Below are positions 1-64,000 of a stretch of DNA of 64,000 bases, piece after piece; positions within the stretch are counted from its first letter, which is position 1, and each line of letters opens with the position of its first letter. This DNA is from Seleniivibrio woodruffii. GTDB lineage: Bacteria; Chrysiogenota; Deferribacteres; Deferribacterales; Geovibrionaceae. A program made the translations under genes and the position numbers. Below the pieces are notes generated by a model. The model saw only the letters and a program-made list of their open reading frames with translations, was not told the DNA's origin and did no database searches. The stretch is from assembly GCF_004339245.1 (NCBI RefSeq), contig NZ_SMGG01000006.1, positions 1 through 64,000 of the forward strand. The letters are read 5' to 3'.

Positions 1-185
1 GAACCCGCAGGGTGAAGAATCTCTGCGTTTGAGACTCTTCGGCTATGCCTCAGAGTGACGTGGCTTACCTTGTGATAGTTGCCGAATAGAGTGACGGGAG
101 TTAACGATTGAAACAACCCTAAACATCAGGCTATCCGAGCGTGGAAGACTGCCACGGGCTATGCCCTCGCAGTGACGTGAAATTG
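1..185. repeat. Intergenic dispersed-repeat remnants
   Basis: No gene is visible here. The stretch contains fragments such as CAGAGTGACGTGG (about 51-63) and GACTGCCACGGGCTATGCCC followed by CGCAGTGACGTGA (about 149-181). These resemble the internal part of the ~140 bp repeats at 15574-15717 and 27432-27572 and the intergenic sequence at 16360-16450. I read it as degenerate members of one dispersed intergenic repeat family. The similarity was judged by eye. Confidence 0.5.
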
Positions 186-305
186 TTTTATATTTGGTTT
201 TTAGATGCAAGCAGGACAAGGAAGGTTATCGATTCTGAAGGGGAGTGTACACATAAGTACATGACCCGAAGAATTGAGAAACTGACGCAGTAGTGCGCCG
301 CAGAT
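186..305. repeat. Dispersed repeat, family 2, copy 1
   Basis: About 120 bp sharing an ordered set of short blocks with 30676-30800: TATTTGGT, TTAGA, CAAGCAG, CAAGG, GTGTAC, TAAGTACATGA, then TGA and GACG near the end. The central GTAC...GTAC part can form a hairpin. It lies just beyond the terminator of the regulator gene at 354-1187. Divergence outside the blocks is considerable, so the copies are related but not recent. Confidence 0.5.
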
Positions 306-321
306 AAAAAGCAATAACAAA

Positions 322-352
322 AAAAAGGCCCTGTCGTTTAACAGGGCCTTTG
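322..352 (-). terminator. Intrinsic terminator of the XRE regulator gene
   Basis: An 11 bp stem AAAGGCCCTGT / ACAGGGCCTTT with a six-base loop lies directly after the TAG stop of the minus-strand regulator. On the minus strand the hairpin runs into a T-rich tract. Confidence 0.85.
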
Positions 353-353
353 T

Positions 354-1187
354 CTAATACTTAACCGCATGCCAGTGGATTTTATAAACCCGGCTGTCAG
401 CGGGGATTTCTGCGTCTTTTGAGTGGATAACGGGTTCGCCCGCTCCGACTTCCGGCGCAAAAAGCACTTTGTCAGCAGAAACAAACGCTCGCATATATTT
501 GAGCGATGTTCCGTCGAAATAGAGAACAGGTTCCCTGTCCGCCAGTTCGTTCAGATTGATCTTTTCAACGTACAGAATATCTGATTCGTTGACTTTCGGA
601 GCGAATCTTCCGTCATTAACGGCGATCCACACCGCACCTTTTTCCTTCTCACATCTGCCGTCTTCGACATCGTTAAGGTTAAATCTGATAACGGGTGCTT
701 CAGGCTCATACAGAACCGCTTCTGACTCTGCTGCAACAGAGGTGGCGAGGTCCATCGAATATCCCTCTTCTTCCCCGATCAGATCCGAAACTTTGCAAGT
801 AAGACATCCTGCGAGATTTTCGATTAAATCTCTCTCAAACTCACCATACCCGAGTTCAAGCCTTGAAAGAAGCTGAACATCAAGTTTCGCGACAGCAGCC
901 AGATCGCCTTTGGAAAATCCTCTTTTTTCTCTCATTTTTTTGATATTTTCCCCGATCTCTTTGGTGTTTTTGATATTATCACCATAAGCGAAATAATCCA
1001 GCTTCACTTCCAGAAATCTGGCAACTCTGGAGAGTGTCTCAAGATCGGGTTCCCTGCTACCGCTTAGATAGTTTGAAAGTCTGGAAGGTGAAAGGCCGAC
1101 AGCGCGACAAACGTCTATCTGCTTAATTCCCTTCCTTTTAATCAGTTTTCGAATCTTATCTCCCAACATAAACGAATCATACCTCAT
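354..1187 (-). CDS. XRE-family regulator with two HTH domains and a degenerate S24-like C-terminus
   Basis: Predicted cytoplasmic DNA-binding regulator. Residues about 7-68 form one Cro/C1-type HTH (QIDVCRAVGLSPSRLSNYLSG) and about 77-140 a second, weaker one (KGDLAAVAKLDVQLLSRLE). The C-terminal ~95 residues resemble the LexA/cI S24 fold (FAPKVNESDILYVEK ... SLKYMRAF). The position expected for the catalytic Ser appears to be Arg (RFAP in place of SMxP), so autocleavage is unlikely although a Lys is retained. Met7 (start 1169) looks like the usual XRE N-terminus. Neither Met1 nor Met7 has a well-placed ribosome binding site, and a TATAAT lies 7 bp before Met1, so a leaderless start is possible. 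A 17 bp inverted repeat ~45 bp upstream may be its own operator. Target genes cannot be inferred. Confidence 0.8.
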   Translation of the reverse strand: MRYDSFMLGDKIRKLIKRKGIKQIDVCRAVGLSPSRLSNYLSGSREPDLETLSRVARFLEVKLDYFAYGDNIKNTKEIGENIKKMREKRGFSKGDLAAVAKLDVQLLSRLELGYGEFERDLIENLAGCLTCKVSDLIGEEEGYSMDLATSVAAESEAVLYEPEAPVIRFNLNDVEDGRCEKEKGAVWIAVNDGRFAPKVNESDILYVEKINLNELADREPVLYFDGTSLKYMRAFVSADKVLFAPEVGAGEPVIHSKDAEIPADSRVYKIHWHAVKY

Positions 1188-1231
1188 TAATTATAACCAG
1201 TAAATCAACTAATTGAACATAAGCCTGAAAA

Positions 1232-1248
1232 ATGCACTATACGTGCAT
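1232..1248. promoter_or_regulatory. Candidate operator (ATGCAC-N5-GTGCAT)
   Basis: A perfect 6+6 bp inverted repeat separated by five bases, about 45 bp upstream of the regulator start. It is a plausible autoregulatory site for the XRE protein; this is inferred from symmetry and position only. The rest of 1188-1489 is AT-rich, and I found no convincing gene in it. Confidence 0.4.
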
Positions 1249-1489
1249 ACATATGTGTCAAAATATCGTTACCGGCTTGGTTTTTTCGTGATACAGAAAC
1301 TTTGCTGCCAGAAAAACCTAATTAATTACAAAGCCAATGTTTCTAAACGCTATAATATTACTTCAACTCAAAGTGACAATACTTTTTTTGTATATAACGA
1401 TTCCGAACCGTAATAATTGTGATTTTGAACATTATTCTTTCCATAATATTATATGAAGACTTTTTAAGAATTTGATGATATGAAAGCGG

Positions 1490-1930
1490 ATGCTCGAACG
1501 GATAAGACAAAAGTTAAAAAAGATTCTGCTGCTGGACTACTCTCCGAAAAGGATTGCAATGTCCTGTGCTCTTGGGGTTTTCATCGGGTTTTCACCCTAT
1601 GTCGGCCTGCACACAGGCATGGCCATGGGAACATCATTCGTTTGCGGCCTGCCGCTTTATCCGCTTCTCATCGGAGCATACATAACAAATCCGTTCACCC
1701 TTGTGCCTGTGTATACCGTCTGCTACAAGTTCGGAGTTTTTGTGACAGGCAAGCATGCATCAATGATCCCGGACTTCGACAAGATGGACTACACGAACCT
1801 GATGCATACTGCAAAGACTTTTTTTATCCCTTTTTTTGTGGGGACACATCTGCTGGGGTTGATTCTTGGCGTAATAACGTATATCCTATCCTATTACCTA
1901 GTAACAAAATATAAGAGCAGAGTCAAATAA
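1490..1930 (+). CDS. DUF2062 membrane protein
   Basis: A 146-residue integral membrane protein of the DUF2062 family. The N-terminus (LERIRQKLKKILLLDYSPKR) is basic. It is followed by the family-typical stretch ALGVFIGFSPYVGLHTGMA, a second hydrophobic segment with YITNPFTLVPVY, and a C-terminal helix around residues 110-138. The biochemical function of the family is not established. The stop overlaps the ATG of the next gene by one base (taATG), so it is translationally coupled to the MinD-like ATPase and probably shares an operon with the CheW-CheZ fusion. Confidence 0.85.
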   Translation: MLERIRQKLKKILLLDYSPKRIAMSCALGVFIGFSPYVGLHTGMAMGTSFVCGLPLYPLLIGAYITNPFTLVPVYTVCYKFGVFVTGKHASMIPDFDKMDYTNLMHTAKTFFIPFFVGTHLLGLILGVITYILSYYLVTKYKSRVK

Positions 1931-2814
1931 TGGCTGAAATTATAGCGGTTGCCAGCGGAAAAGGCGGCGTTGGAAAAAGTTTTTTCTCGTCCAACCTCTC
2001 AATGTCCCTTAAGACCGCAGGGAACGAAACCCTGCTGGTTGATGCGGATCTGGGCGGAGCGAACCTGCACGACTTTGTAGGGCTTAAGGTGCCCGGAAAG
2101 GGACTTTACGAATTTCTGAAAGAGAAGATAGACATCGGCTCGGTTATAGCACAAAGCCCCGCCGGTGTTGATTTCGTGGGCGGTTCCAGCGATGTTCTGG
2201 GCATGGCTCACATAACGAACTTCGAAAAGCTCAAGGTTTTAAACAGAATCAAGAAACTCGACTATAAATACATAATCCTCGATCTCGGCGCCGGAACAAG
2301 TTTCAATATGATAGATTTCTTCAACTTTGCCGATAAGAAGATTATGATAATGAACTCCGAGCCCACCAGCCTGGAGAACTCATACGGTTTCCTCAAGGTT
2401 GCTCTCTACCGCAAGATAGAGCTGCATCTGCGCAAGGACACCAAATACAGCGACATATGCAACAAGCTGCGCAGCAAGAGCATGAACTATCCGAATATCA
2501 ACACTATTCTCCATGCCCTGTCCGAGGTTGACCCCGCCGGAAGCGACGAAATTAAGCGGATGGTGGACGATTATAAGATAGGCACGGTGCTTAATCTGGT
2601 GCGCACAAGAAAAGAATTGAATGTTTTTTACGGTTTTGAGAATGTTACTAAAAAATATCTCGGCATAAATATTGAAAAATTAGGATTTATGCCCTATGAT
2701 ATTAGCGTCAGCGAAAGTATCAAGCTGATGCGTCCTTATTATATAAACAACATGAGAAGCGACGTGGCCAAGTGCATTGATGACATCAGAAGCCACATCC
2801 TAACTAAGCTTTGA
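1930..2814 (+). CDS. MinD/FlhG-family deviant Walker A ATPase
   Basis: A 294-residue P-loop ATPase of the ParA/MinD superfamily. The deviant Walker A SGKGGVGKS is at residues 9-17 and LLVDADLGGANLH forms the switch region. YIILDLGAGTSFNMIDFF corresponds to Walker B. I see no obvious C-terminal amphipathic MinD membrane-targeting helix. The family includes MinD (division site), FlhG (flagellar number) and ParC-like proteins that position chemotaxis arrays. The next gene, 12 bp downstream, is a chemotaxis fusion protein, which favours a role in positioning flagella or chemoreceptor arrays over cell division. That functional choice is inferred from context. Confidence 0.85.
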   Translation: MAEIIAVASGKGGVGKSFFSSNLSMSLKTAGNETLLVDADLGGANLHDFVGLKVPGKGLYEFLKEKIDIGSVIAQSPAGVDFVGGSSDVLGMAHITNFEKLKVLNRIKKLDYKYIILDLGAGTSFNMIDFFNFADKKIMIMNSEPTSLENSYGFLKVALYRKIELHLRKDTKYSDICNKLRSKSMNYPNINTILHALSEVDPAGSDEIKRMVDDYKIGTVLNLVRTRKELNVFYGFENVTKKYLGINIEKLGFMPYDISVSESIKLMRPYYINNMRSDVAKCIDDIRSHILTKL

Positions 2815-2826
2815 GGGAGTGCCCAC

Positions 2827-4845
2827 ATGAGTAATCTTCAGCCTGTACGAGATCTGGAATACGGAGATGTGAACCACTCTGACGATCTGGAGGTTATCCA
2901 GCTGGTCGGCCTCAAGCTCGGCGAAGAGGAATATGCCATTGATGTTCTTAAGATTCAGGAGATAATCCGGACTGTGGACATCACCTCTGTTCCCCGCACC
3001 GACTCATTTGTCCTCGGGGTAATGAACCTCAGAGGCAAGGTTATCCCAGTTATAGACCTTCGTGTCCGTTTCTCTCTGGACAAGATGGATTTTGACAAGG
3101 AAACCAGAATCATCGTTGTTAAATTTGAAACGGAGAACATCGGCTTCGTTGTTGACGAAGTGACCGAAGTTATCCGCATTAATAAGAAAATGGTTGAACC
3201 CACCCCCCCTCTCGTAGGCTCTGTGGGGCAGGAATATATTTTAGGCATATGCAAGTACGCCGACAGACTCATAATCCTTCTGGATATCGACAGCGTTATT
3301 GCCGACGGCAAGACTGTTCTGGACAGCAACCTGAAAAAATCTCTCCTCGGTCAGCCTGCGCTGCCCTCTCAGGAGAGCAACTTCAACAAGGTTGCCGCAG
3401 CTGTTGAAAAAGAATTCGAATCAAAAGAAAACTATTCACCTGCCGCCATTGAAGCTGATGAGGATATCTTTGAAGAATCCGATGAAGAAGCTCCCGCAGG
3501 CGACCTTTCAATAGACGATCTCATAGCTCTTGAGCTTAATAAGCGTGAGCAGGAGACCGACGAACTGAACAAGAAGAAAGAGGAAGGAAAAAAAAAGCCT
3601 GAAATAGTTCAGGATTCAATGGATGACATCCTTAACGATGCCCTCAACCAGTCCGAGAACTCAATGCAGTCCACAACAGGACACGTTGAACAGGATGAGC
3701 TCGACTTTCTTATTCAGCAGGAACTGACAAAACGCGAAAAAGAGACCGAAGAGCTCAATAAAAAAAAAAATCTAGCTGACATGACAGGACAGGCCTGTGA
3801 AGTCAAGCCTGCCCAGGTTCCCAGCATAGAACTTTCTGAAGACGACATCGACAAGCTTATGGAGGCCGAACTGGCCGCTCAGGAGCTTGCAGAGAAAAAA
3901 TCCTCAAAAATTTCCGTAAAAGATGAAATGATCGAAGAACCCGCCGCAGAGGAAATTTCCGCTGGAGACGGGCAGTTCGACATACCCGAAGACCTCGCCG
4001 CAGAGTTCGGTCTGGACGACATCTCTCTGCCCGAAGAAGCTCAGGAAGAGGAGTTCACCCTTCCCGAACCCATCGAACAGGAAATGGGCGACGAGATAAT
4101 AGGAAAGGGCATTGCCGACAAGTTCACGGAAGACGAAGAGCTTGTGGACTCGGTGGACGATCTTCTGGAACAGCTGAAAGACATCCCATCAGAACCTGTG
4201 GCAGTTGACAGTGTGCAGGCCATGAAAACCGCCGCATCACCCTTCAACGAACAGGAGTCCTTTGAAAAACTGAAAACTCTCTCCAAAAAGATCATAGACG
4301 GCGAAAAAGTTGACCTCGGAATAAGCATAAAGCAGGAAGTTTCCGAGCTTCTCCGCCTTATTCTGGACACAAAAGGCCGTGTGGACGAGATCGAACCCAC
4401 ACTGATAACCTCCAGAGAACAGATCCCCACTCTTGTAAAATCCCTTGAAAATGTGACCGAATCCACAGAAGAGGCCACTCTGGGACTTATGGAGGCGGCG
4501 GACGGACTGACCGGCCACTATCAGGAGTTCCTTGACGAGATAGAGGATCTGGAAGACCTTATGTACAAAAAGGATCAGGCCGCAATCCTGAAAAAGCTGG
4601 AAGCCCTTGAAAACAGCGCCGCAATGGCCGACACAATGGGCATGAACATTCTGCACTCACTGGAATTTCAGGATATCACCGAGCAGAAACTTAGAAAAGT
4701 AATAAACGCTGTGCGTGAGATAGGCGGAAGGCTGGGCGCAATTCTCGGCTTCATAAAACTGAAGCAGGAGGTCGATCCCACTACAGTGGAAGATGCTTCT
4801 CAGGACGATATCGACAAGCTTCTTGCGGAGTTCGGACTGAACTGA
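2827..4845 (+). CDS. CheW-CheZ fusion with multiple CheY-binding-like peptides
   Basis: A 672-residue cytoplasmic chemotaxis protein. Residues ~22-160 are a CheW domain (VGLKLGEEEYAIDVLKIQEI; GVMNLRGKVIPVIDLR). Residues ~165-465 are a long acidic, low-complexity linker. Residues ~475-672 resemble the CheZ phosphatase: helical-bundle sequence, then EFQDITEQ, in which D616 and Q620 match the catalytic Asp and Gln of E. coli CheZ (QDLTGQ), and a C-terminal SQDDIDKLLAEFGLN like the CheZ tail that binds CheY-P. Related SxDDIDxL-like peptides recur in the linker at residues 227-237, 262-273, 287-300, 336-349 and 439-450. The protein would couple an array to CheY-P dephosphorylation. Chemotaxis proteins with CheW plus CheZ regions are unusual; the extra peptides are odder still. 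Confidence 0.85.
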   Translation: MSNLQPVRDLEYGDVNHSDDLEVIQLVGLKLGEEEYAIDVLKIQEIIRTVDITSVPRTDSFVLGVMNLRGKVIPVIDLRVRFSLDKMDFDKETRIIVVKFETENIGFVVDEVTEVIRINKKMVEPTPPLVGSVGQEYILGICKYADRLIILLDIDSVIADGKTVLDSNLKKSLLGQPALPSQESNFNKVAAAVEKEFESKENYSPAAIEADEDIFEESDEEAPAGDLSIDDLIALELNKREQETDELNKKKEEGKKKPEIVQDSMDDILNDALNQSENSMQSTTGHVEQDELDFLIQQELTKREKETEELNKKKNLADMTGQACEVKPAQVPSIELSEDDIDKLMEAELAAQELAEKKSSKISVKDEMIEEPAAEEISAGDGQFDIPEDLAAEFGLDDISLPEEAQEEEFTLPEPIEQEMGDEIIGKGIADKFTEDEELVDSVDDLLEQLKDIPSEPVAVDSVQAMKTAASPFNEQESFEKLKTLSKKIIDGEKVDLGISIKQEVSELLRLILDTKGRVDEIEPTLITSREQIPTLVKSLENVTESTEEATLGLMEAADGLTGHYQEFLDEIEDLEDLMYKKDQAAILKKLEALENSAAMADTMGMNILHSLEFQDITEQKLRKVINAVREIGGRLGAILGFIKLKQEVDPTTVEDASQDDIDKLLAEFGLN

Positions 4846-4874
4846 CAGCAAGTTTAATGTGTATATAAATTGAT

Positions 4875-4910
4875 ACTGCGGGGTGTTTTCCACATCCCGC
4901 AGTTTTTGTT
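4875..4910 (+). terminator. Intrinsic terminator after the CheW-CheZ gene
   Basis: An ACTGCGGG / CCCGCAGT stem 30 bp after the stop, followed by TTTTTGTTTGTTTTG. The loop contains TTTTCCACA (4886-4894), a match to the DnaA-box consensus. Confidence 0.85.
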
Positions 4911-5111
4911 TGTTTTGTTTATTTTGAACTTTAGTCGGTCTGTTTTATTCAGAGACAGTACGGGGCGGCTATTTGGTTTTGTAATAGCTTTCATAAAGCG
5001 TTCCACTTTGTTGAAAACCTGTGGAAAAAAATCCCGTCTTTATCAACATTATCAGACACCGCCTTTTGCGCATAAGCACAATACCTTATTTATAAACAAC
5101 TTACCCCAAAC

Positions 5112-5150
5112 GCTTGACAAGCAAGGCTTACACCTGTCAAGCATTTTTTT
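5112..5150 (+). terminator. Orphan intrinsic terminator
   Basis: An 8 bp stem GCTTGACA / TGTCAAGC with a 15-base loop is followed by A and seven T on the plus strand. The preceding gene already has its own terminator ~210 bp upstream. This one is therefore either a back-up or the 3' end of a small RNA encoded in about 4920-5110; no small-RNA family was recognised. Confidence 0.6.
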
Positions 5151-5307
5151 CTCCACAAAATTGTGGAGAATTTGTTCAAAGAAAAATAAACACCTTCGAA
5201 AACCGATTAAAAATAAGGGGTTTAACCGCTTTGTATAAAATTTGTGCAGACTTATTCTGATAAAAAAAAATTTATGTATCTTTTTTAATACACTTACATT
5301 AAAAATA

Positions 5308-5336
5308 TTGCATAGTGATTTGGTTTGAACTAAAAT
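5308..5336 (+). promoter_or_regulatory. Sigma-70-type promoter of the acyl-CoA synthetase gene
   Basis: TTGCAT (5308-5313), a 17 bp spacer and TAAAAT (5331-5336). Transcription would begin near 5343, about 20 bases before the ATG. Confidence 0.5.
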
Positions 5337-5361
5337 ACTGTTCTTAAATGAGACAAACTTA

Positions 5362-7263
5362 ATGGCAAATACAGATACAAGATCAGTCTTCCGCATGTTT
5401 GTTGAAGCCTGCGGAAAGTACAAAAAAAACACTGCTTTTATCTACCGTGTGGGCGGTCAGGAGCTTTCTGTTACATACAAAAAACTCCTGGAGGACGTGT
5501 TTCTTCTCTCCCGCTGCTTCAAAAGTTACGGGGTTGAAAAGGGAAGCAAGGTTCTTTTCATTTCCGACAACCGCTACGGCTGGATAGTCACAGACATGGC
5601 TCTGGCATCTCTTGGTGCCATCAGCATTCCCAGAGGAAGCGATACCCCTCCCCACGAAATGAAATACATAACAGGTCACTCAGAAGCTGACTTTGCAATT
5701 TTTGAGACAGAGACCGTCTATGAAAATGCGCAGTCGGATCTTCTGGACGAATACTATAAAAGCATCTTCCTGATAGAAGGCGAAGACAAAGACCGCCCCG
5801 AAGGCAAGGTGCACACGTATAACGAAATGCTGGCCGACAGAACCTTCACCGAAGATGAGATGAAGGAGTTCTGCGAGTCCAACCCCACAGGAATAGACGA
5901 AACTTTCACCATAATCTATACATCAGGCACAACAGGCCATCCCAAAGGGGTCATCCTGTCCAACAGGAACGTCATATATAACCTTGACATGCTCCCCGGC
6001 CTTATAGCCCTTTCCGAAAAGGACAGCTGGCTCTCAATTCTGCCCACATGGCACATTTTTGAGCGTGCGGCCGAGCTTCTGGCAATCACAAACGGATGCT
6101 GCACAGTCTATTCATCGGTGAAGACCTTTGCTATGGATCTTGAGCAGTACAGACCCACCATCGTGGCCACAGTGCCCCGTGTGTGGGAATCGCTCTATTC
6201 AAAGGTTCAGGCGGCGCTGGAAAAGCAGTCCAAGTTCAAGCTGTTCATGTTCCAGTTTCTGTCCCGTGCATCGGCATCATTCAACAGACATTCCAGATAT
6301 CTTCTGGGAGTCAACCCCGAATTCGAAAAGACACCTTTAAAACAAAGACTTAAAGAGATAGGCGTATCTATTGCCAAAGTAATACTTCTCCTGCCCCTCA
6401 AGATAATTGCCATGAACAAGTTCAAAGCTGTTCAGGCAAAATTCGGCGGAAGGCTCAGACTGGCTGTCAGCGGCGGCGGAAGCCTGCCCGGCTACCTTGA
6501 GGACTGGCTGGATGCCATCGGCCTTCGAATCGTGAACGCATACGGAATGACAGAGTGCGCCCCCGCCATCGCAGGAAGGGGTCTGGACTGTCAGGTTTTC
6601 GGAACGCTAGGACGCCCCGTTAAAGGCACAAAAGTCCGCATTGTTGACGAAAGCGGCAGAGAGGTTCCCAGAGGTCAGGAGGGCGAGATTCAGGTCAAGG
6701 GTCCGCAGGTTTTCAGCGGATACTACAACCAACCCGACGAGAACGAAAAATCCTTCACGCCGGACGGCTTTTTCAAAACAGGAGATCTGGGAAAACTCAC
6801 TTTCACCGGAGAACTGAAGATTACCGGCCGCATCAAGGACATCATTGTCCTTGCCAACGGCGAAAACATAGACCCTTCGAGAATCGAATCCGCCATAACC
6901 ATGCTCCCCTTTGTCAAGGACGCAGTTCTGGTGGGTCAGGATCAGAAGAGCCTTGCGGCTCTTATCATTCCCGATATGGAGAAGCTCAGGGACTACATGA
7001 ACAACAAACTGGAACATATCCGCACCGACTTCGACATGAACTCGAAACCCGTTGTTGATCATGTTAAGAAGGAGATAAACAAACTCCTTTCCCACAAAAA
7101 AGGCTTTAAAAACCATGAAAAACTGCACAACCTCTCATTTCTTGAGCAGGAGTTCAAACAGGGCGAGGAACTGACCAACACCCTGAAAAAGCGCAGGCAT
7201 TTCATTGAAAAGCGTTACAAAGAGCTTATCTCGGGACTTTTTAAATCAAATGACAACCAGTAA
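5362..7263 (+). CDS. Long-chain acyl-CoA synthetase (AMP-forming)
   Basis: A 633-residue adenylate-forming enzyme of the long-chain fatty acid-CoA ligase group (FadD15-like). It activates a fatty acid with ATP to an acyl-adenylate and transfers it to CoA. The P-loop IIYTSGTTGHPKGVILSNRN is at about residues 187-206. SGGGSLP and AYGMTECAPA are the next adenylation motifs, then KTGDLGKL and ITGRIKDIIVLANGENIDPSRIE near the hinge. The helical insert around residues 285-350 is typical of long-chain bacterial enzymes. There is no signal peptide; a peripheral inner-membrane association is expected. The 3' end overlaps the probable start of the YgiQ gene by 14 bases. Chain-length preference cannot be read from the sequence. 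Confidence 0.9.
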   Translation: MANTDTRSVFRMFVEACGKYKKNTAFIYRVGGQELSVTYKKLLEDVFLLSRCFKSYGVEKGSKVLFISDNRYGWIVTDMALASLGAISIPRGSDTPPHEMKYITGHSEADFAIFETETVYENAQSDLLDEYYKSIFLIEGEDKDRPEGKVHTYNEMLADRTFTEDEMKEFCESNPTGIDETFTIIYTSGTTGHPKGVILSNRNVIYNLDMLPGLIALSEKDSWLSILPTWHIFERAAELLAITNGCCTVYSSVKTFAMDLEQYRPTIVATVPRVWESLYSKVQAALEKQSKFKLFMFQFLSRASASFNRHSRYLLGVNPEFEKTPLKQRLKEIGVSIAKVILLLPLKIIAMNKFKAVQAKFGGRLRLAVSGGGSLPGYLEDWLDAIGLRIVNAYGMTECAPAIAGRGLDCQVFGTLGRPVKGTKVRIVDESGREVPRGQEGEIQVKGPQVFSGYYNQPDENEKSFTPDGFFKTGDLGKLTFTGELKITGRIKDIIVLANGENIDPSRIESAITMLPFVKDAVLVGQDQKSLAALIIPDMEKLRDYMNNKLEHIRTDFDMNSKPVVDHVKKEINKLLSHKKGFKNHEKLHNLSFLEQEFKQGEELTNTLKKRRHFIEKRYKELISGLFKSNDNQ

Positions 7264-9016
7264 AAATTTTCTCCCCGTCACCGCAGAGGAGATCTCTGCG
7301 CTGGGATGGGACAGACCTGATATTATACTTGTGTCCGGAGACACCTATCTGGACAGCCCCTACAACGGAACGGCCATCATAGGCCGCCTGCTTCAGGACG
7401 AGGGCTACCGTGTGGCTATCATAGCACAGCCTGATATGAACACTGCGGACATCGCACGTCTGGGCGAACCGAAGCTCTTCTGGGGAGTTTCCGCCGGATG
7501 CGTCGACTCAATGGTGGCAAACTACACAGCCTCCAAGAAAAAGCGCAGAACAGACGATTTCACCCCCGGCGGCGAAAACGACAGACGCCCCGACAGAGCA
7601 CTGCTGGCCTACACCAACCTGATACGCAGACACTTTAAAAATACAAAACCGATAGTTCTGGGCGGCATAGAGGCCAGTCTGCGCAGAGTCACCCATTACG
7701 ACTTCTGGTCGGACGGACTGCGCAAACCGATACTGTTTGATGCAAAAGCGGACTATCTTGTCTACGGAATGGGCGAAAAGACCATTCTGGAGCTTGCCGA
7801 AGCTCTTAAAAACGGTTCGGACACAACAGGAATAAGGGGGCTGTGCTACTACGCCAAAGAGATCCCCGCAGGATATGCCGAGCTGCCCTCTCACGAGGAA
7901 TGCACAGAAGACAAAGACGTTTTCACCAAAATGTTCCATACATTTTATCAGAATAACGATCCCATAACGGCCAAAGGGCTGGCGCAAAGGGTTGACACAA
8001 GATACCTGATACAGAACCCGCCTTCACAGACGCCCAGCCGCATCGAGATGAACAGATACTACGAACTGCCGTACACCTACAGAGTGCACCCGTTCTACGC
8101 CGCACAGGGGCCTGTGCGTGCTCTGGACACAATCCGCAACTCGGTGACCACCCACAGAGGATGCTACGGTGAGTGCAGTTTCTGCGCAATAGCCGTACAT
8201 CAGGGAATAACGATAGCAGAACGGACTGAGGCCTCTGTCCTTAAAGAAGTCCAGCGGTTCATAGATGCAGAAGGGTTCAACGGCATCATAAACGATGTTG
8301 GCGGCCCCACGGCAAACATGTTCGGCATGGAATGCCGCAAGAAAAAAGATCACGGCAGATGTGCAAACAAGCGATGCCTCTATCCGCAGAAATGCCCCCA
8401 GATGCCTTCCGATCACAGAAAGCTGAACAGCCTTCTGAACAGCATCCGGAAAACTGAAGGGATAAAGCGTGTTTTTGTGGCATCAGGAATCAGATACGAC
8501 ATAATAATGGACGACAAGGCATTCGGCGGTCAATATCTTGACAACATGGTCAATTTCCATGTCAGCGGTCAGATGAAGATTGCGCCGGAACACATGAAGG
8601 ACAACATCCTCGGACTGATGGGCAAACCCTCGGCGGACGTGCTGAAAAAGTTCGTGGAGGATTTTTATAAGCGGAACAAGGTCAGACAGCAGTTCCTCAC
8701 CTATTATCTGATTGCGGCGCATCCCGGCTGCACTGTGCAGGATATGGAGGATCTGAAAAAATTCACCTCAAAGGAACTCAAGATAAACCCGGAGCAGGTG
8801 CAGATATTCACCCCCACACCGTCAACCTATTCGTCTTTAATGTATTACACTGAAAAAAACCCTTTCACAGGGGAAAGCATTTTTGTGGAAAAAGATCCCA
8901 ACAGGCGCAAAATCCAGAAGGATATCATCGCTCCGCCGGAAGAGAAAAAACCTGTGAAAACAGTACCCTATCCCTTCGCTAAAAAGAAAAAGGGCTCTAA
9001 TCGCCCAAAAGGATAA
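7250..9016 (+). CDS. YgiQ-family radical SAM protein
   Basis: A ~588-residue member of the YgiQ family. The N-terminal B12-binding-like region contains FLPVTAEEISALGWDRPDIILVSGDTYLDSP, the standard YgiQ start. That is why the ATG at 7250 is preferred over one 45 bp upstream inside the ligase gene. The radical SAM cluster motif is CYGECSFC in TTHRGCYGECSFCAIAVHQG, and a Cys-rich insert (GRCANKRCLYPQKCPQMPSDH) follows. The tail is Lys-rich. The reaction catalysed by this family is not known. The 3' end overlaps the convergent toxin gene by 20 bases. Confidence 0.9.
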   Translation: MTTSKNFLPVTAEEISALGWDRPDIILVSGDTYLDSPYNGTAIIGRLLQDEGYRVAIIAQPDMNTADIARLGEPKLFWGVSAGCVDSMVANYTASKKKRRTDDFTPGGENDRRPDRALLAYTNLIRRHFKNTKPIVLGGIEASLRRVTHYDFWSDGLRKPILFDAKADYLVYGMGEKTILELAEALKNGSDTTGIRGLCYYAKEIPAGYAELPSHEECTEDKDVFTKMFHTFYQNNDPITAKGLAQRVDTRYLIQNPPSQTPSRIEMNRYYELPYTYRVHPFYAAQGPVRALDTIRNSVTTHRGCYGECSFCAIAVHQGITIAERTEASVLKEVQRFIDAEGFNGIINDVGGPTANMFGMECRKKKDHGRCANKRCLYPQKCPQMPSDHRKLNSLLNSIRKTEGIKRVFVASGIRYDIIMDDKAFGGQYLDNMVNFHVSGQMKIAPEHMKDNILGLMGKPSADVLKKFVEDFYKRNKVRQQFLTYYLIAAHPGCTVQDMEDLKKFTSKELKINPEQVQIFTPTPSTYSSLMYYTEKNPFTGESIFVEKDPNRRKIQKDIIAPPEEKKPVKTVPYPFAKKKKGSNRPKG

Positions 9017-9338
9017 CCGATATGTTTCTCAGGACTGCCTCAAGCTCCTTATCATCGGCTTTAGCTATGAATGAGGCATTTCTGACTTTCCAGTCAAGGC
9101 TTTTAACCTGATCCGACAGCACCACACCATTTATACCGTCATGATTTATTGAAACTTCGAAAACATATCCTTTCACTCTGCTGGTGACAGGACACATGAG
9201 AGCCAGACCTGTCTTTCGGTTATATTCTTCTCCGGAAACAACAATTGCCGGCCTATGCCCCTTCTGTTCGTGTCCGGACTGCGGGTTAAAATCAAGCCAG
9301 ACGATATCACCCTTCGCAGGCACATACCCCTTTACCAT
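8997..9338 (-). CDS. MazF/PemK-family endoribonuclease toxin
   Basis: A 113-residue toxin with the MazF signature: GDIVWLDFNPQSGHEQKGHRPAIVVS at the N-terminus, CPVTSRVKGYVFEV in the middle and GVVLSDQVKSLDW near the C-terminus. Members cleave mRNA at short sequence motifs. The ATG lies inside the last codons of the antitoxin gene (7-base overlap), the usual coupled arrangement. Length and catalytic region look intact. The cleavage motif cannot be predicted. Confidence 0.92.
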   Translation of the reverse strand: MVKGYVPAKGDIVWLDFNPQSGHEQKGHRPAIVVSGEEYNRKTGLALMCPVTSRVKGYVFEVSINHDGINGVVLSDQVKSLDWKVRNASFIAKADDKELEAVLRNISVILLGD

Positions 9339-9604
9339 TCTTCATTCCCCGTTTTTTCGCCTGTTGAAACTTCCGAATGCAGAGTATCATCCGTAATCTT
9401 AGACAGCATATTTTTAAGGATTGAATCAGCCTCCGACACTGTGAGTTCACCCAAAGGTATCTCTTTGAAAGGAATCAGAATTATGCGGTTCTCGCTATCC
9501 ACCGTTACACGGACACTGCTGACTCCGTTCAGAAGCCTGCCAAGGGTGATGCGTCCTTTGCTATCGGGTTTGAGAGTCATCTCAAATTTTTCAGCCATTC
9601 CCAT
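9332..9604 (-). CDS. MazE-like AbrB-fold antitoxin
   Basis: A 90-residue partner of the MazF toxin. The N-terminal half has the SpoVT/AbrB swapped-hairpin pattern (FEMTLKPDSKGRITLGRLL). The C-terminal half (SEADSILKNMLSKITDD) probably wraps the toxin. AGGAGG is well placed before the ATG at 9604. It is the first gene of the module and probably represses the operon through its N-terminal domain, as is known for the family. Confidence 0.85.
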   Translation of the reverse strand: MGMAEKFEMTLKPDSKGRITLGRLLNGVSSVRVTVDSENRIILIPFKEIPLGELTVSEADSILKNMLSKITDDTLHSEVSTGEKTGNEEW

Positions 9605-9674
9605 AGTAATCCTCCTGACTTTATAATACCCTCAACCCGCATATAATCAAGTGGGAAACGGCATGATTCCCACC

Positions 9675-9703
9675 TAAAAAGAAAAAGGGGCGTTAGCCGC
9701 CCC
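9675..9703 (-). terminator. Terminator of the M1/ChaN gene
   Basis: A GGGGCG / CGCCCC stem (9687-9703). On the minus strand it runs into TTTTTCTTTTT. It lies just after the stop at 9710. Confidence 0.85.
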
Positions 9704-9709
9704 TCTTCG

Positions 9710-12433
9710 TTAAAACTTTATCTTCAGAGTCTCCTCTTTGTCTTTTCGCAGAACCACTAACTCGTACTCCCTGCCCTTTTCGGCGTACAGAAGTTCCAGC
9801 TTAAGGGTTTGCAGTCCACCAACAGTAACCCTGTTGAACGACACTATAATATCATCCTTCAGAACGCCCGCCGTCTGCGCCGCCGATTTGTCGCTGACAT
9901 CGGCAACTTTCAGCTTTCCGTCCTTATCGTCTATACCAACGCCCAGCATGGGCGATGCATCGTAGTCAGTCTCCTGCGGATAGAGGATGTAGTCGGCCAC
10001 TCCGGGCTTATTGTCCTCGTCCTGAACAACAGCAACATAGTTCATCAGGTTTCTGCGAAACAGCCGTTCGGGGATGGAAGTCCTGTTGCGAATATGCCCG
10101 TTGCCGGCAAGGAGAACAAAAAGTCTGTCGGGGTTAGCCGTCATATATTTATATGCGCTGTCCGCCATTGTCTCATCCCACACTATCTGAGCCTCGTAGA
10201 AATTCTCAAAATCCCTGCCCATGGGGTGCATATTGAATATTTTATAAAGTCCGTCACGGTATTCGCCGCCGGTATATTCAATCGTTTCAGGTATCTGTTT
10301 AAGCTCTTCATCAGTAAGGGACTTTATTCCGCCTGATGATATTTTTTTGGTTATCTCCTGCGGTGTGTTCAGCGCAACCAGAGGAATGCGGTTCTCCTTC
10401 GCATAGCGGAAGATCGGCGCATAAAGCCTGTAGTCATACTTCCAGCGGGTATAATATTCAGTTTTCTCAAGCATTTCCCGCTCGGTTATTTTGCCTGACA
10501 GATAGTCGTCAAGTACAGGCTGAAAAGGCTTCTGTATCATCTCAAGCCCAACGGCAATCTTTTTCCCCGCTTCGTTCAGCCTGCGGATAAACTCCAGCTG
10601 GTTCTCATGGTGGGCAAAATCCGTATGGGTCTCGCCGACATAGAACACTCTCGCATAAGGGTTTTCATCTATAATGGTTTTAATGCTGATCGCCGACTGC
10701 ACACGCTCCCCCTGTCTGTCGTCATAAAGTCTGAACCGCTCTCCCTGCACCGACTGATCCATGACAGGCCTCAGCCTGCCGTTTTCGCTCACCACTGAGG
10801 AGTATTTTCCGTAGTGGGTCACTCTGGGGAAGTTAGCCGCCGCCGTTTCCGCATCGTCCGCATGGATTATGTATGACATCCTGTCGCTGTGAAGCGGATG
10901 GAGAGAGGACAACACGGCAAATTCGGGTTTTATGAAAGGAGCGTTAACCCCGTAATATTTCCTGAATGCGGCGTTGTCGGCATCAAGAAAAATAATTATT
11001 TTATCGTTATACTGATAAGGATTTACAGTATCATTATAAACCTCGGCATTATCTATCATCTTTAAAACGCTTGCGTATTTTGTTTTATTTTTATCACTGA
11101 CAAAAACAGCCTTGGGATATTTGCTCCACATTGCATAGAGAGCCGGATAAAGCTCTGTTCTCTCAAGGATTCGGGCTGTTTTATAGTTGGGATCTATCAC
11201 CAGTTCAACGGGTCTATCTTTGGTTTTGATGCTGAAATTCACTTCTTTCGCATCGATATATTTCGTAAAAACCGTGTCTGATTTTTCTGTTTTAACAATT
11301 ACTTCCAGAGGATAGTTAAGGTTTTCATACTTGTTTTTCAAAATGAACGATGTTTCATAACCATCATTGACAGCTTTGAAAGATACGTCCTTTGCATCAA
11401 AGTCCGCAATGGCGGTTTCGTTAAGCCAGCCGTCAAAATATTTGTCCAGTTTCCGGTCTGATACGTCCTCGAATACCTTTCTGACATCATTCCAGTCAGC
11501 TTTTTTGTATTTATACTTCGAGTAGAGCCTTTTCAGCCCTTTGTTGAAATCATCGCCGAGCATATCATCCAGCATGGAAAAGACCATCATCCCTTTGGAA
11601 TAGCCCACAGCCTGACTTGCCCTGTCTTTGTTATAGACAAAGTCTTTCAGAGCCGTACCCTCCTCTTTCTGTCTGGCGTTCTGCATGACGTTTATTATGG
11701 CCGCCTTGCGGTATTCAATACCCTTGCCGTCCTTCTCGTCATACAGCCTGTCAGCCAGATAGGTTGTCAGTGCCTCCGCCCAGTTGCCGTCTTTGGTGTC
11801 CACAGCAACGCCCAGCCATTGGTGAAGAAGTTCGTGCCCAAGCGATGTCCGGGTAAGGAAGGGCATGGGGATTATTTTTTCGGAGATAAACGTCAGCGAT
11901 ACCAGCGCATGCCCCACGGGGTAGGGAACGTCTGCAACGGCAAACCTGCCGTAGGGATATTTTCCGAACATATCCGTATAGAGAGCAAGCAGTTCCTTTA
12001 TGCGTGCCATGTATGCGCCGGAGTACTGCATGTTCGCCTTGCTGAAATAGAGTGCGACCTCCACTCCGTTCACAATTTCGGACTTTATCTGCCATTTGTC
12101 GGAGATGGCCAGAACCATTCCGTGATTTGCATTTTTCAGGGTGAATTTCCAGCCGTATTTGGTCTTTTCCGCCTTGTCGCTCTCGGCAAGGGCAACGTAG
12201 CCCTCAGGCAGTGTCAGTTCCAGCGTATAGCTGTCGTCCTTCGGTTCGCCGAACCAGTCGTCATAGATTATATAGGTGCCGTCTGTCCCTTTCAGAGTAT
12301 AACTGAAAGGTTTACCGTCCACAGTGCCTGAGATCACAGAGTTGGCCATGTCCGCCTTCGCCTTGACCAGAGTGGCGGCACTGGCAGAAATAGCTGATGT
12401 GACAAGGATTAACAAAATCAGCAGTCTTTTCAT
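9710..12433 (-). CDS. Secreted peptidase M1-like / ChaN / PDZ fusion protein
   Basis: About 907 residues. A start at 12433 (MKRLLILLILVTSAISASA) gives a signal peptide with GAGG 5 bases upstream, so it is preferred over an ATG 24 bases earlier. The first part (~20-420) resembles an M1 gluzincin aminopeptidase: zinc motif HELLH near residue 200 and NWAEALTTYLAD supplying the third ligand ~20 residues on. Residues ~600-790 match the ChaN/DUF399 haem-binding family (VFYVGETHTDFAHHENQLE; AVGLEMIQKPFQPVLDDYL). The last ~90 residues are a PDZ domain (LGVGIDDKDG; GVLKDDIIVSFNRV). Export to the periplasm or outer membrane is predicted. A joint role in peptide processing and haem or iron handling is speculative but would suit a cytochrome-rich cell. 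Confidence 0.85.
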   Translation of the reverse strand: MKRLLILLILVTSAISASAATLVKAKADMANSVISGTVDGKPFSYTLKGTDGTYIIYDDWFGEPKDDSYTLELTLPEGYVALAESDKAEKTKYGWKFTLKNANHGMVLAISDKWQIKSEIVNGVEVALYFSKANMQYSGAYMARIKELLALYTDMFGKYPYGRFAVADVPYPVGHALVSLTFISEKIIPMPFLTRTSLGHELLHQWLGVAVDTKDGNWAEALTTYLADRLYDEKDGKGIEYRKAAIINVMQNARQKEEGTALKDFVYNKDRASQAVGYSKGMMVFSMLDDMLGDDFNKGLKRLYSKYKYKKADWNDVRKVFEDVSDRKLDKYFDGWLNETAIADFDAKDVSFKAVNDGYETSFILKNKYENLNYPLEVIVKTEKSDTVFTKYIDAKEVNFSIKTKDRPVELVIDPNYKTARILERTELYPALYAMWSKYPKAVFVSDKNKTKYASVLKMIDNAEVYNDTVNPYQYNDKIIIFLDADNAAFRKYYGVNAPFIKPEFAVLSSLHPLHSDRMSYIIHADDAETAAANFPRVTHYGKYSSVVSENGRLRPVMDQSVQGERFRLYDDRQGERVQSAISIKTIIDENPYARVFYVGETHTDFAHHENQLEFIRRLNEAGKKIAVGLEMIQKPFQPVLDDYLSGKITEREMLEKTEYYTRWKYDYRLYAPIFRYAKENRIPLVALNTPQEITKKISSGGIKSLTDEELKQIPETIEYTGGEYRDGLYKIFNMHPMGRDFENFYEAQIVWDETMADSAYKYMTANPDRLFVLLAGNGHIRNRTSIPERLFRRNLMNYVAVVQDEDNKPGVADYILYPQETDYDASPMLGVGIDDKDGKLKVADVSDKSAAQTAGVLKDDIIVSFNRVTVGGLQTLKLELLYAEKGREYELVVLRKDKEETLKIKF

Positions 12434-12477
12434 GTTAGCCTCGGATAAAGTATTCAAATATATCGGAAAGACAGGTA

Positions 12478-13446
12478 TCAGGCCTTATTGTTCATAAAGA
12501 GAAACCTGTAAAACCATGTGTCAGGAAGTTTTGCGCTCAGGCGTACCGCCGCCGCCACAAGAAGCACCGCAAACACCGTGCGCATCCACAGGATGCCAGA
12601 TATGTGTCCCCCTATGGTCATCATGAGCAGGGTATCCTCTATCATAGAGTGACAGATGCCCATGAAAGCGAGGCTGAAAAATACGTCCCTGTGGGAGATG
12701 TTTCCGGAGCGGGCTTCATTTATTATCAGTCCGCCGCCGTATGTCAGCCCCAGAGTGAACCCCACCATAGTGAGATACGCCGCCTCTTTCCCTATCCCCA
12801 TCAGCTTCATAAGGGGTTCGCATGCCGAGTTTATCAGGTTTATGACTCCGCAGATTTTCAGCAGCTTCATCATAAACACCAGAGCAAGCACAATGCATGC
12901 GATATAGAAAAGACTGCGCACCTCGCCCAGCGCCCATCCGGCAAGGGATGCGTCCTGAGCGGCAGGTTTCAGCAGTATTTCGGCGGGATGCTGAAGCCAT
13001 CCGCCGGTTTTGTACACAAGATTCAGCAAAATTCCGAAGACCAAAGCCGAGCATATGCGGAAGGCGGCCATAGCCGCAAACCGTGTGCCCGCTTTTCTGG
13101 CTATTTGAACCTCAACGGGTATCGCGTGTGCCATCAGCATCATAGTGGCCAGAACGGTGGCCTGAGCCGCCGTAACCTCCACCCTGTCCGCAAGGGATGC
13201 AAACACTATAATTCCGCCGTATATATTTGTGAGGAGAGCAGAGGCCCACGCAAGCCCCATTTCACCCGGCAGACCCGTCAGCACCATAACAGGTGCCAGA
13301 ACTCTGCCCAGAAGGGTCACAACCCCTATGACATCCAGAATTTTTATCAGGATCATCATAGGGATAAGTATCTTGAACAGTTCAGCAAGTATGAAGAACG
13401 ACTCTTTGAAGGTTGAGACAAAGAGGTGCTTCACACTGTATATCAT
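12478..13446 (-). CDS. Nucleoside-recognition (Gate) domain membrane protein
   Basis: A 322-residue polytopic membrane protein with two Gate-domain halves, as in spore maturation SpmA/SpmB-like and nucleoside transporter-related proteins. Recognisable stretches are ILIPMMILIKILDVIG, LTNIYGGIIVFASLAD, VGFTLGLTYGGGLIINEA and FMGICHSMIEDTLLM. The substrate is unknown. Its start overlaps the 3' end of ilvA by four bases, so the two are co-transcribed. Whether this reflects an amino-acid link or chance is unclear. Confidence 0.8.
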   Translation of the reverse strand: MIYSVKHLFVSTFKESFFILAELFKILIPMMILIKILDVIGVVTLLGRVLAPVMVLTGLPGEMGLAWASALLTNIYGGIIVFASLADRVEVTAAQATVLATMMLMAHAIPVEVQIARKAGTRFAAMAAFRICSALVFGILLNLVYKTGGWLQHPAEILLKPAAQDASLAGWALGEVRSLFYIACIVLALVFMMKLLKICGVINLINSACEPLMKLMGIGKEAAYLTMVGFTLGLTYGGGLIINEARSGNISHRDVFFSLAFMGICHSMIEDTLLMMTIGGHISGILWMRTVFAVLLVAAAVRLSAKLPDTWFYRFLFMNNKA

Positions 13447-14639
13447 ACTAAGCGCTCTATCTCATAAAGTGAGCTGAGACGCTCCATAATTCTGTCGATG
13501 TGCTCCTGCCCTCTGGTTTCCAGAGAAACGTTAACACGGCTCTGACTCAGAGGAACCCTCTGGTCGTTGCGGATGTGGTCTATCTGGTGGATGTTCGCCT
13601 GAAGTCTGCTTATCTCCTGTGACAGAGAGGTCAGAGCACCGGGAACGTCACGCAGAATGATTGACACGGTCATGAATCTGCCTGTGGCGGTCATGCCTCG
13701 GCTTATGATGCGGCTGATGGTGGTGACGTCTATGTTTCCGCCGGAAACCACAAGAACCGTCATCTTGTCCTTAACGTCAATCTTTCCAGCCAGAAGAGCC
13801 GCCAGAGGAGCCGCTCCGGCACCCTCCACAACCAGCTTCGCACGCTCTATGTACTCAAGCACCGCAAGGGCTATCTCCCTCTCAGACACTGTGACAAGAT
13901 CGTCCACGCAGTTCTGGCAGGACTCGAATGTCAGCTTGCCAACCTGCTTAACGGCGATGCCCTCTGCAAAAGTTGCGGATGACGAAAGGCTGACCACCCT
14001 GCCCTCGGACAGACTGCTCACCATTCCCGCCGCCTCTTCTGCCTGAACACCTATTATTTTTATATCAGGGTTAAAGCCCTTAACATACTCTGCAATACCG
14101 GAAATAAGTCCGCCGCCGCCCACAGGAACGACGATCTGGTCGATGTCCGGCTTCTCTCTGAGGATCTCATAGCCGATGGTTCCCTGTCCGGCAATTACGT
14201 CATGATCATCGAAGGGATGTATGAAATGCAGACCACGCTCTTTGCCCAGCTGAACGGCATGTTTGTATGCATCCTCGAACGACTGTCCGTGGAGAACAAC
14301 CTCCGCTCCGTGGCTCTGTGTACTGGACACCTTCACCATGGGCGTGAACTCCGGCATTACTATCACAGCCTTTATTCCCAGCGTTTTTGCGCTGAAAGCC
14401 ACGCCCTGAGCATGGTTTCCCGCTGATGCGGCTATGATTCCGCCTCGGCATTTGTCCTGATTTTTAAGAATGCAGTTCAGTGCGCCTCTTATCTTGAAAG
14501 AGCCTGTTCTCTGGAGATTTTCCAGTTTAAAATAGATGTCCGCTCCGGTTATCTCCGAAAAATTGTTCGAATAATACAGCGGAAGCGGTTTGATGTAGCT
14601 TTTTATCCTGTCCCAGGATTCGGTTATCTCGTTTAACAT
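13443..14639 (-). CDS. ilvA: Threonine ammonia-lyase
   Basis: A 398-residue PLP enzyme converting threonine to 2-oxobutanoate and ammonia, the first committed step of isoleucine synthesis. Lys49 in GSFKIRGALN is the Schiff-base lysine, and VPVGGGGLISG is the phosphate-binding glycine loop. The C-terminal ~75 residues are a single ACT domain (VSIILRDVPGALTSLSQEISRL). This corresponds to the ~400-residue class rather than the longer two-ACT E. coli IlvA. In such short forms the ACT domain can confer different feedback behaviour, so either a biosynthetic or a catabolic role is possible. Confidence 0.9.
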   Translation of the reverse strand: MLNEITESWDRIKSYIKPLPLYYSNNFSEITGADIYFKLENLQRTGSFKIRGALNCILKNQDKCRGGIIAASAGNHAQGVAFSAKTLGIKAVIVMPEFTPMVKVSSTQSHGAEVVLHGQSFEDAYKHAVQLGKERGLHFIHPFDDHDVIAGQGTIGYEILREKPDIDQIVVPVGGGGLISGIAEYVKGFNPDIKIIGVQAEEAAGMVSSLSEGRVVSLSSSATFAEGIAVKQVGKLTFESCQNCVDDLVTVSEREIALAVLEYIERAKLVVEGAGAAPLAALLAGKIDVKDKMTVLVVSGGNIDVTTISRIISRGMTATGRFMTVSIILRDVPGALTSLSQEISRLQANIHQIDHIRNDQRVPLSQSRVNVSLETRGQEHIDRIMERLSSLYEIERLV

Positions 14640-14755
14640 ACGGATATATTAGCTTTTATACAGATAAATGCAACCCCGACCTTGCAAAATAGCTGTACAA
14701 TTCAGACGGATTTTAGGGTATTATCCGTTATGAGACAATGACAGGAGCATTATAA

Positions 14756-15547
14756 ATGAGTGATATTCTACCGGATCTTACAACCTACGCATGGCAGATA
14801 ATCTTTGCCATTCTGCTGGTGGTCATCGGAAGGTATGCTGCAAGGTATCTGTCCAAGTTCTGCCTGCGCCTTATGGAAAAGGGGCGGATGGACATGACGC
14901 TTTCCAAGTTCCTTTCGGGTTTGATATATTATCTGGGTATGACCGTTGTGGTCATAGCCGCACTGAACCAGCTGGGCATCGAGACAACCTCCATCGTGGC
15001 GGTTCTGGCAACTGCGGGTCTGGCCGTCGGTCTGGCCCTTAAAGATTCACTGTCCAACTTTGCCGCAGGGGTTATGATAATAATCTTCCGCCCGTTCGTA
15101 ATAGGCGACACAATAGAGGCCGCAGGAACAACCGGCACGGCCGAGATCATAGGAATTTTTACAACACAGCTGAAAACAGCTGACAACAAAGCTATAATCG
15201 TGCCTAACTCCGCAATAATAAGCAACAGCATAACAAACTATTCCGCAAACGACACCAGACGGGTGGATCTGACCATCGGCGTCAGCTACGAGAGCGACAT
15301 CAAAAAGGTTAAGGAAATTCTGGCTGAAATAGTTGAAAAGGACGAAAGAGTCTTGAAAGACCCCGCCCCCACTATAGCGGTTGCGGCTCTGGCCGACAAC
15401 AGCGTCAACTTTGCCTACAGGCTGTGGGTGAAAACAGACGAATACTGGAACGTATATTTCGATACGCTGGAAACGGTCAAGATACGCTTTGATGAAGAGA
15501 AGATAGCTATACCCTATCCGCAGATGGATATTCATATCACAAAATAA
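14756..15547 (+). CDS. Small-conductance mechanosensitive channel, MscS family
   Basis: A 263-residue MscS-type channel. There are three N-terminal membrane segments, with the pore-lining helix around AVLATAGLAVGLALKDSLSNFAAG and then the beta domain (IIIFRPFVIGDTIEAAGTTGTAEIIGIFTTQLKT, IVPNSAIISNSITNYS). The C-terminal alpha/beta region ends in FDEEKIAIPYPQMDIHI. Length is close to E. coli MscS (286). AGGAG lies a few bases before the ATG. It protects against hypo-osmotic shock. Its terminator has been split by a repeat insertion. Confidence 0.93.
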   Translation: MSDILPDLTTYAWQIIFAILLVVIGRYAARYLSKFCLRLMEKGRMDMTLSKFLSGLIYYLGMTVVVIAALNQLGIETTSIVAVLATAGLAVGLALKDSLSNFAAGVMIIIFRPFVIGDTIEAAGTTGTAEIIGIFTTQLKTADNKAIIVPNSAIISNSITNYSANDTRRVDLTIGVSYESDIKKVKEILAEIVEKDERVLKDPAPTIAVAALADNSVNFAYRLWVKTDEYWNVYFDTLETVKIRFDEEKIAIPYPQMDIHITK

Positions 15548-15552
15548 CAGAA

Positions 15553-15572
15553 GGGGAGCTTTGCGCCTCCCC
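15553..15572 (+). terminator. Terminator hairpin of mscS, first copy (no T-tract)
   Basis: A GGGGAG / CTCCCC hairpin follows the mscS stop directly, but the sequence after it is CGGGTTG rather than a T-run. A nearly identical hairpin with a T-run reappears at 15718-15742, on the far side of a 144 bp repeat element. The pair looks like a target duplication. Confidence 0.7.
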
Positions 15573-15573
15573 T

Positions 15574-15717
15574 CGGGTTGTTGACAAAGTCTTAGTGTTA
15601 TGAGATTGCCACGTCACTTCGTTCCTCGCAATGACGTAAATAACTGTCACTGCGAGCGTAGCGCGGCAGTCTCATCACGGTGGCATGCCTGAAACTTCAG
15701 TTTGTCATCAGTCTGAT
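15574..15717 (-). mobile_element. MITE-like ~140 bp repeat inserted in a terminator, copy A
   Basis: The reverse complement of this stretch matches 27432-27572 with roughly nine mismatches over ~137 bp (counted by eye). The ends carry imperfect inverted repeats (GTTGTTGACAAAGTCTTAG at one end, GACTGATGACAAACTGAAG reading in from the other). The interior contains two GC-rich blocks, GCCGCGCTACGCTCGCAGTG and ATTGCGAGGAACGAAGTGAC, when read on the minus strand. It has no coding capacity. Both flanks are copies of the same terminator hairpin. Confidence 0.75.
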
Positions 15718-15742
15718 GGGAGCTTTGCGGCTCCCCTTTTTT
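15718..15742 (+). terminator. Terminator hairpin, second copy with T-tract
   Basis: A GGGAGC / GCTCCC stem followed by CTTTTTT. It probably still terminates mscS transcription after passing through the repeat. Confidence 0.75.
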
Positions 15743-15751
15743 ACCCAACAA

Positions 15752-16012
15752 TTAATAATGATAGCGGCAGGAAATGATAACCAATTTATCCTCTTCAACA
15801 GCATAAACAAGCCTGTTAGTATCGTCCATCCGCTTTGACCAGAAACCGGACAGATTCTCCCTGAGAGCTTCGGGCTTTCCTATTCCGCCGAAAGGCTCAC
15901 GCAGAGTGTCTCTTACCAGCAGATTTATTCTTTTAAGCGTCTTTCTGTCCTGCGACTGCCACCAGACGTAATCTTCCCATGCTTCCTCGGTCCATGCGAC
16001 CAGCTTAGTCAT
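15752..16012 (-). CDS. Txe/YoeB-family toxin
   Basis: An 86-residue RelE-superfamily endoribonuclease of the YoeB type. It contains the family pattern WTEEAWEDYVWWQSQDRKTLKRIN, PFGGIGKPEALRENLSGFWSKRM and the C-terminal DDTNRLVYAVEEDKLVIISCRYHY. The terminal His-Tyr is conserved in YoeB and contributes to catalysis. It overlaps the antitoxin gene by eight bases. The known activity of the family is ribosome-dependent mRNA cleavage at the A site. Confidence 0.93.
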   Translation of the reverse strand: MTKLVAWTEEAWEDYVWWQSQDRKTLKRINLLVRDTLREPFGGIGKPEALRENLSGFWSKRMDDTNRLVYAVEEDKLVIISCRYHY

Positions 16013-16259
16013 CAGTCAGTTCCCTGACTTTCGTTTCCCCCTGTCTGTACTGAGCCGCAGACTTCATCAGATGTGCGGCGTTGGCAGGAGTTTTAAGCAG
16101 GTGGAACGTCTCCATCATGCTGTTGAAGGTATCCAGCGACATTACAACTGTATCCTCAGCATCCCTGCGGGTGATTATTGCGTAGTCGGCATCCTCAACA
16201 ACTGTGTCGAGAACAGATTTCAGATTGTTTCTTGCTTCGGTGAAATTAATGACTTTCAT
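16005..16259 (-). CDS. YefM-family antitoxin
   Basis: An 84-residue Phd/YefM antitoxin: MKVINFTEARNNLKSVLDTVVEDADYAIITRRDAEDTVVMSLDTFNSMMETFHLL is the typical DNA-binding N-terminal domain, and the charged C-terminal third should bind the toxin. Immediately upstream lie TGTACA (16288-16293) and the palindrome AACATGTT (16272-16279), consistent with the TGTACA-cored operators known for YefM, so autorepression is expected. Confidence 0.92.
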   Translation of the reverse strand: MKVINFTEARNNLKSVLDTVVEDADYAIITRRDAEDTVVMSLDTFNSMMETFHLLKTPANAAHLMKSAAQYRQGETKVRELTDD

Positions 16260-16271
16260 GATATCGCCCCC

Positions 16272-16296
16272 AACATGTTCAATATAATGTACATGT
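16272..16296. promoter_or_regulatory. Candidate YefM operator
   Basis: Contains AACATGTT and TGTACATGT, 13-37 bp upstream of the antitoxin start. TGTACA is the core recognised by E. coli YefM-YoeB. Confidence 0.55.
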
Positions 16297-16339
16297 CAGG
16301 AGCGATAATTTCAATAGATATTATGAATCTCAGTCTGAG

Positions 16340-16480
16340 GCGTAGCCTCTTGTCTTTGCAAACCCTTTACGGGTGAAGCAATCTTCCACGCTTGCTGAGC
16401 TTTGAAGACTGCCACGCCGATTACATCGGCTCGCAGAGACGGGCATCACGGGGTGGTCAGATGCGTGGCATATGACCGCC
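16340..16480. repeat. Degenerate intergenic repeat between the TA pair and ccsB
   Basis: Contains ACTGCCACGCC and GGCTCGCAGAGACGGGC, similar in order and sequence to blocks at 149-181 and inside the elements at 15.6 and 27.5 kb. No gene is seen. Confidence 0.4.
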
Positions 16481-16482
16481 TA

Positions 16483-17559
16483 TTACAGCCCGCCGTAGGA
16501 ATGGAGGCCTGAAATCAGCAGGTTTACTCCCACATAGGTAAATATGGTGCAGATGAATCCGGCAACCGCAACTGCGGAAGCCCTTGCGCCTGTCCACTCC
16601 TTAACGTATCTGGCGTGGAGATAGAACGCATAGATAAGCCATGTAATGAGTGCCCAGGTCTCCTTGGGATCCCATGCCCAGTAGCGTCCCCAAGCCTTGT
16701 CGGCCCAGACGGCGCCGAAGATAAGTCCTCCTACGGTGAAAATAGGGAAACCCACCGAAACCATCTTGTAGGTCAGCTCCTCCATCATCTTTCCGTTCAG
16801 CTCGAACCTGTCCATAAGGTTTGCCAGTCTGCCGCCAAGAATCCATGAAACCGCACAGAAAAGAACATAGACGGCAAAAACGCCGAATATTCCGCCTGTG
16901 CTCATCTTTTTAAACGTGTAGTAAAGGGGTTTGTATGTGCCTTCAACAGCCTTTGCCGACATAGCCGCCGCAAAGTCGCCGAAGATAAGCAGTGTAATGA
17001 ATACAAACGTACCCAGTGCAACCGTCCAGAAAATGTACACTCCGTTTTTGCGTGGAAGACGCAGAGAGGCCAGATGCAGAACCGCCGCAACAAACGACAG
17101 CGAAAATGCGGAATAGGCAACGAAGCTCATTGTGGCATGCGCCAGAAGCCAGTTGCTCTTAAGTGCGGGAACAAGGGGCTGAATACCCTTCGCTGCGCCC
17201 ACAGTATCAACGAACGCTACAGCCATGCCCGCAATTGCGGTCAGGAATGCGCCGAGGAATTTTGTTTTGTAGCGTCTTTCGATATAGATGTTGCCTAGTA
17301 TGATGCACCATGCGAAGAACAGCAGGGACTCATAAAGGTTTGTTATCGGTATGGAATGGAAGAAACCCAGCTCGAACGAGTTGGAAAACTCCGCCCAGCG
17401 CAGGAGAAATGCCACGGTGTGGCAGACGAAGCCGGATATCACGGCCCATGACGCAACCTTGCCGATAACCTCTTTTTTCAGAATGAGGTAGGCAACGTAG
17501 ACCGCCATTGTGAGCATGTATGTTATACTGGCGATTCCGAATAAAACAGAGCTATTCAT
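16483..17559 (-). CDS. ccsB: System II cytochrome c biogenesis protein CcsB/CcsA (ResC)
   Basis: A 358-residue polytopic protein of the CcsA/ResC family, the haem-handling half of System II. The WWD motif is WGRYWAWDPKETWALITWLIYA (about residues 288-310). Hydrophobic segments span nearly the whole length, and conserved His residues lie in outer loops (for example LLAHATMSFVAYSAF). With ResB it exports haem and ligates it to CXXCH cysteines in the periplasm. AAGAAGG precedes the ATG by a few bases, and the gene starts 11 bases after resB. Confidence 0.92.
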   Translation of the reverse strand: MNSSVLFGIASITYMLTMAVYVAYLILKKEVIGKVASWAVISGFVCHTVAFLLRWAEFSNSFELGFFHSIPITNLYESLLFFAWCIILGNIYIERRYKTKFLGAFLTAIAGMAVAFVDTVGAAKGIQPLVPALKSNWLLAHATMSFVAYSAFSLSFVAAVLHLASLRLPRKNGVYIFWTVALGTFVFITLLIFGDFAAAMSAKAVEGTYKPLYYTFKKMSTGGIFGVFAVYVLFCAVSWILGGRLANLMDRFELNGKMMEELTYKMVSVGFPIFTVGGLIFGAVWADKAWGRYWAWDPKETWALITWLIYAFYLHARYVKEWTGARASAVAVAGFICTIFTYVGVNLLISGLHSYGGL

Positions 17560-17570
17560 ATATAACCTTC

Positions 17571-18926
17571 TTACAGGGTTGAGTTTTTAAGTTTTTCAAG
17601 CAGTTCCGGAACGGATGATTTGAACTTGCTTCTGTCGGCACAGGCCGAAACCTCTGTTTTGCCTTCCGTTTCCGTTATGCGCACCCAGATGCGCTCGTGG
17701 CGGAAATAAAAAGCGATTACAACTCCGAGGCCGAGGATGAAGAATCCCACATAAACGATATATTCAGCAGGATCGTAGGTTACGGAAAGAACCGAATACT
17801 GTGCCCCTCTGACATCCTCAAACTGGATGCTGACGTCGTTGAAAAGTCCTGATTCGGGATATGCGTTGAACACCCATTTCGTTCCGAGTGAAACCTCGTT
17901 CTCGTCAAAAACTTCAATGAGAACTGCGGGGTTCATCATAAGGGTGTTGAAGTTAACCAGCCTTCCCTTTTCATCCTGTCCCAGAGAGGGAGCAAAATCC
18001 ACAACCTCTGCCGATATCTCGGTGCCGGGAACTGTGAATTTTTTACCGAAAGAGGCGGCTATCTGTTTGACCTGACCTTTTTTTCCGGTGTTCATTATGA
18101 AAGAAAGATCCTTGTTCGCATAGAATCCGAAGTTGGTCTGGAACAGCCTGTAGCCTTTGTATGAAACGGGCGAGTTTACAAGTATCTGCGCCTGAGTTTC
18201 TTTTTTGTTGTCTATTATTGTGATATCCGAACGGTAGAGCTCCGCCTTAACGGAATCTTTGTAGTATTTTACATCGAAGTTATCCAGACGAACCGCAAAG
18301 GGAAGAGGTTTTGTCTTGCCGTCCGCAAAAACCACAACGTCGTCGCTCTGGCCTTCGATAACACCCAGATTGCCTTTGAATCCGAAGATGATCCCCGCCA
18401 GTGCGGCAATGAGGATAACCATGATCCCGAGGTGGGTTATGTAAACACCGCTTCTGCTGAAACGGCCTTTCTCTGCGGCAAGGTAAAGGGTTTTGCCGTC
18501 GGTCTCTTCAACAGTGCTGTAGTTTTTCAGAAATGAGCGAACCTTGGCTTCCGCATCGTCGTCCGCCTCGAATGTCACCGAGTTTGACGAGTTATCGAAT
18601 ATATTCCTGTTTACCGTGACAGGTGTCTTAAGCTGACGGTACACATGGGAAAGCCTGTAAAATGTGCATACTGTCAGGTTCAGCCCGAAGAGCACAAGCA
18701 GGGTAATGAACCACCATGACGAATAGAGGTCGGCTATTCCGGCCTTCACCAGAAAGTTATAGACCTGTTCGTGGGTCATTCCCAGTTTGTCCGAAAGCCA
18801 GAACACCGCCTTTGAGCCTGAGTCGTTCTGCTGGACAAACGTACCGATTGATGAGCCTAAAGCTATCATGATAAAAAGAAACATTGCAAGTTTAACGGAA
18901 GCGAAAAAGTCAAGTATCCTTTTCAA
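17571..18926 (-). CDS. resB: System II cytochrome c biogenesis protein ResB (Ccs1)
   Basis: About 451 residues, four membrane segments and a large periplasmic domain. MKRILDFFASVKLAMFLFIMIALGSSIGTFVQQN is the typical ResB start; it begins at a TTG (18926) with GAGG upstream. I prefer it to an ATG 36 bases further out that has no ribosome binding site. Later segments include YITHLGIMVILIAALAGIIFG and YVGFFILGLGVVIAFYFRHERIWVRI, the usual ResB C-terminal transmembrane region. It partners with CcsB. The pair follows the octahaem nitrite reductase gene, which carries a CXXCK haem site, so a dedicated role in maturing that site is possible. Confidence 0.88.
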   Translation of the reverse strand: MKRILDFFASVKLAMFLFIMIALGSSIGTFVQQNDSGSKAVFWLSDKLGMTHEQVYNFLVKAGIADLYSSWWFITLLVLFGLNLTVCTFYRLSHVYRQLKTPVTVNRNIFDNSSNSVTFEADDDAEAKVRSFLKNYSTVEETDGKTLYLAAEKGRFSRSGVYITHLGIMVILIAALAGIIFGFKGNLGVIEGQSDDVVVFADGKTKPLPFAVRLDNFDVKYYKDSVKAELYRSDITIIDNKKETQAQILVNSPVSYKGYRLFQTNFGFYANKDLSFIMNTGKKGQVKQIAASFGKKFTVPGTEISAEVVDFAPSLGQDEKGRLVNFNTLMMNPAVLIEVFDENEVSLGTKWVFNAYPESGLFNDVSIQFEDVRGAQYSVLSVTYDPAEYIVYVGFFILGLGVVIAFYFRHERIWVRITETEGKTEVSACADRSKFKSSVPELLEKLKNSTL

Positions 18927-19000
18927 GGTACACCTCAGATTATAGAATGCCACAAACGGCATCCGTTTCCAATAAAATAGTATCTTATGATTAGGAGAAG

Positions 19001-19026
19001 AAAAACGGGGGACCTTTCAGTCCCCC
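19001..19026 (-). terminator. Terminator after the octahaem nitrite reductase gene
   Basis: A GGGGGAC / GTCCCCC hairpin (19007-19026). On the minus strand it is followed by GTTTTTC. It lies between the reductase and resB, so the two may be separately transcribed or linked by partial read-through. Confidence 0.8.
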
Positions 19027-19042
19027 GATATATGATTGTCTG

Positions 19043-20713
19043 TTACTTCGCAGCGGGTGCTGCGGCAGGTGCGGCTGCTGAAGCTGCTTTAGCGTCAAGA
19101 GCATCGTTGATGATCTTGATACCTTTCTGAGACTCATCCATAGATTTGGTCAGAGACTCTCTGGCCATTTCGGGGTTGTGGAAGCCGTCAGAGTTTTCAG
19201 CTGTCCAGTATTCCCAAAGGATGTGTGCTCTGAGGTGCTGATCCTGAGCCTGCTTGATAACAGCGGCGTCAAGTCCGGCTTTTTTACCTTCAACTATCTT
19301 GTCGATGAGTGAGGACAGCCAGAACTCAGCTTTTCTCATTTTGCCTTTAGTATAAGCTTTTACAGAGTCGATTGCATAAACTGCATCCTTCTCGTTCCAG
19401 CCTGTGTAGCATTTGCCTGTGAGGCAGGAAGCCTTGATGTTGTCTTTAGGAGTGACAGCATAGTGAGATGTGTACATCTTGCCGTCTTTGCCTTTCACTT
19501 TGGGAGTGTGGCAAGTGTCGCATCCTACGCCGGCTTTAGCGTGTACAGAGTTATAGTAGGACTCTGACTCGGGGTGCTGTCCTTTCCACAGGTAGCCGCC
19601 TGTGAGGGCATGTTTGAAGTCGTAGAACTTGATCTGGTTTTCATAGTGCTCATACAGGTCCAGAGCTCCCTTGAAGGGGAAGTGGTTAGTTCTGGGGTCG
19701 TCAAATGTGACGGGTTTGCCTGATTTAGAGTCTGTGCCGGGGTTGCAGTTGTACTCAACGTGGCACTGACCGCACTGAAGTCTTGTGTCATATTTTTCAA
19801 GAATAGCGATCTTTCTTGTGTAGCCTCTCATACCCATGTCGTAAACTTTGAAGTTTGTACGGTTGGGGTCTTTGTGCCACAGAGTGTCCGCTTCGGGTCT
19901 TGTGAGAGCCTGAATAAGGGCATCTCTTACGATTCTCGGTTTGGCAGAGTGAGGATCGTGGCAAGTGAAGCAGTTAAGACCGTGCTGGATCTTTTTAGTC
20001 TGGATCATCTCAACAGGCTTGCTCTTTCTGGAGAAAGGTGCGCCTACAGTGGGGTCGCCAAGGTAGGGCCAGTCAAGGATATGGTCCTGAGTTTTACACT
20101 GGAAGCAAACGGGGTTAACCGCTGTTGCAGTCTGTCTCATGAATACTTTCTGGTCGCCTGTGGAGGGCTCTTTGTCGACGATTGAATCCCAGATTTTTCC
20201 GGGTTTGTCGTTAACATATTCCCAGCCGTTTTTGGGCTGGAATCTGCCGCCGGCAGCTCTGTCGACAATGATCTGATCCAGAAGCATGAAGGGGTGGCTT
20301 CTTGTAAGAGCGTGCTCTTTTGTGAAACCGTGACCCATCATCAGTTTGTCCCAGAAGGGGTTGGGTGCTCTGTTTGTCAGCTGAGATTTTTCATCTCTGG
20401 CAGGACGGTGTTTGTTAACTTTCAGGAAGCTGTCGTGCTGGTTCTTGTGGCACTTTCCGCAGGCTTCCCATGAAGTGTCTACCATAGGACGCTTGGAAGA
20501 GTCCGCAAGGTGCTCTTTCAGTCCGGAGTGGCAGTTTACGCAGTTAACGTTTTTGTGTTTTCCGCCTGCATGCAGTTCTTTAACTACGTCATGGCACTCG
20601 TAGCACTGCTTAGCATTGACGGGTTTTTCCATTGCGGCCATAGCGGATGATGCAAACAGCATTACCATTGCTGTCATCGCAACGACCAAAATAAACTTTG
20701 TCATTCGCAACAT
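19043..20713 (-). CDS. Octahaem cytochrome c nitrite reductase (ONR, NrfA-related)
   Basis: A 556-residue periplasmic protein. AGGAGG precedes the ATG and a signal peptide ends near ASSAMA. In order: CYECH, CVNCH, CGKCH, CFQCK, CFTCH, CGQCH, CDTCH and CLTGKCY. Three N-terminal haems ahead of an NrfA-like core with a lysine-ligated CXXCK site are the hallmark of octahaem nitrite reductases such as the Thioalkalivibrio enzyme. CGQCHVEYNC also matches: the catalytic Tyr is two residues from a Cys, as in that enzyme's Tyr-Cys crosslink. Expected activity is six-electron reduction of nitrite to ammonium, possibly sulfite or hydroxylamine too. Oddly, the eighth site reads CX4CY; a TAC codon stands where CAC would give CX4CH. 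The C-terminus is Ala/Pro-rich. Confidence 0.88.
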   Translation of the reverse strand: MLRMTKFILVVAMTAMVMLFASSAMAAMEKPVNAKQCYECHDVVKELHAGGKHKNVNCVNCHSGLKEHLADSSKRPMVDTSWEACGKCHKNQHDSFLKVNKHRPARDEKSQLTNRAPNPFWDKLMMGHGFTKEHALTRSHPFMLLDQIIVDRAAGGRFQPKNGWEYVNDKPGKIWDSIVDKEPSTGDQKVFMRQTATAVNPVCFQCKTQDHILDWPYLGDPTVGAPFSRKSKPVEMIQTKKIQHGLNCFTCHDPHSAKPRIVRDALIQALTRPEADTLWHKDPNRTNFKVYDMGMRGYTRKIAILEKYDTRLQCGQCHVEYNCNPGTDSKSGKPVTFDDPRTNHFPFKGALDLYEHYENQIKFYDFKHALTGGYLWKGQHPESESYYNSVHAKAGVGCDTCHTPKVKGKDGKMYTSHYAVTPKDNIKASCLTGKCYTGWNEKDAVYAIDSVKAYTKGKMRKAEFWLSSLIDKIVEGKKAGLDAAVIKQAQDQHLRAHILWEYWTAENSDGFHNPEMARESLTKSMDESQKGIKIINDALDAKAASAAAPAAAPAAK

Positions 20714-21011
20714 CTTTCCTCCTTTTATTTGTCAAAACGCCAATTAGGAATATTGCTTATATGAGTTATACCTGTAATTTTGTCAGAATGGTGTTAATGA
20801 TATTAATATAAAGTAAAGATTGTTAAGGCCGGTGAACCGGAATGGTATATTACTGTCAGGGGGCTGTTTTTCCTTGTGAGAAAAATAAGGCGGAGAACCT
20901 TTAAAAGCTGAGATTCTTCGGAAAAAACCATAAAAACAGGGCTTATAAGGCTTGTCCGTATTTAATCAGGATTAAATATAAAGGCGGTCGTTCAGACCGC
21001 CTTTACAGATG
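20714..21011. other. Intergenic region upstream of the nitrite reductase
   Basis: No gene. It must contain the reductase promoter. On the minus strand, CTGACA with TATAAC and CATATA downstream is the best candidate but is weak. The terminator of the small secreted protein gene occupies its right end. Confidence 0.5.
20980..21004 (-). terminator. Intrinsic terminator of the small secreted protein gene
   Basis: A perfect AAAGGCGGTC / GACCGCCTTT stem with a five-base loop, followed on the minus strand by ATATTTAAT. Confidence 0.75.
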
Positions 21012-21371
21012 TCATTGTGCTATCATCAGCTCCGGAGAAACGTTTCCGTCCGGCATGATGTTAAGATAGAATCTGTTGCCGGAAACATCCTTTACAAGAG
21101 CCTGATGCATATTGCCGAAGGGCATAACTATTGTGGCTGTTTCAACAACGGCATAGCCTTTCAGGTTTTCCGACAGGAATTTTGTAAAAGCAGCCTTAGC
21201 TTCGCCCTGCGAAAGGCTGACGGGTGCGGGCATATCCTTTCTTTCCTGATGTCCGATCTCAGGACGCGGCATTTTCATCCCCTTTTCGGGTTCAAACGGC
21301 GGTTTTGTGTCAAGTGCGTAGAGCGATGCCGCCGCCAAAAGCAGCAGTGACGCAAGAATGAATTTTTTCAT
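21012..21371 (-). CDS. Small secreted protein, unknown function
   Basis: About 119 residues from the ATG at 21371, which has GGAGG upstream and starts a clear signal peptide (MKKFILASLLLLAAASLYA). The mature part begins with a Pro/Lys/Glu-rich stretch (DTKPPFEPEKGMKMPRPEIG) and continues into a compact ~70-residue domain (EAKAAFTKFLSENLKGYAVVETATIVMPFGNMHQALVKDVSGNRFYLNIMPDG) that looks PepSY-like in pattern. I do not recognise the family. It lies beside the haem-sensor two-component pair on the same strand as the regulator but has its own terminator. Confidence 0.7.
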   Translation of the reverse strand: MKKFILASLLLLAAASLYALDTKPPFEPEKGMKMPRPEIGHQERKDMPAPVSLSQGEAKAAFTKFLSENLKGYAVVETATIVMPFGNMHQALVKDVSGNRFYLNIMPDGNVSPELMIAQ

Positions 21372-21476
21372 GTGCTCCTCCATCGTATTCGATGGTATAA
21401 GCATATTACAGAATTGAGTAAAAGTTATGTCTGAGGGGTGTTAAGTTGGGGTTTTGACAAAAACAGTACGGCAGTC

Positions 21477-21830
21477 TCAGGGCATTGCGCTGGAGATACT
21501 GCTCATAAGTCTTTCAAGGTTGACGGGCTTGCGGATAACATCGTTAACACACAGTTCGTCTTTGGTATATTCATAGGCGGTAAGGGCTATTATCGGGATG
21601 GCACATCCGTTCTCACGCAGACGGCGCACCATCTCCCTGCCGTCCATCACAGGCATGTTGATGTCGGTTATAATGAGATCCGGAGCACTCTCTTCCACTT
21701 TTTCAAGTCCGTCCTGTCCGTCCTTAGCCAGCAGAACTTCCTTGACACGCTTTGAAAGCATGCGTGAAAAGTACATACGGGTTATTGCTTCATCCTCAAC
21801 ATACAGAACTGTGATATCCTGAACATTCAT
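21477..21830 (-). CDS. Single-domain response regulator
   Basis: A ~117-residue CheY-like receiver with no output domain. ITVLYVEDEAITR is the acidic pocket, DLIITDINMPVMDG holds the phospho-acceptor Asp, IIALTAY the switch Thr, and RKPV the conserved Lys-Pro. Met16 of the longest frame (start 21830) is chosen because the receiver fold begins there. It is divergent from the histidine kinase at 21959, 128 bp away, and is the likely partner. Confidence 0.82.
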   Translation of the reverse strand: MNVQDITVLYVEDEAITRMYFSRMLSKRVKEVLLAKDGQDGLEKVEESAPDLIITDINMPVMDGREMVRRLRENGCAIPIIALTAYEYTKDELCVNDVIRKPVNLERLMSSISSAMP

Positions 21831-21958
21831 AACACACACCGCACTTAGATGTTTGATACTGTAATTATTACTCATATTTACGCAAACGACAAGTGCATCT
21901 TATTAAAATAATCTTCATTGATGAAATAAAAATGCTATAATCTATTCAGGGTGCAAAC

Positions 21959-23731
21959 ATGACACAGCATAACAGCGTCAGCATGATTAAGAATTATTTT
22001 GTGATTCTGGTTTTTGCGTGGACAGCTGTTGCCGCATGGTCACTGGTCTGGACGATACGCACTGCCGAACAGAACACCACCATAACCGCTCTGGCTCAGG
22101 GGCGAATGGCTCTGGAAAAGGACAAGATGTTCCGGAAATGGAGTTCAGCCCATGGCGGTGTCTACACCGTCACAACAACAACCATCCCCAACCCTTACCT
22201 GTCGCACCTGAAAGACAGAGACATAAAACTTCCCGACGGCAGAACCCTGACACTCATTAATCCGGCATACATGATCCGGCAGATGTACGAGCTGAACAAA
22301 GACTCGAAAGCAGTCCGCACAAGACTTGTCAGCGACAGACTGCTGAATCCGGTGAACATCCCCGAAGGCTGGGAGGTGAACGCTCTGGATCAGGTTCTGA
22401 AAACAGGCAAAGAATATTATGAAACCGACAGCTACGACTCCAAATATGATTTTAAACTCATGGCTCCGTTCTTTATAGAGAAAACATGCCTCAAATGCCA
22501 CGCATTTCAGGGCTACAAGGTTGGCGACATAAGGGGAGCCATAAGCGTTGTGACGGATATAACAGAAGTTAAGCGAGGTGAGAACGATATAAAAAGATCG
22601 GCCTACGTCGGTCACATCATTCTATATCTCATTGTGCTGGGGCTTCTGAGAATAGGCTATCTGAATCTGGTGCGCATGCTCACACAGGTTCATGACCACG
22701 AAAAAGCCATGAACAACGCTCTCAGCCGTACTGAATCCATCCTCCAGTCCGCCTCGGAGTGCATTTTCGGTGTGGACAGAATGGGAACAGTCACATTTAT
22801 AAACAACGCTCTGGCGGAAAAACTGAAATACCCTGCGGATGAACTGGTGGGCAAAAGCCATAGCATGTTCACCCACAAAAGGGACGAGCAGGGGATGCCC
22901 GTTGAGTCCGCAGACTGCTGTATCGTTAAGTCCATCGGCTCTGGCACAAGGATCAACACCATTGAAACCTTCACCAGAAAGGACGGAGCGGATTTCTCCG
23001 GCGAAATGTTCGTATCGCCGATATTCTTAGATAATTATCCGGCGGGAGCGGTGGTCTCCTTCTTCGATATAACGGAGCGTCTCGCCAAAGATTCCGCAAT
23101 TGAAAAGGCGCTGGAGGAGAAGAACGTTCTGCTCAGCGAACTGCACCACAGGGTCAAGAACAACCTTCAGATAGTTTCCGGCATCCTCTCCCTTCAGGCA
23201 GATGCTGCAGAGGAGGGACAGCAGTCAGCGCAGGATATTCTGAAGAATGCCCAGTCAAGGGTAATGTCCATGGCGCTGATGCACGACTGCCTGTATAAGT
23301 CCGACGACCTTTCCACAATCGACATGGCGGACTATTTCTCCAAACTGATAGACTATTACGCTGCAACGTTCACCCTGTCCGGCAGCATGATCCGCTTTGA
23401 AACGGATATTGACAGAATAGACCTGCCCATTTCATCGACGATCACCTGCGGACTGCTGATAAACGAGCTTGTGACCAACAGCATTAAACACGCCTTCACC
23501 GACACGGAAAACCCGGCCATCCGCATAAGCCTGAAAGAGGAGCGGGGTGATGTTGTGCTCAGGGTGAGCGACAACGGCAAAGGGCTTACCAAAGAAGATC
23601 AGGAGAAGGACGGACTGGGCATGATGCTGATACAGAGCCTCACCGAACAGCTTTACGGAAAACTGAAAATTGAAAGCCAAAATGGCCTGACCACAGAAAT
23701 ATCCTTCCCGAAAAGGATACAGAAATCTTAA
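21959..23731 (+). CDS. Histidine kinase with periplasmic c-type haem sensor domain
   Basis: A 590-residue membrane kinase. TM1 is at ~12-30. A periplasmic domain of the DUF3365/Tll0287-like type (~40-210) ends in CLKCHAFQGYKVGDIRGAIS; CXXCH at residues 177-181 is a covalent haem site. TM2 is at ~215-235. A PAS domain follows (ILQSASECIFGVDRMGTVTFINNAL), then a HisKA_2 dimerisation domain with ELHHRVKNNLQ (probable phospho-acceptor His397). The HATPase ends the protein (LLINELVTNSIKHAF; DNGKGL; DGLGMMLIQSL). It probably senses redox state, oxygen, NO or a related ligand through the haem. The divergent receiver at 21477 is the likely target. Confidence 0.88.
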   Translation: MTQHNSVSMIKNYFVILVFAWTAVAAWSLVWTIRTAEQNTTITALAQGRMALEKDKMFRKWSSAHGGVYTVTTTTIPNPYLSHLKDRDIKLPDGRTLTLINPAYMIRQMYELNKDSKAVRTRLVSDRLLNPVNIPEGWEVNALDQVLKTGKEYYETDSYDSKYDFKLMAPFFIEKTCLKCHAFQGYKVGDIRGAISVVTDITEVKRGENDIKRSAYVGHIILYLIVLGLLRIGYLNLVRMLTQVHDHEKAMNNALSRTESILQSASECIFGVDRMGTVTFINNALAEKLKYPADELVGKSHSMFTHKRDEQGMPVESADCCIVKSIGSGTRINTIETFTRKDGADFSGEMFVSPIFLDNYPAGAVVSFFDITERLAKDSAIEKALEEKNVLLSELHHRVKNNLQIVSGILSLQADAAEEGQQSAQDILKNAQSRVMSMALMHDCLYKSDDLSTIDMADYFSKLIDYYAATFTLSGSMIRFETDIDRIDLPISSTITCGLLINELVTNSIKHAFTDTENPAIRISLKEERGDVVLRVSDNGKGLTKEDQEKDGLGMMLIQSLTEQLYGKLKIESQNGLTTEISFPKRIQKS

Positions 23732-23760
23732 TTGACAGTACCCTGAAACAGGCGTATGTA
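23732..23760 (+). promoter_or_regulatory. Sigma-70-type promoter of kup
   Basis: TTGACA (23732-23737), a 17 bp spacer and TATGTA (23755-23760), starting one base after the kinase stop codon. It gives kup its own transcript. Confidence 0.6.
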
Positions 23761-23800
23761 TGCGGATGTGTTCAATTTTTAACGCAGGATATATTTTTTA

Positions 23801-25615
23801 ATGCTGAACCGGAGCGATCTCTCCAAGATATTAAAATCTCTTGGTCTCGTTTTCGGTGATATCGGCACCAGCCCAATCTACACCCTTACAGTTATTTTTC
23901 TGATTCTTGAACCCACAAAAGTAAATATAATGGGCGTTCTGTCCCTTATCTTCTGGACACTTCTGCTGCTGGTAACAGTGGGCTACACCTGGCTTACCAT
24001 GAGCCTCAGCCGCCGCGGGGAAGGCGGAACCATAGTTCTGATGGAGATCCTTAACCCCATGCTGAAATCGGGCAGAAAGGTCGCTTTTTTCACCCTGATG
24101 ACATATATAGGCGTTTCGCTTCTGGTGGGCGACGGCGTTATAACCCCTGCGATAAGCATTCTTTCCGCTGTGGAAGGCCTTAAGCTGATACCTGCATTTT
24201 CAGGGATATCTCAGGGCGTTCTGATCGCTATTGCAGCGGTCATTGCAATAGTCCTCTTCTCCTTCCAGAGCAAAGGAACTGAAAAAGTTGCCGTGTTCTT
24301 CGGCCCTGTCATGCTGGTGTGGTTCGGCGCACTTCTGATAACTGGTGTTGCGGCAGTTGCAGATCACCCCGAAGTTCTTCTGGCCGTAAACCCATACTAC
24401 GCAATAGAATTTGTCGCAACCCACGGTGTAGTGGGCTTCTTTGTGCTTTCCGAGGTAATTCTCTGCGCCACAGGGGGCGAAGCCCTCTATGCAGATATGG
24501 GACACTTCGGCCGTGCGCCGATAATCCGTGCATGGTCAATGGTCTTCTTTGTTCTGATATTCAGCTATCTGGGTCAGGGCGCATTTCTCATGGGACACAC
24601 GGAAGCAAAGAACATCCTTTTCGAAATGGTATATTCTCAGGCGGCCCTGCTTTACATCCCATTCCTGATACTCAGCCTCATGGCCACCGTTATAGCTTCG
24701 CAGGCCATGATAAGCGGCATGTTCTCTGTTATGTATCAGGCAATCACCACACGCATTCTGCCCCTTCTGAAAGTTGACTACACATCCGACGAGATGCGTT
24801 CCCAGATATACATTCAGACAGTAAACTGGTTCCTTCTGGTCTGCGTGCTCATCGCCATGTTCGTGTTCAAAAGCTCAGGGCACATGGCGGCGGCATACGG
24901 TCTTGCCGTTACAGGCTCAATGACTGTTACGGGAATAATGATAACCACCATCTTTTTCATACGCAAAAACTACTTCAAATCCGGCATTGCAGCAGTGGTC
25001 ACAGTTGCCGATATTATGTTCCTCTCTTCAAACATGCTCAAGATACCCCACGGAGGCTTCTGGTCGCTTCTGATAGCTTCCATTCCCTTTCTGGTCATCA
25101 TCGTATACACCAAGGGCGGCAGGAAGATGTATAAGGCCATCAAGCCGGTTCCGATTCAGGACTTTCTGGTTCAGTACAACGAACGGTATCACACCGCTTC
25201 AAAAATTGACGGAACGGGGCTGTTCTTCATCCGCGATATAAAATTCATCCCGCCGTACATTGCCAAGACAATGTTCGTTAACAACATAATATACAAAGAG
25301 AATATCTTCATATCTGTAAACATAACCGACCATCCCTTCGGCATAAAATGGCAGTTCAGAGACAGTCTGGCCGACGGGCTTCAGGTTTTCGATATCCGCA
25401 TGGGATACATGGAATCCGCCGCAGATATAGACAAAATACTAACATCCGCAGGAATAGAAGAGAACGTAATATTCTACGGTGTTGAGGATATCATGACAGA
25501 TAATCTCATCTGGAAATTCTATTCCCTCATAAGAAAGGTCACTCCTTCTTTCGTGCAGTTCTACCGTCTCCCGGCGGAAAAGCTCCACGGAGTTGTCACA
25601 CGAATTAATCTATAA
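23801..25615 (+). CDS. kup: Kup-family potassium uptake protein
   Basis: A 604-residue K+:H+ symporter of the KUP/HAK/KT family. The N-terminus SLGLVFGDIGTSPIYTL is the family signature, followed by SRRGEGGTIVLMEIL, VGDGVITPAISILSAVEGL and GGEALYADMGHFGR. Twelve membrane segments end near residue 440. The C-terminal ~150-residue cytoplasmic domain carries GTGLFFIRDIKFIPPYI. Length is close to E. coli Kup (622). No sign of a c-di-AMP riboswitch fits in the short upstream gap. Confidence 0.95.
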   Translation: MLNRSDLSKILKSLGLVFGDIGTSPIYTLTVIFLILEPTKVNIMGVLSLIFWTLLLLVTVGYTWLTMSLSRRGEGGTIVLMEILNPMLKSGRKVAFFTLMTYIGVSLLVGDGVITPAISILSAVEGLKLIPAFSGISQGVLIAIAAVIAIVLFSFQSKGTEKVAVFFGPVMLVWFGALLITGVAAVADHPEVLLAVNPYYAIEFVATHGVVGFFVLSEVILCATGGEALYADMGHFGRAPIIRAWSMVFFVLIFSYLGQGAFLMGHTEAKNILFEMVYSQAALLYIPFLILSLMATVIASQAMISGMFSVMYQAITTRILPLLKVDYTSDEMRSQIYIQTVNWFLLVCVLIAMFVFKSSGHMAAAYGLAVTGSMTVTGIMITTIFFIRKNYFKSGIAAVVTVADIMFLSSNMLKIPHGGFWSLLIASIPFLVIIVYTKGGRKMYKAIKPVPIQDFLVQYNERYHTASKIDGTGLFFIRDIKFIPPYIAKTMFVNNIIYKENIFISVNITDHPFGIKWQFRDSLADGLQVFDIRMGYMESAADIDKILTSAGIEENVIFYGVEDIMTDNLIWKFYSLIRKVTPSFVQFYRLPAEKLHGVVTRINL

Positions 25616-25752
25616 TTCTAAAATCATTAACCAGATATTCATTTTTCACTCTATACGGAAAAATATCAAATTTTTGTGTTAATTCACTTCCATAATCATT
25701 TTTATGGATTTATACTCAGATAAATACAAATAACCTAAAATTCAGGTGAAAT

Positions 25753-27399
25753 ATGAACTTATTCGGCAACTTATCAATAAGAACGAAGATAAATCTCGCT
25801 CTGGGCACGCTCATGATCATGCTGCTGCTCTGCGGGATAATAGGGCATTTTGGTCTGACCAACATTAATAACTCGCAAATATCGATTTTTTCGGTCAGAC
25901 TTCCCTCAATGGACTACCTTATCGAAGCGGACAGAGACCTTCACCAGCTTCTCATAGCAGAGCGTGCTCTGACAGTTACCCCTGCTGACGCTCCGGAATA
26001 CAAGGACTTTCTGGACTCATACAACGAAAACCTTGAGCAGACGCTGACACGTTTCAAGAAATATGAAGATCTCAGCAAATCGGAGCATACTCAGGAGCAT
26101 ATCGATAAGTTCCATGCGGATTTTGCGCAGTGGAAAGCTGTTTCTCAGGAAGTCTTAAAACTCTCGGCGGAGAATACGCCCGAATCCAGAGAGGCCGCCG
26201 AGGATCTTTCATACGGCAGGGCAAACGAGCTTTTCGGAACCATGAGGGAGAACATCAACACCCTTACCGAAATTAACCTCAAAGATGCCGAAGAGGAACA
26301 CAATCTCGCCAACAGCTCCTTCACAACATCGCAATACTCCTTCATAGGGGTCATCATATTCGGCATTATCATCGGTGCTGCTGTGGGGCTTAAACTCGGC
26401 TCTGTAATAACAAACAGCATCAGAGCCACCGCAGATATGCTCAGAGAGATATCCGCCGGAGAAGGCGACCTGACCAGAAAACTTCCGATAACGTCCAAAG
26501 ACGAGATAGGAAATCTGGCTCAGCATTTCAACTCGTTCACAGACAAGCTGAAAGATATCATAGGCACTGTTAAGATGAACTCCGAAAGCATAGCATCCGG
26601 CAATGCGGAGCTTGCGGCAACTTCCGACAGACTGGCGCAGAACTTCCATGAGCAGACAATGCAGCTTTCGGCAGTGGCCTCGGCAACGGAGGAGATGTCA
26701 ACATCCGCCTCCGAGGTTGTTCATTCGGTTCAGGATGTAACGGAGAAAGCGGAAATGGCCAACGGCTACATCAGCGACGGCCGAAATATGCTTCTGGAAG
26801 CCGTTTCCAGCGTTATGTCAATTAAGTCCGAGGTCGAAAACCTCGGTCAGACCATCAGCCAACTTTCGAACTCTTCCGAAGAGATAGGAAACATACTTAA
26901 TGTTATTAACGATATAGCAGATCAGACCAACCTGCTGGCACTGAATGCCGCAATTGAGGCCGCAAGAGCCGGAGAGCACGGCAGAGGCTTTGCAGTGGTT
27001 GCGGACGAGGTTCGCAAACTGGCGGAACGCTCGCAGAAGGCCATTAAGGAGATCGAGACCATAATCGTAAACCTTCAGCAGGAGTCAAACGTGGCATCCA
27101 CGAACATGCAGGAGGCCAGTAAGAAGGTTGAGGCGGGAGTGGTTGTTATACGCAATACGGAGAGCATGTTCGAGAACATAGTCAGCTCAGTGAACACAAT
27201 CACACAGGCAAGCAGACACATTGAGACAGCCGTTTCCGAGCAGGTTCAGGCAATCCACAATATCAACGGAAACACTCAGATACTCTCGAACGGAGTGGAG
27301 CAGAGCAACATATCCGTTACCGAGGTTTCAAACACGGTCACCGACCTGCAAAGACAGACCGAAGACCTGTCGATGCTCGTCAGACGTTTCAGAACATAA
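25753..27399 (+). CDS. Methyl-accepting chemotaxis protein
   Basis: A 548-residue chemoreceptor. TM1 (~14-34) is followed by a four-helix-bundle-type periplasmic domain (~35-190, [18 protein letters not shown]). TM2 (~195-215) leads to a HAMP domain ([26 protein letters not shown]) and a cytoplasmic coiled coil with the hairpin tip [39 protein letters not shown]. It has no C-terminal CheR/CheB pentapeptide. Gene context (kup upstream) gives no ligand clue. It is monocistronic, with a duplicated terminator downstream. Confidence 0.93.
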
Positions 27400-27407
27400 G
27401 AAACCAT

Positions 27408-27431
27408 AAGGGCGGTCAGCTGACCGCCCTT
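27408..27431. terminator. Palindromic terminator of the MCP gene, first copy
   Basis: A perfect 24 bp palindrome centred on GGTCAGCTGACC, nine bases after the MCP stop. It lacks a T-tract. An almost identical hairpin with a T-tract lies at 27573-27600, beyond the ~141 bp repeat. Confidence 0.75.
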
Positions 27432-27572
27432 AGACTGATGACAAACTGAAGTTTTTGGCATGCAACCTTGATGAGACTGCCGCGCTACGCTCGCAGTGAC
27501 AGCTATTTACATCATTGCGAGGAACGAAGTGACGTGGCAATCTCATAACACCTAGACTTTATCAACAACCAG
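27432..27572 (+). mobile_element. MITE-like ~140 bp repeat inserted in a terminator, copy B
   Basis: Same element as 15574-15717 in the opposite orientation. It starts with AGACTGATGACAAACTGAAG and ends with AGACTTTATCAACAACC. It is again non-coding, between convergent genes, and bounded on both sides by copies of the same terminator hairpin (27408-27431 and 27573-27594). Confidence 0.75.
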
Positions 27573-27600
27573 AAGGCGGTCAGCTGACCGCCCTTTTTTT
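27573..27600. terminator. Palindromic terminator, second copy with T-tract
   Basis: A GGCGGTCAGCTGACCGCC hairpin followed by CTTTTTTT. It serves the MCP gene and, by symmetry, perhaps the convergent aldo/keto reductase gene. Confidence 0.75.
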
Positions 27601-27605
27601 ATATA

Positions 27606-28811
27606 TCAGATAGTTCTTCTGGCAAAAGCTCTTGCTCCTGCAACCCTTCCCTGAAAGTCCCCTGCCTCAAGAACGTTCACCACATCCTGAAGCACATCTG
27701 GAATCGCTATTCCCTGAGGGCATTTGTCCACACACTCGCCGCAGGATACGCACTGTGAGGCAAACCCATTATTGGGCTTATCCGAGAACGCCTCTCCTGT
27801 GACCATCGCATAGCGGAACATTGCCGTGTTCAGGTCGTCAAACAGGAACCTGTTGTTATAGTATTCGAAACAGGACGGAATCTTAACCCCCACCGGGCAG
27901 GGAAGGCAATATTCGCAACCCGTACAGTTAACCTTCAACAGCTTTTTGAACGCCGCCTCGGCTCTGTCCACAAGCTCCAGTTCCTTTGCTGTAAGGGAAA
28001 GGGGATGGGCTTCGCAGGCAACGGCGATGTTCTGGTCGATGTGCGCCTCTTCGTTCATTCCGGAAAGGATCACGCCCACCTCAGGATAGTTCCATACCCA
28101 TCTGAGCGCCCACTCAACGGGTGTGCGCTTAACATCAGCCTCGTCCCATACCGCCTGAACAAGGTCGGGCTGAACTGGGTTTGCAAGGCTTCCCCCACGC
28201 AGAGGTTCCATGATGATAACGCCGATATTCTTTTCTGCCAGATATTTAAGTCCGGCAAGACCCGCCTGATAGTCTCTGTCGAGATAGTTGAACTGAATCT
28301 GGGCGAAATCCCAGTCGTATGTATCCACAATGGGGTTGAACTCTTCCGGTGCGCTGTGGAAAGAAAAGCCCACACGCTTCACACGGCCATCCTTCTTTAT
28401 GGTGTCTATGAACTCAAGGATGCCCAGGTCGAGCATCTTCTTCCATGTGTCCCAGCCCAGACTGTGCATAAGATAATAGTCAATGCGGTCTGTCTGCAGC
28501 CTTTCCAACTGTGCGTTAAGATATTTATCCATCTCCTCACGGCTGTTCACCATCCAGCAGGGGAGCTTTGTGGCAAGATATACCTTGTCTCTGTAGCCGT
28601 CCTGCAGTGCTCTGCCGACGAAAGGTTCGCTGGCTCCGAAGTGGTACGGCCATGCGGTGTCAACATAGTTGATCCCACGGTCTATGGCTCCCCGCACCTG
28701 TGCAAGTGCCCTTTCCTCATCTATCTGTCCGTCCTTCATAGGCAGACGCATAGCCCCGAAACCAAGAATGGAGAGCTCGTCTCCTGTTTTAGGCATTTTT
28801 CTGTAAAGCAT
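27606..28811 (-). CDS. Aldo/keto reductase with C-terminal 4Fe-4S domain
   Basis: About 401 residues from the ATG at 28811, which has GGAGG upstream; a longer frame lacks one. The N-terminal ~290 residues form the AKR barrel (LSILGFGAMRLPM; GINYVDTAWPYHFGASEPFVGRAL; YYLMHSLGWDTW). The C-terminal ~100 residues carry two ferredoxin-like clusters, CTGCEYCLPCPVGVKIPSCF and CVSCGECVDKCPQGIAIPDV. This architecture is widespread in anaerobes; the substrate is unknown. The iron-sulfur part suggests electron transfer with ferredoxin or another redox partner besides NAD(P)H. Confidence 0.9.
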   Translation of the reverse strand: MLYRKMPKTGDELSILGFGAMRLPMKDGQIDEERALAQVRGAIDRGINYVDTAWPYHFGASEPFVGRALQDGYRDKVYLATKLPCWMVNSREEMDKYLNAQLERLQTDRIDYYLMHSLGWDTWKKMLDLGILEFIDTIKKDGRVKRVGFSFHSAPEEFNPIVDTYDWDFAQIQFNYLDRDYQAGLAGLKYLAEKNIGVIIMEPLRGGSLANPVQPDLVQAVWDEADVKRTPVEWALRWVWNYPEVGVILSGMNEEAHIDQNIAVACEAHPLSLTAKELELVDRAEAAFKKLLKVNCTGCEYCLPCPVGVKIPSCFEYYNNRFLFDDLNTAMFRYAMVTGEAFSDKPNNGFASQCVSCGECVDKCPQGIAIPDVLQDVVNVLEAGDFQGRVAGARAFARRTI

Positions 28812-28929
28812 CTCAAACCTCCGATGATCAATCAACGGTATATAGAATATGCTTTTTTTCCGATTCAACAATATTCATTTCAATGTTTTTCTTGCCTATT
28901 TCTCTATAAGCAAATTATTATTTTATGTG

Positions 28930-28957
28930 TTGACAAAACGCTTCGCCCAACTATACT
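28930..28957 (+). promoter_or_regulatory. Sigma-70-type promoter of the MFS gene
   Basis: TTGACA (28930-28935), a 16 bp spacer and TATACT (28952-28957). Transcription should start near 28965. Confidence 0.65.
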
Positions 28958-28990
28958 ACACCGTACAGTTTACTTTTTTATGGTGTTATC

Positions 28991-30184
28991 ATGACAGCAA
29001 ACAAGCATTTCTCAGGCTCAATAGTTCTTCTTCTGGCCGTCTCAAGCGGGCTTATAGTGGCCAACCTTTACTATGCCCAGCCGCTGGTGGCCCTCATTTC
29101 AAAAGACCTCGGCATGGCTCCCGCCGCCGCAGGGCTGCTGGTTACAATGTCGCAGATAGGCTACGGTCTGGGGCTTCTGTTCATTGTTCCCACAGGGGAC
29201 ATGTTCGAAAGCCGCAGACTTATAATCACTATAACTTCGGTGGGGATACTAGCTCTGCTCGGAGCGGCATTTTCATCAGACGCATCGCAGTTCATCGCCG
29301 CTTCGTTCATGATAGGCATAGGCTCGGTGGCGGTTCAGATAATCATCCCCTACGCCGCCCATATCGCCCCGCAGGAGATTCAGGGGCGTGTCGTAGGCTA
29401 TGTTATGAGCGGGCTTCTGCTCGGCGTAATGCTGGCCAGACCCTTTGCCAGTATCGTTACGGAGCTTTTTTCATGGCATGCCATATTTATCGTTTCAGCA
29501 ATATCGCTTACAGTGCTCATGGCAGTGCTCTATAAACTGATGCCTAAGCGCATGCCTCAGCCAAATATGAGCTACGGCAGGCTTCTTGCGTCGATGGGCA
29601 GGATGTTCATTGAAATTCCGGCCTTAAGACGCAGATCGGTCTATCAGGGGTGCCTTTTCGCATCTTTCAGCCTCTTCTGGACAGTAGTCCCCATGTATTT
29701 CTCAGGCACAGCCTATAACATGTCGCAGGCTCATATAGCTCTTTTCGGTCTGGTGGGTGCGGCGGGTGTTGTTGCGGCTCCCATAGCCGGCAGAATAGCC
29801 GATAAAGGGGTGACGAAGTTCAAGTCATCTGCGGCGATACTCACAGCGATGGCGGCCATTGCCCTTCCTCAGATGGCAGGACGCAGCGGAACCCTTGAGC
29901 TTGCTCTGCTCGTTGTATGTGCGGTGATGCTGGATTTCGGAGCGATTGCAAATCAGGTTATGGGACAGAGGGTGATTTTCTCTCTGGGCGCAGAGTTCAG
30001 AAGCCGCCTGAACGGAGTTTATATGGCAACTTTCTTCGGAGGCGGAGCGGCAGGCTCGGCCATAGGCGGATACGTTTACGCCGCCTACGGGTTTTCAGCG
30101 GCACTCTGGACAGGACTCGCTCTGCCCGCAATAGCACTGGTCTATCTTATAACTGAACCCAAAGGACTTTATTCTAAAAAATAA
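28991..30184 (+). CDS. MFS transporter (DHA1-like)
   Basis: A 397-residue, 12-segment major facilitator protein. LLAVSSGLIVANLYYAQPLVALISKDLG is the first segment. GDMFESRRLIITIT is the loop 2-3 signature, and AAHIAPQEIQGRVVGYVMSGLLLGVMLARP is characteristic of the YgaY/YybF-like drug:H+ antiporter group. The substrate is unknown. The stop codon abuts the stop codon of the convergent DUF2325 gene with no space. Confidence 0.9.
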   Translation: MTANKHFSGSIVLLLAVSSGLIVANLYYAQPLVALISKDLGMAPAAAGLLVTMSQIGYGLGLLFIVPTGDMFESRRLIITITSVGILALLGAAFSSDASQFIAASFMIGIGSVAVQIIIPYAAHIAPQEIQGRVVGYVMSGLLLGVMLARPFASIVTELFSWHAIFIVSAISLTVLMAVLYKLMPKRMPQPNMSYGRLLASMGRMFIEIPALRRRSVYQGCLFASFSLFWTVVPMYFSGTAYNMSQAHIALFGLVGAAGVVAAPIAGRIADKGVTKFKSSAAILTAMAAIALPQMAGRSGTLELALLVVCAVMLDFGAIANQVMGQRVIFSLGAEFRSRLNGVYMATFFGGGAAGSAIGGYVYAAYGFSAALWTGLALPAIALVYLITEPKGLYSKK

Positions 30185-30478
30185 TTATCTTCCGGCGGCG
30201 GTCATAACGTCTCTAACCACGCCGGAAACCGATTCGGGACTGGTCTTGTCGGTCACAACAAAGTCGATGCCCCTCTTCCTGCATATTTTGCGGGCGGCAT
30301 TGAGCATGTTGTGGCTGGACATTCCGGTGAGAAACACAACGCAGTCAGTGCATTTTATGTTGTCTTCAAAAGATTTTGTAACCTCGTTAAAGACCTTCGC
30401 TTTGCATCCCAGACGGGCGCAAACATCCACATAGTCATTCTCTCTTCTTTTCAGTCCGCCCAGTATGCAAAGTTTCAT
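30185..30478 (-). CDS. DUF2325 protein
   Basis: A 97-residue soluble protein of the DUF2325 family: MKLCILGGLKRRENDYVDVCARLGCKAKVF at the N-terminus and DCVVFLTGMSSHNMLNAARKICRKRG in the middle. Three or more Cys residues (C4, C20, C25, C43, C46) might bind metal or sense redox, but the family function is unknown. It is monocistronic and convergent with the MFS gene. Confidence 0.82.
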   Translation of the reverse strand: MKLCILGGLKRRENDYVDVCARLGCKAKVFNEVTKSFEDNIKCTDCVVFLTGMSSHNMLNAARKICRKRGIDFVVTDKTSPESVSGVVRDVMTAAGR

Positions 30479-30638
30479 ATGCCACCTCTTCAGGTTTGAT
30501 ATTACTTATGATACTCAGCTGTTTTTATTTATCAAGTAAAAATATAGATTTTATAGATAATTTATTTACTTCTGTCGCCATTACCAGAGCAACGAAGCAA
30601 CCGCATTAAGATTCGCAGTGACGTTGGGCTGGATACAA
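30479..30638. other. Intergenic region with a degenerate repeat
   Basis: AT-rich sequence upstream of the DUF2325 gene, probably its promoter region. It is followed by a short stretch with AGCAACGAAGCAACC and TTCGCAGTGACG (~30588-30624), related to the family 1 repeats. No gene is seen. Confidence 0.4.
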
Positions 30639-30664
30639 AAAGGCTCTGCCGGAGCAGAGCCTTT
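30634..30664 (-). terminator. Terminator of the liv/CBS operon
   Basis: AAAGGCTCTGC / GCAGAGCCTTT stem. On the minus strand it runs into TTTTTGTATCC. It lies ~140 bp beyond the CBS gene stop, with a repeat element between. Confidence 0.8.
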
Positions 30665-30675
30665 GAAGTGTTATT

Positions 30676-30800
30676 CATATTTGGTGGTTAGAACCAAGCA
30701 GTTCAAGGCGGAGGGTGAAAAATATGCGCAGTGTACGTTTAAGTACATGAGCAATATTTTTTGACCGACAACGAAGAAATGCGAAGTGTTATAACCGCCA
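30676..30800. repeat. Dispersed repeat, family 2, copy 2
   Basis: Shares ordered blocks with 186-305 (TATTTGGTGGTTAGA, CAAGCAGTTCAAGGCGG, GTGTAC, TAAGTACATGAGC, TTGACCGAC). It ends in ACCGCCAA directly against the stop codon of the CBS-ACT gene. It separates that gene from its terminator, as expected for an insertion. Confidence 0.55.
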
Positions 30801-30801
30801 A

Positions 30802-31446
30802 CTACCCGCGAAACTGGATTTCTGCGTCGGGATACTTTTCAAGTACCGCCTTACACATAGCCTCTCCGTCACCCTCTCCTCTGGAGCGGATAACGACCTT
30901 TCTCATGCCTTCGCTGGCAACGTGGCCACTGAGGATGCTTTCGATTCCGAACTTGTGGTCACGGATGACGTTTGCGGCCTCTTTTATAGAGCCGGATCTG
31001 TCAACGAGTACGAAAGTTATCCTGTAGCCTTTTTTGTTGCCGCCTGTGATATCCACAAGAGCCTTGAAGATGTCCTTATCTGAGATGATGCCCACCAGTC
31101 TTCCGTCTTCCACAACAGGCAGACATCCTATGCCTTCCACAAGCATCAGGTTTGCGGCCTCTTCAATGGGAAGAGAGGGTTCGCATACGATGGGGTCATG
31201 CTTTATGAGCTCTTTAACATTTGTGCTGTCAAGCAGATAGTTAAGCTCAAAAACATCCAGAGTGGTGCTCTTTGAGGGCAGATACTCTTTCAGAGCTCTG
31301 TCGGATATCAGCCCCACTACTTTGCCGTGATCCATAACAGGAACATGCTTGATGTTCATGGCGTGCATCAGCTTTACAGCGGTTGAGATGCCGTCTTTTA
31401 TATCAACTGTGTGGACCGTGTGTGTCATCCAGTCTTTAACGTACAT
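30802..31446 (-). CDS. CBS-domain pair with C-terminal ACT domain (AcuB-like)
   Basis: A 214-residue soluble regulatory protein. Two CBS motifs (MNIKHVPVMDHGKVVGLISD at ~30-50 and VEGIGCLPVVEDGRLVGIISDKDIF at ~103-127) form a nucleotide-binding Bateman module. Residues ~143-214 are an ACT domain (ITFVLVDRSGSIKEAANVIRDH). It lies 15 bases after livF as the last gene of the transporter operon. It probably senses an adenine nucleotide and an amino acid to modulate uptake or downstream metabolism; the target is unknown. Confidence 0.88.
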   Translation of the reverse strand: MYVKDWMTHTVHTVDIKDGISTAVKLMHAMNIKHVPVMDHGKVVGLISDRALKEYLPSKSTTLDVFELNYLLDSTNVKELIKHDPIVCEPSLPIEEAANLMLVEGIGCLPVVEDGRLVGIISDKDIFKALVDITGGNKKGYRITFVLVDRSGSIKEAANVIRDHKFGIESILSGHVASEGMRKVVIRSRGEGDGEAMCKAVLEKYPDAEIQFRG

Positions 31447-31461
31447 TTTTCCCTCCGAAAC

Positions 31462-32166
31462 TTATACGCCGAGATATGCGGCTTTTACGTGTTCGTCGTT
31501 TGCAAGGTCGGAAGCTATTCCGCTCATGACTATCTTTCCGTTTTCCAGAACGTATGCCCTGTCTGCAATGGAGAGGGTCTGTTTAACATTCTGCTCAACG
31601 ATGAGAACCGTCATACCTTCGGAGCGAACCTGCTCGATGACTCTGAAAACCTCTTTAACAAGGATGGGAGCGAGACCCAGCGAGGGTTCGTCCAGCATCA
31701 TGAGTTTAGGCAGAGACATGAGCCCCCTGCCGATGGCAAGCATCTGCTGCTCACCGCCGGATAGTGTGCCCGAAAGCTGTCTGCGGCGTTCCGCCAGTCT
31801 GGGGAACAGGTCAAAAATCTTGTCTTTGTTAGCCTTTCTTTGTTTTTTCGCATCTCCCCTCAGAGAACCGATGTCGAGGTTCTCCTCAACTGTCATTTCA
31901 GGGAACAGTCTGCGCGCCTCGGGAACATGCACAAGTCCGAGTTCAATAAGGCTGTAGTTATGCAGCTTGTTGATTGCCTGACCATCGAATACGATATTTC
32001 CGGCCTTCGGGGCCACAAGCCCTGAAATGGTGCGGAGAATGGTTGACTTGCCCGCACCGTTTGCACCGATGAGAGCCACAACCTCGCCCTTGCCGACGTT
32101 GAAGGAAACGTCATGAATTACCTGCAGGTCGCCGTAAAATACGTCAATATTCTTAATTTCAAGCAT
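31462..32166 (-). CDS. livF: Branched-chain amino acid ABC transporter ATPase LivF
   Basis: A 234-residue ABC ATPase. Start 32166 gives MLEIKNIDVFYGDLQVIHDVSF, with GGGAGAGG upstream; a longer frame reads into livG. Walker A is GANGAGKST, the signature is LSGGEQQML, and Walker B is LMMLDEPSLGLAP. The Q-loop/EARRLFPEMTVEENL region is typical of LivF. It powers uptake with LivG. Confidence 0.95.
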   Translation of the reverse strand: MLEIKNIDVFYGDLQVIHDVSFNVGKGEVVALIGANGAGKSTILRTISGLVAPKAGNIVFDGQAINKLHNYSLIELGLVHVPEARRLFPEMTVEENLDIGSLRGDAKKQRKANKDKIFDLFPRLAERRRQLSGTLSGGEQQMLAIGRGLMSLPKLMMLDEPSLGLAPILVKEVFRVIEQVRSEGMTVLIVEQNVKQTLSIADRAYVLENGKIVMSGIASDLANDEHVKAAYLGV

Positions 32167-32167
32167 C

Positions 32168-32881
32168 TTACGCCTCTCCCAGATATGCTTCGATAACCTG
32201 CTGATTGTGTCTAATCTCGTCAGGTGTTCCTTCAGCAATCTTCTGTCCGTATGTAAGCACCACGATTCTGTCTGAAATAGACATGATAACCTTCATATGG
32301 TGCTCGATGATCATTACGGTGATACCGCTTTTCTTAATATTTCTGATGATTTCGATGGACTTGTCCAGCTCCGCAGGGTTAAGCCCAGCAAAGGATTCGT
32401 CCAGCAGAAGCAGTTTGGGCTTGGTCGCAAGAGCCCTTGCGATCTCAAGTCTCTTACGCTTGCCCAGAGGAAGCCCCTTTGAAAGGACTTCTCTGTCCTC
32501 ATAGAGGTCGGTGAACTTCAGAACCTCTTCGGCAATCTTCTCTGCTTCGGCCTTGCTCTTCGCACGCAGGAAAGCGGACGCAAGAACGTTGTCGAAAACA
32601 CTCAGCCTGCGCAGGGGGCGGACTATCTGGAAAGTTCTCGCCATTCCCGCAAGGCATATTTCGTGGGGTTTCTTTCCGCCTATCTGTGCTCCTTCGAAGA
32701 CTATCTCTCCTTTGGAGGGCTTATAGAAACCGTTTATCACGTTGAAAAGCGTGGTCTTGCCGGCACCGTTGGGGCCGATGATGGCGAGGATCTCGCCTTC
32801 ATTCACATTAAAGCTTACACCCGAAACAGCCGCAAGTCCTCCGAAATATTTGGAAACGTCTTTAACTTCAAGCAGGCTCAT
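32168..32881 (-). CDS. livG: Branched-chain amino acid ABC transporter ATPase LivG
   Basis: A 237-residue ABC ATPase: Walker A GPNGAGKTT; ARTFQIVRPLRRLSVFDNVL, typical of LivG; signature LPLGKRKRLEIARAL in the LivG form; Walker B LLLLDESFAGLNP. Its ATG overlaps the livM stop by four bases. Confidence 0.95.
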   Translation of the reverse strand: MSLLEVKDVSKYFGGLAAVSGVSFNVNEGEILAIIGPNGAGKTTLFNVINGFYKPSKGEIVFEGAQIGGKKPHEICLAGMARTFQIVRPLRRLSVFDNVLASAFLRAKSKAEAEKIAEEVLKFTDLYEDREVLSKGLPLGKRKRLEIARALATKPKLLLLDESFAGLNPAELDKSIEIIRNIKKSGITVMIIEHHMKVIMSISDRIVVLTYGQKIAEGTPDEIRHNQQVIEAYLGEA

Positions 32882-33819
32882 GCTTTCACCCTCCCGATAC
32901 CGAAGAATCTTTTGATCTTGCTGAGGTCGCCCACGATACCGTTAGGCAGGAAGATGATGATGAAGATGAGCAGCAGACCGAAGATAGCCATGTGAAGTGC
33001 GCCGAGGCTTTCGACGGAACGAACCATCTCCTGAAGCAGAACCATGATAACTGCGCCCACAAAAGGCCCCCACTGTGTCGCAACTCCGCCCACCATAACG
33101 ATCATAATGGTAATGATGGATATGTCGTGCAGTGCGAAAACGATGTGCGGGTCGATGTAGCCCATGTAGTTCATGTAAAATGCGCCTGCGATTCCGGTAA
33201 CGATACCGCTGACCACCAGCGCAATGGTTTTGTAAAGTGTTGTGTTGATACCCATTGATTCTGCTGCGTCCTGATCTTCACGGATGGCCACGAAGAAATA
33301 GCCGAGCTTTGAACCGACAAGATATCTCATAAGGATGAACGTACCTACTGCGATTGCCAGAATTATGTAGTAGTAGGGCTCTTTGCTGACCCAGAGTCTT
33401 TTCTGGAGCATAATACCCTGTGTACCGTTTGTGAGCCACGCCATGTTTTCGGAGGCGACCCTGAAAACCTCACCGGATGCCAGAGTGGCAAGGGCGAAGA
33501 AAGGACCTCTGAGGCGCAGAACTATAAGCCCGATGAGGAATGCGAAAACACCCACCACCAGAACGCTTAAAGGCAGACCATACCAGGAGGATATAGCCCC
33601 CTTGCTGTAAAGGATGCCCGCAGTATATGCGCCTATGCCGAAGAAGGCGGCATGACCGAACGAAACCTGTCCGCAATAGCCTGAGAGCAGGTTCCATGAC
33701 ATACCTATTGTTGCCCACATCAGAAGAAGGATCAGGATGTGCATAACATAGGTGCTGAAGCCCACAAGGGGCAGAACCAGAAGTACCGCCAGAGTTATGA
33801 AAGGATAGTATTTTTTCAT
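32878..33819 (-). CDS. livM: Branched-chain amino acid ABC transporter permease LivM
   Basis: A 313-residue permease with about ten membrane segments. SWNLLSGYCGQVSFGHAAFFGIGAYTAG is the family signature, and AIREDQDAAESMGINTTLYKTIAL is the cytoplasmic EAA-like coupling loop. It overlaps livH and livG by four bases each. Confidence 0.95.
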   Translation of the reverse strand: MKKYYPFITLAVLLVLPLVGFSTYVMHILILLLMWATIGMSWNLLSGYCGQVSFGHAAFFGIGAYTAGILYSKGAISSWYGLPLSVLVVGVFAFLIGLIVLRLRGPFFALATLASGEVFRVASENMAWLTNGTQGIMLQKRLWVSKEPYYYIILAIAVGTFILMRYLVGSKLGYFFVAIREDQDAAESMGINTTLYKTIALVVSGIVTGIAGAFYMNYMGYIDPHIVFALHDISIITIMIVMVGGVATQWGPFVGAVIMVLLQEMVRSVESLGALHMAIFGLLLIFIIIFLPNGIVGDLSKIKRFFGIGRVKA

Positions 33820-34739
33820 TTCCCTAACCTCTTACGTTTAAGTATGGAGGCGATACCGCCGGGGAGGAACACAAGGGCTGCAACGAAGATAACGAATCTG
33901 CCCACAGGTGCCCAGCCCATGCCCACATATGTTGAGGTGAGCGATTCGAAAACACCGAGAATGAGACCGCCGACAATGGCGCCGATGATCGAACCCAGAC
34001 CTCCGAGGATGGTTATTACGAAGGCAATCAGAGTGAACTGACCGCCCAGTGCCGGATAAAGATAGTAAAGAGGGATGAACAGACAGCCGGCCGCACCGAC
34101 GATCGCCGCTCCCAGACCAAAGCTGAGTGCACGCACTCTGTTCACATTTATACCCATAAGGATGGCCGCATCGCTGTCCTGCGATGTAGCTCGGATCTGT
34201 TTACCCATATCTGTCCTGCTGAGGAAGAACCACAGCGCCAGAGTGATTGCGACGGCAAAGAAGAACGAAACCGCCCAAAGCAGCGATACTGATAACTCAA
34301 TGGGGCTGTTTGCCCAGAAGTCAGAGAGATACCATGTTGTTGATGCGTAGTCCACAGGTGTGGAACGGTAGTCGGATTTGAAAAACACTGTCGCAAGGCT
34401 CACCAGAACCATGCCTATCCCCACGGTCAGAATAACCTGATTTTCAGGTAATATAGACTCTACCTTGATAACGGGTGTTACAAGATATTTCTGAATCAAA
34501 ATGCCTATGACGAACAGAACGGGGGAAGCAATAAATACCGCCACATAAGGGTCTACGCCCATCAGGGTGAACATCCAGTATGCGATGTACATAGCGACCA
34601 TCATAAGCTCGCCGTGAGCAAGGTTGATGATCTTCATAACGCCCATGATAAGCGTCATGCCGAGTCCTATCAGCGCATAGAGTCCGCCCAGAAGAAGCCC
34701 CGAAACTATCGTTTGAAGTAAAACCTCAAGTTGAACCAC
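33816..34739 (-). CDS. livH: Branched-chain amino acid ABC transporter permease LivH
   Basis: A 307-residue permease. GLLLGGLYALIGLGMTLIMGVMKIINLAHGELMM is the LivH N-terminal signature, and ATSQDSDAAILMGINVNRVRALSFGLG is the coupling loop. It begins 70 bases after livK, across a stem-loop. Confidence 0.95.
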   Translation of the reverse strand: MVQLEVLLQTIVSGLLLGGLYALIGLGMTLIMGVMKIINLAHGELMMVAMYIAYWMFTLMGVDPYVAVFIASPVLFVIGILIQKYLVTPVIKVESILPENQVILTVGIGMVLVSLATVFFKSDYRSTPVDYASTTWYLSDFWANSPIELSVSLLWAVSFFFAVAITLALWFFLSRTDMGKQIRATSQDSDAAILMGINVNRVRALSFGLGAAIVGAAGCLFIPLYYLYPALGGQFTLIAFVITILGGLGSIIGAIVGGLILGVFESLTSTYVGMGWAPVGRFVIFVAALVFLPGGIASILKRKRLGK

Positions 34740-34770
34740 TTAAAAGCTCCTTGGTTTAGTTGGATAATAT

Positions 34771-34795
34771 CTCCCCCTGCCGTCAGCAGGGGGAG
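34771..34795 (-). terminator. Intercistronic hairpin between livK and livH
   Basis: A perfect 10 bp stem CTCCCCCTGC / GCAGGGGGAG with a five-base loop and no T-tract. It may stabilise the livK end of the mRNA or cause partial termination, giving more binding protein than permease; this is inferred. Confidence 0.6.
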
Positions 34796-34809
34796 AAACG
34801 GATATGCTG

Positions 34810-35997
34810 TTATTTTCTCTCTCTCCACTTAGGCATGGGGTAGAGGAATTTTGCGCTTGCCATACTCTTGGGCCAGATTGTTTCGTGCTGACCTTTGATA
34901 ACCTGCAGAGCGAGTGTGGGGATGAAGTTCTGGTTCTGATAGCCGTTCTTGTCAACAAACTGAACGGGACCGAAAGCAGTCTGCATCTTGGTGGCTTTCA
35001 TAGCGGCTCTGATGTCCTCGGGAGACCATGTTTTGGCTCTCTCAAGCGCATCTTTTGCTACGAAAAGAGCAGCGTATGCTGCCGCACCGTGATATGAAGG
35101 ATAGTCGCCGAACTGTTTTTTGTATTTCTCGGCATACTGTTTTGCGCCTGCATATTTAACCTGAGGGCTCCACAGTGTGGAAGTTACAACATAGTCGGAT
35201 GCATCCTTTGCATTATCGATAAACTCGGGGATAGCGAAACCGGCCGCACCGCCTGCAAACAGGTTGGCGTCAAGTCTCAGTTCTTTGATCTGTCTCATGA
35301 GAAGTGATGCGTCCATAACATAGGAAACCATGTAAAGAACGTCGGGTCTCAGAGATTTAACTTTTGAAAGAATGGGTTTGAAGTCAACAGCTCCGCTCTC
35401 ATACTTCTCTTTAAGGAGAACTTTAATGCCGGATGCTTCTGCATGCTTCGCCATTTCCTCTGCGCCTGATGAACCGAAGTCGGAGCTTTCATAAAGGATT
35501 GCGATGGTCTTGGGTTTAACGACCTCTTTCATGAAGCCCAGAACGCCGTCAGCATAGTAGGCGTTGGGGGAGTTGAGTCTGAAAACATATTTGTAGTTTG
35601 CCTGAGTGATATCATCGTTTCCGGAAACAACCACAAGATAGGGTGTTTTTCTCTCTTCACTCACTGCCGCAACAGCTTTTGCGCATGCGGAAGTGTATTC
35701 GCCGATGATGATAGGCTGTTTCTGAACGTCGATGAGCTTTTCGACGATGCCTCTTGCGATATCAGGCTTTGCGCCGGAATCTTCAAACTTGAGTACAAGT
35801 TTATTTCCTTTGACTCCGCCCGCCGCATTGATCTCCGCAGCGGCGATCTCATAGGAACGCTTCTGAATCTCGCCAAACTTAGCCTGCTTGCCTGTCAGAG
35901 GCAGCGGGATGGTAAGGTTGAGATCTGCGGCGTGTGCAAGCACTGCGCCGAAAGCGAAAAACATGGAAAACAGAGCAGATGTAATCGCTTTTTTCAT
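34810..35997 (-). CDS. livK: Branched-chain amino acid-type periplasmic binding protein
   Basis: A 395-residue class I periplasmic binding protein (peripla_BP_6) with a signal peptide ending AVLAHA. Recognisable stretches are NLTIPLPLTGKQAKFGEIQKRSYEIAAAEINAAGGVKGNKLVL and IIGEYTSACAKAVAAVSEERKTPYLVVVSGNDDITQANYKYVFR. GGAGG precedes the ATG. Members bind Leu/Ile/Val, other amino acids, amides or aromatic acids, so the actual ligand is open. It is first in the operon livK-H-M-G-F-CBS. Confidence 0.9.
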   Translation of the reverse strand: MKKAITSALFSMFFAFGAVLAHAADLNLTIPLPLTGKQAKFGEIQKRSYEIAAAEINAAGGVKGNKLVLKFEDSGAKPDIARGIVEKLIDVQKQPIIIGEYTSACAKAVAAVSEERKTPYLVVVSGNDDITQANYKYVFRLNSPNAYYADGVLGFMKEVVKPKTIAILYESSDFGSSGAEEMAKHAEASGIKVLLKEKYESGAVDFKPILSKVKSLRPDVLYMVSYVMDASLLMRQIKELRLDANLFAGGAAGFAIPEFIDNAKDASDYVVTSTLWSPQVKYAGAKQYAEKYKKQFGDYPSYHGAAAYAALFVAKDALERAKTWSPEDIRAAMKATKMQTAFGPVQFVDKNGYQNQNFIPTLALQVIKGQHETIWPKSMASAKFLYPMPKWRERK

Positions 35998-36013
35998 AAT
36001 TATTAACCTCCAT

Positions 36014-36031
36014 ATAATCGTCCCCGATTAT
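36014..36031. promoter_or_regulatory. Inverted repeat upstream of livK
   Basis: ATAATCG-TCCC-CGATTAT lies immediately upstream of the livK ribosome binding site: a possible operator or small attenuating hairpin. TATAAT-like sequences on the minus strand further upstream (about 36040-36060) are the probable -10 region. Confidence 0.4.
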
Positions 36032-36061
36032 TATAAGAAATTATATAACAAGATTATAACG

Positions 36062-36450
36062 AATGCATTAAATTTCTTTTTTAACAAACCCCTGTTTTAT
36101 TGCTTTTTTTGATATTTCTAACATTTTTTAATTTTATATTAAAACTTTATCTCTATGATTACATAACACTGTTTAAATATATTGAAAATCAACATAGACC
36201 TACCCTATCGCTGAATAAAAAATACACGTATTCACAATAACATTGACACATACTATTTGTTATATTGATAATAATATGGATATTTAAAATATATATTTAA
36301 GAGAAAATACATCATCATTCTGATATCAAATAATAAAACAAACATACTGATGCATTCTATTTTATGATCAATACAGTTTAAAATTAAAACAATCTGATTC
36401 TTTTTCAGGAATAACTTACAGGCAGACAAATGAGCATAAACTTAAAACAG
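36062..36450. other. AT-rich intergenic stretch without genes
   Basis: Roughly 390 bp of very AT-rich sequence between livK and the terminator of the cytochrome operon. I see no protein or RNA gene. Confidence 0.5.
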
Positions 36451-36453
36451 ACC

Positions 36454-36490
36454 GCAAAAAAAGGGGAGACCCTTTCCGGAGTCTCCCCTG
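36454..36490 (-). terminator. Terminator of the extracellular electron transfer operon
   Basis: AGGGGAGAC / GTCTCCCCT stem (36462-36489). On the minus strand it is followed by TTTTTTTGCGG. It lies just after the last cytochrome gene. Confidence 0.88.
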
Positions 36491-36515
36491 CATGATATCT
36501 GAGATTATTTTTCTG

Positions 36516-37559
36516 TCAGAACAGACCGTTCTTGTCCGTTCCGGAGCCCGAACCGTGGTAATGGCAGTCGGTGCAGTTGGATGAATAGGTGCTGGTATGC
36601 ACAACTTCCTTAAGACCGTTGCCGGCATCTGCACCTGCGGGGTTGGTGTGGCAAACTGCGCAGAGTTCGGAGAAGTTGTTCTCCGTAACCTTCACAGCAG
36701 CGTTTTTGGCGTCACTGTCTGCCAGTGCGGCCGTTTTGCCTGACTCGGTTATCAGATAGGGGTTATCTGACGAGTGAACCTGATGGCAGCTGAGACAGGG
36801 CAGTTCCATGTTGTTGGAATATGTGCCTCTGAAAACTCCGAAGCTCTGTCCGATACCTACTTTAGCACCGTGGATGTCTGCTGTTGACTTCATCTCGCTC
36901 TCTGTGCTTCCAAGCCCTTTGAAGGTTGCAAAAAGGTTCGTGACCTCTGTTTCAAACTTCAGTGCGGGCGGCATCACTCCGAAAGCCCCGTTACCGTCAT
37001 GGCAGTTGAGACAGACTGAGTTGATGTCAGTATACGCCGAGCTTCCTGCGGTGAAATCCACCGTAGGGTCTATAGTACCGTTCATATCCGACCATGCGTG
37101 GCAGACAACGCAGTCTGAGTTGCCTATTTCGCCGTCGCCGTTAAAGTCATGGACGTTGGCTCCGTGGAACATATCAGCGGAATCTTTCCCTACCACAGCC
37201 TCGTCCTTATGGCATGTGAGACACTGATATGTGTCGGCTGTTATGCCCTGAATGCCGTTTGTTCCGTGGCAGTAGAGGCATGCACCGATGTCCGTCTCGC
37301 TGACAGTGTCGAAACTGTCGGCAAGTTTAGTGTTATATGCGTGGATATCCTTAAGTTTCTTGATGTTATGGCAGAGGTAGCACTTGTCGTTGCCCCATGC
37401 AGAGCCGCCGTTGTGGTTCTTGGGCACTGTGAGCTGGGGAGCGTTACCCTTCATATCCCTGATGGGCGAATCTCCGTCGCCGGAGCTACCGCAGGCGGTG
37501 AGCAAAGCCAGAGATGCCAGAATGAATACTGCTATGATGTATCTGGAATATGCTTTCAT
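36516..37559 (-). CDS. Octahaem c-type cytochrome lipoprotein
   Basis: About 347 residues from the ATG at 37559, two bases after the upstream gene's stop and preceded by GGAAGGG. The signal is MKAYSRYIIAVFILASLALLTAC, with lipobox LTAC. Eight CXXCH motifs in order: CYLCH, CLYCH, CLTCH, CVVCH, CLNCH, CLSCH, CAVCH, CTDCH. DFNGDGEIGNSDC may be an EF-hand-like calcium site. As the last gene of the operon, beside a beta-barrel, it is a candidate outer-membrane subunit of a porin-cytochrome conduit. Whether it faces the periplasm or the cell surface cannot be told. Confidence 0.88.
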   Translation of the reverse strand: MKAYSRYIIAVFILASLALLTACGSSGDGDSPIRDMKGNAPQLTVPKNHNGGSAWGNDKCYLCHNIKKLKDIHAYNTKLADSFDTVSETDIGACLYCHGTNGIQGITADTYQCLTCHKDEAVVGKDSADMFHGANVHDFNGDGEIGNSDCVVCHAWSDMNGTIDPTVDFTAGSSAYTDINSVCLNCHDGNGAFGVMPPALKFETEVTNLFATFKGLGSTESEMKSTADIHGAKVGIGQSFGVFRGTYSNNMELPCLSCHQVHSSDNPYLITESGKTAALADSDAKNAAVKVTENNFSELCAVCHTNPAGADAGNGLKEVVHTSTYSSNCTDCHYHGSGSGTDKNGLF

Positions 37560-37561
37560 TT

Positions 37562-38131
37562 TCAACCCTTCCTGTGACATGTGATACAGAAGTCCACCCT
37601 GTGGCATTTGTCGCATGAGCCGGGGTCAATGGTGGCCTCCAGTGAATGCTTCAGCTTGAAAGAGCGGGAGTGTCTGTAGTTTTCAAGTGAGTTCTGCTTG
37701 CTGTGGCAGCTCTCGCAGTACCACTGTTTATGGCATGTTTCGCATGTTTTGCTGTCCAGTTTGGCAGGAACAGAGTGCAGAGTGTTCCAGTTGTTAACGT
37801 GGTCTGCGGGTTTCAGAACCTTCATGTTCTCATGGCATGTGGAACAGTTCTGAGGAGCGGAAGCAACCTTTGTAGGCACGTCACGGTGACATGAGTGACA
37901 CTTGCCGTCGATCTTCAGATCCGCCGCAATTTTGAGCTGTCCGCCGCTTTTTATCATCGTTTCGATGGAGGGCAGTTTATGACAGAAGAAACAGTCCCTT
38001 TTCTGTTGAAAAAGGATGTCCACATGAGCCTCGTGATTGAATTTTGTCACGGGGGACTGATAGTAGAACTGCGAGCATCCGTAGATGACGGGAACGATCA
38101 GCAATATGAGCCATGATAACTTTCTAATCAT
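37562..38131 (-). CDS. Heptahaem c-type cytochrome lipoprotein
   Basis: A 189-residue protein with a lipoprotein signal (LILLIVPVIYGC). Seven motifs: CFFCH, CHSCH, CSTCH, CETCH, CESCH, CDKCH, CITCH, packed at one haem per ~25 residues. This is the density of class III and c7-like electron wires. TKFNHEAHVDILFQQKRDCFFCH resembles cytochrome c7 N-termini. It lies between the beta-barrel gene and the octahaem lipoprotein. It probably carries electrons inside or beside the barrel on the periplasmic side. Confidence 0.88.
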   Translation of the reverse strand: MIRKLSWLILLIVPVIYGCSQFYYQSPVTKFNHEAHVDILFQQKRDCFFCHKLPSIETMIKSGGQLKIAADLKIDGKCHSCHRDVPTKVASAPQNCSTCHENMKVLKPADHVNNWNTLHSVPAKLDSKTCETCHKQWYCESCHSKQNSLENYRHSRSFKLKHSLEATIDPGSCDKCHRVDFCITCHRKG

Positions 38132-38152
38132 TATGTCCTCTTCTCTTATGCC

Positions 38153-39397
38153 TTAGAAGCTGTATGCCGCTTTCACGCCATATCTGTTTTCGGGCAGATA
38201 TCTTGTTTTCTGGTTCTTCTCTGCATAAACGCTGAGCTTAAGGTCTTTCCATATTTCATACTCCGCATCTGCATACACGGAATAAATGTTGTCCTCAGTT
38301 GCGTAGTTCTCCAGCCTCAGGTATTCGCTTTCGAATCCGAATTTAAAATCCCTTGTGAGGTTCCAGTCCAGCGCAAGGCTTGCGCCCTTTGCGTTGGAGG
38401 TTACGCTGTCGTAGTAGTAGCCTTCGACATTCGCTGTCACGCCTTTTGTCTTGAACCAGTCAAAATCAGCTCCCAGCTTATATATCTGGCCGTCGACAAC
38501 GTCGCCGCTTGACTGCTCTATTTTTGTGTTAACAACGCTGACATAGGGGGATACGTTCTCGGTGACCGCATACTGTACCGTAAGAGCCAGCTTCTCCTCT
38601 TTTCCTGTTGAAAAGTTGCTGATGATAAGGATGTCCTGATAGTTTGAACCGTCGTTGACATTGTATCTTGTGGCTTCTCCGGTTACTCTCAGTGCGCCCT
38701 TATTAAGGAACACTCTGACAGAACCTCTGTAGAAGTTGCTCTCTTCCATGTCATATTCTCCGTTGGCGTCAACACCTATGCCGTCTTTGCCGCCCAGTGA
38801 GAATACTCTTCCGAGTCCAAGTCCTGCAAACTCCTGATAGGTCATTTCGCTGTCGTACTCTTTAGAGTAGGAAACGTAACCTGTTGTGTCTTTGACACCG
38901 TTAAGGAATATGCGTCCGCCGTAAAGCTTGTCGCCTGTTTTGCGGAATTTTTCGTTGATGTGTCTGCCGTCAGCATCGAAATACTGGGGCTTACCGCCAA
39001 AAGCGGTGACACCGAATTTATAGTCTGTGCGGACAGTGGCTATAGCACCGTCCAGAGTGAGAAATCTGTTGCCGATGTACGAAAAGCGTCCGGCCTTGAC
39101 CTCTACCGCATTCTGAAAGCTGGTGTAGTCCAGATATGCTGAATAGATGTCCGACTGGCTGTCGCTCTCCTCTTCCGAATCTTTGGCAAACCTGCCGTAG
39201 AAACTGAAGCCGAAGTAGGGATCGTAAAGTTTTGCGTTGTCTATGCTCAGATAGTTTTCCCACAGCCTTTCGGTATCCTCGCCTTTGTCTTTGGATATCT
39301 CGTAGGATGTGGAGATGAACCCGTCCACATTGAACCCATACGCGGCCGCCGCCGAGCAGAGCATTACAGCAATTAAAATAAATCTGCTAATTTTCAC
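38153..39397 (-). CDS. Outer-membrane beta-barrel, putative porin of the electron conduit
   Basis: A 414-residue protein with a signal peptide ending AAAYG. Alternating amphipathic strands with aromatic belts (TSYEISKDKG..., FGFSFYGRF, YSAYLDYTSF, YGGRIFLNGV, SLALDWNLTRDFKFGFESEYLRL) run throughout, and the chain ends in AAYSF, the usual C-terminal Phe of outer-membrane barrels. I did not recognise the family, but position among lipoprotein cytochromes makes it the likely MtrB- or PCC-type sheath. It is shorter than MtrB (~700 residues) and closer to Geobacter-type porins of such conduits. Confidence 0.78.
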   Translation of the reverse strand: MKISRFILIAVMLCSAAAAYGFNVDGFISTSYEISKDKGEDTERLWENYLSIDNAKLYDPYFGFSFYGRFAKDSEEESDSQSDIYSAYLDYTSFQNAVEVKAGRFSYIGNRFLTLDGAIATVRTDYKFGVTAFGGKPQYFDADGRHINEKFRKTGDKLYGGRIFLNGVKDTTGYVSYSKEYDSEMTYQEFAGLGLGRVFSLGGKDGIGVDANGEYDMEESNFYRGSVRVFLNKGALRVTGEATRYNVNDGSNYQDILIISNFSTGKEEKLALTVQYAVTENVSPYVSVVNTKIEQSSGDVVDGQIYKLGADFDWFKTKGVTANVEGYYYDSVTSNAKGASLALDWNLTRDFKFGFESEYLRLENYATEDNIYSVYADAEYEIWKDLKLSVYAEKNQKTRYLPENRYGVKAAYSF

Positions 39398-39415
39398 CGG
39401 CTTTCTCCCGTTCTA

Positions 39416-41569
39416 TCAGTTTGCCGCCAGATCGGCGAGCGAAAGATTTACAAGTTTAACGACGTATCCGGGGTTGTGGAAACCGCCGCTTCTGTCGTTC
39501 AGTATGAAGTTGTAGTTATACGCCGCACGGTTCAGAGCGTTTGTCTGCGCTGTGGTAGTTCCCGTGTAGGAAGCTTTGATGGCCGCATCGGCTGCTTCTC
39601 CGGCTTTTGCGTTGATTGCCGCTTTAAGTTCGGCGATCTTAGCTTTTGCCGCTGCAACAGTACCAGCCGTAACATCGTAAGTGCCGTTGCTGTATGCAGG
39701 TGCGTTTGTAGTGTGGCAGCCTGTGGTACATCCGGCTATCCTTGCAGCTGTATCGTCTGTCATATCAAGGCTGTGTGTTGTGCCGCCTTGGGTCTTCATA
39801 TGGCATGTGCTGCATCCGGTGGCGGAGTGTGACGATGCCGTAGTGCCCAGATTCTGTCCGTATTCATATCCGCCCACACCGCTGATAAGCTCTGCCTGGG
39901 AGTTGTGGGGGATAGCACCCACTGTGGGAAGCTCTCCGTCGGCATTGTGGCAGTAGTAGCAAAGTTTGCTGTCACCTGCGGCAACAACAGTGCTCTTGGT
40001 GGGAAGAGTGTAGCTTCCGCTTATTCTCAGCTGAGAGTTCTGGCCTGATTCACCGTGGGGGTCGTGGCAGACCGAACAGCCGATGCCCGATATCCTGTCT
40101 GTGTTGGCAGGTGTTATATTCTTGCTGAATATTCTTCCCATCATGCCTTCGCCTGTGTGGCATTTGAAGCATGCCGCATTTTTGGCAACGTTTCCGCCTG
40201 AAAGCTTATGCGCATTGTCGTGTCCGTCTGAATATCCGAAAACGTGTCCGCTCACTGTGCCGTAGTCATGGCATGAGAGACAGACGTTTGATGTTATAGC
40301 TGTATTCTTATAGTGCTTTTCAAAGAAATTTGCACTGCTGCCGTCGTTGGGTCCGTGGCAGGCTTCGCAGGAAACGCTTTTAAGGTGATCGCCGCCTGTG
40401 GAGGCCATTGTGCTCCAGTTGGTTATCTTGTCGTCATAACCTTTCGCATCGCTGAACTCATCAGATCCGTTGCCGTTTCTGTCTGCAAACAGGAAGCCTG
40501 TTGCATGGCACTGGAAGCATCTGGAATCAGTTGATGCAGCCACAGCCGCAAATGAGTTGCCGTGTGCGCTTGCCGCCCAGGGAGTCGTGATTGCTCTGAG
40601 AACATTGCGTCCGTATTTATCAGTAATTCCTGAACCGGCAAATGTGCCGTCATGACAAACAACGCAGGATGCCGAGTTGGTCGCCGTGTTATATGAATAG
40701 TTAAGTGCGTAGAGTGTCACGCTCTCGGTTTTGGTGCTGTTTACGCCCACCAGAGAGAGTGAAACTGTGTATTTGCCTGCGACATCAGGAACGAATGTTG
40801 CATTTGTACCGTTGAGTGTAATAGCCGCAAGAGAGCCTGCGGGCTTTGATGTAAGCGTCCAGTTGAAAGATGTTACAGTATCGCCGAAAGTTACTGTGTC
40901 TATGAACAGCCTTACCTTCTCTCCGGGCTGAACACGATCGATCCCCCTTACGGAATCGGGAAGTGATTTTGCAGAAGGATCCACAAGGAATGAGCTTGCG
41001 GCGGCGGCAGCTCTGTAGCTGACAGCCTCAAACTTGATTATCCCTGTGAGAGATGATTCCGACTGTTCTTTTTTAAGACCCACGAAGAAACTTGCAGGTA
41101 CGCTCCCCACAGCGGTAACATCACTGCCCGAACCATGGCTGGATGTAAGTTTTGTCACCGAACTGCCTGAAAGAATGCATACGGCTGTGTCTGCTGCCGA
41201 TCCGCCCTCGTTGGCGAGAATAGTGCTGCTGTAGGGCAGTGTAACCGTCAGTGCGTAAACCGCATCGGCCTTGTCAGCCACACTCACCGTATAGACGGGA
41301 GAGAGGGACACATAGCCGTCAACAGAGTACTCTGCGTCAGATTTTTCTATATAAACAGTTTTGCCTGCCAGTCCTGCCGCTGTTCCGCTGAGAGCGAAAC
41401 CGGCCATCTCTCCGCTTCCGGTATAGGCAACTTTGCCGTCGGAACCGACAGTAGTGGTAACGATTATTCTGGTATCGTCATCAACGGAAGATTTTGTGCT
41501 TCCGCCGCCCAGACATGCTGTCAGAGCAAAAAGCGATACGGCAACAAGCAAAAATTTAATCAATCTCAT
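39416..41569 (-). CDS. Nonahaem c-type cytochrome lipoprotein with N-terminal Ig/PKD-like region
   Basis: A 717-residue protein with a lipoprotein signal (FALTAC). Residues ~25-295 are haem-free and beta-rich, ending in a PKD-like segment (VAGKYTVSLSLVGVNSTKTESVTLYAL). The haem region follows: CVVCH, CFQCH, CEACH, CLSCH, CFKCH, CSVCH, CYYCH, CSTCH and a ninth site CTTGCH (CX3CH). The last ~100 residues are Ala-rich helix ending in NDRSGGFHNPGYV, a phrase also found near the end of nitrite-reductase-like multihaem proteins. It is a likely outer-membrane terminal reductase or conduit subunit. Confidence 0.88.
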   Translation of the reverse strand: MRLIKFLLVAVSLFALTACLGGGSTKSSVDDDTRIIVTTTVGSDGKVAYTGSGEMAGFALSGTAAGLAGKTVYIEKSDAEYSVDGYVSLSPVYTVSVADKADAVYALTVTLPYSSTILANEGGSAADTAVCILSGSSVTKLTSSHGSGSDVTAVGSVPASFFVGLKKEQSESSLTGIIKFEAVSYRAAAAASSFLVDPSAKSLPDSVRGIDRVQPGEKVRLFIDTVTFGDTVTSFNWTLTSKPAGSLAAITLNGTNATFVPDVAGKYTVSLSLVGVNSTKTESVTLYALNYSYNTATNSASCVVCHDGTFAGSGITDKYGRNVLRAITTPWAASAHGNSFAAVAASTDSRCFQCHATGFLFADRNGNGSDEFSDAKGYDDKITNWSTMASTGGDHLKSVSCEACHGPNDGSSANFFEKHYKNTAITSNVCLSCHDYGTVSGHVFGYSDGHDNAHKLSGGNVAKNAACFKCHTGEGMMGRIFSKNITPANTDRISGIGCSVCHDPHGESGQNSQLRISGSYTLPTKSTVVAAGDSKLCYYCHNADGELPTVGAIPHNSQAELISGVGGYEYGQNLGTTASSHSATGCSTCHMKTQGGTTHSLDMTDDTAARIAGCTTGCHTTNAPAYSNGTYDVTAGTVAAAKAKIAELKAAINAKAGEAADAAIKASYTGTTTAQTNALNRAAYNYNFILNDRSGGFHNPGYVVKLVNLSLADLAAN

Positions 41570-41585
41570 ATAATCCTCTCACTGC

Positions 41586-42563
41586 CTACTCTGCGGACAT
41601 TCCTTCCAGAGCATCAAGCAGGTCCTTTGCTTCTTCAGGTTCATGACACTTCGCACACAGAGCCTCACGTCCGCCCTCAACAGACAGCAGTTTGTCGTTG
41701 TCCGAATAGTGGGGGCTGTGGCAGTCTGCGCACTCGATATCCTTGTTCAGTTTCTCGACCCTCACTCCCTTCACAGGGTGGGCTTTCATATAGCCCTTGG
41801 TGTGGAAGTTGTCCTCAGGGTTTCCGGAATCGTGACACTCGTTGCAGAGGTCGTCGATGGGTTTTCTGAGGTGCGTTCTGTTGGTCGACTTATGGGGTGA
41901 ATGACATATGGTGCAGTATCCCTCGATAACGGGTGAGTGAACCATAGGCATTGAGTCTATTTTCTCTTTCATCTGAGTGTGACACTTCAGACAGGTCTCC
42001 GCAAAAGGCTCGTGGGGAATGAATCCCTGCGCCTGGTCGTGGCACTCGAAACATTTAGCCTCTTTAACAGGTTTGTGAACCCATGCGCCGAGGAACTTGT
42101 CGCTGTGACAGTTAACACAGTCGCTCAGGTTGTCAAACTTATGGCAGTTAAGGCATATATCCTTATTTGTACTCTTGTGGAAACCGTTAAGTCCCTCTGT
42201 CCAGTCCGCAACCTTTGCCGCAGTGTCGATCCTGTTTATCACAAACGACTTTTTCTCGTCCCCCTGTGATATGTTGATCTTGTTCTCTCCGTCCTCAAGG
42301 CGCAGAATGGTCATAAGCATGTAATAGTCGTGTCCGGCGGTGTCCTTTGCTCTGATGAGCTTCTTCTCGGTGACTGCGCCGTTTATCTCAATTTTTACGG
42401 GCGTGTTGTTAGCAAGTCTGCCTATAACGTGTATATTGCTGACAGCTTTCATATTCTGAGACATGGGGAAGATGATCTGCATCTCGGCCCTGGCCTCAGT
42501 TGCAAAAACAAGACTACTCAGAGTCAATATTGTAATTATCAGGCAGTTTAATCGCGTCCGCAT
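41586..42563 (-). CDS. Octahaem periplasmic cytochrome c
   Basis: About 325 residues from the ATG at 42563 (GGAG 12 bases upstream), overlapping the preceding gene by 50 bases. The signal peptide ends ATEARA. A ~110-residue haem-free beta domain (MQIIFPMSQNMKAVSNIHVIGRL) precedes eight motifs: CLNCH, CVNCH, CFECH, CLKCH, CTICH, CNECH, CADCH, CAKCH. CSPH/CHSPHKSTNRTHLRKP segments resemble the doubled-CXXCH repeat family. It is probably a soluble periplasmic carrier between the inner-membrane module and the conduit. Confidence 0.87.
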   Translation of the reverse strand: MRTRLNCLIITILTLSSLVFATEARAEMQIIFPMSQNMKAVSNIHVIGRLANNTPVKIEINGAVTEKKLIRAKDTAGHDYYMLMTILRLEDGENKINISQGDEKKSFVINRIDTAAKVADWTEGLNGFHKSTNKDICLNCHKFDNLSDCVNCHSDKFLGAWVHKPVKEAKCFECHDQAQGFIPHEPFAETCLKCHTQMKEKIDSMPMVHSPVIEGYCTICHSPHKSTNRTHLRKPIDDLCNECHDSGNPEDNFHTKGYMKAHPVKGVRVEKLNKDIECADCHSPHYSDNDKLLSVEGGREALCAKCHEPEEAKDLLDALEGMSAE

Positions 42564-43383
42564 TCTTTTTGTCTCCATCCGCTTCATACAGCATTTTCAA
42601 ATAATAATTTAATCTGTTCTCAGACTTATATTTTCCTTTCAGTGCGCTCAGGATCTCGATGGCTTTTTTGTTGTCTCCGCCGAGATAGTATGCCAGTCCT
42701 GTGTAGAACCTGCACTCTGTCTCTTTGCAGGCCGAAAGAACCTCAAGAGCTTTGTCGGGTGATTTCAGTCTGAGATACGTCTGCCCCAGAAGGAGCTTAC
42801 CTTTATCGTCAAGTTTGTCCGCCGGAATTCCCTCCAGCTCTTTCAGAGCCGCATTCGTCTCTCCCTTTTTGGCAAGAAGGAGGACAAAATTCATTCTGGG
42901 GACTATTTTCTTATACAGTTCGGCACTTTCAGCAGCCTGCAGACGTTCTGCAAGCTGCTTACTGTCGGCTTTCCCTGATATGTAATCCAGATAAATTTCG
43001 ATTTTCGTATTGAAGCTGCTCTCGCTCTCTATTGCTCCAACAAGCTTGTTCTGCTTGTAAAACTCCATATATGGCAAATGTTTGTCTGTTTTGCCCTTGT
43101 AGATGGCGTTTTCGTTGTGCCCTTTAAAGCTCTCCGCAACCTCTTCAGTCGTCTTTTCAGTGCTTTCCGCAGCAATGCATGTCACCGCAGGGTGAGCTCC
43201 GCACTCTTTCAGAAAGTCAGCAAGCAGGCTGACATTGAAACGGTTTTTTCCGTCAAAATACAATACTGCTCTGTTGCCGGTCACGGGCTTTGCGGTCGGG
43301 AAAACAGGTTTCAGCTCATCCGCAGCCTGTGCAGAAACCGCAAACAGTACGCCCGTCAGTATACCTGCTATTTTAGTTCTCAC
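42514..43383 (-). CDS. Secreted TPR-like protein of the cytochrome operon
   Basis: A 289-residue protein with a signal peptide (ILTGVLFAVSAQA). The N-terminal ~120 residues have a thioredoxin-like or alpha/beta pattern without the CXXC motif. The C-terminal half consists of TPR-like helices (RMNFVLLLAKKGETNAALKELEGI, LLLGQTYLRLKSPDKALEVL, GLAYYLGGDNKKAIEILSAL). No haem site. It overlaps both neighbours (four and 50 bases), so strong co-expression is expected. A role in assembly of the 28-haem protein is plausible but inferred. Confidence 0.75.
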   Translation of the reverse strand: MRTKIAGILTGVLFAVSAQAADELKPVFPTAKPVTGNRAVLYFDGKNRFNVSLLADFLKECGAHPAVTCIAAESTEKTTEEVAESFKGHNENAIYKGKTDKHLPYMEFYKQNKLVGAIESESSFNTKIEIYLDYISGKADSKQLAERLQAAESAELYKKIVPRMNFVLLLAKKGETNAALKELEGIPADKLDDKGKLLLGQTYLRLKSPDKALEVLSACKETECRFYTGLAYYLGGDNKKAIEILSALKGKYKSENRLNYYLKMLYEADGDKKNADAIKLPDNYNIDSE

Positions 43384-46300
43384 TTTGCGCCCTCAATTTT
43401 TTCAAGGTTCCTTTGTATTTCAAACAGGTTCTTAAGAACCTCAGCCTCAAGCATCTTTCTGTTCAGCTGGCTTCTGCCGTCACGGAACGTCTTATCGTGG
43501 TATTTATCGAACAGGTCTTTTGCCTGTGTCTCACCGTGACATACCGCACAGAACTTGTCTTTCACTCCCGATTTAAGGAAGCTGTTCGTGGGATCGCCCT
43601 CAACGTTGTACGCTGCGGTCATTGAACCGCCTGCCTTCCATACGTGGGGGTTGTGACAGCTCTGGCATGTGATGGAGCCTTCAGCGGATACCAGTCCCTT
43701 ATCGTTGAAGAGGTTCTCTTTGAACTTCTCCCTGTAGGGGAATATCTTGAAGATTCTGTCGTGTGCCGTCTCAACGGGTATCTTTTTATAGCCTACGCCG
43801 TCTGTTTTGTGGCAGTCGCTGCACATTTCAAAGGCGAAAGGCTCTTTTCCGTTGGGTTTGTATGCCCACATCAGCCTGTTTTCCTTGTGGAAGTTGTGGG
43901 GTGTGTGGCATGCATAGCAAACGTTTGCCGCCGCCTTCTTCTTGTCGTTCTCGTTCAGGTAATCCAGCTTGGCAAGGTTGTGTTTGGTCATGTCCACCAG
44001 CTTCTGGTCTTCGTGACATGCGAAACATATGTTCTTCTCGCCCATGTCTCTCAGCATTCCCTTTTCGGGGCCGTGGGGTTCATGGCAAGTCGCACAGACT
44101 ATGTTTCCGTCCTGCAGATAAATATCCATGTTCTTCTTAGGCTTCACATTCATCTTGTGGCTGGATGTGATAGCCGTTTTGGAAGCGATGCCGGAATCTG
44201 AATGACAGCTTGCGCATATCTTCTCAAAGTCTTTGCCCATGGATTTATCGAACAGGTAATATCCGCCGTTGCCGTGAACCTCGTGGCATGCGCCGCAAGT
44301 GTCGTTGGCAGCCTTAAGTTTATTAACCTTCTCTGTGTTCTTCTCAAACTTGTTTACGTTATGAGGGGACTTGTCGAAGGACTGTTTGTCCTCGTGACAG
44401 CCCGCACAGAAACCGCCTTTGCTCATGAGCTTCTTATCGAGGAAGCTGTTCTGAACCGTACCCTCTGCGCCTTTTTTCGGGCCGTTGGAGTGGACAGTGT
44501 GACAGGTTGAGCAATAGATATAGTAATTGCCGTCCTTGTCTTTTGTCAGGTTCTTCTCATACTTCTGATATTTATCAATTTTGCCTGTTTTGTGTCCGCC
44601 GCTCACAGTCTTCTTGTCCGCATGGCCTTTGGGGTTGTGGCATGCGATGCAGTTGTCGTCTTTGGTCTTGTATGCATACTCCACGGTCATCATGTTGACG
44701 GGTGTTTTTGCATTGTGGACGCTGTGGCATGAGGCGCAGACAGCCTCTTTATCGGTTTTGCGCATGTCGTGGTCTGTGCCTGCGATCTCTTTCTGAGTCT
44801 GGTGGCATGCTGAGCAGAATGAATCCTGATCTGCAAATCCGCCCCTCATGAAATCCTTAACAGTGCCTTTTTTGGACTGTTTGTGGGGATCGTGGCAGCT
44901 TACGCATGTGAAAGTTCCGTCTTTAGTGAGTTTGAAGTCGCCTGTCATCTGCATTTTGGTCTTCATGTTGACAGGGTGAGAGTGCTCGCCGATGAGCTTT
45001 TTCTCGCCGCTTCCGCCCACTTTGTGGCAGTCAAGACAGCCATCGTTGACAGCAACTGTCAGCAGTCTTTCGCTGTCGCTGTTGTGTACCTTGTGACAGG
45101 ACATACAGCTCTTTTCGTTCTTCTTGTCGCCGTGAGATGTCTTGGCGATCATCTCTTTCTCTTTATGGCATGTGATGCAGAGTGTTCCGTTCTCAACGCC
45201 GATTCTCAGCGCATTGGGGTTCTTGCCGTGAATATCGTGGCATGTGGAGCAGTTCACATCGGTTTTGCTCTGGTCGGAACCCATCGTGGTGAAGAATCTG
45301 ACTATTTTGGCGAACAGAGGAAGTTTTTCATTCTTCTGCATATCCTTTTTCAGACCTTTGCCCACTGGGTGGTTGAACTTCTTGGTATCTATTATCTTCT
45401 TCGCACCGACAGCACCTTCGGTGTGGCAGCTTACGCATCCTTTGGTAAGGAGGTCGCCTTCGCCTGCGAATCCCGCAGACCAGCCGTGGGGTGCGTGGCA
45501 GCTTCCGCATGTTCCGGCCTGCTGAGCAGATTTGCCGTCTTTAGTGCGGAATCCTTTGGCAGTAAGCATGTCGTGCTTGCCGCCTGCGATCTCTTTCTTG
45601 TTGTTGTGGCAGGTGTAGCAGAGTTTATTATCGGAGTTTTCCGTAACAAGCAGTCCGTCAGCCTTTGCCTTGTGGGTGGAGTGACACGTTGAGCAGATTA
45701 CTTTGCTGTCCTTGGTGTATATTCCGCCGCTCTTTATCATCTCAAGCATATCGCTCTGTTTGGTGTGCTTTATGTTCACGGGGTGAGTGAGCATACCTTT
45801 GATGTACTCGCCGGATTTGGCATCCACCACGCCTTCGTGGCATACGCCGCATATCTTGGAGTCCGTCAGAGATTCGATAAGCAGTTTGGTCTCTTTAGGT
45901 GAGTGAGGGGTATGGCAGCTTTCGCAGACGACCTGTCCTTTGCTGCCCAGCTTTCCATAGCGGGATCTGACCTCTTTGGCCATGTTCTCATATCCGCTCT
46001 GGGGAGCTTTCAGGGGGTGGCTTATGTTGCCGTCCTTTCCTATCTCCTTGTGGCAGGCTACGCAAAGTTCAGAGTTGTTGTTCTCCATACGCAGGAAAAC
46101 GCTCTTGTCTATCTTGTCGTTCTTGGGGTCGCCTGTTGAGTGTGCGGAGTGGCAGGTGCGGCAGGCTATCTTGCCCTTTTCAAGGGGCAGGTTGCCTGGA
46201 ATTTTCATATGTTCGGGTATCTTGTCGGTGAGTTTGTGCATCTCGCCTGACCAGACCCTGATCCTGCTGTCGGCAACGGAGCCGTTGTGGCAGCTGAAAC

Positions 46301-46505
46301 ACATCTTGTCGCTGGCCACCACTTTTTCCTTCTGGTAGTCAACGACCTCTGTCCCTTTCAGATCATAAAGGAACTGAGGCATCCATTCATAGTGGCAGAA
46401 TGCGCACTCTTTGGATGAATCGGGGTTGCTTTTTGTCACGTCAGCTGCGAAGGCCGCAGGTGCGGACAGAACTATAAGTGTGAGCAGGAGAAGAAGCTTT
46501 CTCAT
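43380..46505 (-). CDS. 28-haem c-type cytochrome
   Basis: A 1041-residue exported protein (signal ending APAAFA) with 28 CXXCH motifs counted one by one, from CAFCH near residue 34 to CAVCH near the end. They are about one per 37 residues and many continue as CXXCH-x-x-H (for example CSTCHSTH, CMSCHKVH, CVSCHDPH, CGACHEVH), the doubled-CXXCH type. Internal modules repeat (CESCHTPH, CSTCHDIH, CATCHEPH), suggesting growth by duplication. No membrane anchor or lipobox is seen, so it is periplasmic or secreted. It could act as a long electron wire or a capacitor. Four-base overlaps with both neighbours indicate coupled translation. Confidence 0.92.
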   Translation of the reverse strand: MRKLLLLLTLIVLSAPAAFAADVTKSNPDSSKECAFCHYEWMPQFLYDLKGTEVVDYQKEKVVASDKMCFSCHNGSVADSRIRVWSGEMHKLTDKIPEHMKIPGNLPLEKGKIACRTCHSAHSTGDPKNDKIDKSVFLRMENNNSELCVACHKEIGKDGNISHPLKAPQSGYENMAKEVRSRYGKLGSKGQVVCESCHTPHSPKETKLLIESLTDSKICGVCHEGVVDAKSGEYIKGMLTHPVNIKHTKQSDMLEMIKSGGIYTKDSKVICSTCHSTHKAKADGLLVTENSDNKLCYTCHNNKKEIAGGKHDMLTAKGFRTKDGKSAQQAGTCGSCHAPHGWSAGFAGEGDLLTKGCVSCHTEGAVGAKKIIDTKKFNHPVGKGLKKDMQKNEKLPLFAKIVRFFTTMGSDQSKTDVNCSTCHDIHGKNPNALRIGVENGTLCITCHKEKEMIAKTSHGDKKNEKSCMSCHKVHNSDSERLLTVAVNDGCLDCHKVGGSGEKKLIGEHSHPVNMKTKMQMTGDFKLTKDGTFTCVSCHDPHKQSKKGTVKDFMRGGFADQDSFCSACHQTQKEIAGTDHDMRKTDKEAVCASCHSVHNAKTPVNMMTVEYAYKTKDDNCIACHNPKGHADKKTVSGGHKTGKIDKYQKYEKNLTKDKDGNYYIYCSTCHTVHSNGPKKGAEGTVQNSFLDKKLMSKGGFCAGCHEDKQSFDKSPHNVNKFEKNTEKVNKLKAANDTCGACHEVHGNGGYYLFDKSMGKDFEKICASCHSDSGIASKTAITSSHKMNVKPKKNMDIYLQDGNIVCATCHEPHGPEKGMLRDMGEKNICFACHEDQKLVDMTKHNLAKLDYLNENDKKKAAANVCYACHTPHNFHKENRLMWAYKPNGKEPFAFEMCSDCHKTDGVGYKKIPVETAHDRIFKIFPYREKFKENLFNDKGLVSAEGSITCQSCHNPHVWKAGGSMTAAYNVEGDPTNSFLKSGVKDKFCAVCHGETQAKDLFDKYHDKTFRDGRSQLNRKMLEAEVLKNLFEIQRNLEKIEGAK

Positions 46506-47389
46506 TTTCCACCCCTCAGCTCATAAACAGTGACAGACTTTGCAAATGCATCCACCACCGCCAGATATCTTCCGTTGATCCTCATGTGGGTTATTGAGTC
46601 GAACTTCAGCTTTCTGCCGTTCTTGTCTTTCAGAACGCCTGCAAACTTTCCGTCCTCGTCAAAATACTGGATGACGCCTGTGAAGCCGTCACCGACAAAA
46701 AGGGTAGTGCCGCCGAGAACCGCAACACCAGTGGGTCTGTAGAACTCTCCGGCACCGATTCCCCATTTGCCTATATTCTCATAAAACTTGAAATCTTTAG
46801 TGATCTTCTGGACACGGGTGCCCAGAGCTTCGGAAACATAGAGAACGCCTCTTTTGTCCGTAGCCAGCGCAAATGGATACCAGAACTCAAGTTTTCCGTT
46901 TCCGAAACCGCCCACGGTCTGTTCGACCGCTTTGGTTCCCAGATGTGTCTTTAAAACACGGTGGTTGTCGTTGTCCACCGTATAGACATATCCTCCGGAC
47001 ACCAGAGCATCGGTGGGGTCATATTTCCCTTTTATGCCTGCGGGCAGTCCGAACGTACTGAACTTATCCAGACCTGCTGTCAGCATGTCCAGTGAGTTTT
47101 CTGTGCTGTTGCAGTAAAGGAAGTAGTTACCGTTCTTAACAAGACAGTTCCCGCCTTTAAGGAAAGACTTCTGAACTGATTTGACGGCTCTTCCGTTCCT
47201 GTAAACCGTATATGTTCCGCCGAATGCGTCATATACGCCTGTGCTGGCATCGCTTTCCACAACCACATCTCCGGGTGCAGCATTGTCTTTCAGCTGCACT
47301 TTATAGAGAAGTGATGCTGTCACCTGGGCAGCATCACTTATTGCGGCAATACTAAAAAGCAGAATTACGGCAAAGATCTTAATTTTCAC
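46502..47389 (-). CDS. Secreted NHL-repeat beta-propeller
   Basis: A 295-residue protein with a signal peptide ending AISDA. Repeated blades match the NHL pattern: DPTDALVSGGYVYTVDNDNHRVLK, YPFALATDKRGVLYVSEALGTRVQKI, RPTGVAVLGGTTLFVGDGFTGVIQYF. Probably a six-bladed propeller. No haem motif. NHL proteins are found beside large multihaem cytochromes in metal reducers, where they may scaffold the complex or be peptidyl partners. It overlaps the 28-haem gene by four bases and the trihaem gene by 11. Confidence 0.82.
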   Translation of the reverse strand: MKIKIFAVILLFSIAAISDAAQVTASLLYKVQLKDNAAPGDVVVESDASTGVYDAFGGTYTVYRNGRAVKSVQKSFLKGGNCLVKNGNYFLYCNSTENSLDMLTAGLDKFSTFGLPAGIKGKYDPTDALVSGGYVYTVDNDNHRVLKTHLGTKAVEQTVGGFGNGKLEFWYPFALATDKRGVLYVSEALGTRVQKITKDFKFYENIGKWGIGAGEFYRPTGVAVLGGTTLFVGDGFTGVIQYFDEDGKFAGVLKDKNGRKLKFDSITHMRINGRYLAVVDAFAKSVTVYELRGGK

Positions 47390-48239
47390 TCTCTTGTCCC
47401 TCTGCAGGTTTCAGGAAGTTGGGGATGAAGAACTCTTTGTATTTGTCCACCATACCGACAACTTCGTTGCCTACGAGCTGGTTAGCTCTTCTTTCAGGAT
47501 AGCCGATCTTCGCAAAAGGCAGGTATGCCTTATAGGAGTCGGAAGTGTGGCAATCCTCACAGTTAACAGTGTCCTTAAGCTCGGTCATGGGTCTGTGGAT
47601 AACTTTCAGAGATGCGCTCTTTGCTGAGGGCACCATGTTGTTAACCTGAGCCTTGAACTCGCCTACGTATTTTTTCATCTGCTCATTGTCATAGAATCTC
47701 TCGCCGGAGTTCTTAAGAGGCATGAGCTTATAGGGCGTGTCTTTCAGATAGCTTGAAAGGTCTATCTTGTCCTTCTCTTTTCCTGTGGCTTTTTCATACC
47801 ATACAAACTTGGTGTCGGCTTTGCTTTCCGCCTTTATGTGGCAAGTTTCGCATGCCATGAAGTATGCGTGCATATTCAGGAAAGCCCTGACCTCTTTCTT
47901 TTTGTCGTGGGGAACGTCGCCATGGCAGGAGACGCAGAGGTTCTGCTTGTCCTCAATGGCCGTTCTCTTGGTTTCGTGGAAATCATAAAGCTTGTGGCTG
48001 CTGTTTATGTCCTTAGACCCGCTGCCATGTCCGTCGGTGTCGTTGACACCCTTTATCATCTCCTGATACAGCTTGTCCTCTTTGCTCATTCCGACTGTGG
48101 TCTCCTCGTGGGAGGCTTTGTGCCAGATGTGCATTACGAGTATCTGAATTATATATCCGCAGTATACAAGAATAAGTATACCCAGCAGACAGTAGATTAT
48201 CCTTTTAGGTCCAACCTTAACGTGGTGGTGCTCAGACAT
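47379..48239 (-). CDS. Membrane-anchored trihaem cytochrome c
   Basis: A 286-residue protein with an uncleaved N-terminal membrane helix (IIYCLLGILILVYCGYIIQILVM) after a short His-rich cytoplasmic start (MSEHHHVKVGPKR). Three haem sites: CVSCH, CETCH, CEDCH. It starts at the stop of the cytochrome b gene (one-base overlap), so they almost certainly form one inner-membrane complex, with this subunit taking electrons from cytochrome b. Confidence 0.87.
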   Translation of the reverse strand: MSEHHHVKVGPKRIIYCLLGILILVYCGYIIQILVMHIWHKASHEETTVGMSKEDKLYQEMIKGVNDTDGHGSGSKDINSSHKLYDFHETKRTAIEDKQNLCVSCHGDVPHDKKKEVRAFLNMHAYFMACETCHIKAESKADTKFVWYEKATGKEKDKIDLSSYLKDTPYKLMPLKNSGERFYDNEQMKKYVGEFKAQVNNMVPSAKSASLKVIHRPMTELKDTVNCEDCHTSDSYKAYLPFAKIGYPERRANQLVGNEVVGMVDKYKEFFIPNFLKPAEGQESEN

Positions 48240-49141
48240 TACTTATCCCCCTTTTCGCTCTTTTCATTTTCCTGAAGGAAAGAAATCTGACCTCTGATAA
48301 TTTCGAGCTTCTCAGCATCTTCCAGTTTCTGCGCTTCTTTCTGTGCATCGATGTCGAGCAGATATGAGGAGTCTTTCTCAACTATTTTGTTGATACGGGC
48401 CCACTCAACATAATACTCGTGTTTCATCAGGTCTTCGGGAAGATAGCCTGTTATGAACAGCGGCGACACAGGGAACTTGTCGTAGTTTATATGTGCGTTG
48501 TACATGTGCCATATAAAGATAACGCTCACCGCCAGCATCGCTTCGTCAGAGTGTGCGATGTAGCTGATGTTGATCGCCCAGCCGGGAAGGAATGAAGCAG
48601 CCCAAACAGGGAACCACAGGAAAAGTCCGGTGATGCCGAGAACGGGAATACCCCAAAACACCGCCCAGTAGTCAAACTTCTCTCTCCAGTGGAATCTTTC
48701 GTGTTTGGGTCTGTCATCGGAGATGAACAGCGCAAACTTGACGAAATCCGCTATGTCCTTTCCGTCTTTCGCACGGGGACACATGGGAGAATAGTAAACA
48801 AAGAGACCCAGCTCTTTCCATGAGAAAGTTCCGGTTCTTCTTGCGGGGCCGGCATAGTATTGCCAGATGTTTTTAAACAGGTAATACCAGTGATAGAAGA
48901 ACAGACCGCACATTGTAACGCCTGCTATTCTGTGCAGAATTCTTGTAACAGGGAGACCGCCGAAGAAATCTATAACGGGTTTAGCCCAGTCATAGTAGTG
49001 GAATTTCAGCGGGAAGCCCGTAAGGGTCAGCATAAGGAAAGTTGTCATGAGGATATAGTGCTGAGCCTTCTGGTTTCCTGTTATTTTCAGGTAATGTCTC
49101 TTACCGTCTTTAATTTTTATAAGGGGCAGTTTTCTCATCAT
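48239..49141 (-). CDS. Di-haem cytochrome b, putative quinol dehydrogenase subunit
   Basis: A 300-residue membrane protein like the gamma subunit of formate dehydrogenase or Ni-Fe hydrogenase cytochrome b. Four to five membrane segments: HYILMTTFLMLTLTGFPLKFHYY, ILHRIAGVTMCGLFFYHWYYLFKNI, FWGIPVLGITGLFLWFPVW, SDEAMLAVSVIFIWHMYNAHIN. His residues in helices 1, 2 and 4 are candidate haem b ligands. The C-terminal ~50 residues are a charged helix. In this operon it would oxidise menaquinol and pass electrons to the adjacent multihaem subunits, as proposed for Cbc complexes of Geobacter. Confidence 0.88.
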   Translation of the reverse strand: MMRKLPLIKIKDGKRHYLKITGNQKAQHYILMTTFLMLTLTGFPLKFHYYDWAKPVIDFFGGLPVTRILHRIAGVTMCGLFFYHWYYLFKNIWQYYAGPARRTGTFSWKELGLFVYYSPMCPRAKDGKDIADFVKFALFISDDRPKHERFHWREKFDYWAVFWGIPVLGITGLFLWFPVWAASFLPGWAINISYIAHSDEAMLAVSVIFIWHMYNAHINYDKFPVSPLFITGYLPEDLMKHEYYVEWARINKIVEKDSSYLLDIDAQKEAQKLEDAEKLEIIRGQISFLQENEKSEKGDK

Positions 49142-49153
49142 GTCGGTACCCTC

Positions 49154-50203
49154 TTAGTCCTTTTTTTTGCGTCTGAAGCTCAGGTTCGGGAACATCTCTC
49201 TGATAAGTTCCAGAATCATGAGACCAAGCAGCGGGTAGAATGCACCGATTGTAAGAATGGTGAAGCCAAGCGCCACATAAAACTCTATGGGGTAGATATC
49301 TTTGTCGATAACAGAGTGCATCCTGATCATGCCGAACTCCTTAGTGGGGTTGACGTGACAGTTTGAATCCTGGCAAGCAAGATATCTGTTTGATTCATAC
49401 GTTGCGCTGTCAGGGCTTCTCCAACTGCGTATCTTGTGAGCGGATTCGCCTTTCTTAACGTGACAGTCGATACAGCTGGGAGCGTTGGGCATTCCAAACT
49501 CAACAGCCTTTCCGTGGAATGTGTCGAGATAGGTTGCGGCAGCATTTTTCATTTTATGCTTCGTTGCCATCTCTTCTTTGGAGTGACATTTACTGCAGGT
49601 CTTTACAACGTCCTCAGAGGGAGCAAGGTTTTTGATCCTGTGGGTGACGTGTTCAAAGAAATAACGGTAGTCGACGTTGTTTGCGTGACATACGGCACAT
49701 TTCTGAAGGATCCTCTCCTTGTGTCTTGCCTCGTCAACCGACTCAACATCGCCTATCTGAAAGCGGTATTGGGGGTTTTTGTGGCAGTTTGTACAGGTGG
49801 GGAAATCATCCACTATCTTGGCTCTGACATAGGGGTTGTCAGGGTTGTGGATACTCTGTTTGAGGTCATCAAAGATCTTTTTGTGTGAAAAAGGTTTTTC
49901 CGAGCCTGCATTTGTGACGTGACACTCGGTTGAGCAGTCAACAGGCTTCATCTCTTTGTGAGGTATCTCTTTGATATCGACGTGACAGCCGGTACATTTC
50001 ACTTTTGTGTGAACTGTATGGTTGTAGTTCTCCGAATCAACATAGAATACTCTCAGGTATCCCTCGTTGTTCACGCGGGTCAGGCCGGGGTACTTGTGGC
50101 ACATCATACAGTTTTCACCATCGGTGACAACTGAAGCCCTGGCCGTTCCGCAGGTCATAAAGAGACTGAAGACCATGACGGCAATAAAACAGTATATTCT
50201 CAT
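49154..50203 (-). CDS. Octahaem membrane cytochrome c with non-canonical haem sites
   Basis: About 349 residues from the ATG at 50203 (GGAG six bases upstream). An N-terminal signal (IYCFIAVMVFSLFMTCGTARA) and a C-terminal membrane helix (FYVALGFTILTIGAFYPLLGLMILELI) leave the haem domain in the periplasm. Sites in order: CMMCH, CTGCH, CSTECH (CX3CH), CTNCH, CAVCH, CSKCH, CIDCH, CQDSNCH (CX4CH). The pattern resembles NapC/NrfH-related and Cbc-type multihaem quinol dehydrogenase subunits. First gene of the 11-gene operon, directly before the cytochrome b. Confidence 0.87.
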   Translation of the reverse strand: MRIYCFIAVMVFSLFMTCGTARASVVTDGENCMMCHKYPGLTRVNNEGYLRVFYVDSENYNHTVHTKVKCTGCHVDIKEIPHKEMKPVDCSTECHVTNAGSEKPFSHKKIFDDLKQSIHNPDNPYVRAKIVDDFPTCTNCHKNPQYRFQIGDVESVDEARHKERILQKCAVCHANNVDYRYFFEHVTHRIKNLAPSEDVVKTCSKCHSKEEMATKHKMKNAAATYLDTFHGKAVEFGMPNAPSCIDCHVKKGESAHKIRSWRSPDSATYESNRYLACQDSNCHVNPTKEFGMIRMHSVIDKDIYPIEFYVALGFTILTIGAFYPLLGLMILELIREMFPNLSFRRKKKD

Positions 50204-50254
50204 CATCAGCTCCAAATAAATGATTGAGTTAGCCTATATTACGGCTATTTTCAT

Positions 50255-50283
50255 AGACTAGAATAGGTTCCGGTTATTGTCAA
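50255..50283 (-). promoter_or_regulatory. Sigma-70-type promoter of the 11-gene cytochrome operon
   Basis: On the minus strand TTGACA (50278-50283), a 17 bp spacer and TAGTCT (50255-50260). Transcription should begin near 50248, leaving a ~45-base leader. The remaining intergenic sequence up to 50530 shows nothing else I can name. Confidence 0.6.
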
Positions 50284-50536
50284 CATAAGATGCACCCGTG
50301 TTTACCCTAATTTGTAAATTTTATTAAGATGCAATTATTCGAATATTCATAAATAGATAGGCCATCTCATAACAAGAGATAAGTCGGTGTGATTTCAGAC
50401 TATTTGGCTGTTATTTTAAAGTGGCTGTTAAATAAGTGTTTATCATTTTTCAGCATCTGAAACGTTTTTATTTATAAATGATGCGGTTGCATTTTATACT
50501 TTCAGACAGCATATGATCAGACCAAAATTCACGGAA

Positions 50537-50568
50537 TAAAAAAAACCCCGCCGAAGCGGGGTTTTTTA
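50537..50568. terminator. Bidirectional intrinsic terminator of the decahaem cytochrome gene
   Basis: An AAAAACCCCG / CGGGGTTTTT hairpin ~45 bases after the decahaem gene stop, with A- and T-runs on both sides. It separates this gene from the 11-gene operon. Confidence 0.88.
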
Positions 50569-50609
50569 GAAGGCGGAGCGAACCCCGCCAAAATTGTTAC
50601 CTAGAATGA

Positions 50610-53120
50610 TTACTGAGCAAGCTGCAGTATTTCGTTCTTAGTAGATTTGTTAGTTTTGTAACCGAATGTTGTAGCGTGAGCTCTGATTGCAGCTGCATCG
50701 CTGATGTTACCTTTGTGACAGCTTGTACAAGCAGCCGCATTGGGTCCGATTACTGTGTCATCTGCATGAGATGCAAGGTTTGCGCCCTGCTCAACAGTTA
50801 CAGCAACAGCTTTAGTCTGGTCAGCAACATTGAATGTTCCTGCGGGGTGACAAGCTGTACAGCTGGTGATCGCACGGGGATAATGTACCTGAACGTCCTG
50901 CCACATGGAAGCTGTTCCGCCTACGCCGAAGTTAGCAGGCTGAGCAGATTCGCCGCGGAATGAGTAGATACCTCTTGTACGGTAAACCATATAAGCTGTG
51001 TCTGTGTCAGTTGCAGAGTGAATGTTGTGAAGCATTACTTTCAGGTCATAAGACTCTTCAGTTTTGCCGTCAGCAGTTACATTGTAACCCTGAGCTGCAA
51101 GAGTAGTTCTCGGTGACTTGTCAGTTGCGTTAGCATTGTGACATGTTACGCAAAGCTCAATGTTGTTGATTCTGTTGTGTCCGTGTCCGAGGAAGTCAGT
51201 GTGACAGTTCAGACAGAGGTTGATATCAACAGCGGAACGACGTGCAGTAGCTGCAGAGTTGTCTCTGTTGAAGTTTTTAGTAACAGAGTCAACGATTGCA
51301 AGGTAACCTGTGCCGCCGGACCAAACAACGGGTACACCCTGAATTGCAACGATACCTTTAGTGGCTGTTACAGTTGCGGGAATTGTGAATGTTGTTTCAA
51401 ATACATCAGTAGTTCCAACTTCTGAAGTGTTACCGGATCCTACTGCAACGTTCAGAGTAGGCTGACCACCCTGAGAAGTGATACCCTGGTTAGTAAGGTC
51501 ATCACCGGTGTAGAAACCGATCACCATAGATGTTGCATATGACTGGAAAGCTCTGGCAGCATCTGCTGATGAAGGAGAAGTACCTACGAATACAGCGTCG
51601 TTTGCAGCTGTTGTTCTTTTCAGAACATCGTAGTTTGTTGAAGTGTTAGTGTTGTACGCTCTCCAAGTAACTTTTCCTGTGTTGCCAGTGATTGTAACAG
51701 ACTGGATTTCGTAAGCGATGTTTTTGCCAAGAGAAACTTCCATGTTATGGAGGTTGCCAGCGTGGATGTCTTCAAGTGAAGTAGGAGCAATTGCGCCTGC
51801 AGCACCAGTGTGGCAAGTTACGCATACATTGTCGTTAGCGGCTACAGTGTATGAAGAGTGGATTGACTTAAGTGTGTCATTCATAGGGATAGTTTCCCAA
51901 GGAGTGCTACCATGGCAAGTTACGCAAAGTGACAGTCTGAATTTAGAGTTGTCGGTTGCGTTTGCAAGCTGGTCAGCAGTTGTGTGGCAAACTGAGCACT
52001 CAGACATGTTGCTGGGGAAACCGATATTGAATCCGTCTTCATCAGGATAACCTTTAAGAGCATTACCATCTGTATCTTTTCCGCTTTCATACATAGCAGA
52101 AGCGTGAACGCCATGCACACGACCAACAAGAGAAGATCTTGAGTTGGACACATATGCGGGCTGGTTAGTGCCATCATAAGATGCACCACCAATGTGGCAA
52201 GTTACGCAGTCATCTGCATCTGCTCTGAGAACGTTGTTGTGATGATAGTTGAACTCGTTATCACCGTGACATTTGATACAGCTGGGAGCAGAACCCTTGT
52301 CACTAACATAGTTTCTGGGGTTGTTAGAGCTGTTAACATCATAGTCAACGCCTGCAACAAGCAGTCTCTGAACGTTGAAACCATCTTTCAGGTTACCTCT
52401 GTAGATGTCAGAAGCAGCATTTGCTCCGTCAGCATCTGAAGAAGTTGCACCGATCATAAGTGTTTCAGCAAGATAAGGTGTCAGGTTAGCATCAGCAGCA
52501 ATAGTCACAGTGTAGTTGTTACCTGAATCCAGTACAGCAACGCGGTTGCTGAAGTTAGCTGCTGTAGCAGGTGCAATGTTTACCCATCTGTCATAGTTTG
52601 CAAGGGTATTATCATCCTGATAACGGTTGATAGTGAATGAAACAAAATCAGCCGCAGGGTTAAAAGCAGCACCAGTTGAAGTTATAGTGATATCAACAGT
52701 AAGAGAGTTATCTCCGTTAACTACCACATCAGTGATGTTTGCACTCCAAGCTGTTTTGAAGTTACGCACTTCACGAACCACCGGAGCGGAATCGTTAGCT
52801 CCCTGATGGCCTTTAACGAGATAATCACCGCCGTGAGCGGGGTCGTTAGTTTTGCCGTCAGCGTGGCAAGTTGCGCAAGATTCAACAGCAGTGATTTTGC
52901 CAGTTGAAGCAAGTTCAGCTTCAAGAGCTGCGATTGCATCTTCGTACTGAGCAATAGTGATAGCACCGCTTTCAAGCTGTGCCTTAAGCTCGGCAATGAT
53001 AGCCGCCGTGTCTGCATCAGCACCATTGGCGCCGTCAGAGCCGTCTGAGCCGCCGCAACCTACCAGCATGAACGAGCAGGTGAGGGCGAGCATCAAAAGA
53101 AATAAAATTCTTCTCGACAT
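50610..53120 (-). CDS. OmcA/MtrC-family decahaem c-type cytochrome (surface lipoprotein)
   Basis: An 836-residue lipoprotein (lipobox LVGC then GGSDGSDGANGADAD, a flexible linker). A short helical segment at ~35-75 precedes CATCH. The ten sites are CATCH, CIKCH, CVTCH, CSVCH, CVTCH, CVTCH, CLNCH, CVTCH, CTACH and CTSCH. They are arranged as two clusters separated by beta-rich segments (for example VTITGNTGKVTWRAYNTNTSTNYDVL), as in the four-domain OmcA/MtrC fold. The family forms the extracellular terminus of electron conduits reducing Fe(III), Mn(IV), flavins or electrodes. GGAGG precedes the ATG. It has its own promoter, a ~260-base leader with two RNA structures, and its own terminator. 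Confidence 0.92.
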   Translation of the reverse strand: MSRRILFLLMLALTCSFMLVGCGGSDGSDGANGADADTAAIIAELKAQLESGAITIAQYEDAIAALEAELASTGKITAVESCATCHADGKTNDPAHGGDYLVKGHQGANDSAPVVREVRNFKTAWSANITDVVVNGDNSLTVDITITSTGAAFNPAADFVSFTINRYQDDNTLANYDRWVNIAPATAANFSNRVAVLDSGNNYTVTIAADANLTPYLAETLMIGATSSDADGANAASDIYRGNLKDGFNVQRLLVAGVDYDVNSSNNPRNYVSDKGSAPSCIKCHGDNEFNYHHNNVLRADADDCVTCHIGGASYDGTNQPAYVSNSRSSLVGRVHGVHASAMYESGKDTDGNALKGYPDEDGFNIGFPSNMSECSVCHTTADQLANATDNSKFRLSLCVTCHGSTPWETIPMNDTLKSIHSSYTVAANDNVCVTCHTGAAGAIAPTSLEDIHAGNLHNMEVSLGKNIAYEIQSVTITGNTGKVTWRAYNTNTSTNYDVLKRTTAANDAVFVGTSPSSADAARAFQSYATSMVIGFYTGDDLTNQGITSQGGQPTLNVAVGSGNTSEVGTTDVFETTFTIPATVTATKGIVAIQGVPVVWSGGTGYLAIVDSVTKNFNRDNSAATARRSAVDINLCLNCHTDFLGHGHNRINNIELCVTCHNANATDKSPRTTLAAQGYNVTADGKTEESYDLKVMLHNIHSATDTDTAYMVYRTRGIYSFRGESAQPANFGVGGTASMWQDVQVHYPRAITSCTACHPAGTFNVADQTKAVAVTVEQGANLASHADDTVIGPNAAACTSCHKGNISDAAAIRAHATTFGYKTNKSTKNEILQLAQ

Positions 53121-53155
53121 AAATTTAGCCTCCTTTTGCTTATGTCAAATATCCG

Positions 53156-53214
53156 CCTGTTTCCGTCAGCACTGTGGCTTGTCTAATAACGTGCTGCCAT
53201 GAAACAGGTTTTTT
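53156..53214 (-). promoter_or_regulatory. Structured leader RNA element 1 (putative pseudoknot)
   Basis: Read on the minus strand (the sense of the decahaem gene): closing stem CCTGTTT/AAACAGG. Inside, TGGC-AGCAC-loop-GCCA-CA-GTGCT has the order of an H-type pseudoknot. The loop carries GTTATTAGACAAGCCACAG, shared with element 2. It begins ~35 bases upstream of the start codon. I do not recognise it as a known riboswitch class. Confidence 0.5.
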
Positions 53215-53277
53215 GCTTAATCAACTATAAAACTATCTTTCAACTATACATATTCTCCGAAATTATTCTTCAAGCTG

Positions 53278-53341
53278 AAAACCCGTGAAACGTGAACAAT
53301 GCTGTGGCTTGTTTTTAACACATTGCCCGTACACGGTTTTT
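53278..53341 (-). promoter_or_regulatory. Structured leader RNA element 2 (putative pseudoknot)
   Basis: The same architecture as element 1, 63 bases further upstream: closing stem CCGTG/CACGG, then GGC-AATG-loop-GCC-ACAG-CATT, with the loop GTTAAAAACAAGCCACAG. The paired segments differ from element 1 but remain complementary; the unpaired core ACAAGCCACAG is identical. Confidence 0.5.
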
Positions 53342-53389
53342 CTCATTTATATATACACTAAATTTACACAATCATTACTTTTTTTACAG

Positions 53390-53417
53390 AGTATACCAAA
53401 TAAAATTCAGTTGTCAA
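53390..53417 (-). promoter_or_regulatory. Sigma-70-type promoter of the decahaem cytochrome gene
   Basis: On the minus strand TTGACA (53412-53417), a 16 bp spacer and TATACT (53390-53395), near-consensus. It predicts a start near 53383 and a leader of ~260 bases that contains both structured elements. A GGCATATGCC palindrome at 53441-53450 upstream could bind a regulator. Confidence 0.65.
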
Positions 53418-53450
53418 ATATAACTTAACCACAACATATTGGCATATGCC

Positions 53451-53696
53451 CGTAAATTCCGTGCATTCTATCTCTAAATTATGACACAGATACACTATTA
53501 AACATTAAATTTAATACTTATCAGGCACTAGCGGCGGAGATTTACTATATATAGAATTAATACAATATTCATATAGACATCTTCCTGTGCCGTGAATATT
53601 CATTCATACTAAACTTTAGGTATTTACCAGAAGTTAAATATGCATTTATTTATATATTCTGCACACAAAAAAACCACTCATACGCCTGTATTTTTT
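53451..53696. other. AT-rich intergenic stretch
   Basis: About 245 bp between the decahaem promoter region and the end of the sigma-54 regulator gene. No gene, hairpin terminator or recognised site is seen. Confidence 0.45.
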
Positions 53697-55070
53697 TCAG
53701 CTTCCTTTCAGTCTTTTGTGGAGAGCCTGTCTTGTGATGCCCAGAAGTCTCGCCGCACAGCTCACGTTTCCTTCGGACTCCTTAACTGCGGCATCCACCA
53801 CATACTGCTCTATCTCTTTCAGGGTCGGAAAAGTTCCGCTGTAGGTAAACACCTTTCTGTTCACATCCGCAGCCGATATCCCGTGGCGGTACAGAAAGCC
53901 CTCCGCCTCACGTTCTCCGGGTCTTTTCCCGCCGAACACCATAGCCATGTCTGAGACAACCGCCTGCAGCTGACGCACATTACCCGGAAAATCATAGCTT
54001 TCCAGCATCCTGATGAACGCTGTCGGGATAGGCTCGCCCTTAAGCCCCACCTCTTCCAGTGCCTTTTCATAAAACACGGGAGCAAGGAGCCCGATATCGC
54101 CTCTTCTCTCCCTGAGCGGGGGAATATCGACTCTGTGGGTTGTCAGCCTGTAGAAAAGATCCTGTCTGAACCTGCCCTGCCTGACGCTCTCCTCAAGATC
54201 GGCATTTGTCGCCGCAACTATGCGCACGCCGGAACGGACAAACTTGTCCGAACCCAGCGGTGAATATATTTTTTCCTGAAGCAGGCGAAGCAGTTTTACC
54301 TGCGCACTGTCGGTGAGATCGCCTATTTCGTCTAAAAAAAGCGTTCCGCCCTCTGCCAGAGCCACCATACCCTGACGCTGCTTTTCGGCTCCTGTGAAAG
54401 CACCCTTAACGTGACCGAACAGGGTATCCGTGAACATGGTGTCGTCCAGTCCGGCAACGTTCACGGGGACAAAATCCCCTTTTCTTCCGCTGCATTTATG
54501 AACCGCACCTGCAAAAAGCTCTTTGCCCACCCCGGTCTCCCCTGTTATGAGAACCGGAAAGCTGCTTTTAGATATGGATTCTATATATCGGAAAAGCTCC
54601 TTCATTCTGCCGTCGGAGGTAACTATGCCGCAGAAATCGACAATCTCTCCGCTTTCAGCCGCCTTTTTCGCACTGCGCAGAGCATTTATCTCCGTCTGCA
54701 TCTGAAATGCGTTCAGTGCCGAATGGTATGCCGCTGCAAATCTCTCCTTGTCCAGCGGCTTTACGAGAAAGTTCAGCGCACCCTTATGGATGCATCTGAC
54801 CGCTGTATCCACATCTGCGTTCCCGGTGATTATTATGACCGGAGTCTCCGGATGCTTAGCCTTCACCAGTTCAAGGATATCCTCTCCTGTGTAGTAGGGC
54901 ATCTGTAGGTCAAGGAAGACAGCCATGGGCGTGACGGAATCCAGAGCGGCAACGAACTCTCTCGGGTCATTCATGATAATATAGTCACTGATGCCGCTGC
55001 GTTTCAGAAAAATGGCATAGGCATCGGTTATTGTTTTGTCGTCATCTATTATATATATAGGGGATGTCAT
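53697..55070 (-). CDS. Sigma-54-dependent response regulator (NtrC family)
   Basis: A 457-residue transcription activator. A receiver domain at ~1-120 (IYIIDDDKTITDAYAIFLKRSG; AVFLDLQMPYYTGED). The AAA+ domain at ~145-380 has Walker A GETGVGKE, the sigma-54 contact loop GAFTGA and Walker B GGTLFLDEIGD. A Fis-type HTH follows at the C-terminus (NVSCAARLLGITRQALHKRLKG). It is co-transcribed with the hybrid kinase (four-base overlap). Candidate targets are the sigma-54 promoter at 57100 and genes elsewhere; no sigma-54 site was found in front of the cytochrome genes. Confidence 0.93.
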   Translation of the reverse strand: MTSPIYIIDDDKTITDAYAIFLKRSGISDYIIMNDPREFVAALDSVTPMAVFLDLQMPYYTGEDILELVKAKHPETPVIIITGNADVDTAVRCIHKGALNFLVKPLDKERFAAAYHSALNAFQMQTEINALRSAKKAAESGEIVDFCGIVTSDGRMKELFRYIESISKSSFPVLITGETGVGKELFAGAVHKCSGRKGDFVPVNVAGLDDTMFTDTLFGHVKGAFTGAEKQRQGMVALAEGGTLFLDEIGDLTDSAQVKLLRLLQEKIYSPLGSDKFVRSGVRIVAATNADLEESVRQGRFRQDLFYRLTTHRVDIPPLRERRGDIGLLAPVFYEKALEEVGLKGEPIPTAFIRMLESYDFPGNVRQLQAVVSDMAMVFGGKRPGEREAEGFLYRHGISAADVNRKVFTYSGTFPTLKEIEQYVVDAAVKESEGNVSCAARLLGITRQALHKRLKGS

Positions 55071-56905
55071 GCATCACCTGCGGGAACCAATATCCTGACC
55101 GTGGTTCCTGCATTTCTTTCAGATGTGACCTCCAGTCTGCCCTTGTGATCCTGAACTATGGAATACACAATTGCAAGCCCCAGTCCCGTGCCCCCTTCGG
55201 CCTGTTTGGTGGTGAAGAAGGGTTCTGTGATGCGCTGAATGTCCTCTTCCCTGATCCCCACTCCGCTGTCGGCTATCTCTGTAACAACAAAACCTTCCTG
55301 CGTGAAACACCGCACTGACACGGGCAGATGTCTGCCTACAGTGGCCTCAAGAGCATTCATTATAATGTTCATAAAAACCTGTTCCAGCTTCTGGCCGTTG
55401 CCGTTAACTGCGGGAAGCTCCTCGGCTATCTCCACCGAAAAGTGATCTGTGGTCTTGTTTATTTTATGTGTAAGAATATGGATTGCGGACTTAAGGGGCT
55501 CCGCAATTGAGAGCGGTTTGTGAGCTGCCGAAGTCTCCTGTCTTACGAAACTTTTGAGATCGTGAACAATGTCCCTGATCCTCTCCGACCCCTTGTGAAC
55601 ACCTTCCAGAAGCTGAACTATGTCGCATTTTGCCTCTTCATAAGGGGTGTTGCCCACCATCAGCTCCCTGCCCGGCTCGGAAAATGAATCGAGAAGGGAT
55701 ATCATATCGTTCAGATAATCCCTTATTATTGAGGTGTTGAACATAATAAAATTGTTCGGATTGTTCAGCTCATGGGCAACCCCTGAAACGAGAGTTCCCA
55801 GAGCGGCCATTTTGTTGGTCTGGATCATACGGATCTTAAGTTCTTTCTCTATATTCTCAAGACGCACCTTTTCGGATACGTCCTCGATATCAAGCAGTAT
55901 AAAGGCATTTTCTCCCTCGGAAATGATGTTGCCCCTGAAATCGGCGATAAACTCACGCCCCGCCCGGCTGACCTGTGTCACCCTTGACAGCTCGAAATAT
56001 GAGTGCTCGGCCGAAAGCTCCGTCAGCCTGTCCATGACCTCCTGTCCGGTGAGAAACGACAGCGGAAGTCCTTCGGCCTGCGCGGCCATTCCGTAAAGCT
56101 TTTGCAGAGCCTCGTTGCAGTCCTTGATCATCAGACTGTTTCTGGAGGTGATCACAGCGGGAATGAACTTCTTCCGGAAAACGCTGGTGAACTTCTCCTC
56201 AGCTATATACAGCTCGTTTCTGAATATTTCGGTCTGGGTTATGTCGGTGAGGGTGACTATGCTCCCTTCCATGAAGCGGCTGACACCCATCACGGCAGTT
56301 TTTCTGTCCGAACCGTTGTCCAGACAGATCACGGAAGACCCCATGCTGTGGTCATATCCGCCGAGAACGTCCCTTATGTTGACCCCTGCCGCACATTCCT
56401 TCATTCCGGTAATGGTACAGAAGGTTCTGTTCACCATGGTTATATTGTAGTCTTTGTCCACAACGGCAATGCCGTCGGAAGTGTTCTCAAGGACGTTTTC
56501 AATAAGCTCGGTCTTTTCGAATGCGCTCTTTTCAAGTTCAATCCGTGTGAAAGAGAGTGAAACAGTCGCCAGAAGAGATTGGGATGTGAACGGTTTTATG
56601 ATGTAGCCGTATGGCGATGTTGTCATGGATCTGCTTATTGTGGCGGAATCGGAATAGCTTGTGATGTAAACCACAGGATATTTCCTTGTCCTGTGCAGTT
56701 CAGAAACCAGCTCAATGCCGTCCACAGAGGATTTCAGACTGATATCCATAAGGATCAGGTCGGGCGTGTCCCTCGCAAGGATGGAATGAACCTCTTCGTC
56801 GTCAACCGCAAGGCCGATAACCGTATAACCGCTCCGCTCCAGTCTGGTAGCGATATCCAGACCGATAATGGCTTCGTCTTCAACGACCAGTATCTTTTTT
56901 GACAT
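55067..56905 (-). CDS. Cytoplasmic histidine kinase with N-terminal receiver and two PAS domains
   Basis: A 612-residue protein with no membrane segment. Receiver at ~1-125 (KILVVEDEAIIGLDIATRLE; DLILMDISL; ITSYSD; IIKPF). PAS-like domains at ~130-240 (LENTSDGIAVVDKDYNITMVNRTFCTITG) and ~250-360. The HisKA region has GTLVSGVAHELNNPNNFIMFN; the HATPase has MNIIMNALEAT, DSGVGIREEDI and GGTGLGLAIVYSI. It signals to the adjacent sigma-54 regulator and can itself be a phospho-relay target through its receiver. The ligand of the PAS domains is unknown. Confidence 0.9.
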   Translation of the reverse strand: MSKKILVVEDEAIIGLDIATRLERSGYTVIGLAVDDEEVHSILARDTPDLILMDISLKSSVDGIELVSELHRTRKYPVVYITSYSDSATISRSMTTSPYGYIIKPFTSQSLLATVSLSFTRIELEKSAFEKTELIENVLENTSDGIAVVDKDYNITMVNRTFCTITGMKECAAGVNIRDVLGGYDHSMGSSVICLDNGSDRKTAVMGVSRFMEGSIVTLTDITQTEIFRNELYIAEEKFTSVFRKKFIPAVITSRNSLMIKDCNEALQKLYGMAAQAEGLPLSFLTGQEVMDRLTELSAEHSYFELSRVTQVSRAGREFIADFRGNIISEGENAFILLDIEDVSEKVRLENIEKELKIRMIQTNKMAALGTLVSGVAHELNNPNNFIMFNTSIIRDYLNDMISLLDSFSEPGRELMVGNTPYEEAKCDIVQLLEGVHKGSERIRDIVHDLKSFVRQETSAAHKPLSIAEPLKSAIHILTHKINKTTDHFSVEIAEELPAVNGNGQKLEQVFMNIIMNALEATVGRHLPVSVRCFTQEGFVVTEIADSGVGIREEDIQRITEPFFTTKQAEGGTGLGLAIVYSIVQDHKGRLEVTSERNAGTTVRILVPAGDA

Positions 56906-57099
56906 AACATCACCAATAAAAAGAACACGATTTATGTATAATTTTTCAGTACAAAAATCGTATTGTCAACTTTATTTTACAAACCATTTGTCTTTATTAT
57001 TCGCAATTTAGCCATAAATGAAAAAACATGTCAACTTAGATTAACATGCCGGACTGTAAACAAAAGTGACAATCTCTTTCTCACCATAGACTTAGCATC

Positions 57100-57114
57100 T
57101 GGCACAAACATTGC
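57100..57114 (+). promoter_or_regulatory. Sigma-54 promoter of the chemotaxis operon
   Basis: TGGCACAAACATTGC matches the -24/-12 consensus (TGGCAC-N5-TTGC), with GG and GC exactly 10 bases apart. The -12 GC at 57113-57114 predicts a start near 57126, one base before the ATG at 57127. No other sigma-70-like promoter is obvious in the 220 bp gap. Confidence 0.8.
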
Positions 57115-57126
57115 GTATATTTCACC

Positions 57127-57519
57127 ATGAGAAAAAGAGTACTTCTGATAGACGATGAAGAATATTTCAGATCCAGCGTCAAGATCGCCCTTAAGCGGGA
57201 AGGGATACAGGTCACAGACGAACAGGACGGAACGGACGGAATGCGGAACATAATGCTCAGCATGTCGACAGGTGACCTGTATGACCTGATAATCCTGGAC
57301 ATAATGATGCCGGGGCTCACAGGCATTGATATTCTGGAGTTCATTCTTCAGAACGAACTGGATATTCCGGTGATAGTCGTCACCGGATACATGGACTACG
57401 ACCTCCGGTTCTTCTGCTCAAATATCAAAAGGATCAAGGTTATGGAAAAACCCTTCAGCCACGACATGCTGGTGAGCGAGGTTCTTTCCATGCTCAGCGG
57501 AGGCGCAAATGAACGCTAA
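57127..57519 (+). CDS. Single-domain response regulator, first gene of the che operon
   Basis: A 130-residue CheY-like receiver: [31 protein letters not shown] with the phospho-Asp, [17 protein letters not shown]. No output domain. There is no ribosome binding site before the ATG, and the sigma-54 start point nearly coincides with it, so translation may be leaderless. Its last codons overlap the MCP start by 11 bases. Confidence 0.88.
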
Positions 57520-58696
57520 GGTCGTGCTTTTTCTGATTGGTGCCGCAATAACGGGTGTCAGCTTCACGGAGTCAATGCTAATAAGACCCGCCCTCACCCT
57601 GTTTCTGCTCATAGGGGCATATTTTGCGGTGTCGTCGGTTATCCGCTCGGTAAGAGCCGATGCGGAAAAACAGGCCGGAATAACGGCATCACACACAATC
57701 CAATCCATAAATTCAAATACAGCCCCTTTGGGCAAAGTTCTCAATGATTACGGAACCCTTATGAAGGTGTTTCAGGAACAGCTTAAAAACGTCAATGCCG
57801 ACAGCGACAAAGCCACAAACACCATAAGCGGGAGTTTTTCCGACATAGTCGACAAGGCAATGAATCAGTCGCAGGAGGCCGGCCGTGCTCTGGAAGGCTT
57901 CACAGGGGGAGAAGGCGGACAGGGATTCGTAGAAAGCAGCAGACAGACGCTCATCAGCGTTATCCGTGAAATGCAGGAGATGGGCTCATACGCCGTGAAG
58001 TCAAACGAAAGCCTGCAGGGTGTAATGAAAGAGGTGGAGAGCATAAGGGAGATAGTCGCAAACGTTGGCTATATAGCCGACCAGACTAACCTCCTCGCCC
58101 TCAACGCCGCCATTGAGGCCGCAAGAGCCGGAGAACACGGAAGAGGATTTGCCGTTGTTGCTGACGAGATACGCAAGCTTTCAGAAAAATCCAACCAGTT
58201 CGCTTCGGAAATAAAGACCGCAGTGAACAGCATTTCATCAAAAGTGACCTCGATCCACAGTGAATCGGCTTTCGAAGTGGACAAGATCGACCGGATCACC
58301 GCCGGAGCCCACAAAGAGGTGGACAGCACTCTGACAGGTCTGGACAAGGCCCTGGAACACTCAAAGAACATCATAGCCGAGCTTCAGCTAAGCTCAATGG
58401 CACTGGCACAGGACATCAACGCAATGGTGGTCTCAATGCAGTATCAGGACATAAACAGACAGCGGATCGAGCATGTGATCGAACCCCTTGAGATAATGAA
58501 ACAGGATCTTCAGTCCATTGCGGAAGGGCTGAAAAATATAACCGAAGCGGGCGCTGCCCTGAACATAACCGAGCTTTCGGAGCATCTCAACCGGATATAC
58601 ACAATGGAATCCGAGCGAGAGCTTATGTCCAGCGTGTCCGCAGGCAAAACCAAAGGCGGCAGAGCCAAGGCCGCAGACAACGTGGAACTTTTTTAG
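57509..58696 (+). CDS. MCP-type signalling protein with minimal membrane anchor
   Basis: A 395-residue receptor-like protein. Two hydrophobic segments ([15 protein letters not shown] and [18 protein letters not shown], ~4-50) are linked by only a few residues, so there is no periplasmic ligand domain and no HAMP. The cytoplasmic signalling domain has the tip [41 protein letters not shown]. The C-terminal ~90 residues ([25 protein letters not shown]) resemble the CheZ/TlpC-like helical tails seen in some receptors. It may sense an internal or membrane state rather than an external ligand. Confidence 0.87.
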
Positions 58697-58705
58697 GAGA
58701 ACAAG

Positions 58706-59044
58706 ATGAACCTGCATTTCAGCGGCGAAGGAGCCGTACCAAAACTTACAGTGTCAGGAAGCCTGACAGTGGAATACGCCTCAGAACTTCTGGAAAACCT
58801 TAAAAACATAAATGCGAACGGAACCGACCTGCATCTGGAAATCGGCGAAGTGGACAGCGTGGATATGACATTCTTCCAGCTTATGTGCTCCGCCCACAGA
58901 ACGTTCACTGGCGGGGACAGGAAATTCATAGTCACAGGCAGAAAAAACGAGCTTCTGGAAAGAGGAGCAAAAACCGGATTCCGCAGACACAAAGGCTGCT
59001 CAAAGGATAAGTTCGGAACGTGCGCAATGGTAATGGAGAATTAA
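58706..59044 (+). CDS. STAS-domain protein of the che operon
   Basis: A 112-residue single STAS domain: LHFSGEGAVPKLTVSGSLTVEYASELLENLKNI, then DLHLEIGEVDSVDMTFFQLMCSAHRTF, the helix following the usual phospho-site. Anti-sigma-antagonist-like STAS proteins occur in che clusters with non-canonical outputs. GGAG lies close before the ATG at 58706. Its partner kinase or phosphatase is not in the window. Confidence 0.82.
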   Translation: MNLHFSGEGAVPKLTVSGSLTVEYASELLENLKNINANGTDLHLEIGEVDSVDMTFFQLMCSAHRTFTGGDRKFIVTGRKNELLERGAKTGFRRHKGCSKDKFGTCAMVMEN

Positions 59045-59046
59045 GA

Positions 59047-59412
59047 ATGGCAAAAACAATACTTACGGTGGACGATTCCGCCAGCATAAGACAAATGGTC
59101 AAATTCACCCTTTCAAAAGAGGGCTACAGCATTATCGAGGCTTCCGACGGGCAGGATGCGCTGACAAAGATCGGCGGGGTCAAGGTCGACATGGTGATAA
59201 CCGACCTCAACATGCCCAACATGGACGGAATAACCCTCATCAAACAGCTCAGGGCGAAGCCGGAATTCCGCTTCACACCCATAATAATGCTCACCACTGA
59301 ATCTCAGGATTCAAAGAAGACGGAAGGAAAAGCGGCCGGAGCAACGGGCTGGATAGTTAAACCGTTTCAGCCGGAACAGCTTGTGACGGTAACAAAAAAA
59401 GTTCTGGGGTGA
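59047..59412 (+). CDS. cheY: CheY response regulator
   Basis: A 121-residue receiver beginning MAKTILTVDDSASIRQMVKFTL (start 59047; a longer frame overlaps the STAS gene). The phospho-Asp is in MVITDLNMPNMDG, the switch Thr in IIMLTTES and the Lys in GWIVKPFQPEQL. This is the form usually found directly upstream of cheA in such clusters. Confidence 0.9.
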   Translation: MAKTILTVDDSASIRQMVKFTLSKEGYSIIEASDGQDALTKIGGVKVDMVITDLNMPNMDGITLIKQLRAKPEFRFTPIIMLTTESQDSKKTEGKAAGATGWIVKPFQPEQLVTVTKKVLG

Positions 59413-59415
59413 TTT

Positions 59416-61488
59416 ATGTCGGCAGACGTGCATCAAGAGGTTTTCATTCAGGAAGCGACCGAACTGCTCCAGGAACTGGAACAGTCGCTGCTTGAGCTTG
59501 AGGACGACACCTTAAACATGGATCTGGTGGCAAGGGTATTCCGTGCCATGCACACCATCAAAGGTTCCGGAGCGATGTTCGGTTTCGAGAACATTGCCGC
59601 ACTGGTGCACAGTATAGAAACGGCCTACGACCTTGTCAGAAACGGCAAACTGGACATAACAAAGCCCATGCTGGACTACTCGCTGAAATCCTGCGACATA
59701 ATCCGTGAGATGCTGGGCGACCCCTCAATGAAGGCGGATTCGCCTCTGGCTATGGAGATAGTGGCGTTCTTTTCGGAGGCAGGGGGCATAAAGCAGCCCC
59801 AGCAGAAGCCAAAAGAGAAGGAGCAGGAGAACAAACTGCTGAAAAGCAGCAATCTGAAGACCTACAGGGTGACCTTCAGGGCACCGCAGGACATTCTGCT
59901 CTCGGGCATAAATCCCGAACTTCTTGTCAAAGAGGTTGCGGAACTGGGCGAGGCAAGCATTTCAGCCCAGACAACCTATATGCCCGAACTTGGCGAAATG
60001 GAGGCGGAGAAGTGCTACACCTTCTGGGAGATAATCCTCACCACCGACAAGACCGAGAACGACATACGGGACATCTTTATCTTCGTTGAGGACGACAGCG
60101 ATCTGAAAGTTACGCTGATCGATGACTTCACAGGCGGTTCCGAAAACCTGAAAAAGATAGGCGAGATACTCGTTGAAAAGGGCGACATATCTCAGGATGC
60201 CCTGATGGGGCTGATGCAGGAACGGAAGATGTTCGGCGAAATCCTTATTGAAAAAGGACTTATAACCAAAGAGGCTCTGGATTCGGCACTGAATGAACAG
60301 CTCCACGTCCGCCAGATAAGGGATCAGAAGGCGGTGGTTGAAAACATCTCCTCCGTTCGGGTTCCTTCGGAAAAACTGGATTTTCTGGTGGATCTCGTGG
60401 GCGAACTGGTGACTGTTCAGGCCAGACTGGGGCAGATAGCCGTTCAGGAGAACAATCAGGAGATGCTGAAGGTTGCAGAGGAGGTTGAACGCCTCGTCTG
60501 GGAACTCCGTGACAACACAATGAGCATCCGCATGCTTGAGATAGGTTCAACATTCAGCAAATTCAAAAGGCTGGTGCGTGACCTCTCCGCCGAACTGGGC
60601 AAAGAGATAGAGCTTATCGTCCACGGCGGCGAAACAGAGATAGACAAAACCGTTATAGAAAAACTGGGCGATCCGCTGGTGCACCTCATCCGCAACAGCA
60701 TCGACCACGGAATAGAGACACCCCAGGAAAGGGTTGCCGCAGGCAAACCCGCAAAAGGACACATAACCCTCACCGCAACCCATTCAGGCGGCAGCGTTTT
60801 AATTGAAATATCAGACGACGGCAAAGGGATAAACAAGGAAGCTGTGCTGAAAAAGGCACGGGCAAACGGAATAGTTTCCGAAACGGCCGAACTCCCCGAC
60901 AAAGAGGTGTTCGAGCTGATATTCGCATCCGGCTTTTCAACAGCCGAAACCATATCCAGCGTCTCCGGAAGGGGAGTCGGGATGGATGTGGTGCGAAGAA
61001 ATATCGAGTCACTCAGAGGAACAATAGACATAACCAGCACTCAGGGCAAAGGAACAACGATAACCCTGAAACTCCCGCTGACACTGGCGATCATAGACGG
61101 TCTGCTGGTGGTTATAGGCGGCCAGTTCTACATAATCCCCCTTTCTCTGGTGAACGAGTGCATAGAGTTCAATGCGGCGAAGAACAGAAGCAGTTCCGGC
61201 CGCAGGATAATAATGGTCAGAAACGAGATAGTTCCCTATGTGTTTCTCCGTGACTTCTTTCAGGCAGAGGGCGAGGCGCCGGAGATTCAGCAGATAGTTA
61301 TCATAGAGATAGACGGTCGCAGGGTCGGTTTTGTGGTTGACAGCGTTGTGGGCGACCACCAGACGGTGATCAAATCACTCGGCAAGGCTTTTAAGGACAT
61401 AGAGTGTATTTCCGGCGCATCAGTTCTGGGTGACGGTTCGGTGGCTCTCATTGTCGATGTTTTTAAGATATACACAGAAATAGAGTAA
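59416..61488 (+). CDS. cheA: Chemotaxis histidine kinase CheA
   Basis: A 690-residue kinase. P1 (Hpt) with phospho-acceptor His46 in MHTIKGSGAMFGF. Residues ~150-235 are a linker or P2-like region. Residues ~245-300 contain two short repeats (KIGEILVEKGDISQDAL and MFGEILIEKGLITKEAL) resembling the MshEN/GspE N-terminal fold, unusual in CheA. P3 dimerisation (~310-375) precedes the P4 ATPase (LVHLIRNSIDHGIETP; DDGKGI; GRGVGMDVVRRNI). P5 is the CheW-like end (IIPLSLVNECIEF to DVFKIYTEIE). It autophosphorylates in response to receptors and passes phosphate to CheY. Confidence 0.95.
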   Translation: MSADVHQEVFIQEATELLQELEQSLLELEDDTLNMDLVARVFRAMHTIKGSGAMFGFENIAALVHSIETAYDLVRNGKLDITKPMLDYSLKSCDIIREMLGDPSMKADSPLAMEIVAFFSEAGGIKQPQQKPKEKEQENKLLKSSNLKTYRVTFRAPQDILLSGINPELLVKEVAELGEASISAQTTYMPELGEMEAEKCYTFWEIILTTDKTENDIRDIFIFVEDDSDLKVTLIDDFTGGSENLKKIGEILVEKGDISQDALMGLMQERKMFGEILIEKGLITKEALDSALNEQLHVRQIRDQKAVVENISSVRVPSEKLDFLVDLVGELVTVQARLGQIAVQENNQEMLKVAEEVERLVWELRDNTMSIRMLEIGSTFSKFKRLVRDLSAELGKEIELIVHGGETEIDKTVIEKLGDPLVHLIRNSIDHGIETPQERVAAGKPAKGHITLTATHSGGSVLIEISDDGKGINKEAVLKKARANGIVSETAELPDKEVFELIFASGFSTAETISSVSGRGVGMDVVRRNIESLRGTIDITSTQGKGTTITLKLPLTLAIIDGLLVVIGGQFYIIPLSLVNECIEFNAAKNRSSSGRRIIMVRNEIVPYVFLRDFFQAEGEAPEIQQIVIIEIDGRRVGFVVDSVVGDHQTVIKSLGKAFKDIECISGASVLGDGSVALIVDVFKIYTEIE

Positions 61489-61508
61489 TTTTTTTACGGG
61501 GGCATTTT

Positions 61509-63434
61509 ATGCTTAAGAATCTGAAACTTGGGGCAAAACTGTTTATTGGTTTCGGAATGCTTATCCTCCTTATCCTGCTTTCAGGATATATGGGATTCAG
61601 CGGTCTGAAAAAAGTGGAGAACAGAGTTCTTAACTCGAACGACCTGAACAGCATTATTCAGCTGGTACTGGAGTGCAGGCAGCAGGAAAAAAACTTCATA
61701 ATGCGCAAGGATTATGCAGCGGCGGACATGGTCAACTCTAAAACACTGGAAATACTGAAACTGGCAGAGGAACTGAAAGGACGTTTCAAAGATCCGGCAA
61801 ACAAAAAACAGATGGAAGACATCATCGCCGGAACCAATTTATATATCCAGTCGTTCAACAAGTTTGTAGAGCTTGAAAAGCAGAAAACAGAGCTTATGAA
61901 CACTGTCGGTCAGAAATCCGCAGAAGCGGTCAAACTTTCCGACAAAGCCGCCATGGACTATAACTCTGTGGATGCCCAGCGGGTTGTCAGCTCATTCCTC
62001 ATGGTCAGATTCCTCGGCAAGGAATTTATCATAACCCATGACGAAAGCTACCTTGTTAAGGTTGACGACGAATTCGCAAACACCATGAGACTTTCACGCT
62101 CACTCTCCGCACAGCACCCCGGCGAACTTACTTCGTCCATGGTGAAATCCCTTGAGGAATACAAGGTCAACATCGATCAGTTTTTCAAAAATATAAAAGA
62201 TCAGATAACAATAGAAAAGGTTCTCATAGAGAATGCACGCAAAGCCATGGAAGTGGTATCTGCTACAACCGAGGATCAGGAAGACAAAATGATGGAAGAG
62301 ATGGCAAACGCAATAACAATGATAGTAATTTTTGCAGTCATCGGTCTCATTCTTGGTGGAAGCATCGGCTATGTGCTTACAAAAGCCATAACAGGTCCTC
62401 TTTTCAAGGGTGTCAACTTTGCTTTACAGTTGTCCGAAGGTAATCTGGATGCGAAACTCGACGTTGAGCAGAAGGATGAGGTCGGTCAGCTTGCCGAGGC
62501 GCTCAAGGACATGGTCGGTAAACTCAGAAGCATAATAACCGACGTCCGCACATCATCCGACAACGTTGCCGCAGGAGCCAGAGAGCTTTCCAGCGCAGCT
62601 CAGGATATGTCGCAGGGCGCAACGGAACAGGCCGCCAGTGCAGAAGAGGCTTCAGCCTCTATGGAAGAGATGGCATCCAACATTAACCAGAACGCAGACA
62701 ACGCTCTTCAGACAGAAAAAATAGCTCTGAAGGCCGCAGGCGACGCCAAAGAGGGCGGCGAGGCAGTTCAGCAGACCGTTAAAGCGATGAAAGAGATAGC
62801 AGACAAGATATCAATCATCGAAGAGATAGCCCGTCAGACCAACCTCCTCGCTCTGAACGCTGCAATAGAGGCAGCCAGAGCAGGCGAACACGGCAAGGGT
62901 TTTGCGGTGGTTGCGGCGGAAGTCCGCAAGCTTGCAGAGCGCAGTCAGGAGGCAGCAGGAGAGATCAGCGAGCTTTCATCATCCAGTGTTGCCATTGCCG
63001 AAAAGGCCGGACAACTCCTTGACCGCATTCTGCCCGACATTCAGAAGACGGCGGAGCTTGTTCAGGAGATAACCGCAGGCAGCAGCGAAATGCGCACCGG
63101 CGGCGAGCAGATAAACTCTGCCATCCAGCAGCTTGATCAGGTAATTCAGCGCAACGCAGGAGCATCCGAAGAGATGGCGGCCACGGCTGAGGAACTCTCC
63201 AGCCAGTCCGAAGCTCTCCAGCAGGCGGTCTCATTCTTCAAAATGAAGGGCGACAGCGGCAGAAGCAGCTATGCGGCTCCTGTTAAAAAAGCACCCAAGA
63301 CAGTGCTTGCAGCAAAACACATAGAAAAACCCACTGTGACGGCCAATAAGAGTGCAGGCAGGAACGAGGGGATAAACCTCGACCTGACAGAGGGCAAAAG
63401 AGACAGCCTCGACCACGACTTCGAAAGTTTTTAA
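61509..63434 (+). CDS. Methyl-accepting chemotaxis protein with C-terminal tether-like peptide
   Basis: A 641-residue chemoreceptor. TM1 at ~10-30. A helical periplasmic domain (~30-265) contains ECRQQEKNFIMRKDY, as in HBM/CHASE3-like bundles. TM2 at ~268-290, then HAMP and a signalling domain ([45 protein letters not shown]). A ~75-residue flexible tail ends in DFESF, which fits the aromatic-x-x-aromatic pattern of the CheR/CheB-tethering pentapeptide (NWETF in E. coli). Within the che operon it is the likely cognate receptor of this CheA. Confidence 0.92.
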   Translation: MLKNLKLGAKLFIGFGMLILLILLSGYMGFSGLKKVENRVLNSNDLNSIIQLVLECRQQEKNFIMRKDYAAADMVNSKTLEILKLAEELKGRFKDPANKKQMEDIIAGTNLYIQSFNKFVELEKQKTELMNTVGQKSAEAVKLSDKAAMDYNSVDAQRVVSSFLMVRFLGKEFIITHDESYLVKVDDEFANTMRLSRSLSAQHPGELTSSMVKSLEEYKVNIDQFFKNIKDQITIEKVLIENARKAMEVVSATTEDQEDKMMEEMANAITMIVIFAVIGLILGGSIGYVLTKAITGPLFKGVNFALQLSEGNLDAKLDVEQKDEVGQLAEALKDMVGKLRSIITDVRTSSDNVAAGARELSSAAQDMSQGATEQAASAEEASASMEEMASNINQNADNALQTEKIALKAAGDAKEGGEAVQQTVKAMKEIADKISIIEEIARQTNLLALNAAIEAARAGEHGKGFAVVAAEVRKLAERSQEAAGEISELSSSSVAIAEKAGQLLDRILPDIQKTAELVQEITAGSSEMRTGGEQINSAIQQLDQVIQRNAGASEEMAATAEELSSQSEALQQAVSFFKMKGDSGRSSYAAPVKKAPKTVLAAKHIEKPTVTANKSAGRNEGINLDLTEGKRDSLDHDFESF

Positions 63435-63446
63435 GGCGGTGACATC

Positions 63447-63956
63447 ATGGAAGAGAAATACACCGCAGCAGGCGGAGAAGTATGTCAGGTACTGACCTTT
63501 AAACTGGCAGACGAGGTTTACGGGGTGGACATAATGTCCGTAAGAGAAGTTCTCGACTTCTCCAGCGTGACAAAGGTTCCCCACACGCCCGACTTTATGG
63601 TGGGCGTTATAAACCTGCGGGGCAACGTTGTTCCCGTGGTGGATCTGAAAAGAAAGTTCAAAATGGGCGCAACCGAGAAGGGAGTGAACACCTGTATAAT
63701 CATCGTTGAGGTGATAATAGACGGCGATTCCACCATTCTGGGCGCACTGGCGGATTCGGTTCAGGAGGTTGTGGATTTTGAGGAAAGCGTCATAGAGGAC
63801 GCACCCAAGATAGGCACACAGCTCAACACCGCATTCATAGCGGGCATGGCGAAGCGTGAGACCGGATTTGTCATAATCCTGAACGTCAACGCAGTATTTT
63901 CAATGAACGAAATAACGGCACTCTCCGCCCCGGCGGAACAGGTGCCTGTTCAATAG
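63447..63956 (+). CDS. cheW: CheW coupling protein
   Basis: A 169-residue CheW: VLTFKLADEVYGVDIMSVREVLDF, VPHTPDFMVGVINLRGNVVPVVDLKRKF, and the C-terminal GFVIILNVNAVFS. It links CheA to receptors. Spacing of 12 bases from the MCP gene indicates the same operon. Confidence 0.94.
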   Translation: MEEKYTAAGGEVCQVLTFKLADEVYGVDIMSVREVLDFSSVTKVPHTPDFMVGVINLRGNVVPVVDLKRKFKMGATEKGVNTCIIIVEVIIDGDSTILGALADSVQEVVDFEESVIEDAPKIGTQLNTAFIAGMAKRETGFVIILNVNAVFSMNEITALSAPAEQVPVQ

Positions 63957-63965
63957 GAAGCGGAA

Positions 63966-64000
63966 ATGGATGCGGAAAATCTGAATGACATATACCATCA
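63966..64000 (+). CDS. Start of a further che-operon gene (truncated by window end)
   Basis: ATG at 63966, ten bases after the cheW stop and preceded by GGAAGCGGAA. Only 11 codons are visible (MDAENLNDIYH). Operon order elsewhere would suggest CheR or CheB, but the sequence is too short to decide. Confidence 0.5.
   Translation, partial: MDAENLNDIYH

Follow-up and report, generated by a model that had tools for sequence, protein, structure and literature searches.

In Escherichia coli, the short form of CheA (CheA-short) binds CheZ and places it at the receptor array, and in Campylobacterota the separate protein ChePep provides a dedicated means of placing CheZ (both as described in the available sections of PMC7750401). 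A CheW domain can also be fused to another signalling part, as in CheV, a CheW–REC fusion (available sections of PMC12691637), and ParP of Vibrio combines an N-terminal ParC-binding part, a long linker, and a C-terminal CheW-like domain (available sections of PMC5706961). As to slippage at runs of A, dnaX of Thermus is a programmed slippage gene with nearby stops in both non-zero frames (available sections of PMC5009743 and PMC1088944); furthermore, tssM1 of Citrobacter rodentium has an A11 run with a frameshift of 20–25%, both forms being needed, and in Yersinia the full-length form of tssM1 is the commoner one (available sections of PMC4256274). In the literature searched, which includes few papers from subscription journals, we found no description of a CheW–CheZ fusion or of programmed slippage in a chemotaxis gene. 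CheW, CheZ, and chemotaxis are not mentioned in the available sections of PMC3711429, PMC1088944, and PMC5009743, and the taxonomic paper of the phylum examined here (PMC11896075) gives, in its available sections, separate CheW and CheZ genes only.

The DNA that we analysed is a stretch of 64,000 nucleotides (hereafter, the window) from Seleniivibrio woodruffii, namely positions 1–64,000 of the forward strand of NZ_SMGG01000006.1 in the assembly GCF_004339245.1. An open reading frame (ORF) of 672 amino acids at 2827–4845 (+) encodes, in its long form, a CheW domain, a linker, and a CheZ part. A sequence-only reading of this DNA had described the ORF as a CheW–CheZ fusion, and we indeed found matches to both domains and the fusion conserved across the phylum; that reading was silent on a long run of A in the linker, on lineages with CheZ out of frame, and on a linked ATPase gene. 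The CheW domain it had proposed was borne out by the Pfam search (PF01584; aa 25–160; 2899–3306, +), with an E-value of 3.9e-38 and 130.6 bits against a curated cut-off of 23.5, and the best structural match to its fold was TtCheW (Z 19.2, rmsd 2.4, 142 aligned residues). No REC domain was found after CheW in the window protein by the Pfam search; compared with CheV, the protein likewise has a CheW domain fused to another signalling part but carries a putative phosphatase in place of REC.

The CheZ part covers aa 475–672 (4249–4842, +) according to the orthologue alignment and a profile of orthologous CheZ parts. With the window protein alone, the Pfam CheZ match (aa 538–650, E 0.0059) scored 17 bits and was below the cut-off of 30.7; several orthologues score above this cut-off, and when 35 orthologous CheZ parts are combined in a profile, its best solved relative is E. 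coli CheZ (1kmi_Z, E 9.3e-9). The CheZ domain proposed from the sequence was hence recovered by the family profile, and only below the cut-off by the single-sequence search. In the same 35-row profile, FQDITEQ pairs with FQDLTGQ of 1kmi_Z, and the terminal peptide pairs with SQDQVDDLLDSLGF. The D and Q of FQDxTxQ, which we take to be the catalytic residues of CheZ, correspond to D616 and Q620 (4672–4686, +); both were correctly placed by the sequence-only reading and are invariant in 33 of 33 full-length rows and 35 of 35 CheZ rows. The CheZ-type terminal peptide that it had noticed, the CheY-P-type SQDDIDKLLAEFGLN (aa 658–672; 4798–4842, +), is also present by sequence in the window protein and aligns with the end of E. 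coli CheZ. Among the orthologues, this peptide is retained in 24 of 35 rows, and the 11 rows that have lost it all belong to families f6 and f7. The predicted model of the CheZ part is a long helical hairpin (pLDDT 65), and its match to 1kmi_Z (Z 9.9, rmsd 11.3, 161 aligned) is level with those to unrelated helical proteins. Structural proof of the CheZ fold was thus given up as non-discriminating, with IpaB, HP0958, PspA, and other helical proteins above or level with CheZ, and 1kmi was not among the matches listed for the model of the CheZ domain only. On sequence grounds, nonetheless, the C-terminal ~200 residues are related to CheZ and would be expected to have phosphatase activity.

A second, separate CheZ is encoded in the window's genome, in the flagellar cluster, where a FliN-type gene and a CheY-like ORF precede it. 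We also noticed a further CheZ-type protein of ~318 aa with LQFQDISRQK in another genome of the phylum (G002, L131:1039–1992, −), which has FliM-like peptides at both ends (QSDIDALLAQF, DDIESLMAEV, and SDDDIEALIGSF). Within the window, an ORF at 57509–58696 (+) adjoining cheY-like and cheA-like ORFs encodes an MCP-signal protein, in which MCPsignal is the only Pfam match above the cut-off and a stretch near the end resembles the CheZ active site. Elsewhere in the window's genome (G000:C3:399356–400795), three CheW-domain matches occur in a row in a 511-residue frame, which is probably a triple-CheW protein.

The linker between CheW and CheZ contains a conserved unit of ~23 residues, [IL]-D-x-L-I-A-x-E-L-x-K-R-E-x-E-[TD], in which L, I, E, L, R, E, and E are invariant in 14 sample copies. 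In the window protein, repeat 1 (SIDDLIALELNKREQETDELNKK; aa 229–251; 3511–3579, +) and repeat 2 (HVEQDELDFLIQQELTKREKETEELNKKK; aa 286–314; 3682–3768, +), the latter with a FliM-like front, were located by the pattern, the alignment, and a repeat profile; D293, I296, E299, L300, R303, E304, and E306 of repeat 2 are invariant in the 33 full-length rows. Outside family f9, most of the phylum has one to four copies per protein; a search with the strict pattern overlooks a second copy in five f7 rows and yields no copy in G004 and G005. When seven genomes were searched with the repeat profile, essentially only the CheW–CheZ gene was matched, with two copies in four genomes, four in G003, and none in G015. 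One partial copy outside the gene was found in G005, in a different ORF that lies at the edge of a contig, and may result from sequences having been joined during assembly at a tract of low complexity. The sequence-only reading had taken the linker to be probably disordered; most of it is indeed of low confidence in the predicted structure, but both repeats are modelled as helices with confidence (block pLDDT 83–88). The front half of the repeat is similar to the N-terminus of FliM in this phylum (SQ[DE]EIDALL); for the rear half (ELxKRExE), neither FliM nor CheZ has a counterpart.

The five S-x-D-D-[IL]-D-x-L peptides that the same reading had assigned to the linker are present at or within one residue of the places given, but only aa 337–344 (SEDDIDKL) fit the motif strictly. 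As to their conservation among orthologues, which that reading had named as a refuting test, the outcome is split: the peptides at 227–237 and 287–300 turned out to be the fronts of the phylum-wide repeats 1 and 2, and that at 262–273 is conserved but as a different motif, DDILNDALxQS (aa 262–275; 3610–3651, +), whereas the remaining two, at aa 336–349 (3832–3873, +) and aa 439–450 (4141–4176, +), are seen only within the genus. With a scoring matrix based on the N-termini of FliM and the C-termini of CheZ in the phylum, the site at 336–349 scores at least 10 in four of five genomes of the genus, and that at 439–450 is weak. The linker of the window has one site of at least 8 bits (aa 337) against 0.27 expected by shuffling (P 0.24), and the sum of its top three scores is unusual compared with shuffles (P 0.004). 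A ladder of five FliM-like peptides was consequently set aside, given that the scoring-matrix test provides no support and the strict motif occurs at aa 337–344 only.

By reading of the search results, an orthologue was found in 46 of 50 genomes of the phylum, and a scan of contigs with window-specific patterns gave seven loci, all within the phylum. The orthologue is absent among these 50 genomes in G015, G017, and G048, the three without FliM, and in G030, which is 78% complete. Of the 46 orthologues, 44 include the CheZ part; in the other two (G004 and G005), the CheW gene and FliM are present, and no CheZ match of any kind was found anywhere in the genome. These two (L063, L064, and L170) represent a small-genome lineage, and the linker in G004 is of low complexity with one degenerate repeat. 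A joint loss of the repeats and CheZ is hence not supported.

A run of 10–14 A lies between the repeats and CheZ in 43 of the 44 orthologues with a CheZ part, and the sole exception (G001) retains the fusion but has no run longer than 6. In the window, this is an A11 run at 3760–3770 (+), the proposed main slippage site, at which the lysines at aa 312–314 are coded by AAA AAA AAA. The two frames not leading to CheZ stop one and three codons past the run, namely at TAG (3773–3775) with one A fewer and at TGA (3777–3779) with one A more (both +), and the predicted short products would be of 315–317 aa. An A9 run at 3588–3596 (+) is a possible second slippage site with predicted short products of 257–260 aa. 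The lysines at aa 249–251 are coded by AAG AAG AAA. Past the long run, exactly one frame reaches CheZ; in all 43 genes, each of the remaining two meets a stop within 14 codons, and in 42 of the genes within 6 codons (14 in G037). Some orthologues appear as two ORFs, in which the CheW frame ends 0–3 codons past the run and CheZ goes on in another frame. In terms of this frame, the 43 genes can be divided into 34 with CheZ in frame (32 closed ORFs together with G008 and G047, which are cut by contig ends) and nine with CheZ out of frame (G018–G020, G029, G031, and G033–G036). The out-of-frame CheZ is still open over 200–431 codons (in G033, it is cut by the contig end 35 codons on), and the catalytic residues are kept in the six that were aligned (G018, G020, G029, and G034–G036). 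In G031, the CheZ frame has no ATG, GTG, or TTG between the point at which it opens and a point inside the CheZ domain. Along a tree of the CheW part (41 rows, without G008, G033, G047, G004, and G005), the state of the frame changes at least four times, two of which are forced by starred branches, and the sign of the shift needed differs even within Denitrovibrio. Were transcripts with one A gained or lost always present, the frame in the DNA would matter little, which matches the frame switching seen. The conserved run, the near stops, and the out-of-frame CheZ together constitute a dnaX-type signature of programmed slippage, from which a CheW–linker and a CheW–linker–CheZ isoform are predicted. 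With the run, the cell can probably produce both a short form that lacks the phosphatase and a long form that includes it.

Whether such a run would be expected by chance was considered in several ways. At 37 loci, we counted 47 runs of at least 10 A or T in 69,941 bp inside the gene versus one in 254,162 bp of flank, a comparison confounded by the Lys-rich linker. Six whole genomes have 3–7 distinct A10 sites each on both strands, and the CheW–CheZ gene supplies one or two of them in all six. In the window's genome, the three A10 sites are the CheW–CheZ gene, a non-coding one, and dnaX (L146; G000:C6:234448–234457), in which the other frames stop after 4–5 codons; the A10 genes in G013 (L155) and G018 (L159), dnaX by eye, have other frames that also stop after 4–5 codons. 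These dnaX runs likely reflect tau/gamma slippage and serve as a built-in control. When synonymous codons were redrawn at the codon frequencies of each gene without altering the protein (3000 draws), A10 arose in 10–97% of the draws in genes with the run, because the linker is Lys-rich, and the simulation was abandoned as proof of selection on A10 (P 0.10–0.97). The case therefore rests on the rarity of such runs elsewhere together with the frames. As for the near stops, the fraction of codons at which both other frames stop as early is 0.02–0.30 per gene (32 genes with a run, of 33); this was not retained as single-gene proof, given that each gene is weak and the strength comes from many genes, which are themselves related.

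The gene directly upstream of the CheW end encodes a MinD/ParA-type ATPase in 37 of the 38 loci that hold this end, G031 being the exception. In the window, the neighbourhood comparison and a profile identify it as a MinD/FlhG-like ATPase gene at 1930–2814 (+), 12 bases upstream of the CheW–CheZ gene, and a DUF2062 gene at 1490–1930 (+) is the next neighbour, as in most loci. The closest solved relatives of this ATPase are FleN/FlhG. A separate FlhG-like gene with 34% identity to it is present in the flagellar cluster, so that the upstream ATPase is a distinct paralogue, which probably positions the protein or the array. ParC, the partner of ParP in Vibrio, is an ATPase of the ParA/MinD class. 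The two systems are alike in a CheW-like domain, a long linker, and a partner ATPase of this class; the CheW domain is, however, N-terminal in the window protein and fused to CheZ, the ATPase here is closest to FlhG/FleN among solved chains, and gene adjacency makes it a candidate partner. Apart from this locus, two small adjoining ORFs at 8997–9604 (−) in the window resemble a MazF/AbrB-type toxin–antitoxin pair, the names being given by eye.

Taking these results together, we consider it reasonably likely that the gene encodes an array-tethered CheZ whose dose is set by slippage at the A run, a proposal drawn from the genes. The CheW domain would put both isoforms in the chemoreceptor array beside CheA, and CheZ would be carried on a flexible linker with helical repeats. 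At the A run, a fraction of transcripts (or of translation events) would change frame and stop at once, giving CheW–linker without CheZ. The long form would bring CheZ next to CheA, so that CheY-P may be dephosphorylated where it is made, and the short form would fill the same array sites without the phosphatase; the slippage ratio would then set the density of CheZ in the array, and the MinD-like ATPase would probably position the array or the protein itself. As already suggested by the sequence-only reading, a local sink for CheY-P remains the simplest function that a phosphatase joined to an array adaptor would have. What weighs against this proposal is that the fusion persists in G001 although its runs do not exceed 6, that CheZ is missing from G004 and G005 despite their CheW gene, that the window's genome has a second CheZ, that A10 is often drawn by chance in the simulation, that run lengths in draft genomes may carry errors, and that the fold searches for CheZ do not discriminate. 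A wider version, in which RNA-polymerase slippage sets the phosphatase dose of the array phylum-wide, adaptors with and without CheZ bear helical CheY-P docking repeats, and their own MinD-like ATPase positions the protein, is put forward only tentatively; as part of it, slippage would sample all frames, and evolution would hence tolerate either frame at the DNA level.

The proposed arrangement is similar to that of CheA-short and CheZ in E. coli in that CheZ is held at the array via a protein with a long and a short form, but CheZ is here covalently joined to CheW, and the two forms would arise by slippage and not by an internal start. ChePep, likened here by description only, is similarly a dedicated means of placing CheZ but is a separate protein. 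With dnaX of Thermus and tssM1, the gene shares a run of 9–11 A and, by prediction, a long and a short product, with dnaX also the near stops in the other frames, and, as with these two genes, both arrangements occur, namely a long form in frame or one rescued by a shift. Unlike them, it is a chemotaxis gene, its site is found across a phylum in a frame that switches from one lineage to the next, and its products are predictions from the genes.

Two isoforms could also be produced by ribosomal −1 frameshifting on A_AAA_AAA instead of RNA polymerase slippage. A stable hairpin just 3′ of the run in all three Denitrovibrio genomes (z −3.0 to −5.1 over 60–85 bases), hairpins in all three of genus g3 (z −2.2 to −3.3, 60 bases) and in G032 (z −4.0), and the −1 frame, which stops within 6 codons in all 34 genes with CheZ in frame, speak for this mechanism, and the hairpins would suit ribosomal frameshifting or a mixed mechanism. 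It is rather unlikely as the general explanation, nonetheless, since most other genera including the window have no notable structure and since in G018 and G029 it is the loss of an A that would bring CheZ into frame, a change that a −1 shift does not produce; a downstream RNA structure as a general frameshift signal was hence dropped. The hairpins themselves (L046, L038, and L039; L008, L009, and L047; L052) occur in three genera and differ in arm sequences between genomes. Another possibility is that the run is a neutral or phase-variable tract shaped by replication slippage, the split genes being in decay or wrongly assembled. A10 is unsurprising in a Lys-rich linker according to the synonymous simulation, the run varies from A11 to A13 within the window's genus, and G019 has further stops in both CheZ and FliM. 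Run length and frame are fixed, however, in g3, g12, and g14, with A10 before CheZ and, in g12, a stop immediately after; the CheZ of split lineages keeps its catalytic residues and long open frames; and the single-contig genome G018 is also split. We thus regard a neutral or phase-variable tract as improbable.

As regards the linker, the model of the sequence-only reading, in which a ladder of CheY-P docking peptides buffers CheY-P and isoforms are irrelevant, draws on the second repeat, which usually starts with xQ[DN][DE]LDxLI and is near SQ[DE]EIDALL of FliM; G010 and G011 even carry SQDDLDALI (13.2 bits). Furthermore, families f6 and f7, in which the terminal CheZ peptide is gone, retain at least one repeat in each linker, a pattern that would be in keeping with docking having passed to the linker from the C-terminus. 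We find this model doubtful, however: the rear half of the repeat is without counterpart in the FliM and CheZ peptides, sites of at least 8 bits are lacking in 16 of 43 linker rows, the number of sites beats shuffles (P <0.05) in only six of 43 rows (in rows L059–L062, the scanned stretch ran into CheZ), and the A run is left unexplained. Alternatively, the repeats might bind the neighbouring MinD-like ATPase, as in ParC/ParP-like positioning, and not CheY-P. The ATPase gene stays adjacent in 37 of 38 loci, even in f9, from which CheZ is gone and in which G004 has one degenerate repeat; it is a paralogue distinct from the FlhG-like gene, and ParP of Vibrio joins a CheW-like domain to a ParC-binding part (available sections of PMC5706961). 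With G031 retaining a repeat but no adjoining ATPase gene and with a domain order opposite to that of ParP, ATPase binding is conceivable but on the unlikely side.

In conclusion, the CheW–CheZ gene of this phylum is predicted to give adaptors with and without a phosphatase through slippage at a conserved run of A. In lineages where CheZ is out of frame, the gene is split by gene finders, so that CheZ would be miscounted there. If slippage at the run is true, the enzyme that ends the signal would be directly placed and dosed at the source of the signal, and a theme known from CheA-short and CheZ in E. coli would have been solved differently.

Follow-up and report, generated by a model that had tools for sequence, protein, structure and literature searches.

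Members of the IS1182 family target palindromes, and IS1272 and TnSha1 of staphylococci target terminators (PMC5678879, PMC4923244). These two elements use inverted repeats and terminator hairpins as targets in both orientations and with no sequence consensus, and they delete or replace the stem-loop with no target duplication (PMC5678879, PMC4923244). Three outcomes have been drawn for such structure-dependent transposition: the stem-loop is lost when its 3' feet are attacked, as the IS1272 data show; it is duplicated when the 5' feet are attacked (pathway b); and attack in the loop duplicates the loop (PMC5678879). Duplication of the whole stem-loop is drawn there as hypothetical pathway b only. 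ISCaa15, another IS1182 member, is flanked by 4-bp repeats (PMC3196728). Bacterial MITEs such as Chunjie, QMITE, Correia and RUP are IS-derived, non-coding elements of <500 bp with terminal inverted repeats and target duplications, and a review of them does not mention IS1182 (PMC10969869). Our literature search returned the IS1272 papers and background, and no documented case of whole-hairpin duplication. Long target duplications of 24-29 bp are known from the IS1202 group, and HUH insertion leaves no target duplication. ISfinder reportedly lists IS1182 direct repeats as 0-60 bp, and part of the present finding may already be recorded there.

The window analysed here is a stretch of 64,000 nucleotides from Seleniivibrio woodruffii. 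It contains two copies of a non-coding element, one inverted relative to the other, and each lies between two copies of an intrinsic-terminator hairpin. The features are as follows.

15552..15573, no strand: hairpin copy 1 at 15.5 kb, AGGGGAGCTTTGCGCCTCCCCT, different from the 27.4-kb hairpin; terminator-like on the minus strand
15574..15715, minus strand: the element's other copy in the window, in inverted orientation, 142 bp
15600..15675, minus strand: REP-like interior of the inverted copy
15701..15715, minus strand: left end CAGACTGATGACAAA of the inverted copy
15716..15737, no strand: hairpin copy 2 at 15.5 kb, ATGGGAGCTTTGCGGCTCCCCT
15738..15742, plus strand: T-tract of the original 15.5-kb terminator
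27409..27430, no strand: hairpin copy 1, AGGGCGGTCAGCTGACCGCCCT; terminator-like on the minus strand, where it serves the aldo/keto reductase gene
27431..27572, plus strand: non-autonomous element, 142 bp, assigned as an IS1182-type MITE with interior type A
27431..27447, plus strand: left end TAGACTGATGACAAACT, consensus CAGACTGATGACAAACT
27471..27546, plus strand: REP-like palindrome-pair interior ATGAGACTGCC...GGCAATCTCAT
27558..27572, minus strand: right end CTGGTTGTTGATAAA (minus-strand reading), consensus CAGGTTGTTGACAAA
27573..27594, no strand: hairpin copy 2, AAGGCGGTCAGCTGACCGCCCT, duplicated on insertion; single in the same-genus genomes G001, G003 and G004
27595..27600, plus strand: T-tract of the original terminator, retained only at hairpin copy 2

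The original prediction described an element of about 140 bp at these two sites, and alignment of the two 142-bp copies confirmed it. They are identical at 131/142 positions with 0 gaps; the near-identity stands, and the 11 mismatches replace a count of about nine made by eye. The TGACAAA core proposed for both ends is real. On each flank stands a copy of the terminator hairpin of that locus, and the two loci have unrelated hairpins, also as predicted. Each flanking duplication is a palindrome, and the palindrome is centred on the duplication. The 27.4-kb element lies between convergent genes for a chemotaxis-receptor-like protein and an aldo/keto reductase, and the 15.5-kb element between a convergent small mechanosensitive-channel-like gene and a toxin-antitoxin-like pair, as judged by eye from the translations. 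A terminator scan placed the plus-strand site in the right-hand hairpin and the minus-strand site in the left-hand hairpin at both loci. The claim that only the distal copy keeps a T-tract thus holds for the plus strand, and the left-hand copies are terminator-like on the minus strand as well. At both loci the hairpin that each gene retains with its own T-tract is the one on the far side of the element. With a plus-strand site on the right and a minus-strand site on the left, both genes of a convergent pair retain the terminator distal to them. The two hairpin copies are palindromic and can pair with each other, so a single long RNA stem over the whole insert is possible. RNA folds of 27405-27602 and 15548-15744 gave about -86 and -89 kcal/mol (z -8.9 and -7.1), and Rfam had no match in the window.

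The orthologous intergenic regions of four same-genus genomes (G001-G004) were located by composite flank queries and then read. Past the orthologous receptor gene, the 27.4-kb site holds one hairpin in each of three relatives (AAGGGCGATCGACTGATCGCCCTT in G001, AAGGGCGGTCCGCTGACCGCCCTT in G003, AAGGGCGGTCGGATGACCGCCCTT in G004) compared with two in the window. At the C4:622 site of G001 and G002 both flanks are syntenic, with 63-64 bp and one hairpin between them. One hairpin was also found at the C5:196 site in G001 and G004, the C3:710 site in G001, the C4:50 site in G003 and G004, and the 15.5-kb site in G002 and G003. Since the orthologous empty sites have one hairpin, the duplication came with the insertion, as the original prediction held. 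This is unlike the IS1272 subgroup, as the stem-loop is duplicated (one copy in the empty site, two in the filled) rather than deleted. Empty sites with two plain hairpins, which the prediction had named as evidence against itself, were seen in none of the relatives' orthologous regions; one relative's site has two hairpins around a different insert. Filled relatives carry such different inserts at the 15.5-kb site (G001, G004) and at the C4:50 site (G002). In the last of these (L213, contig C9 of G002), an unrelated insert of about 110 bp occupies the same terminator, with a copy of the hairpin GCGGTCATAAGACCGC on either side. It may be another element using the same kind of target.

The element ends CAGACTGATGACAAA...TTTGTCAACAACCTG recur in the window's genome (G000), where about a dozen places carry them, and in its relatives. 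The end motif had 31 matches in the window's genome with up to 3 mismatches compared with 3 for the reversed pattern. With up to 1 mismatch it had 8-12 matches per strand in two relatives compared with 0 reversed, and among same-genus genomes 20 in G001 and 19 in G004 with none for the reversed motif. The excess over the reversed pattern shows that the motif is not a chance one. At least three interiors share these ends: type A, the REP-like palindrome pair of the window copies; type B, CCTCCTTTGGGAAAGGAGGG...; and type C, CTCCCCCTTTAATAAAGGGGGA..., and elements of the three types occupy different terminators. A strict catalogue across genomes comprises 24 MITE insertions with a measurable duplication, 10/24 of them free of mismatches. 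Nearly all of their hairpins are unrelated, and two loci (L106, L135) look like one site in two species. Copies lacking the flanking duplication had also been named as counterevidence; the second hairpin or the right end is missing at some loci (C4:50251 and the 15.5-kb site of G001 and G004). A stem of at least 6 bp directly precedes 39/71 end-motif matches compared with 4.8% of random window positions, which bears out the proposed preference for hairpins. The 71 include chance matches in genes, which make up many of the 32 with no 6-bp stem; some others of the 32 are diverged hairpins. The window elements resemble known MITEs in being short (142 bp) and non-coding and in having inverted ends, target duplications and several copies. 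They differ in that the duplication is a complete terminator hairpin and in that different interiors have common ends. A search of the plasmid collection gave no match.

IS1182-family insertion sequences with ends matching the MITEs occur in two same-genus genomes, G001 and G003, so the MITE-like character that was predicted and the autonomous transposase that was to be looked for are both found. Many G001 contigs break inside a longer repeat that has the element's ends and encodes transposase fragments matching NF033551. The G001 IS has the left end CAGACTGATGACAAACGCC and the right end CAGATTGTTGACAAACGCC; MITEs and IS have in common CAGACTGATGACAAAC at the left end and CAG(G/A)TTGTTGACAAA at the right end. 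NF033551 (IS1182), PF13751 and PF05598 are matched both by the Seleniivibrio fragments and by an intact Vibrio relative of 478 aa, whose element has ends of the same type; the Vibrio protein scores 488 bits against NF033551 at a cut-off of 270. A DDE transposase in the relatives' IS and a hairpin target are both as in the IS1182 family (NF033551). An order-wide search for an assembled IS near the Seleniivibrio one found only the contig-end fragments in G001 and G003, and elsewhere more distant transposases. In G001, 7/7 transposase-side ends pair without error with exactly one opposite end through an identical 20-bp hairpin, and G003 adds one contig-end pair, giving eight IS insertions read across contig breaks. 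A hairpin just inside the IS end (e.g. GACAAACGCCATGTAATTGCAATTACATGGCGTTT) was seen in Vibrio sp. CAU 1672 (L281) and in G001 (L189/L199), where target hairpin, end motif and inner hairpin stand in a row. The window's own assembly has no match to NF033551 or PF13751 and no IS1182 transposase, and the 142-bp non-coding window copies have no transposase inside. The window copies are therefore orphan MITEs. Most probably they were moved by IS1182-family transposases; an IS1182-type transposase would have mobilised them in trans, from an IS now lost or not assembled.

From its ends, its duplicated hairpins, the single-hairpin empty sites and a same-ended autonomous IS1182 element that duplicates whole hairpins, the element is very probably a MITE of an IS1182-family IS whose transposase targets palindromes, in practice intrinsic-terminator hairpins, and would attack them at the 5' foot. 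The substrate of the DDE transposase would be the palindrome in extruded form, either a cruciform or a hairpin on single-stranded DNA, and the enzyme would join the 3' ends of the transposon to the 5' foot of each arm. Both feet of a cruciform would meet at the four-way junction at any arm length, so the duplication would be as long as the palindrome, and gap repair would duplicate the complete stem-loop. Each convergent gene would then read into a distal hairpin with its own U-tract. Because that hairpin and U-tract are retained, the insertion would merely lengthen the 3' UTR and be nearly harmless. The outcome observed fits pathway b of PMC5678879, with the extruded intermediate inferred from sequence. 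A more tentative form of the same explanation has a single-stranded hairpin attacked, on the lagging strand or in a transcription bubble, in place of the duplex cruciform, with the same duplication. Hairpins form at terminator sites in the RNA, and possibly also when the DNA is single-stranded, and both orientations were observed (15.5 and 27.4 kb), as this variant would have it. Attack at both 5' feet requires both strands, however, and it is the duplex four-way junction that brings the feet together, although the two forms are not told apart by sequence data alone.

The length of the duplication bears on whether structure guides the reaction. In complete Clostridium carboxidivorans, full copies of a related IS (transposase 65% identical) have exact hairpin duplications at 11/11 copies, and exact palindromic duplications were also found in C. 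magnum (1/1) and Vibrio sp. CAU 1672 (1/1). The Clostridium IS duplications are 18, 21, 22, 24, 27, 34, 36, 37, 41 and about 50 bp long, and each corresponds to the palindrome to within a few bases. Measured lengths lie between 18 and 52 bp, and the exact repeats that are longest take in 1-2 bases beyond the stem. In the 20 IS insertions tested from Seleniivibrio and Clostridium, the outermost bases of the duplication pair at 6-8/8 positions (7/7 in the shortest), compared with an average of 25% paired in random segments of the same length. The scan for exact duplicates overlooked relatives with diverged or incomplete flanks, and their ends were read instead. The IS end directly follows a hairpin in Cricetibacter, Peribacillus, Photobacterium, Testudinibacter, Actinobacillus and Salinivibrio; near-identical hairpins lie on either side of a copy in a Bacillota MAG, and a C. 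bovifaecis copy has no duplication. IS1182 transposases of this subgroup are found in Deferribacterota, Clostridia, Bacilli and Gammaproteobacteria. In Clostridium the transposase frame is broken (L262, L274), into 196 + 264 aa in the C. carboxidivorans copy read and 108 + 272 aa in C. magnum, and C. carboxidivorans has many near-identical copies despite the broken frame in the copy read. A frameshift or recoding, or a dead family, is possible.

A transposase with a long, fixed staggered cut, like that of IS1202 (about 20-29 bp), which happens to favour terminators, would also give long duplications. The eight duplications of the Seleniivibrio IS all measure exactly 20 bp although A/T pairing extends past 20 bp in several, so a fixed length is possible for these IS taken alone, and the catalogued MITE duplications cluster at 18-24 bp. 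Against this, the related Clostridium IS lengths vary from 18 to about 50 bp within the bounds of the palindrome, and the transposase is of the IS1182 family. The likeness to the IS1202 group therefore ends at the unusual length, as the transposase family is another and the length follows the palindrome. A fixed cut is improbable. A fixed staggered cut does not readily give a duplication whose length follows the palindrome, whereas attack where the strands meet, at the foot of a cruciform, would give it directly. The predicted target duplication of about 20-24 bp is accordingly right for the window, where the flanks are 22 bp, and not as a fixed size, since related IS duplicate the whole palindrome of about 18-50 bp.

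Inside the window copies lies a REP-like palindrome pair, as in REP and BIME elements. The pair ATGAGACTGCC...GGCAATCTCAT also occurs solo, with no IS1182 ends, at C4:106386, C3:597707, C5:49274 and C4:173101 of G000 and in other families of the order, and one related genome has tandem repeats of it (L094). In two species the hairpin part of this REP-like interior contains a further insert, about 47 bp long (TTATTCG.CAA...GTGGACTCAT.CAGCC..CGGCT; L026, G000 C6:129823-130396; L126 and L133, G004). These are small elements nested in hairpins. A further insert, CCGGCTAGCCCGGTGCAGAAACA...AAATGTTTTG, lies inside type B and C palindromes (L043, C7:42418; L053, C4:50251; L040, C3:710710). A REP/BIME-type element moved by a RAYT transposase (HUH, IS200/IS605-like), an enzyme class that acts on hairpins, could be suggested by the interior (CATTGCGAGGAACGAAG... 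and its partner), a dispersed palindrome family found solo and across the order. It is very improbable, as the ends and the hairpin duplication are common to elements with quite different interiors, solo REP copies lack these ends, the ends match those of IS1182 IS, and a whole hairpin is duplicated where REP/RAYT would leave no duplication. Mobility is tied to the IS1182-type ends outside the REP part, unlike in REP and BIME. Equally implausible is that the element inserted between two hairpins already present, as tandem terminators (which occur at some genes) or host-recombination copies, given the single-hairpin orthologous empty sites and hairpin pairs that are identical within a site and different between sites at 8 Seleniivibrio IS and 12 Clostridium sites.

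Returning to attack on the extruded terminator, the balance tips modestly towards a subgroup of IS1182 transposases that recognises the four-way junction of the cruciform and attacks its 5' feet, so that structure, and not the enzyme, would set the duplication length. A duplication length set by the hairpin, a same-ended IS1182 subgroup in several phyla and MITEs spreading through terminators by this means are undescribed in the literature searched. The stagger with which a transposase cuts its target is normally fixed. The duplications described here instead comprise the whole palindrome, about 18 to 50 bp, so that a reaction guided by structure can be put to a direct test. These insertions are natural examples of the hairpin-duplicating outcome, which had been published only as a model beside the hairpin deletion of IS1272, and they form a genomic record of palindromes that could be extruded in living cells. 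They also explain how small elements can settle harmlessly in terminators. If the reading is true, the reaction of a junction-recognising IS1182 subgroup would mirror that of IS1272, and terminators would offer MITEs a safe place to spread, with transcription left undisturbed.

Follow-up and report, generated by a model that had tools for sequence, protein, structure and literature searches.

How electrons cross the periplasm on their way to the outer membrane is open between diffusing small cytochromes and a fixed wire, and a cluster of multihaem cytochrome genes in Seleniivibrio woodruffii (Geovibrionaceae, Deferribacterota; genome of 2.9 Mb in 11 contigs) raises this question directly. The cluster lies in a window of 64,000 nucleotides, the whole stretch of DNA analysed here, where all locus genes occupy the minus strand of the region 36516-53120 (Table 1). 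The original prediction took it for a full path from the quinone pool to the cell surface. Most of that path stands: the cytochrome b module, the periplasmic carriers and the barrel with its lipoproteins are present, intact and conserved, whereas the decahaem protein at its outer end did not hold as a conserved part of it. We consider it likely that the locus is a trans-envelope electron conduit from quinol to the outer membrane, on the basis of gene content, motif conservation, gene order, barrel prediction and homology to a Pcc-like pair. The 28-haem gene always lies between the quinol-oxidising module and an exchangeable exit, and the most interesting feature of the locus is this exchange of outer modules while the core stays the same.

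Table 1. Genes of the locus and neighbouring candidate regulators, in window coordinates
Feature	Coordinates	Strand	Remarks
Octahaem lipoprotein	36516..37559	-	LTAC lipobox; operon end
Heptahaem lipoprotein	37562..38131	-	189 aa; conserved barrel partner
Outer-membrane beta-barrel	38153..39397	-	22-stranded; no plug domain; probably related to Pcc porins
Nonahaem lipoprotein	39416..41569	-	LTAC lipobox; haem-free N-terminal ~300 residues, then 9 haems
Periplasmic octahaem cytochrome	41586..42587	-	paired CXXCH; 8/8 haem sites in 15/15
TPR-type exported protein	42514..43383	-	
28-haem periplasmic cytochrome	43380..46505	-	14 paired-CXXCH units
NHL beta-propeller	46502..47389	-	signal peptide, no haem; conserved between trihaem and 28-haem genes
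Trihaem cytochrome	47379..48239	-	N-terminal membrane anchor
Cytochrome b	48239..49141	-	FdnI/b561 type; predicted quinol oxidation
Octahaem c-type cytochrome	49154..50215	-	6 CX2CH + CX3CH + CX4CH; C-terminal membrane helix
Decahaem lipoprotein	50610..53120	-	LVGC lipobox; OmcA/MtrC-like; separate transcription unit
Sigma-54-type response regulator	53697-55070	-	candidate regulator
Histidine kinase with receiver domain	55067-56905	-	candidate regulator

Haem inventory and transcription units

A direct recount of haem motifs in the eight cytochrome genes gave 8, 7, 9, 8, 28, 3, 8 and 10 from position 36516 upwards, identical to the 81 originally counted and made up of 78 CXXCH, two CX3CH and one CX4CH. 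This is far above the level of shuffled proteins, since residue shuffling of the eight proteins together yielded a mean of 0.43 and a maximum of 4 CXXCH in 1000 runs against the 78 observed. The chance expectation for CX3CH and CX4CH is 0.4 each, and we regard the atypical motifs as real haem sites because they are column-conserved across orthologues, both of those in the membrane-anchored octahaem protein in 15/15 and the CX3CH of the nonahaem protein, which accompanies eight CXXCH, in 10/10. Apart from a single alignment cell, the haem sites of the hepta-, nona-, octa- and trihaem proteins are all conserved: 9/9 sites of the nonahaem lipoprotein in 10/10 orthologues, and seven of the eight sites of the membrane-anchored octahaem protein in 15/15, with the first in 14/15. 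All ORFs in the window are intact.

The proposed 11-gene operon was borne out, running from 50215 to 36516; its neighbouring genes are 2-21 nt apart or overlap by 1-74 nt, and a strong terminator-like hairpin lies at 36489-36462, 3' of the last one. A GC-rich hairpin with a T-run (about 50567-50537) separates the decahaem gene from the operon, and the decahaem gene is therefore a transcription unit of its own. The last operon gene probably starts at about 37559 and not at the ORF start, 37616. The largest overlap, 74 nt, is that of the TPR and periplasmic octahaem ORFs at their called starts, so that the octahaem start probably lies further downstream. The kinase-regulator pair upstream of the locus adjoins it in another Seleniivibrio too; despite the neighbouring sigma-54-type regulator, a search for sigma-54 promoters 5' of both units returned no good site.

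The inner-membrane core and the 28-haem cytochrome

At the inner membrane, the cytochrome b scores above the cut-off of PF01292 (Ni_hydr_CYTB), keeps H70, H84, H197, H212 and H217 invariant, and weakly matches E. coli FdnI, a menaquinone-reactive subunit (E 1.6e-4). The membrane-anchored octahaem protein is its likely partner and shows homology over its full length to a Syntrophorhabdaceae protein that adjoins a cytochrome b, and a fused octahaem/cytochrome b-like protein of about 700 residues occurs in Deferribacterota family f7. By description, it also matches Dester_0351/Theam_0871 (PMC4245776), with six typical and two atypical motifs and an FdnI-like cytochrome b; there the octahaem part is fused to the cytochrome b-like part, whereas the window holds two separate genes. 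Again by description, the module resembles the cytochrome b/multihaem c module of the CbcAB type. Together, cytochrome b and the octahaem partner would oxidise menaquinol and pass electrons to the membrane-anchored trihaem protein and onwards to the 28-haem protein, the NHL propeller being a putative docking part.

The original prediction looked to synteny within Deferribacterota, where the core order octahaem c, cytochrome b, trihaem c, NHL and 28-haem is kept in every complete locus found, across five families. A cross-phylum scan with the cytochrome b profile and two strict peptide patterns recovered 8 Deferribacterota loci and 7 others; several of these seven carry an octahaem/cytochrome b-like pair, and none carries the 28-haem or NHL gene. 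Confinement of the core to Deferribacterota does not follow from a scan by such strict patterns and is not proven. The locus is absent from two genomes of the same genus and family (99% and 92% complete) and is therefore dispensable. The other multihaem genes of the S. woodruffii genome (L086-L089) include no second copy of the core or the barrel.

Relatives of the 28-haem protein occur in 18/51 Deferribacterota genomes, and all 28 CXXCH motifs together with 27 further, distal histidines are invariant in 16 aligned orthologues of 35-83% identity. Along the protein, CXXCHxxH and CXXCH-x(10-17)-H take strict turns, the histidine of the second form following 11 to 18 residues later, and the motifs thereby make up 14 di-haem units. 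Every other one of the longer spacings is 15-18 and those between are 11 (13 in the last), a regularity suggestive of seven tetrahaem units. A histidine of its own is lacking at the first haem alone, which has an invariant Met42 instead. Near-complete bis-histidine ligation of this kind speaks for low-spin haems in a chain, and from the motif pattern the protein may serve as a periplasmic wire. By extrapolation from MtrA, a rod of 104 angstrom with 10 haems (PMC4245776), such a chain could exceed 200 angstrom by far. An AlphaFold2 model was discarded (pLDDT 46, pTM 0.29), and we claim no shape for the protein. The MtrA/DmsE-family profile TIGR03508 (cut-off 192.2) reached at best 152.9 bits in the window, over 6 stretches of the 28-haem protein. 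With its 28 haem sites and 27 distal histidines invariant across the order, the fixed-wire idea is directly testable.

This invariance also bears on the published proposal that the corresponding cluster of Deferribacter desulfuricans is the remnant of a metal-reduction system (cited in PMC6896113, PMC13186404), to which one Seleniivibrio genome (L035), where the 28-haem gene is truncated, could be added. That the locus studied here is such a decaying remnant is highly improbable: the 28-haem protein is not decaying, because its haem motifs and distal histidines are invariant in 16 orthologues, and the intact genes and the conservation of haem sites across families led us to reject a degenerate locus as a whole.

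The outer module and its counterparts

Lipoboxes in the octa-, nona- and decahaem proteins predict outer-membrane lipoprotein cytochromes, and the four lipoproteins of the locus have no Asp at +2. The TPR protein may act in assembly or as a scaffold. The barrel (414 residues, C-terminal Phe) forms 22 strands in an AlphaFold2 model with pLDDT 80, and the model superposes on the barrel part of TonB-dependent receptors over about 350 residues (Z up to 19.6, rmsd 4.2). In those receptors the lumen is normally filled by a plug, similar in size to the heptahaem protein, and this protein is the best candidate for a cytochrome inside the barrel. MtrB was absent among the barrel structure matches listed, although the two may be related. 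By sequence, the PDB yielded nothing relevant, whether queried with the decahaem protein or with profiles of the barrel, the heptahaem protein and the octahaem protein. From the 28-haem and periplasmic octahaem proteins, electrons would pass to the heptahaem lipoprotein inside or against the barrel, then to the octa- and nonahaem lipoproteins and, when it is expressed, to an exchangeable decahaem surface protein. We infer the direction of flow, the contacts, the surface exposure and the terminal acceptor.

The heptahaem gene adjoins the barrel gene in all complete loci, and weak relatives of the two lie side by side elsewhere (L099, L101, L102), the comparison of the heptahaem profile with that of a relative scoring 103 versus 49 for an unrelated octahaem control. 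A genome taken as Desulfurispirillum indicum S5 (G003) holds a related pair with a 15-haem lipoprotein, an arrangement that fits the Pcc type of PMC4245776, and its barrel matches that of the window with an HH E of 6e-10 over 170 columns. Two further pairs adjoin Tat-exported reductases: in Denitrovibrio acetiphilus (G018) a second, weak pair lies beside a fumarate-reductase-like flavoprotein, and in another Seleniivibrio (G026) a barrel/heptahaem-like pair lies beside a DMSO/selenate-type molybdoenzyme. Because the pair recurs beside different terminal partners, its distribution supports a general trans-outer-membrane role for it.

The same recurrence counts against a periplasmic respiratory system for soluble acceptors, in which the 28-haem protein would be an electron store and the barrel an ordinary substrate porin. 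The 28-haem and octahaem proteins do have signal peptides and no further anchor, and there are local profile matches to NrfB and octahaem reductases; yet the operon holds no catalytic subunit, the near-complete bis-histidine ligation leaves at most one catalytic haem in the 28-haem protein, and the locus includes four lipoprotein cytochromes. We judge such a system unlikely.

Farther out, the locus is less constant. The decahaem protein, predicted as an OmcA/MtrC-type component, scores 195.4 and 198.1 bits against the family TIGR03507, clearly related yet below the curated cut-off of 209.3, and it is not conserved at its position: the gene at that place in another Seleniivibrio encodes a protein only 30% identical, against 59-89% for the flanking operon genes, and other members of the bacterial family have no decahaem gene there or a different one. 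That other Seleniivibrio shares the upstream DNA and the N-terminal part and carries a different head; a head more closely related to the window's (50%) is encoded at another site of its genome. Two paralogues in the S. woodruffii genome are 52-84% identical to the window's protein over the first ~95 residues and 14-35% over the remainder. Because the N-terminal part is kept while the head differs, both among paralogues and at the same position, the head appears to be exchangeable and to stand outside the conserved conduit.

The barrel, too, has a counterpart. The compact 22-strand barrel occurs in 13 genomes (E below 1e-50; families f1, f6 and f7) and a barrel of ~790 residues in 6 genomes (families f2-f5); no genome has both types, and no homology or cross-group match was found between them. 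Genomes of the second group carry, after the core, genes for a 13-haem cytochrome, TPR and octahaem proteins, an NHL lipoprotein, a kinase-regulator pair and small tetrahaem proteins; then come those for the large barrel, for a PPIase, for a further NHL protein and for a ten-CXXCH cytochrome. Two of its genomes (G010 and G011, family f3) are taken to be Deferribacter because their gene order equals that of the published cluster, with cytochrome b third and a two-component system inside. The split between the barrel types seems to run along the two main clades that PMC13186404 gives for the order, so that one ancient replacement may suffice. Tentatively, and with the balance leaning somewhat against it, we propose that a constant quinol-to-periplasm core, ending in a single periplasm-bridging 28-haem polypeptide, serves as an adaptor onto non-homologous exits. 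In Geovibrionaceae and families related to them the exit would be a 22-strand barrel of the Pcc type; Deferribacteraceae and their relatives would instead use the ~790-residue barrel, unrelated to the first, together with PPIase and NHL proteins. Surface decahaem heads would be swapped on a shared N-terminal tether.

Terminal acceptor and relation to described systems

Metal reduction cannot be read from the locus, as Fe(III) is not reduced by D. desulfuricans, which carries the cluster (PMC6896113), and the terminal acceptor is expected to differ between species. The same conduit could serve a non-metal physiological acceptor, such as polysulphide/S0, extracellular selenium or arsenic species, humics or a partner cell, and we give this close to an even chance. 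Besides the orthologous cluster of D. desulfuricans, the whole locus is found on the chromosome of D. acetiphilus (G018), for which only nitrate has been found to support growth and iron reduction was left unresolved (PMC3035293); Pcc clusters have been argued to exist in bacteria that do not reduce metals (PMC4245776), and the barrel-pair relatives adjoin exported molybdo- and flavo-reductases. On the other side, Deferribacter autotrophicus, D. abyssi and D. thermophilus, which carry the core, do reduce Fe(III) (PMC13186404).

The combination of genes, originally thought distinctive, is less so than it seemed, since the 28-haem cluster of four Deferribacter species is already in the literature (PMC6896113, PMC13186404) and PMC4245776 lists a Pcc cluster for D. 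acetiphilus; the latter may be the counterpart of this locus or the weaker one at 980 kb. We therefore regard the locus as a variant of the known cluster, not as a system of a new kind. The Deferribacter cluster of 19 genes (DEFDS_0741-60; FHQ18_02900-02990; also in D. abyssi and D. thermophilus) was described as a putative Fe(III)-reduction cluster, or its remnant in D. desulfuricans (PMC6896113, PMC13186404), and its 28- and 10-haem proteins were noted (PMC6896113). It shares with the window the five-gene core order and relatives of the TPR and periplasmic octahaem proteins, and its third gene is cytochrome b561-like (PMC13186404), as in G011 (L042). The exits are unrelated, however: a ~790-aa barrel, PPIase, NHL lipoproteins and 10- and 13-haem cytochromes in Deferribacter, and a 22-strand barrel with hepta-, octa- and nonahaem lipoproteins in the window. 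No publication on the Seleniivibrio locus, the 28-haem invariance or two alternative exits was found in an incomplete coverage of the literature.

Homologues of MtrA, MtrB, MtrC, OmcS, CymA, ImcH, CbcL or OmbB were not found in Deferribacter (PMC6896113), and a route through the 28-haem protein would explain why searches for known conduit genes failed there. MtrCAB differs from the locus in the 28 predicted strands of MtrB (PMC4245776), compared with 22 in the window's barrel, and in its decahaem MtrA, as no protein of the window exceeds the TIGR03508 cut-off. Closer are the Pcc clusters (OmbB-OmaB-OmcB, D. indicum, Denitrovibrio; PMC4245776), which likewise combine an 18-22-strand barrel, a paired multihaem cytochrome and outer-membrane lipoprotein cytochromes, and the window's barrel and heptahaem protein are homologous to a pair in the genome taken as D. 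indicum. The window differs from them in that the barrel partner is a lipoprotein and the whole inner-membrane and 28-haem section is included in the operon. By description, the 28-haem protein can be likened to the 21-27-haem periplasmic cytochrome of PCC3, proposed to span the periplasm, although PCC3 has an extracellular cytochrome of 10-35 haems (PMC10734462). The NHL, PPIase and barrel parts of Uet (PMC10734462) recall, by parts list, the Deferribacter outer module.

Core loci and the annotation of cytochrome b

In PMC13186404 the third gene of the Deferribacter cluster is called formate dehydrogenase; most likely it encodes no such enzyme but the core's FdnI-like cytochrome b, which in G011 lies at L042 5505-6398. 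In one Seleniivibrio genome (L035, G026:C9), the 28-haem gene is reduced to its last 11 haems and the core upstream of it is missing, which may reflect rearrangement, loss or misassembly. The NHL gene that precedes the 28-haem gene in a Denitrovibrio MAG (L033, around 4914-5813) is seemingly shortened to 219 residues, possibly by a frameshift. The core is absent from G025, a 99% complete genome of the same genus as the window, and from G020, a 92% complete genome of the same family; both are natural controls of use in comparing phenotypes.

Outer modules and exported reductases

The Deferribacter-type outer module (L060, L061, L062) comprises a ~790-aa barrel, for which no match was found in Pfam or NCBIfam, a PPIase, an NHL lipoprotein and a cytochrome that carries ten CXXCH motifs, a parts list resembling that of Uet. 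Barrels and multihaem proteins also adjoin exported reductases in Seleniivibrio G026 and D. acetiphilus (Table). The Tat-exported molybdoenzyme of the former carries a Cys near its signal and is a candidate surface-exposed reductase; the flavoprotein of the latter is exported and fumarate-reductase-like.

Decahaem lipoproteins and other multihaem genes

A similar N-terminal tether, consisting of a lipobox, a Gly-Ser-Asp stretch and a helical stalk, is common to all three decahaem lipoproteins of the window's genome, whereas their haem heads have diverged. At the same locus in another Seleniivibrio (L028), the upstream DNA is conserved and the head is different. On contig 3 of the window's genome, a Tat molybdoenzyme operon has a gene for an 11-haem protein in its vicinity (L086), and six CXXCH motifs lie on the minus strand at window 19000-21000.

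Table. Coordinates of cytochrome, lipoprotein and reductase features (G000, the window's genome; C, contig)
Feature	Location	Source
Decahaem lipoprotein 1	window 50610-53120	
Decahaem lipoprotein 2	G000:C5:192466-194826	
Decahaem lipoprotein 3	G000:C7:174506-176656	
11-haem protein region	L086, G000:C3:496000-515500	
Barrel, 6-haem protein, Tat-exported DMSO/selenate-type molybdoenzyme	L101, G026:C10:8000-20000	Seleniivibrio genome
Barrel, pentahaem lipoprotein, 6-haem lipoprotein, flavoprotein	L099, G018:C1:973000-989000	D. acetiphilus
Cytochrome b of G011	L042 5505-6398

Follow-up and report, generated by a model that had tools for sequence, protein, structure and literature searches.

A conserved 28-haem cytochrome of Deferribacterota as a candidate MtrA-type electron wire across the periplasm

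During extracellular respiration, the passage of electrons across the periplasm is generally attributed to small cytochromes that act as shuttles. Longer haem chains have been described as well. The ten-haem cytochrome MtrA sits within the 26-strand porin MtrB and is reported to form an 80 Å chain with edge distances of 3.9-6.5 Å, in which two tetrahaem STC chains superpose (PMC7198977). The ratio of ~33 residues per haem in MtrA homologues is regarded as wire-like (PMC5566968). The PCC3 periplasmic cytochrome (Sideroxydans, Gallionellaceae), which has 21-27 haems (PMC10734462) versus 28 in the protein analyzed here, is proposed to span the periplasm together with a porin and an inner-membrane protein of the di-b-haem type (PMC10734462, PMC5566968). 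Finally, a 28-haem gene was reported in 2019 in a 19-gene Deferribacter cluster (FHQ18_02900-02990 / DEFDS_0741-60), a multi-cytochrome cluster proposed to serve Fe(III) reduction or to be a remnant of such a system (PMC6896113, PMC13186404).

Here, we analyze a 64,000-nucleotide stretch of Seleniivibrio woodruffii DNA (“the window”), in which a gene on the minus strand (43380..46505), hereafter H28, encodes a 1041-residue product with 28 CXXCH motifs. A sequence-only reading of the window had already placed 28 sites on one polypeptide at these coordinates, and translation and motif counting give the same answer; the coding strand, which it had not named, is the minus strand. As the protein has 56 cysteines in total, every one of them lies in a haem motif, while 2000 shuffled sequences of the H28 composition averaged 0.17 motifs and never exceeded 3. 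H28 belongs to the doubled-CXXCH family by both PF09699 (198.5 bits, cut-off 20.6) and TIGR01905 (151.3 bits, cut-off 25.2), and the mature protein has 36.5 residues per haem, near the ratio of the MtrA homologues. Its calculated mass is 113.2 kDa as apoprotein and about 130 kDa once 28 haems are added. By heuristic criteria, the N-terminus is signal-peptide-like, with hydrophobic residues 1-24 and the sequence ...AFA/AD, and a heuristic scan of H28 found neither a lipobox nor a second hydrophobic segment, in agreement with the earlier suggestion of a signal peptide without an anchor. Whole-genome homologue searches covered Deferribacterota; a scan of genome contigs, with patterns taken from the single H28 protein, found one locus. 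A plasmid origin was rejected, as tblastn gave no match among 72,556 plasmid records.

The number of haems and their candidate ligands are strongly conserved. All 16 complete Deferribacterota orthologues keep 28 CXXCH and 13 CXXCHxxH motifs at identities down to 35%, and the loops between modules differ in length among them. The x-x-His continuation, said earlier to follow most motifs, is thus restricted to 13 of 28. In the 16-row alignment, however, exactly one invariant extra His follows each haem except haem 1 (27 of 28); where a spacing offered two candidate residues, it was read from the aligned invariant His. The candidates that are not of the xxHis type lie 9-19 residues, and once 29, past the motif His. 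This pattern upholds the proposal of a large exported multihaem cytochrome meant for electron transfer, with potential bis-His ligation. Around haem 1, which alone lacks such a His, the residues M42, K32, and K50 are invariant. That related species keep the exact count of 28 suggests a built-in electrical cable leading from the inner membrane to the outside of the cell.

The spacing of the candidate distal His alternates strictly from one module to the next, which defines two module types. The split into odd and even modules ranks first among 1716 splits, and second when the haem motifs are masked. A simple two-haem repeat is therefore rejected: doubled-CXXCH modules had been proposed and the PF09699 match bears them out, but the repeat unit spans four haems and pairs one module of each type (Table 1). 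In the 13-haem neighbour protein of one related locus (G010; one sequence, judged by eye), the spacings do not alternate in this way, so the alternation in H28 does not arise as an artefact in doubled-CXXCH proteins generally.

The same tetrahaem unit, CX2CHX2H / CX2CHX10H / CX2CHX2H / longer-spaced His, is common to H28 and MtrA. MtrA (6r2q_A) is also the best PDB sequence match of H28 (E 1.9e-16), and in the sequence alignment its runs 131-202 and 205-294 both fall in the same register onto haems 11-14. Only short matches were obtained to 7tfs (E 3.5e-6), which we take to be OmcE, and to OmcS (E 4e-4). H28 does not fall within the DmsE/MtrA family as defined: MtrA has 10 haems versus 28 in 16 of 16 complete orthologues, and the TIGR03508 score of H28 is 152.9 bits, below the cut-off of 192.2. 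Among three orthologues scored with this model, the G010 protein passes (212.2 bits, summed over six stretches) and the other two fail (143.4 and 154.6). AlphaFold2 modelling gave only low-confidence models, with pLDDT 25.8 and pTM 0.19 for the whole protein (two-row alignment of the window protein and L002), and pLDDT 37.2 and pTM 0.25 for a single tetrahaem unit (12 rows of internal repeats).

The genes around H28 divide into a constant and a variable part. The order 6-haem/b/3-haem/NHL/H28 is found in 16 of 17 loci (one 6-haem gene is cut by the contig), the 17th being cut by a contig end, and NHL adjoins H28 in all 17. Across 50 genomes, the presence of H28 goes with that of the NHL, 3-haem, and b genes; the outer genes, in contrast, depend on the locus type: they encode either a porin and cytochrome lipoproteins, as in the window, or OmcE-like nanowire subunits, the OmcE-like tetrahaem protein being the product of a neighbour gene in other genomes. 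The candidate porin ends in Phe in 11 of 11 sequences. For TPR, adjacency to H28 is confined to the family of the window, f1, where all nine genomes with an intact gene show it; families f3-f5 have a 13-haem gene between the two where the contig shows the region, and in one genome (G037) H28 is followed directly by a porin gene. The four-base overlaps of H28 with NHL (46502/46505) and TPR (43380/43383) are real, but the stoichiometric complex that had been read from them is unsupported, because gene overlap reflects coupled translation and TPR is not a constant neighbour. In G008, the inner-membrane trio occurs without H28, and in G026 the outer genes are accompanied by an H28 reduced to its last 11 haems; these exceptions show that the parts of the cassette are not inseparable.

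Table 1. Features of the H28 protein and of the surrounding genes in the window
Feature	Position	Strand	Evidence
8-haem cytochrome, probable lipoprotein	36516..37616	-	LLTAC by eye, downstream of residues 1-40 covered by the lipobox scan
7-haem lipoprotein cytochrome	37562..38131	-	profile + lipobox scan
Candidate outer-membrane porin, 414 aa, C-terminal Phe, no Pfam match	38153..39397	-	
8-haem lipoprotein cytochrome, 717 aa; the other nine sequences carry 7 CXXCH	39416..41569	-	
8-haem doubled-CXXCH cytochrome with signal peptide	41586..42587	-	profile + sequence
Secreted TPR-like protein	42514..43383	-	profile + sequence
H28: C-terminal cap module m14, haems 27-28, and charged C-terminal tail	43383..43685	-	orthologue alignment
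H28: tetrahaem unit 6, modules 12+13, haems 23-26	43686..44114	-	spacing + repeat alignment
H28: tetrahaem unit 5, modules 10+11, haems 19-22	44115..44531	-	spacing + repeat alignment
H28: tetrahaem unit 4, modules 8+9, haems 15-18	44532..44924	-	spacing + repeat alignment
H28: tetrahaem unit 3, modules 6+7, haems 11-14; MtrA (6r2q_A) aligns here	44925..45269	-	spacing + PDB match
H28: tetrahaem unit 2, modules 4+5, haems 7-10	45270..45713	-	spacing + repeat alignment
H28: tetrahaem unit 1, modules 2+3, haems 3-6	45714..46181	-	spacing + repeat alignment
H28: N-terminal cap module m1, haems 1-2; haem 1 without conserved distal His	46182..46424	-	module/ligand alignment
H28: haem-1 site CAFCHYEWM, residues 34-42, with Met42	46380..46406	-	M42 invariant in 16/16 rows
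H28: signal-peptide-like N-terminus, residues 1-20, ...AAFA/AD	46446..46505	-	hydropathy + sequence
NHL-repeat secreted protein, constant upstream neighbour of H28	46502..47389	-	profile match + locus comparison
Tri-haem cytochrome, N-terminal membrane segment	47379..48239	-	profile + hydropathy
b-type cytochrome, FdnI/HydC-like, Hx13H and Hx14H	48239..49141	-	profile + motifs + alignment
Membrane-anchored 6-CXXCH cytochrome, with one CX3CH and one CX4CH	49154..50215	-	collinear with haem half of CbcL-like fused protein
OmcA/MtrC-like 10-haem lipoprotein, not constant among relatives	50610..53120	-	profile + lipobox scan
Sigma-54 response regulator, candidate regulator	53697..55070	-	profile
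Histidine kinase with receiver and PAS domains	55067..56905	-	profile

Within the constant part, the 6-haem and b genes resemble a split, CbcL-like quinol oxidoreductase of the inner membrane. The b-type cytochrome carries a HydC/FdnI-like b domain (PF01292, 40.5 bits, cut-off 30.1) and is also matched by FdnI models, below their cut-offs. One fused 659-residue protein matches both subunits: its haem half aligns with the 6-haem protein and its b half with the b protein, the latter at 35% identity over 230 columns. Such fused haem and b forms occur in G049 and G039, and the window and its relatives have separate genes. Distant homologues of the b cytochrome are found in genomes without H28 (G039, G044, G047, G048, G049).

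On balance, we favour the reading of H28 as an electron wire of the periplasm, in which an MtrA-type chain has grown to 28 haems and feeds exchangeable exits. The chain would consist of two caps and six tetrahaem units in the MtrA register and, if extended, might reach ~240 Å at the MtrA rise per haem (80 Å over nine steps). Electrons would enter from an inner-membrane menaquinol oxidoreductase, composed of the membrane-anchored 6-haem and b-type cytochromes (a split CbcL type) and the 3-haem subunit, and H28 would conduct them through the periplasm as far as an exit in the outer membrane, presumably in extracellular respiration. The exit would be the porin and cytochrome lipoproteins in the window's family and may be the OmcE-like nanowire subunits in other families. 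Several observations count against the wire: neither AlphaFold2 prediction gave a confident fold, the window's H28 scores under the DmsE/MtrA cut-off, G008 and G026 break the cassette, b homologues exist without H28, and a related cluster is also present in D. desulfuricans, described as non-iron-reducing (PMC6896113). A more ambitious version, which we put forward only tentatively, makes H28 not only a wire but also a molecular ruler, spanning the whole periplasm with swapped exits and with haem 1 as a docking plug (Met- or partner-ligated); the haem number would then be frozen at 28 because the chain must fit between a fixed quinol oxidoreductase and the outer-membrane exit.

H28 might instead be mainly an electron store, a compact or flexible periplasmic buffer between quinol oxidation and intermittent acceptors with no fixed end-to-end wire. 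The motif count does provide a capacity of 28 electrons, the variable loops between modules would suit a flexible chain, and PCC3 cytochromes are credited with both roles (PMC10734462). We nevertheless find it unlikely, as a store has no need for exactly 28 haems down to 35% identity and a fixed gene order beside the quinol oxidoreductase suits a conduit, although neither point is decisive, and a wire stores charge too. The two readings make different predictions: if length matters, the gain or loss of one tetrahaem unit should disrupt electron export; if H28 is a store only, the change should be tolerated.

Less likely still is an extracellular role for an exported H28, either as a large terminal cytochrome or as the subunit of a filament. 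A signal peptide without an anchor would permit this, and very large extracellular cytochromes are described both for PCC3, with 10-35 and more haems (PMC10734462, PMC5566968), and for the outer surface of Geobacter (27-34 haems); yet H28 goes with the inner-membrane genes, and not with the outer ones, in either locus type, one of which already has a candidate filament subunit in the product of its separate OmcE-like gene. The peculiarity of haem 1, alone in having no invariant extra His and with the invariant M42, K32, and K50 nearby, could also leave this haem open to a soluble acceptor as substrate, but a catalytic H28 seems very improbable to us: the vacant position could be taken by Met42 or by a partner protein, the profile scan placed H28 in no catalytic family at its cut-off, and the gene context suggests no substrate beyond quinol.

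The locus can be compared with several described systems. The inner-membrane unit shares with CbcL, MtrH, and MtoC, as these are described, a multihaem domain combined with a HydC/FdnI-like cytochrome b, but those are single polypeptides, and here there are two genes plus a 3-haem subunit. Where MtrA has the porin MtrB, the window has a candidate porin that Pfam does not match. Membership in PCC3 was rejected, since the two inner-membrane motifs taken from its description, SGxxG and Wx3Hx13H, the latter occurring twice (PMC5566968), are found in 0 of 16 b proteins; unlike PCC3, the unit here also has extra haem subunits at the inner membrane and an NHL gene. The Deferribacter 28-haem protein is very probably the same protein as H28, although we infer the match of its locus tags to the genomes used here; loci G010-G015 show such a cluster, with a two-component system, cytochrome b, NHL, and many cytochromes. 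As far as the accessible text of the Deferribacter papers extends, they give the count and a drawing of the cluster; they neither analyze the repeats or the pattern of ligands nor connect the protein with porin loci (PMC6896113, PMC13186404). Giant cytochromes similar to H28 are thus already known, and the 28-haem protein is a striking variant of them. If the wire reading is true, a wire with a fixed number of haems, encoded together with its quinol oxidoreductase and feeding exchangeable exits, would be a different solution from shuttles.

The 28-haem cytochrome (H28) is encoded in a 2.9-Mb genome whose contig 6 carries the window. Translation gives 28 CXXCH motifs in one polypeptide, as the sequence-only reading had counted, against a mean of 0.17 and a maximum of 3 in 2000 composition shuffles. 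All 56 cysteines lie inside these motifs, a motif scan of the protein found no C-x(n)-CH with other spacing for n from 1 to 19, and the doubled-CXXCH profile scores 198.5 bits. The start resembles a signal peptide and the rest lacks any hydrophobic segment by hydropathy, in agreement with the earlier proposal of a signal peptide and no anchor. The further claim that most motifs are followed by x-x-His was wrong: CXXCHxxH occurs at only 13 of the 28.

Coordinates of H28 and other features (window positions unless a genome or locus is named)
Feature	Location	Remark
H28	43380-46505, minus strand	1041 aa
M1 peptidase, ChaN-like haem-binding and PDZ matches	9710-12457	one 915-aa ORF
Cytochrom_C_asm and ResB family assembly genes	16483-20713	adjoin a 6-CXXCH cytochrome c552/NrfA-like gene
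717-aa lipoprotein	39416-41569	8 CXXCH, versus 7 in nine relatives
3-haem protein	47379-48239	
OmcA/MtrC-like protein	50610-53120	
OmcA/MtrC-like protein, same genome	G000:C5:192454-194826	
OmcA/MtrC-like protein, same genome	G000:C7:174506-176725	
OmcE-like tetrahaem gene	L044:18413-19015	candidate nanowire subunit near the H28 cassette, second locus type
Truncated H28 of G026	L040:8596-9909	adjoins an unrelated GGDEF gene
NHL-like fusion of G008	L057:3483-3839	N-terminus that continues into a Fis-like regulator end, as judged by eye

When contigs of 84,980 species were searched for relatives, the sole match was a Seleniivibrio woodruffii MAG (phylum Deferribacterota, family Geovibrionaceae), with 82% identity in the best segment and 83% over the pair. 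Among 50 Deferribacterota genomes, 23 have matches at E 0.001 or better, comprising 17 long genes (the window's included), one of half length (genome G026) and five fragments or weak partial matches. Exactly 28 CXXCH and 13 CXXCHxxH are present in each of the 16 complete long orthologues, the other 15 of which are 35-83% identical to the window protein; the seventeenth, in G016, is cut by the contig end and shows 27 motifs.

The doubled-CXXCH modules recognized earlier are present, 14 in all, but they fall into two kinds and are not themselves the unit. In the window protein, the His following each module's second haem lies at +17, +11, +18, +11, +18, +11 and +16 in modules 1-7 and at +11, +15, +11, +15, +11, +16 and +13 in modules 8-14, and the alternation is kept in 16 of 16 orthologues (even modules +9 to +13; odd +14 to +19, once +29). 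When similarity among modules 2-14 was averaged over the 16 orthologues, the odd/even split gave the highest within-class similarity of all 1716 splits of those sizes, and the second highest with haem motifs masked. By this alternation in both spacing and sequence, the repeat unit is four haems.

The top PDB match of the family profile is 6r2q_A (E 1.9e-16), which we take to be MtrA from the MtrCAB structure (the sequence fits; the molecule name in the PDB listing is wrong). Two separate MtrA stretches align at haems 11-14 in the same register. In the available text of PMC7198977, the STC tetrahaem chain superposes on MtrA haems 2-5 and on 6-9, and the MtrA chain has edge distances of 3.9-6.5 A and a length of 80 A. 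Read in this register, H28 has six tetrahaem units with a two-haem cap at either end, and scaling gives ~240 A for an extended chain, which is arithmetic and not structure. Two AlphaFold2 predictions of H28 material were of too low confidence (pLDDT 25.8 and 37.2) to bear on haem distances.

Beyond the motif histidines, 27 are invariant in all 16 aligned orthologues, one after each haem except haem 1 (C34-H38), where Met42 is invariant. Because sequence alone cannot assign a histidine to a haem, we limit the claim to a ligand pattern that is one short, with the gap in module 1. In the 3-haem protein, three haems are accompanied by four invariant extra histidines; that one of these is spare and might serve haem 1 of H28 is pure speculation.

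Transcribed leftwards, the window genes encode a kinase, a sigma-54 regulator, an OmcA/MtrC-like 10-haem lipoprotein, a membrane-anchored 6-haem protein, a cytochrome b, the 3-haem protein, an NHL-repeat secreted protein (NHL), H28, a secreted TPR-like protein (TPR), an 8-haem protein, an 8-haem lipoprotein, a porin candidate, a 7-haem lipoprotein and an 8-haem probable lipoprotein. NHL lies directly upstream in all 17 loci with long H28 (its frame has one stop in G019), preceded by the 6-haem, b and 3-haem genes in 16 (the 6-haem gene is partly off contig in G027, and the contig stops inside the 3-haem gene in G016). In 16 of 16 cases the b protein carries Hx13H and Hx14H, and in profile matches it resembles FdnI/Ni-hydrogenase cytochrome b. 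In G049 the two counterparts are fused in one 659-aa protein with 11 CXXCH, whose first half aligns to the window 6-haem protein and whose second half aligns to the b protein (35% identity). In the available part of PMC6295460, Geobacter CbcL is said to carry nine CX2CH together with a b domain resembling HydC/FdnI; it joins haem and b domains as the G049 fusion does, whereas the window has two genes. Together, the fusion and that description make a split CbcL-type oxidoreductase the best name for the window pair; the haem-domain alignment is the weaker half of this claim, helped by shared CXXCH spacing.

Downstream, two arrangements are seen. The window's family (f1) has TPR, 8-haem, lipoprotein, porin, 7-haem and 8-haem genes, and families f3-f5, contig permitting, have 13-haem, TPR, 8-haem, second NHL protein, kinase and regulator genes. 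In G037 a porin gene overlaps the H28 end by 8 bases; next come a 7-haem gene and a gene that is related to the 8-haem one but shorter. OmcE-like tetrahaem genes belong to the second arrangement: the G010 copy matches 7tfs, taken as OmcE, at E 2.4e-19, and G008 and G010-G015 give long matches, covering ~180-201 of the 201 residues; f1 has none, two of its genomes having short weak matches only. Separately, the three OmcA/MtrC-like proteins share 81% and 63% over residues 1-95, versus 35-41% for the remainder, as if the lipoprotein N-terminus had been exchanged or separately selected.

The gene set can be broken. G026, of the window's genus, has intact outer genes and H28 only from about residue 603 (the 11 last haems), and no 3-haem, b or NHL gene was found in a homologue search of its genome. 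In G008 the 6-haem/b/3-haem trio and OmcE-like genes remain, but H28 is gone: the start of NHL continues into a regulator-like end, as though H28 had been deleted along with the genes as far as the regulator. Either loss may reflect a genuine deletion or a fault of assembly.

We consider H28 to be probably an MtrA-like wire cytochrome: electrons would leave the CbcL-type quinol oxidoreductase for the wire, which would carry them across the periplasm. The stricter idea, that H28 is a ruler making a single span, we regard as doubtful. In the portions of the literature searched, we found no description of a fixed 28 haems across the order, of tetrahaem alternation in MtrA register, of the missing ligand at haem 1, or of a shared inner cassette combined with outer exits of two kinds. 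Precedents for such cytochromes do exist. According to the available text of PMC6896113, Deferribacter autotrophicus has 17 multihaem genes, whose motifs number from 2 to 28, and a cluster that includes 28- and 10-haem proteins and shares its order with the cluster of D. desulfuricans, where, as cited there, it had been termed a remnant of metal reduction. PCC3 clusters, as far as the accessible text of PMC10734462 and PMC5566968 goes, encode cytochromes of 21-27 haems for which a periplasm-spanning role is proposed; Geobacter metallireducens, in a source available in part, has cytochromes with 27 and 34 haems. A cytochrome of this size is therefore not new, nor is the idea of a wire across the periplasm. 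H28 itself is real and well conserved, of an ordinary kind and an unusual extent.
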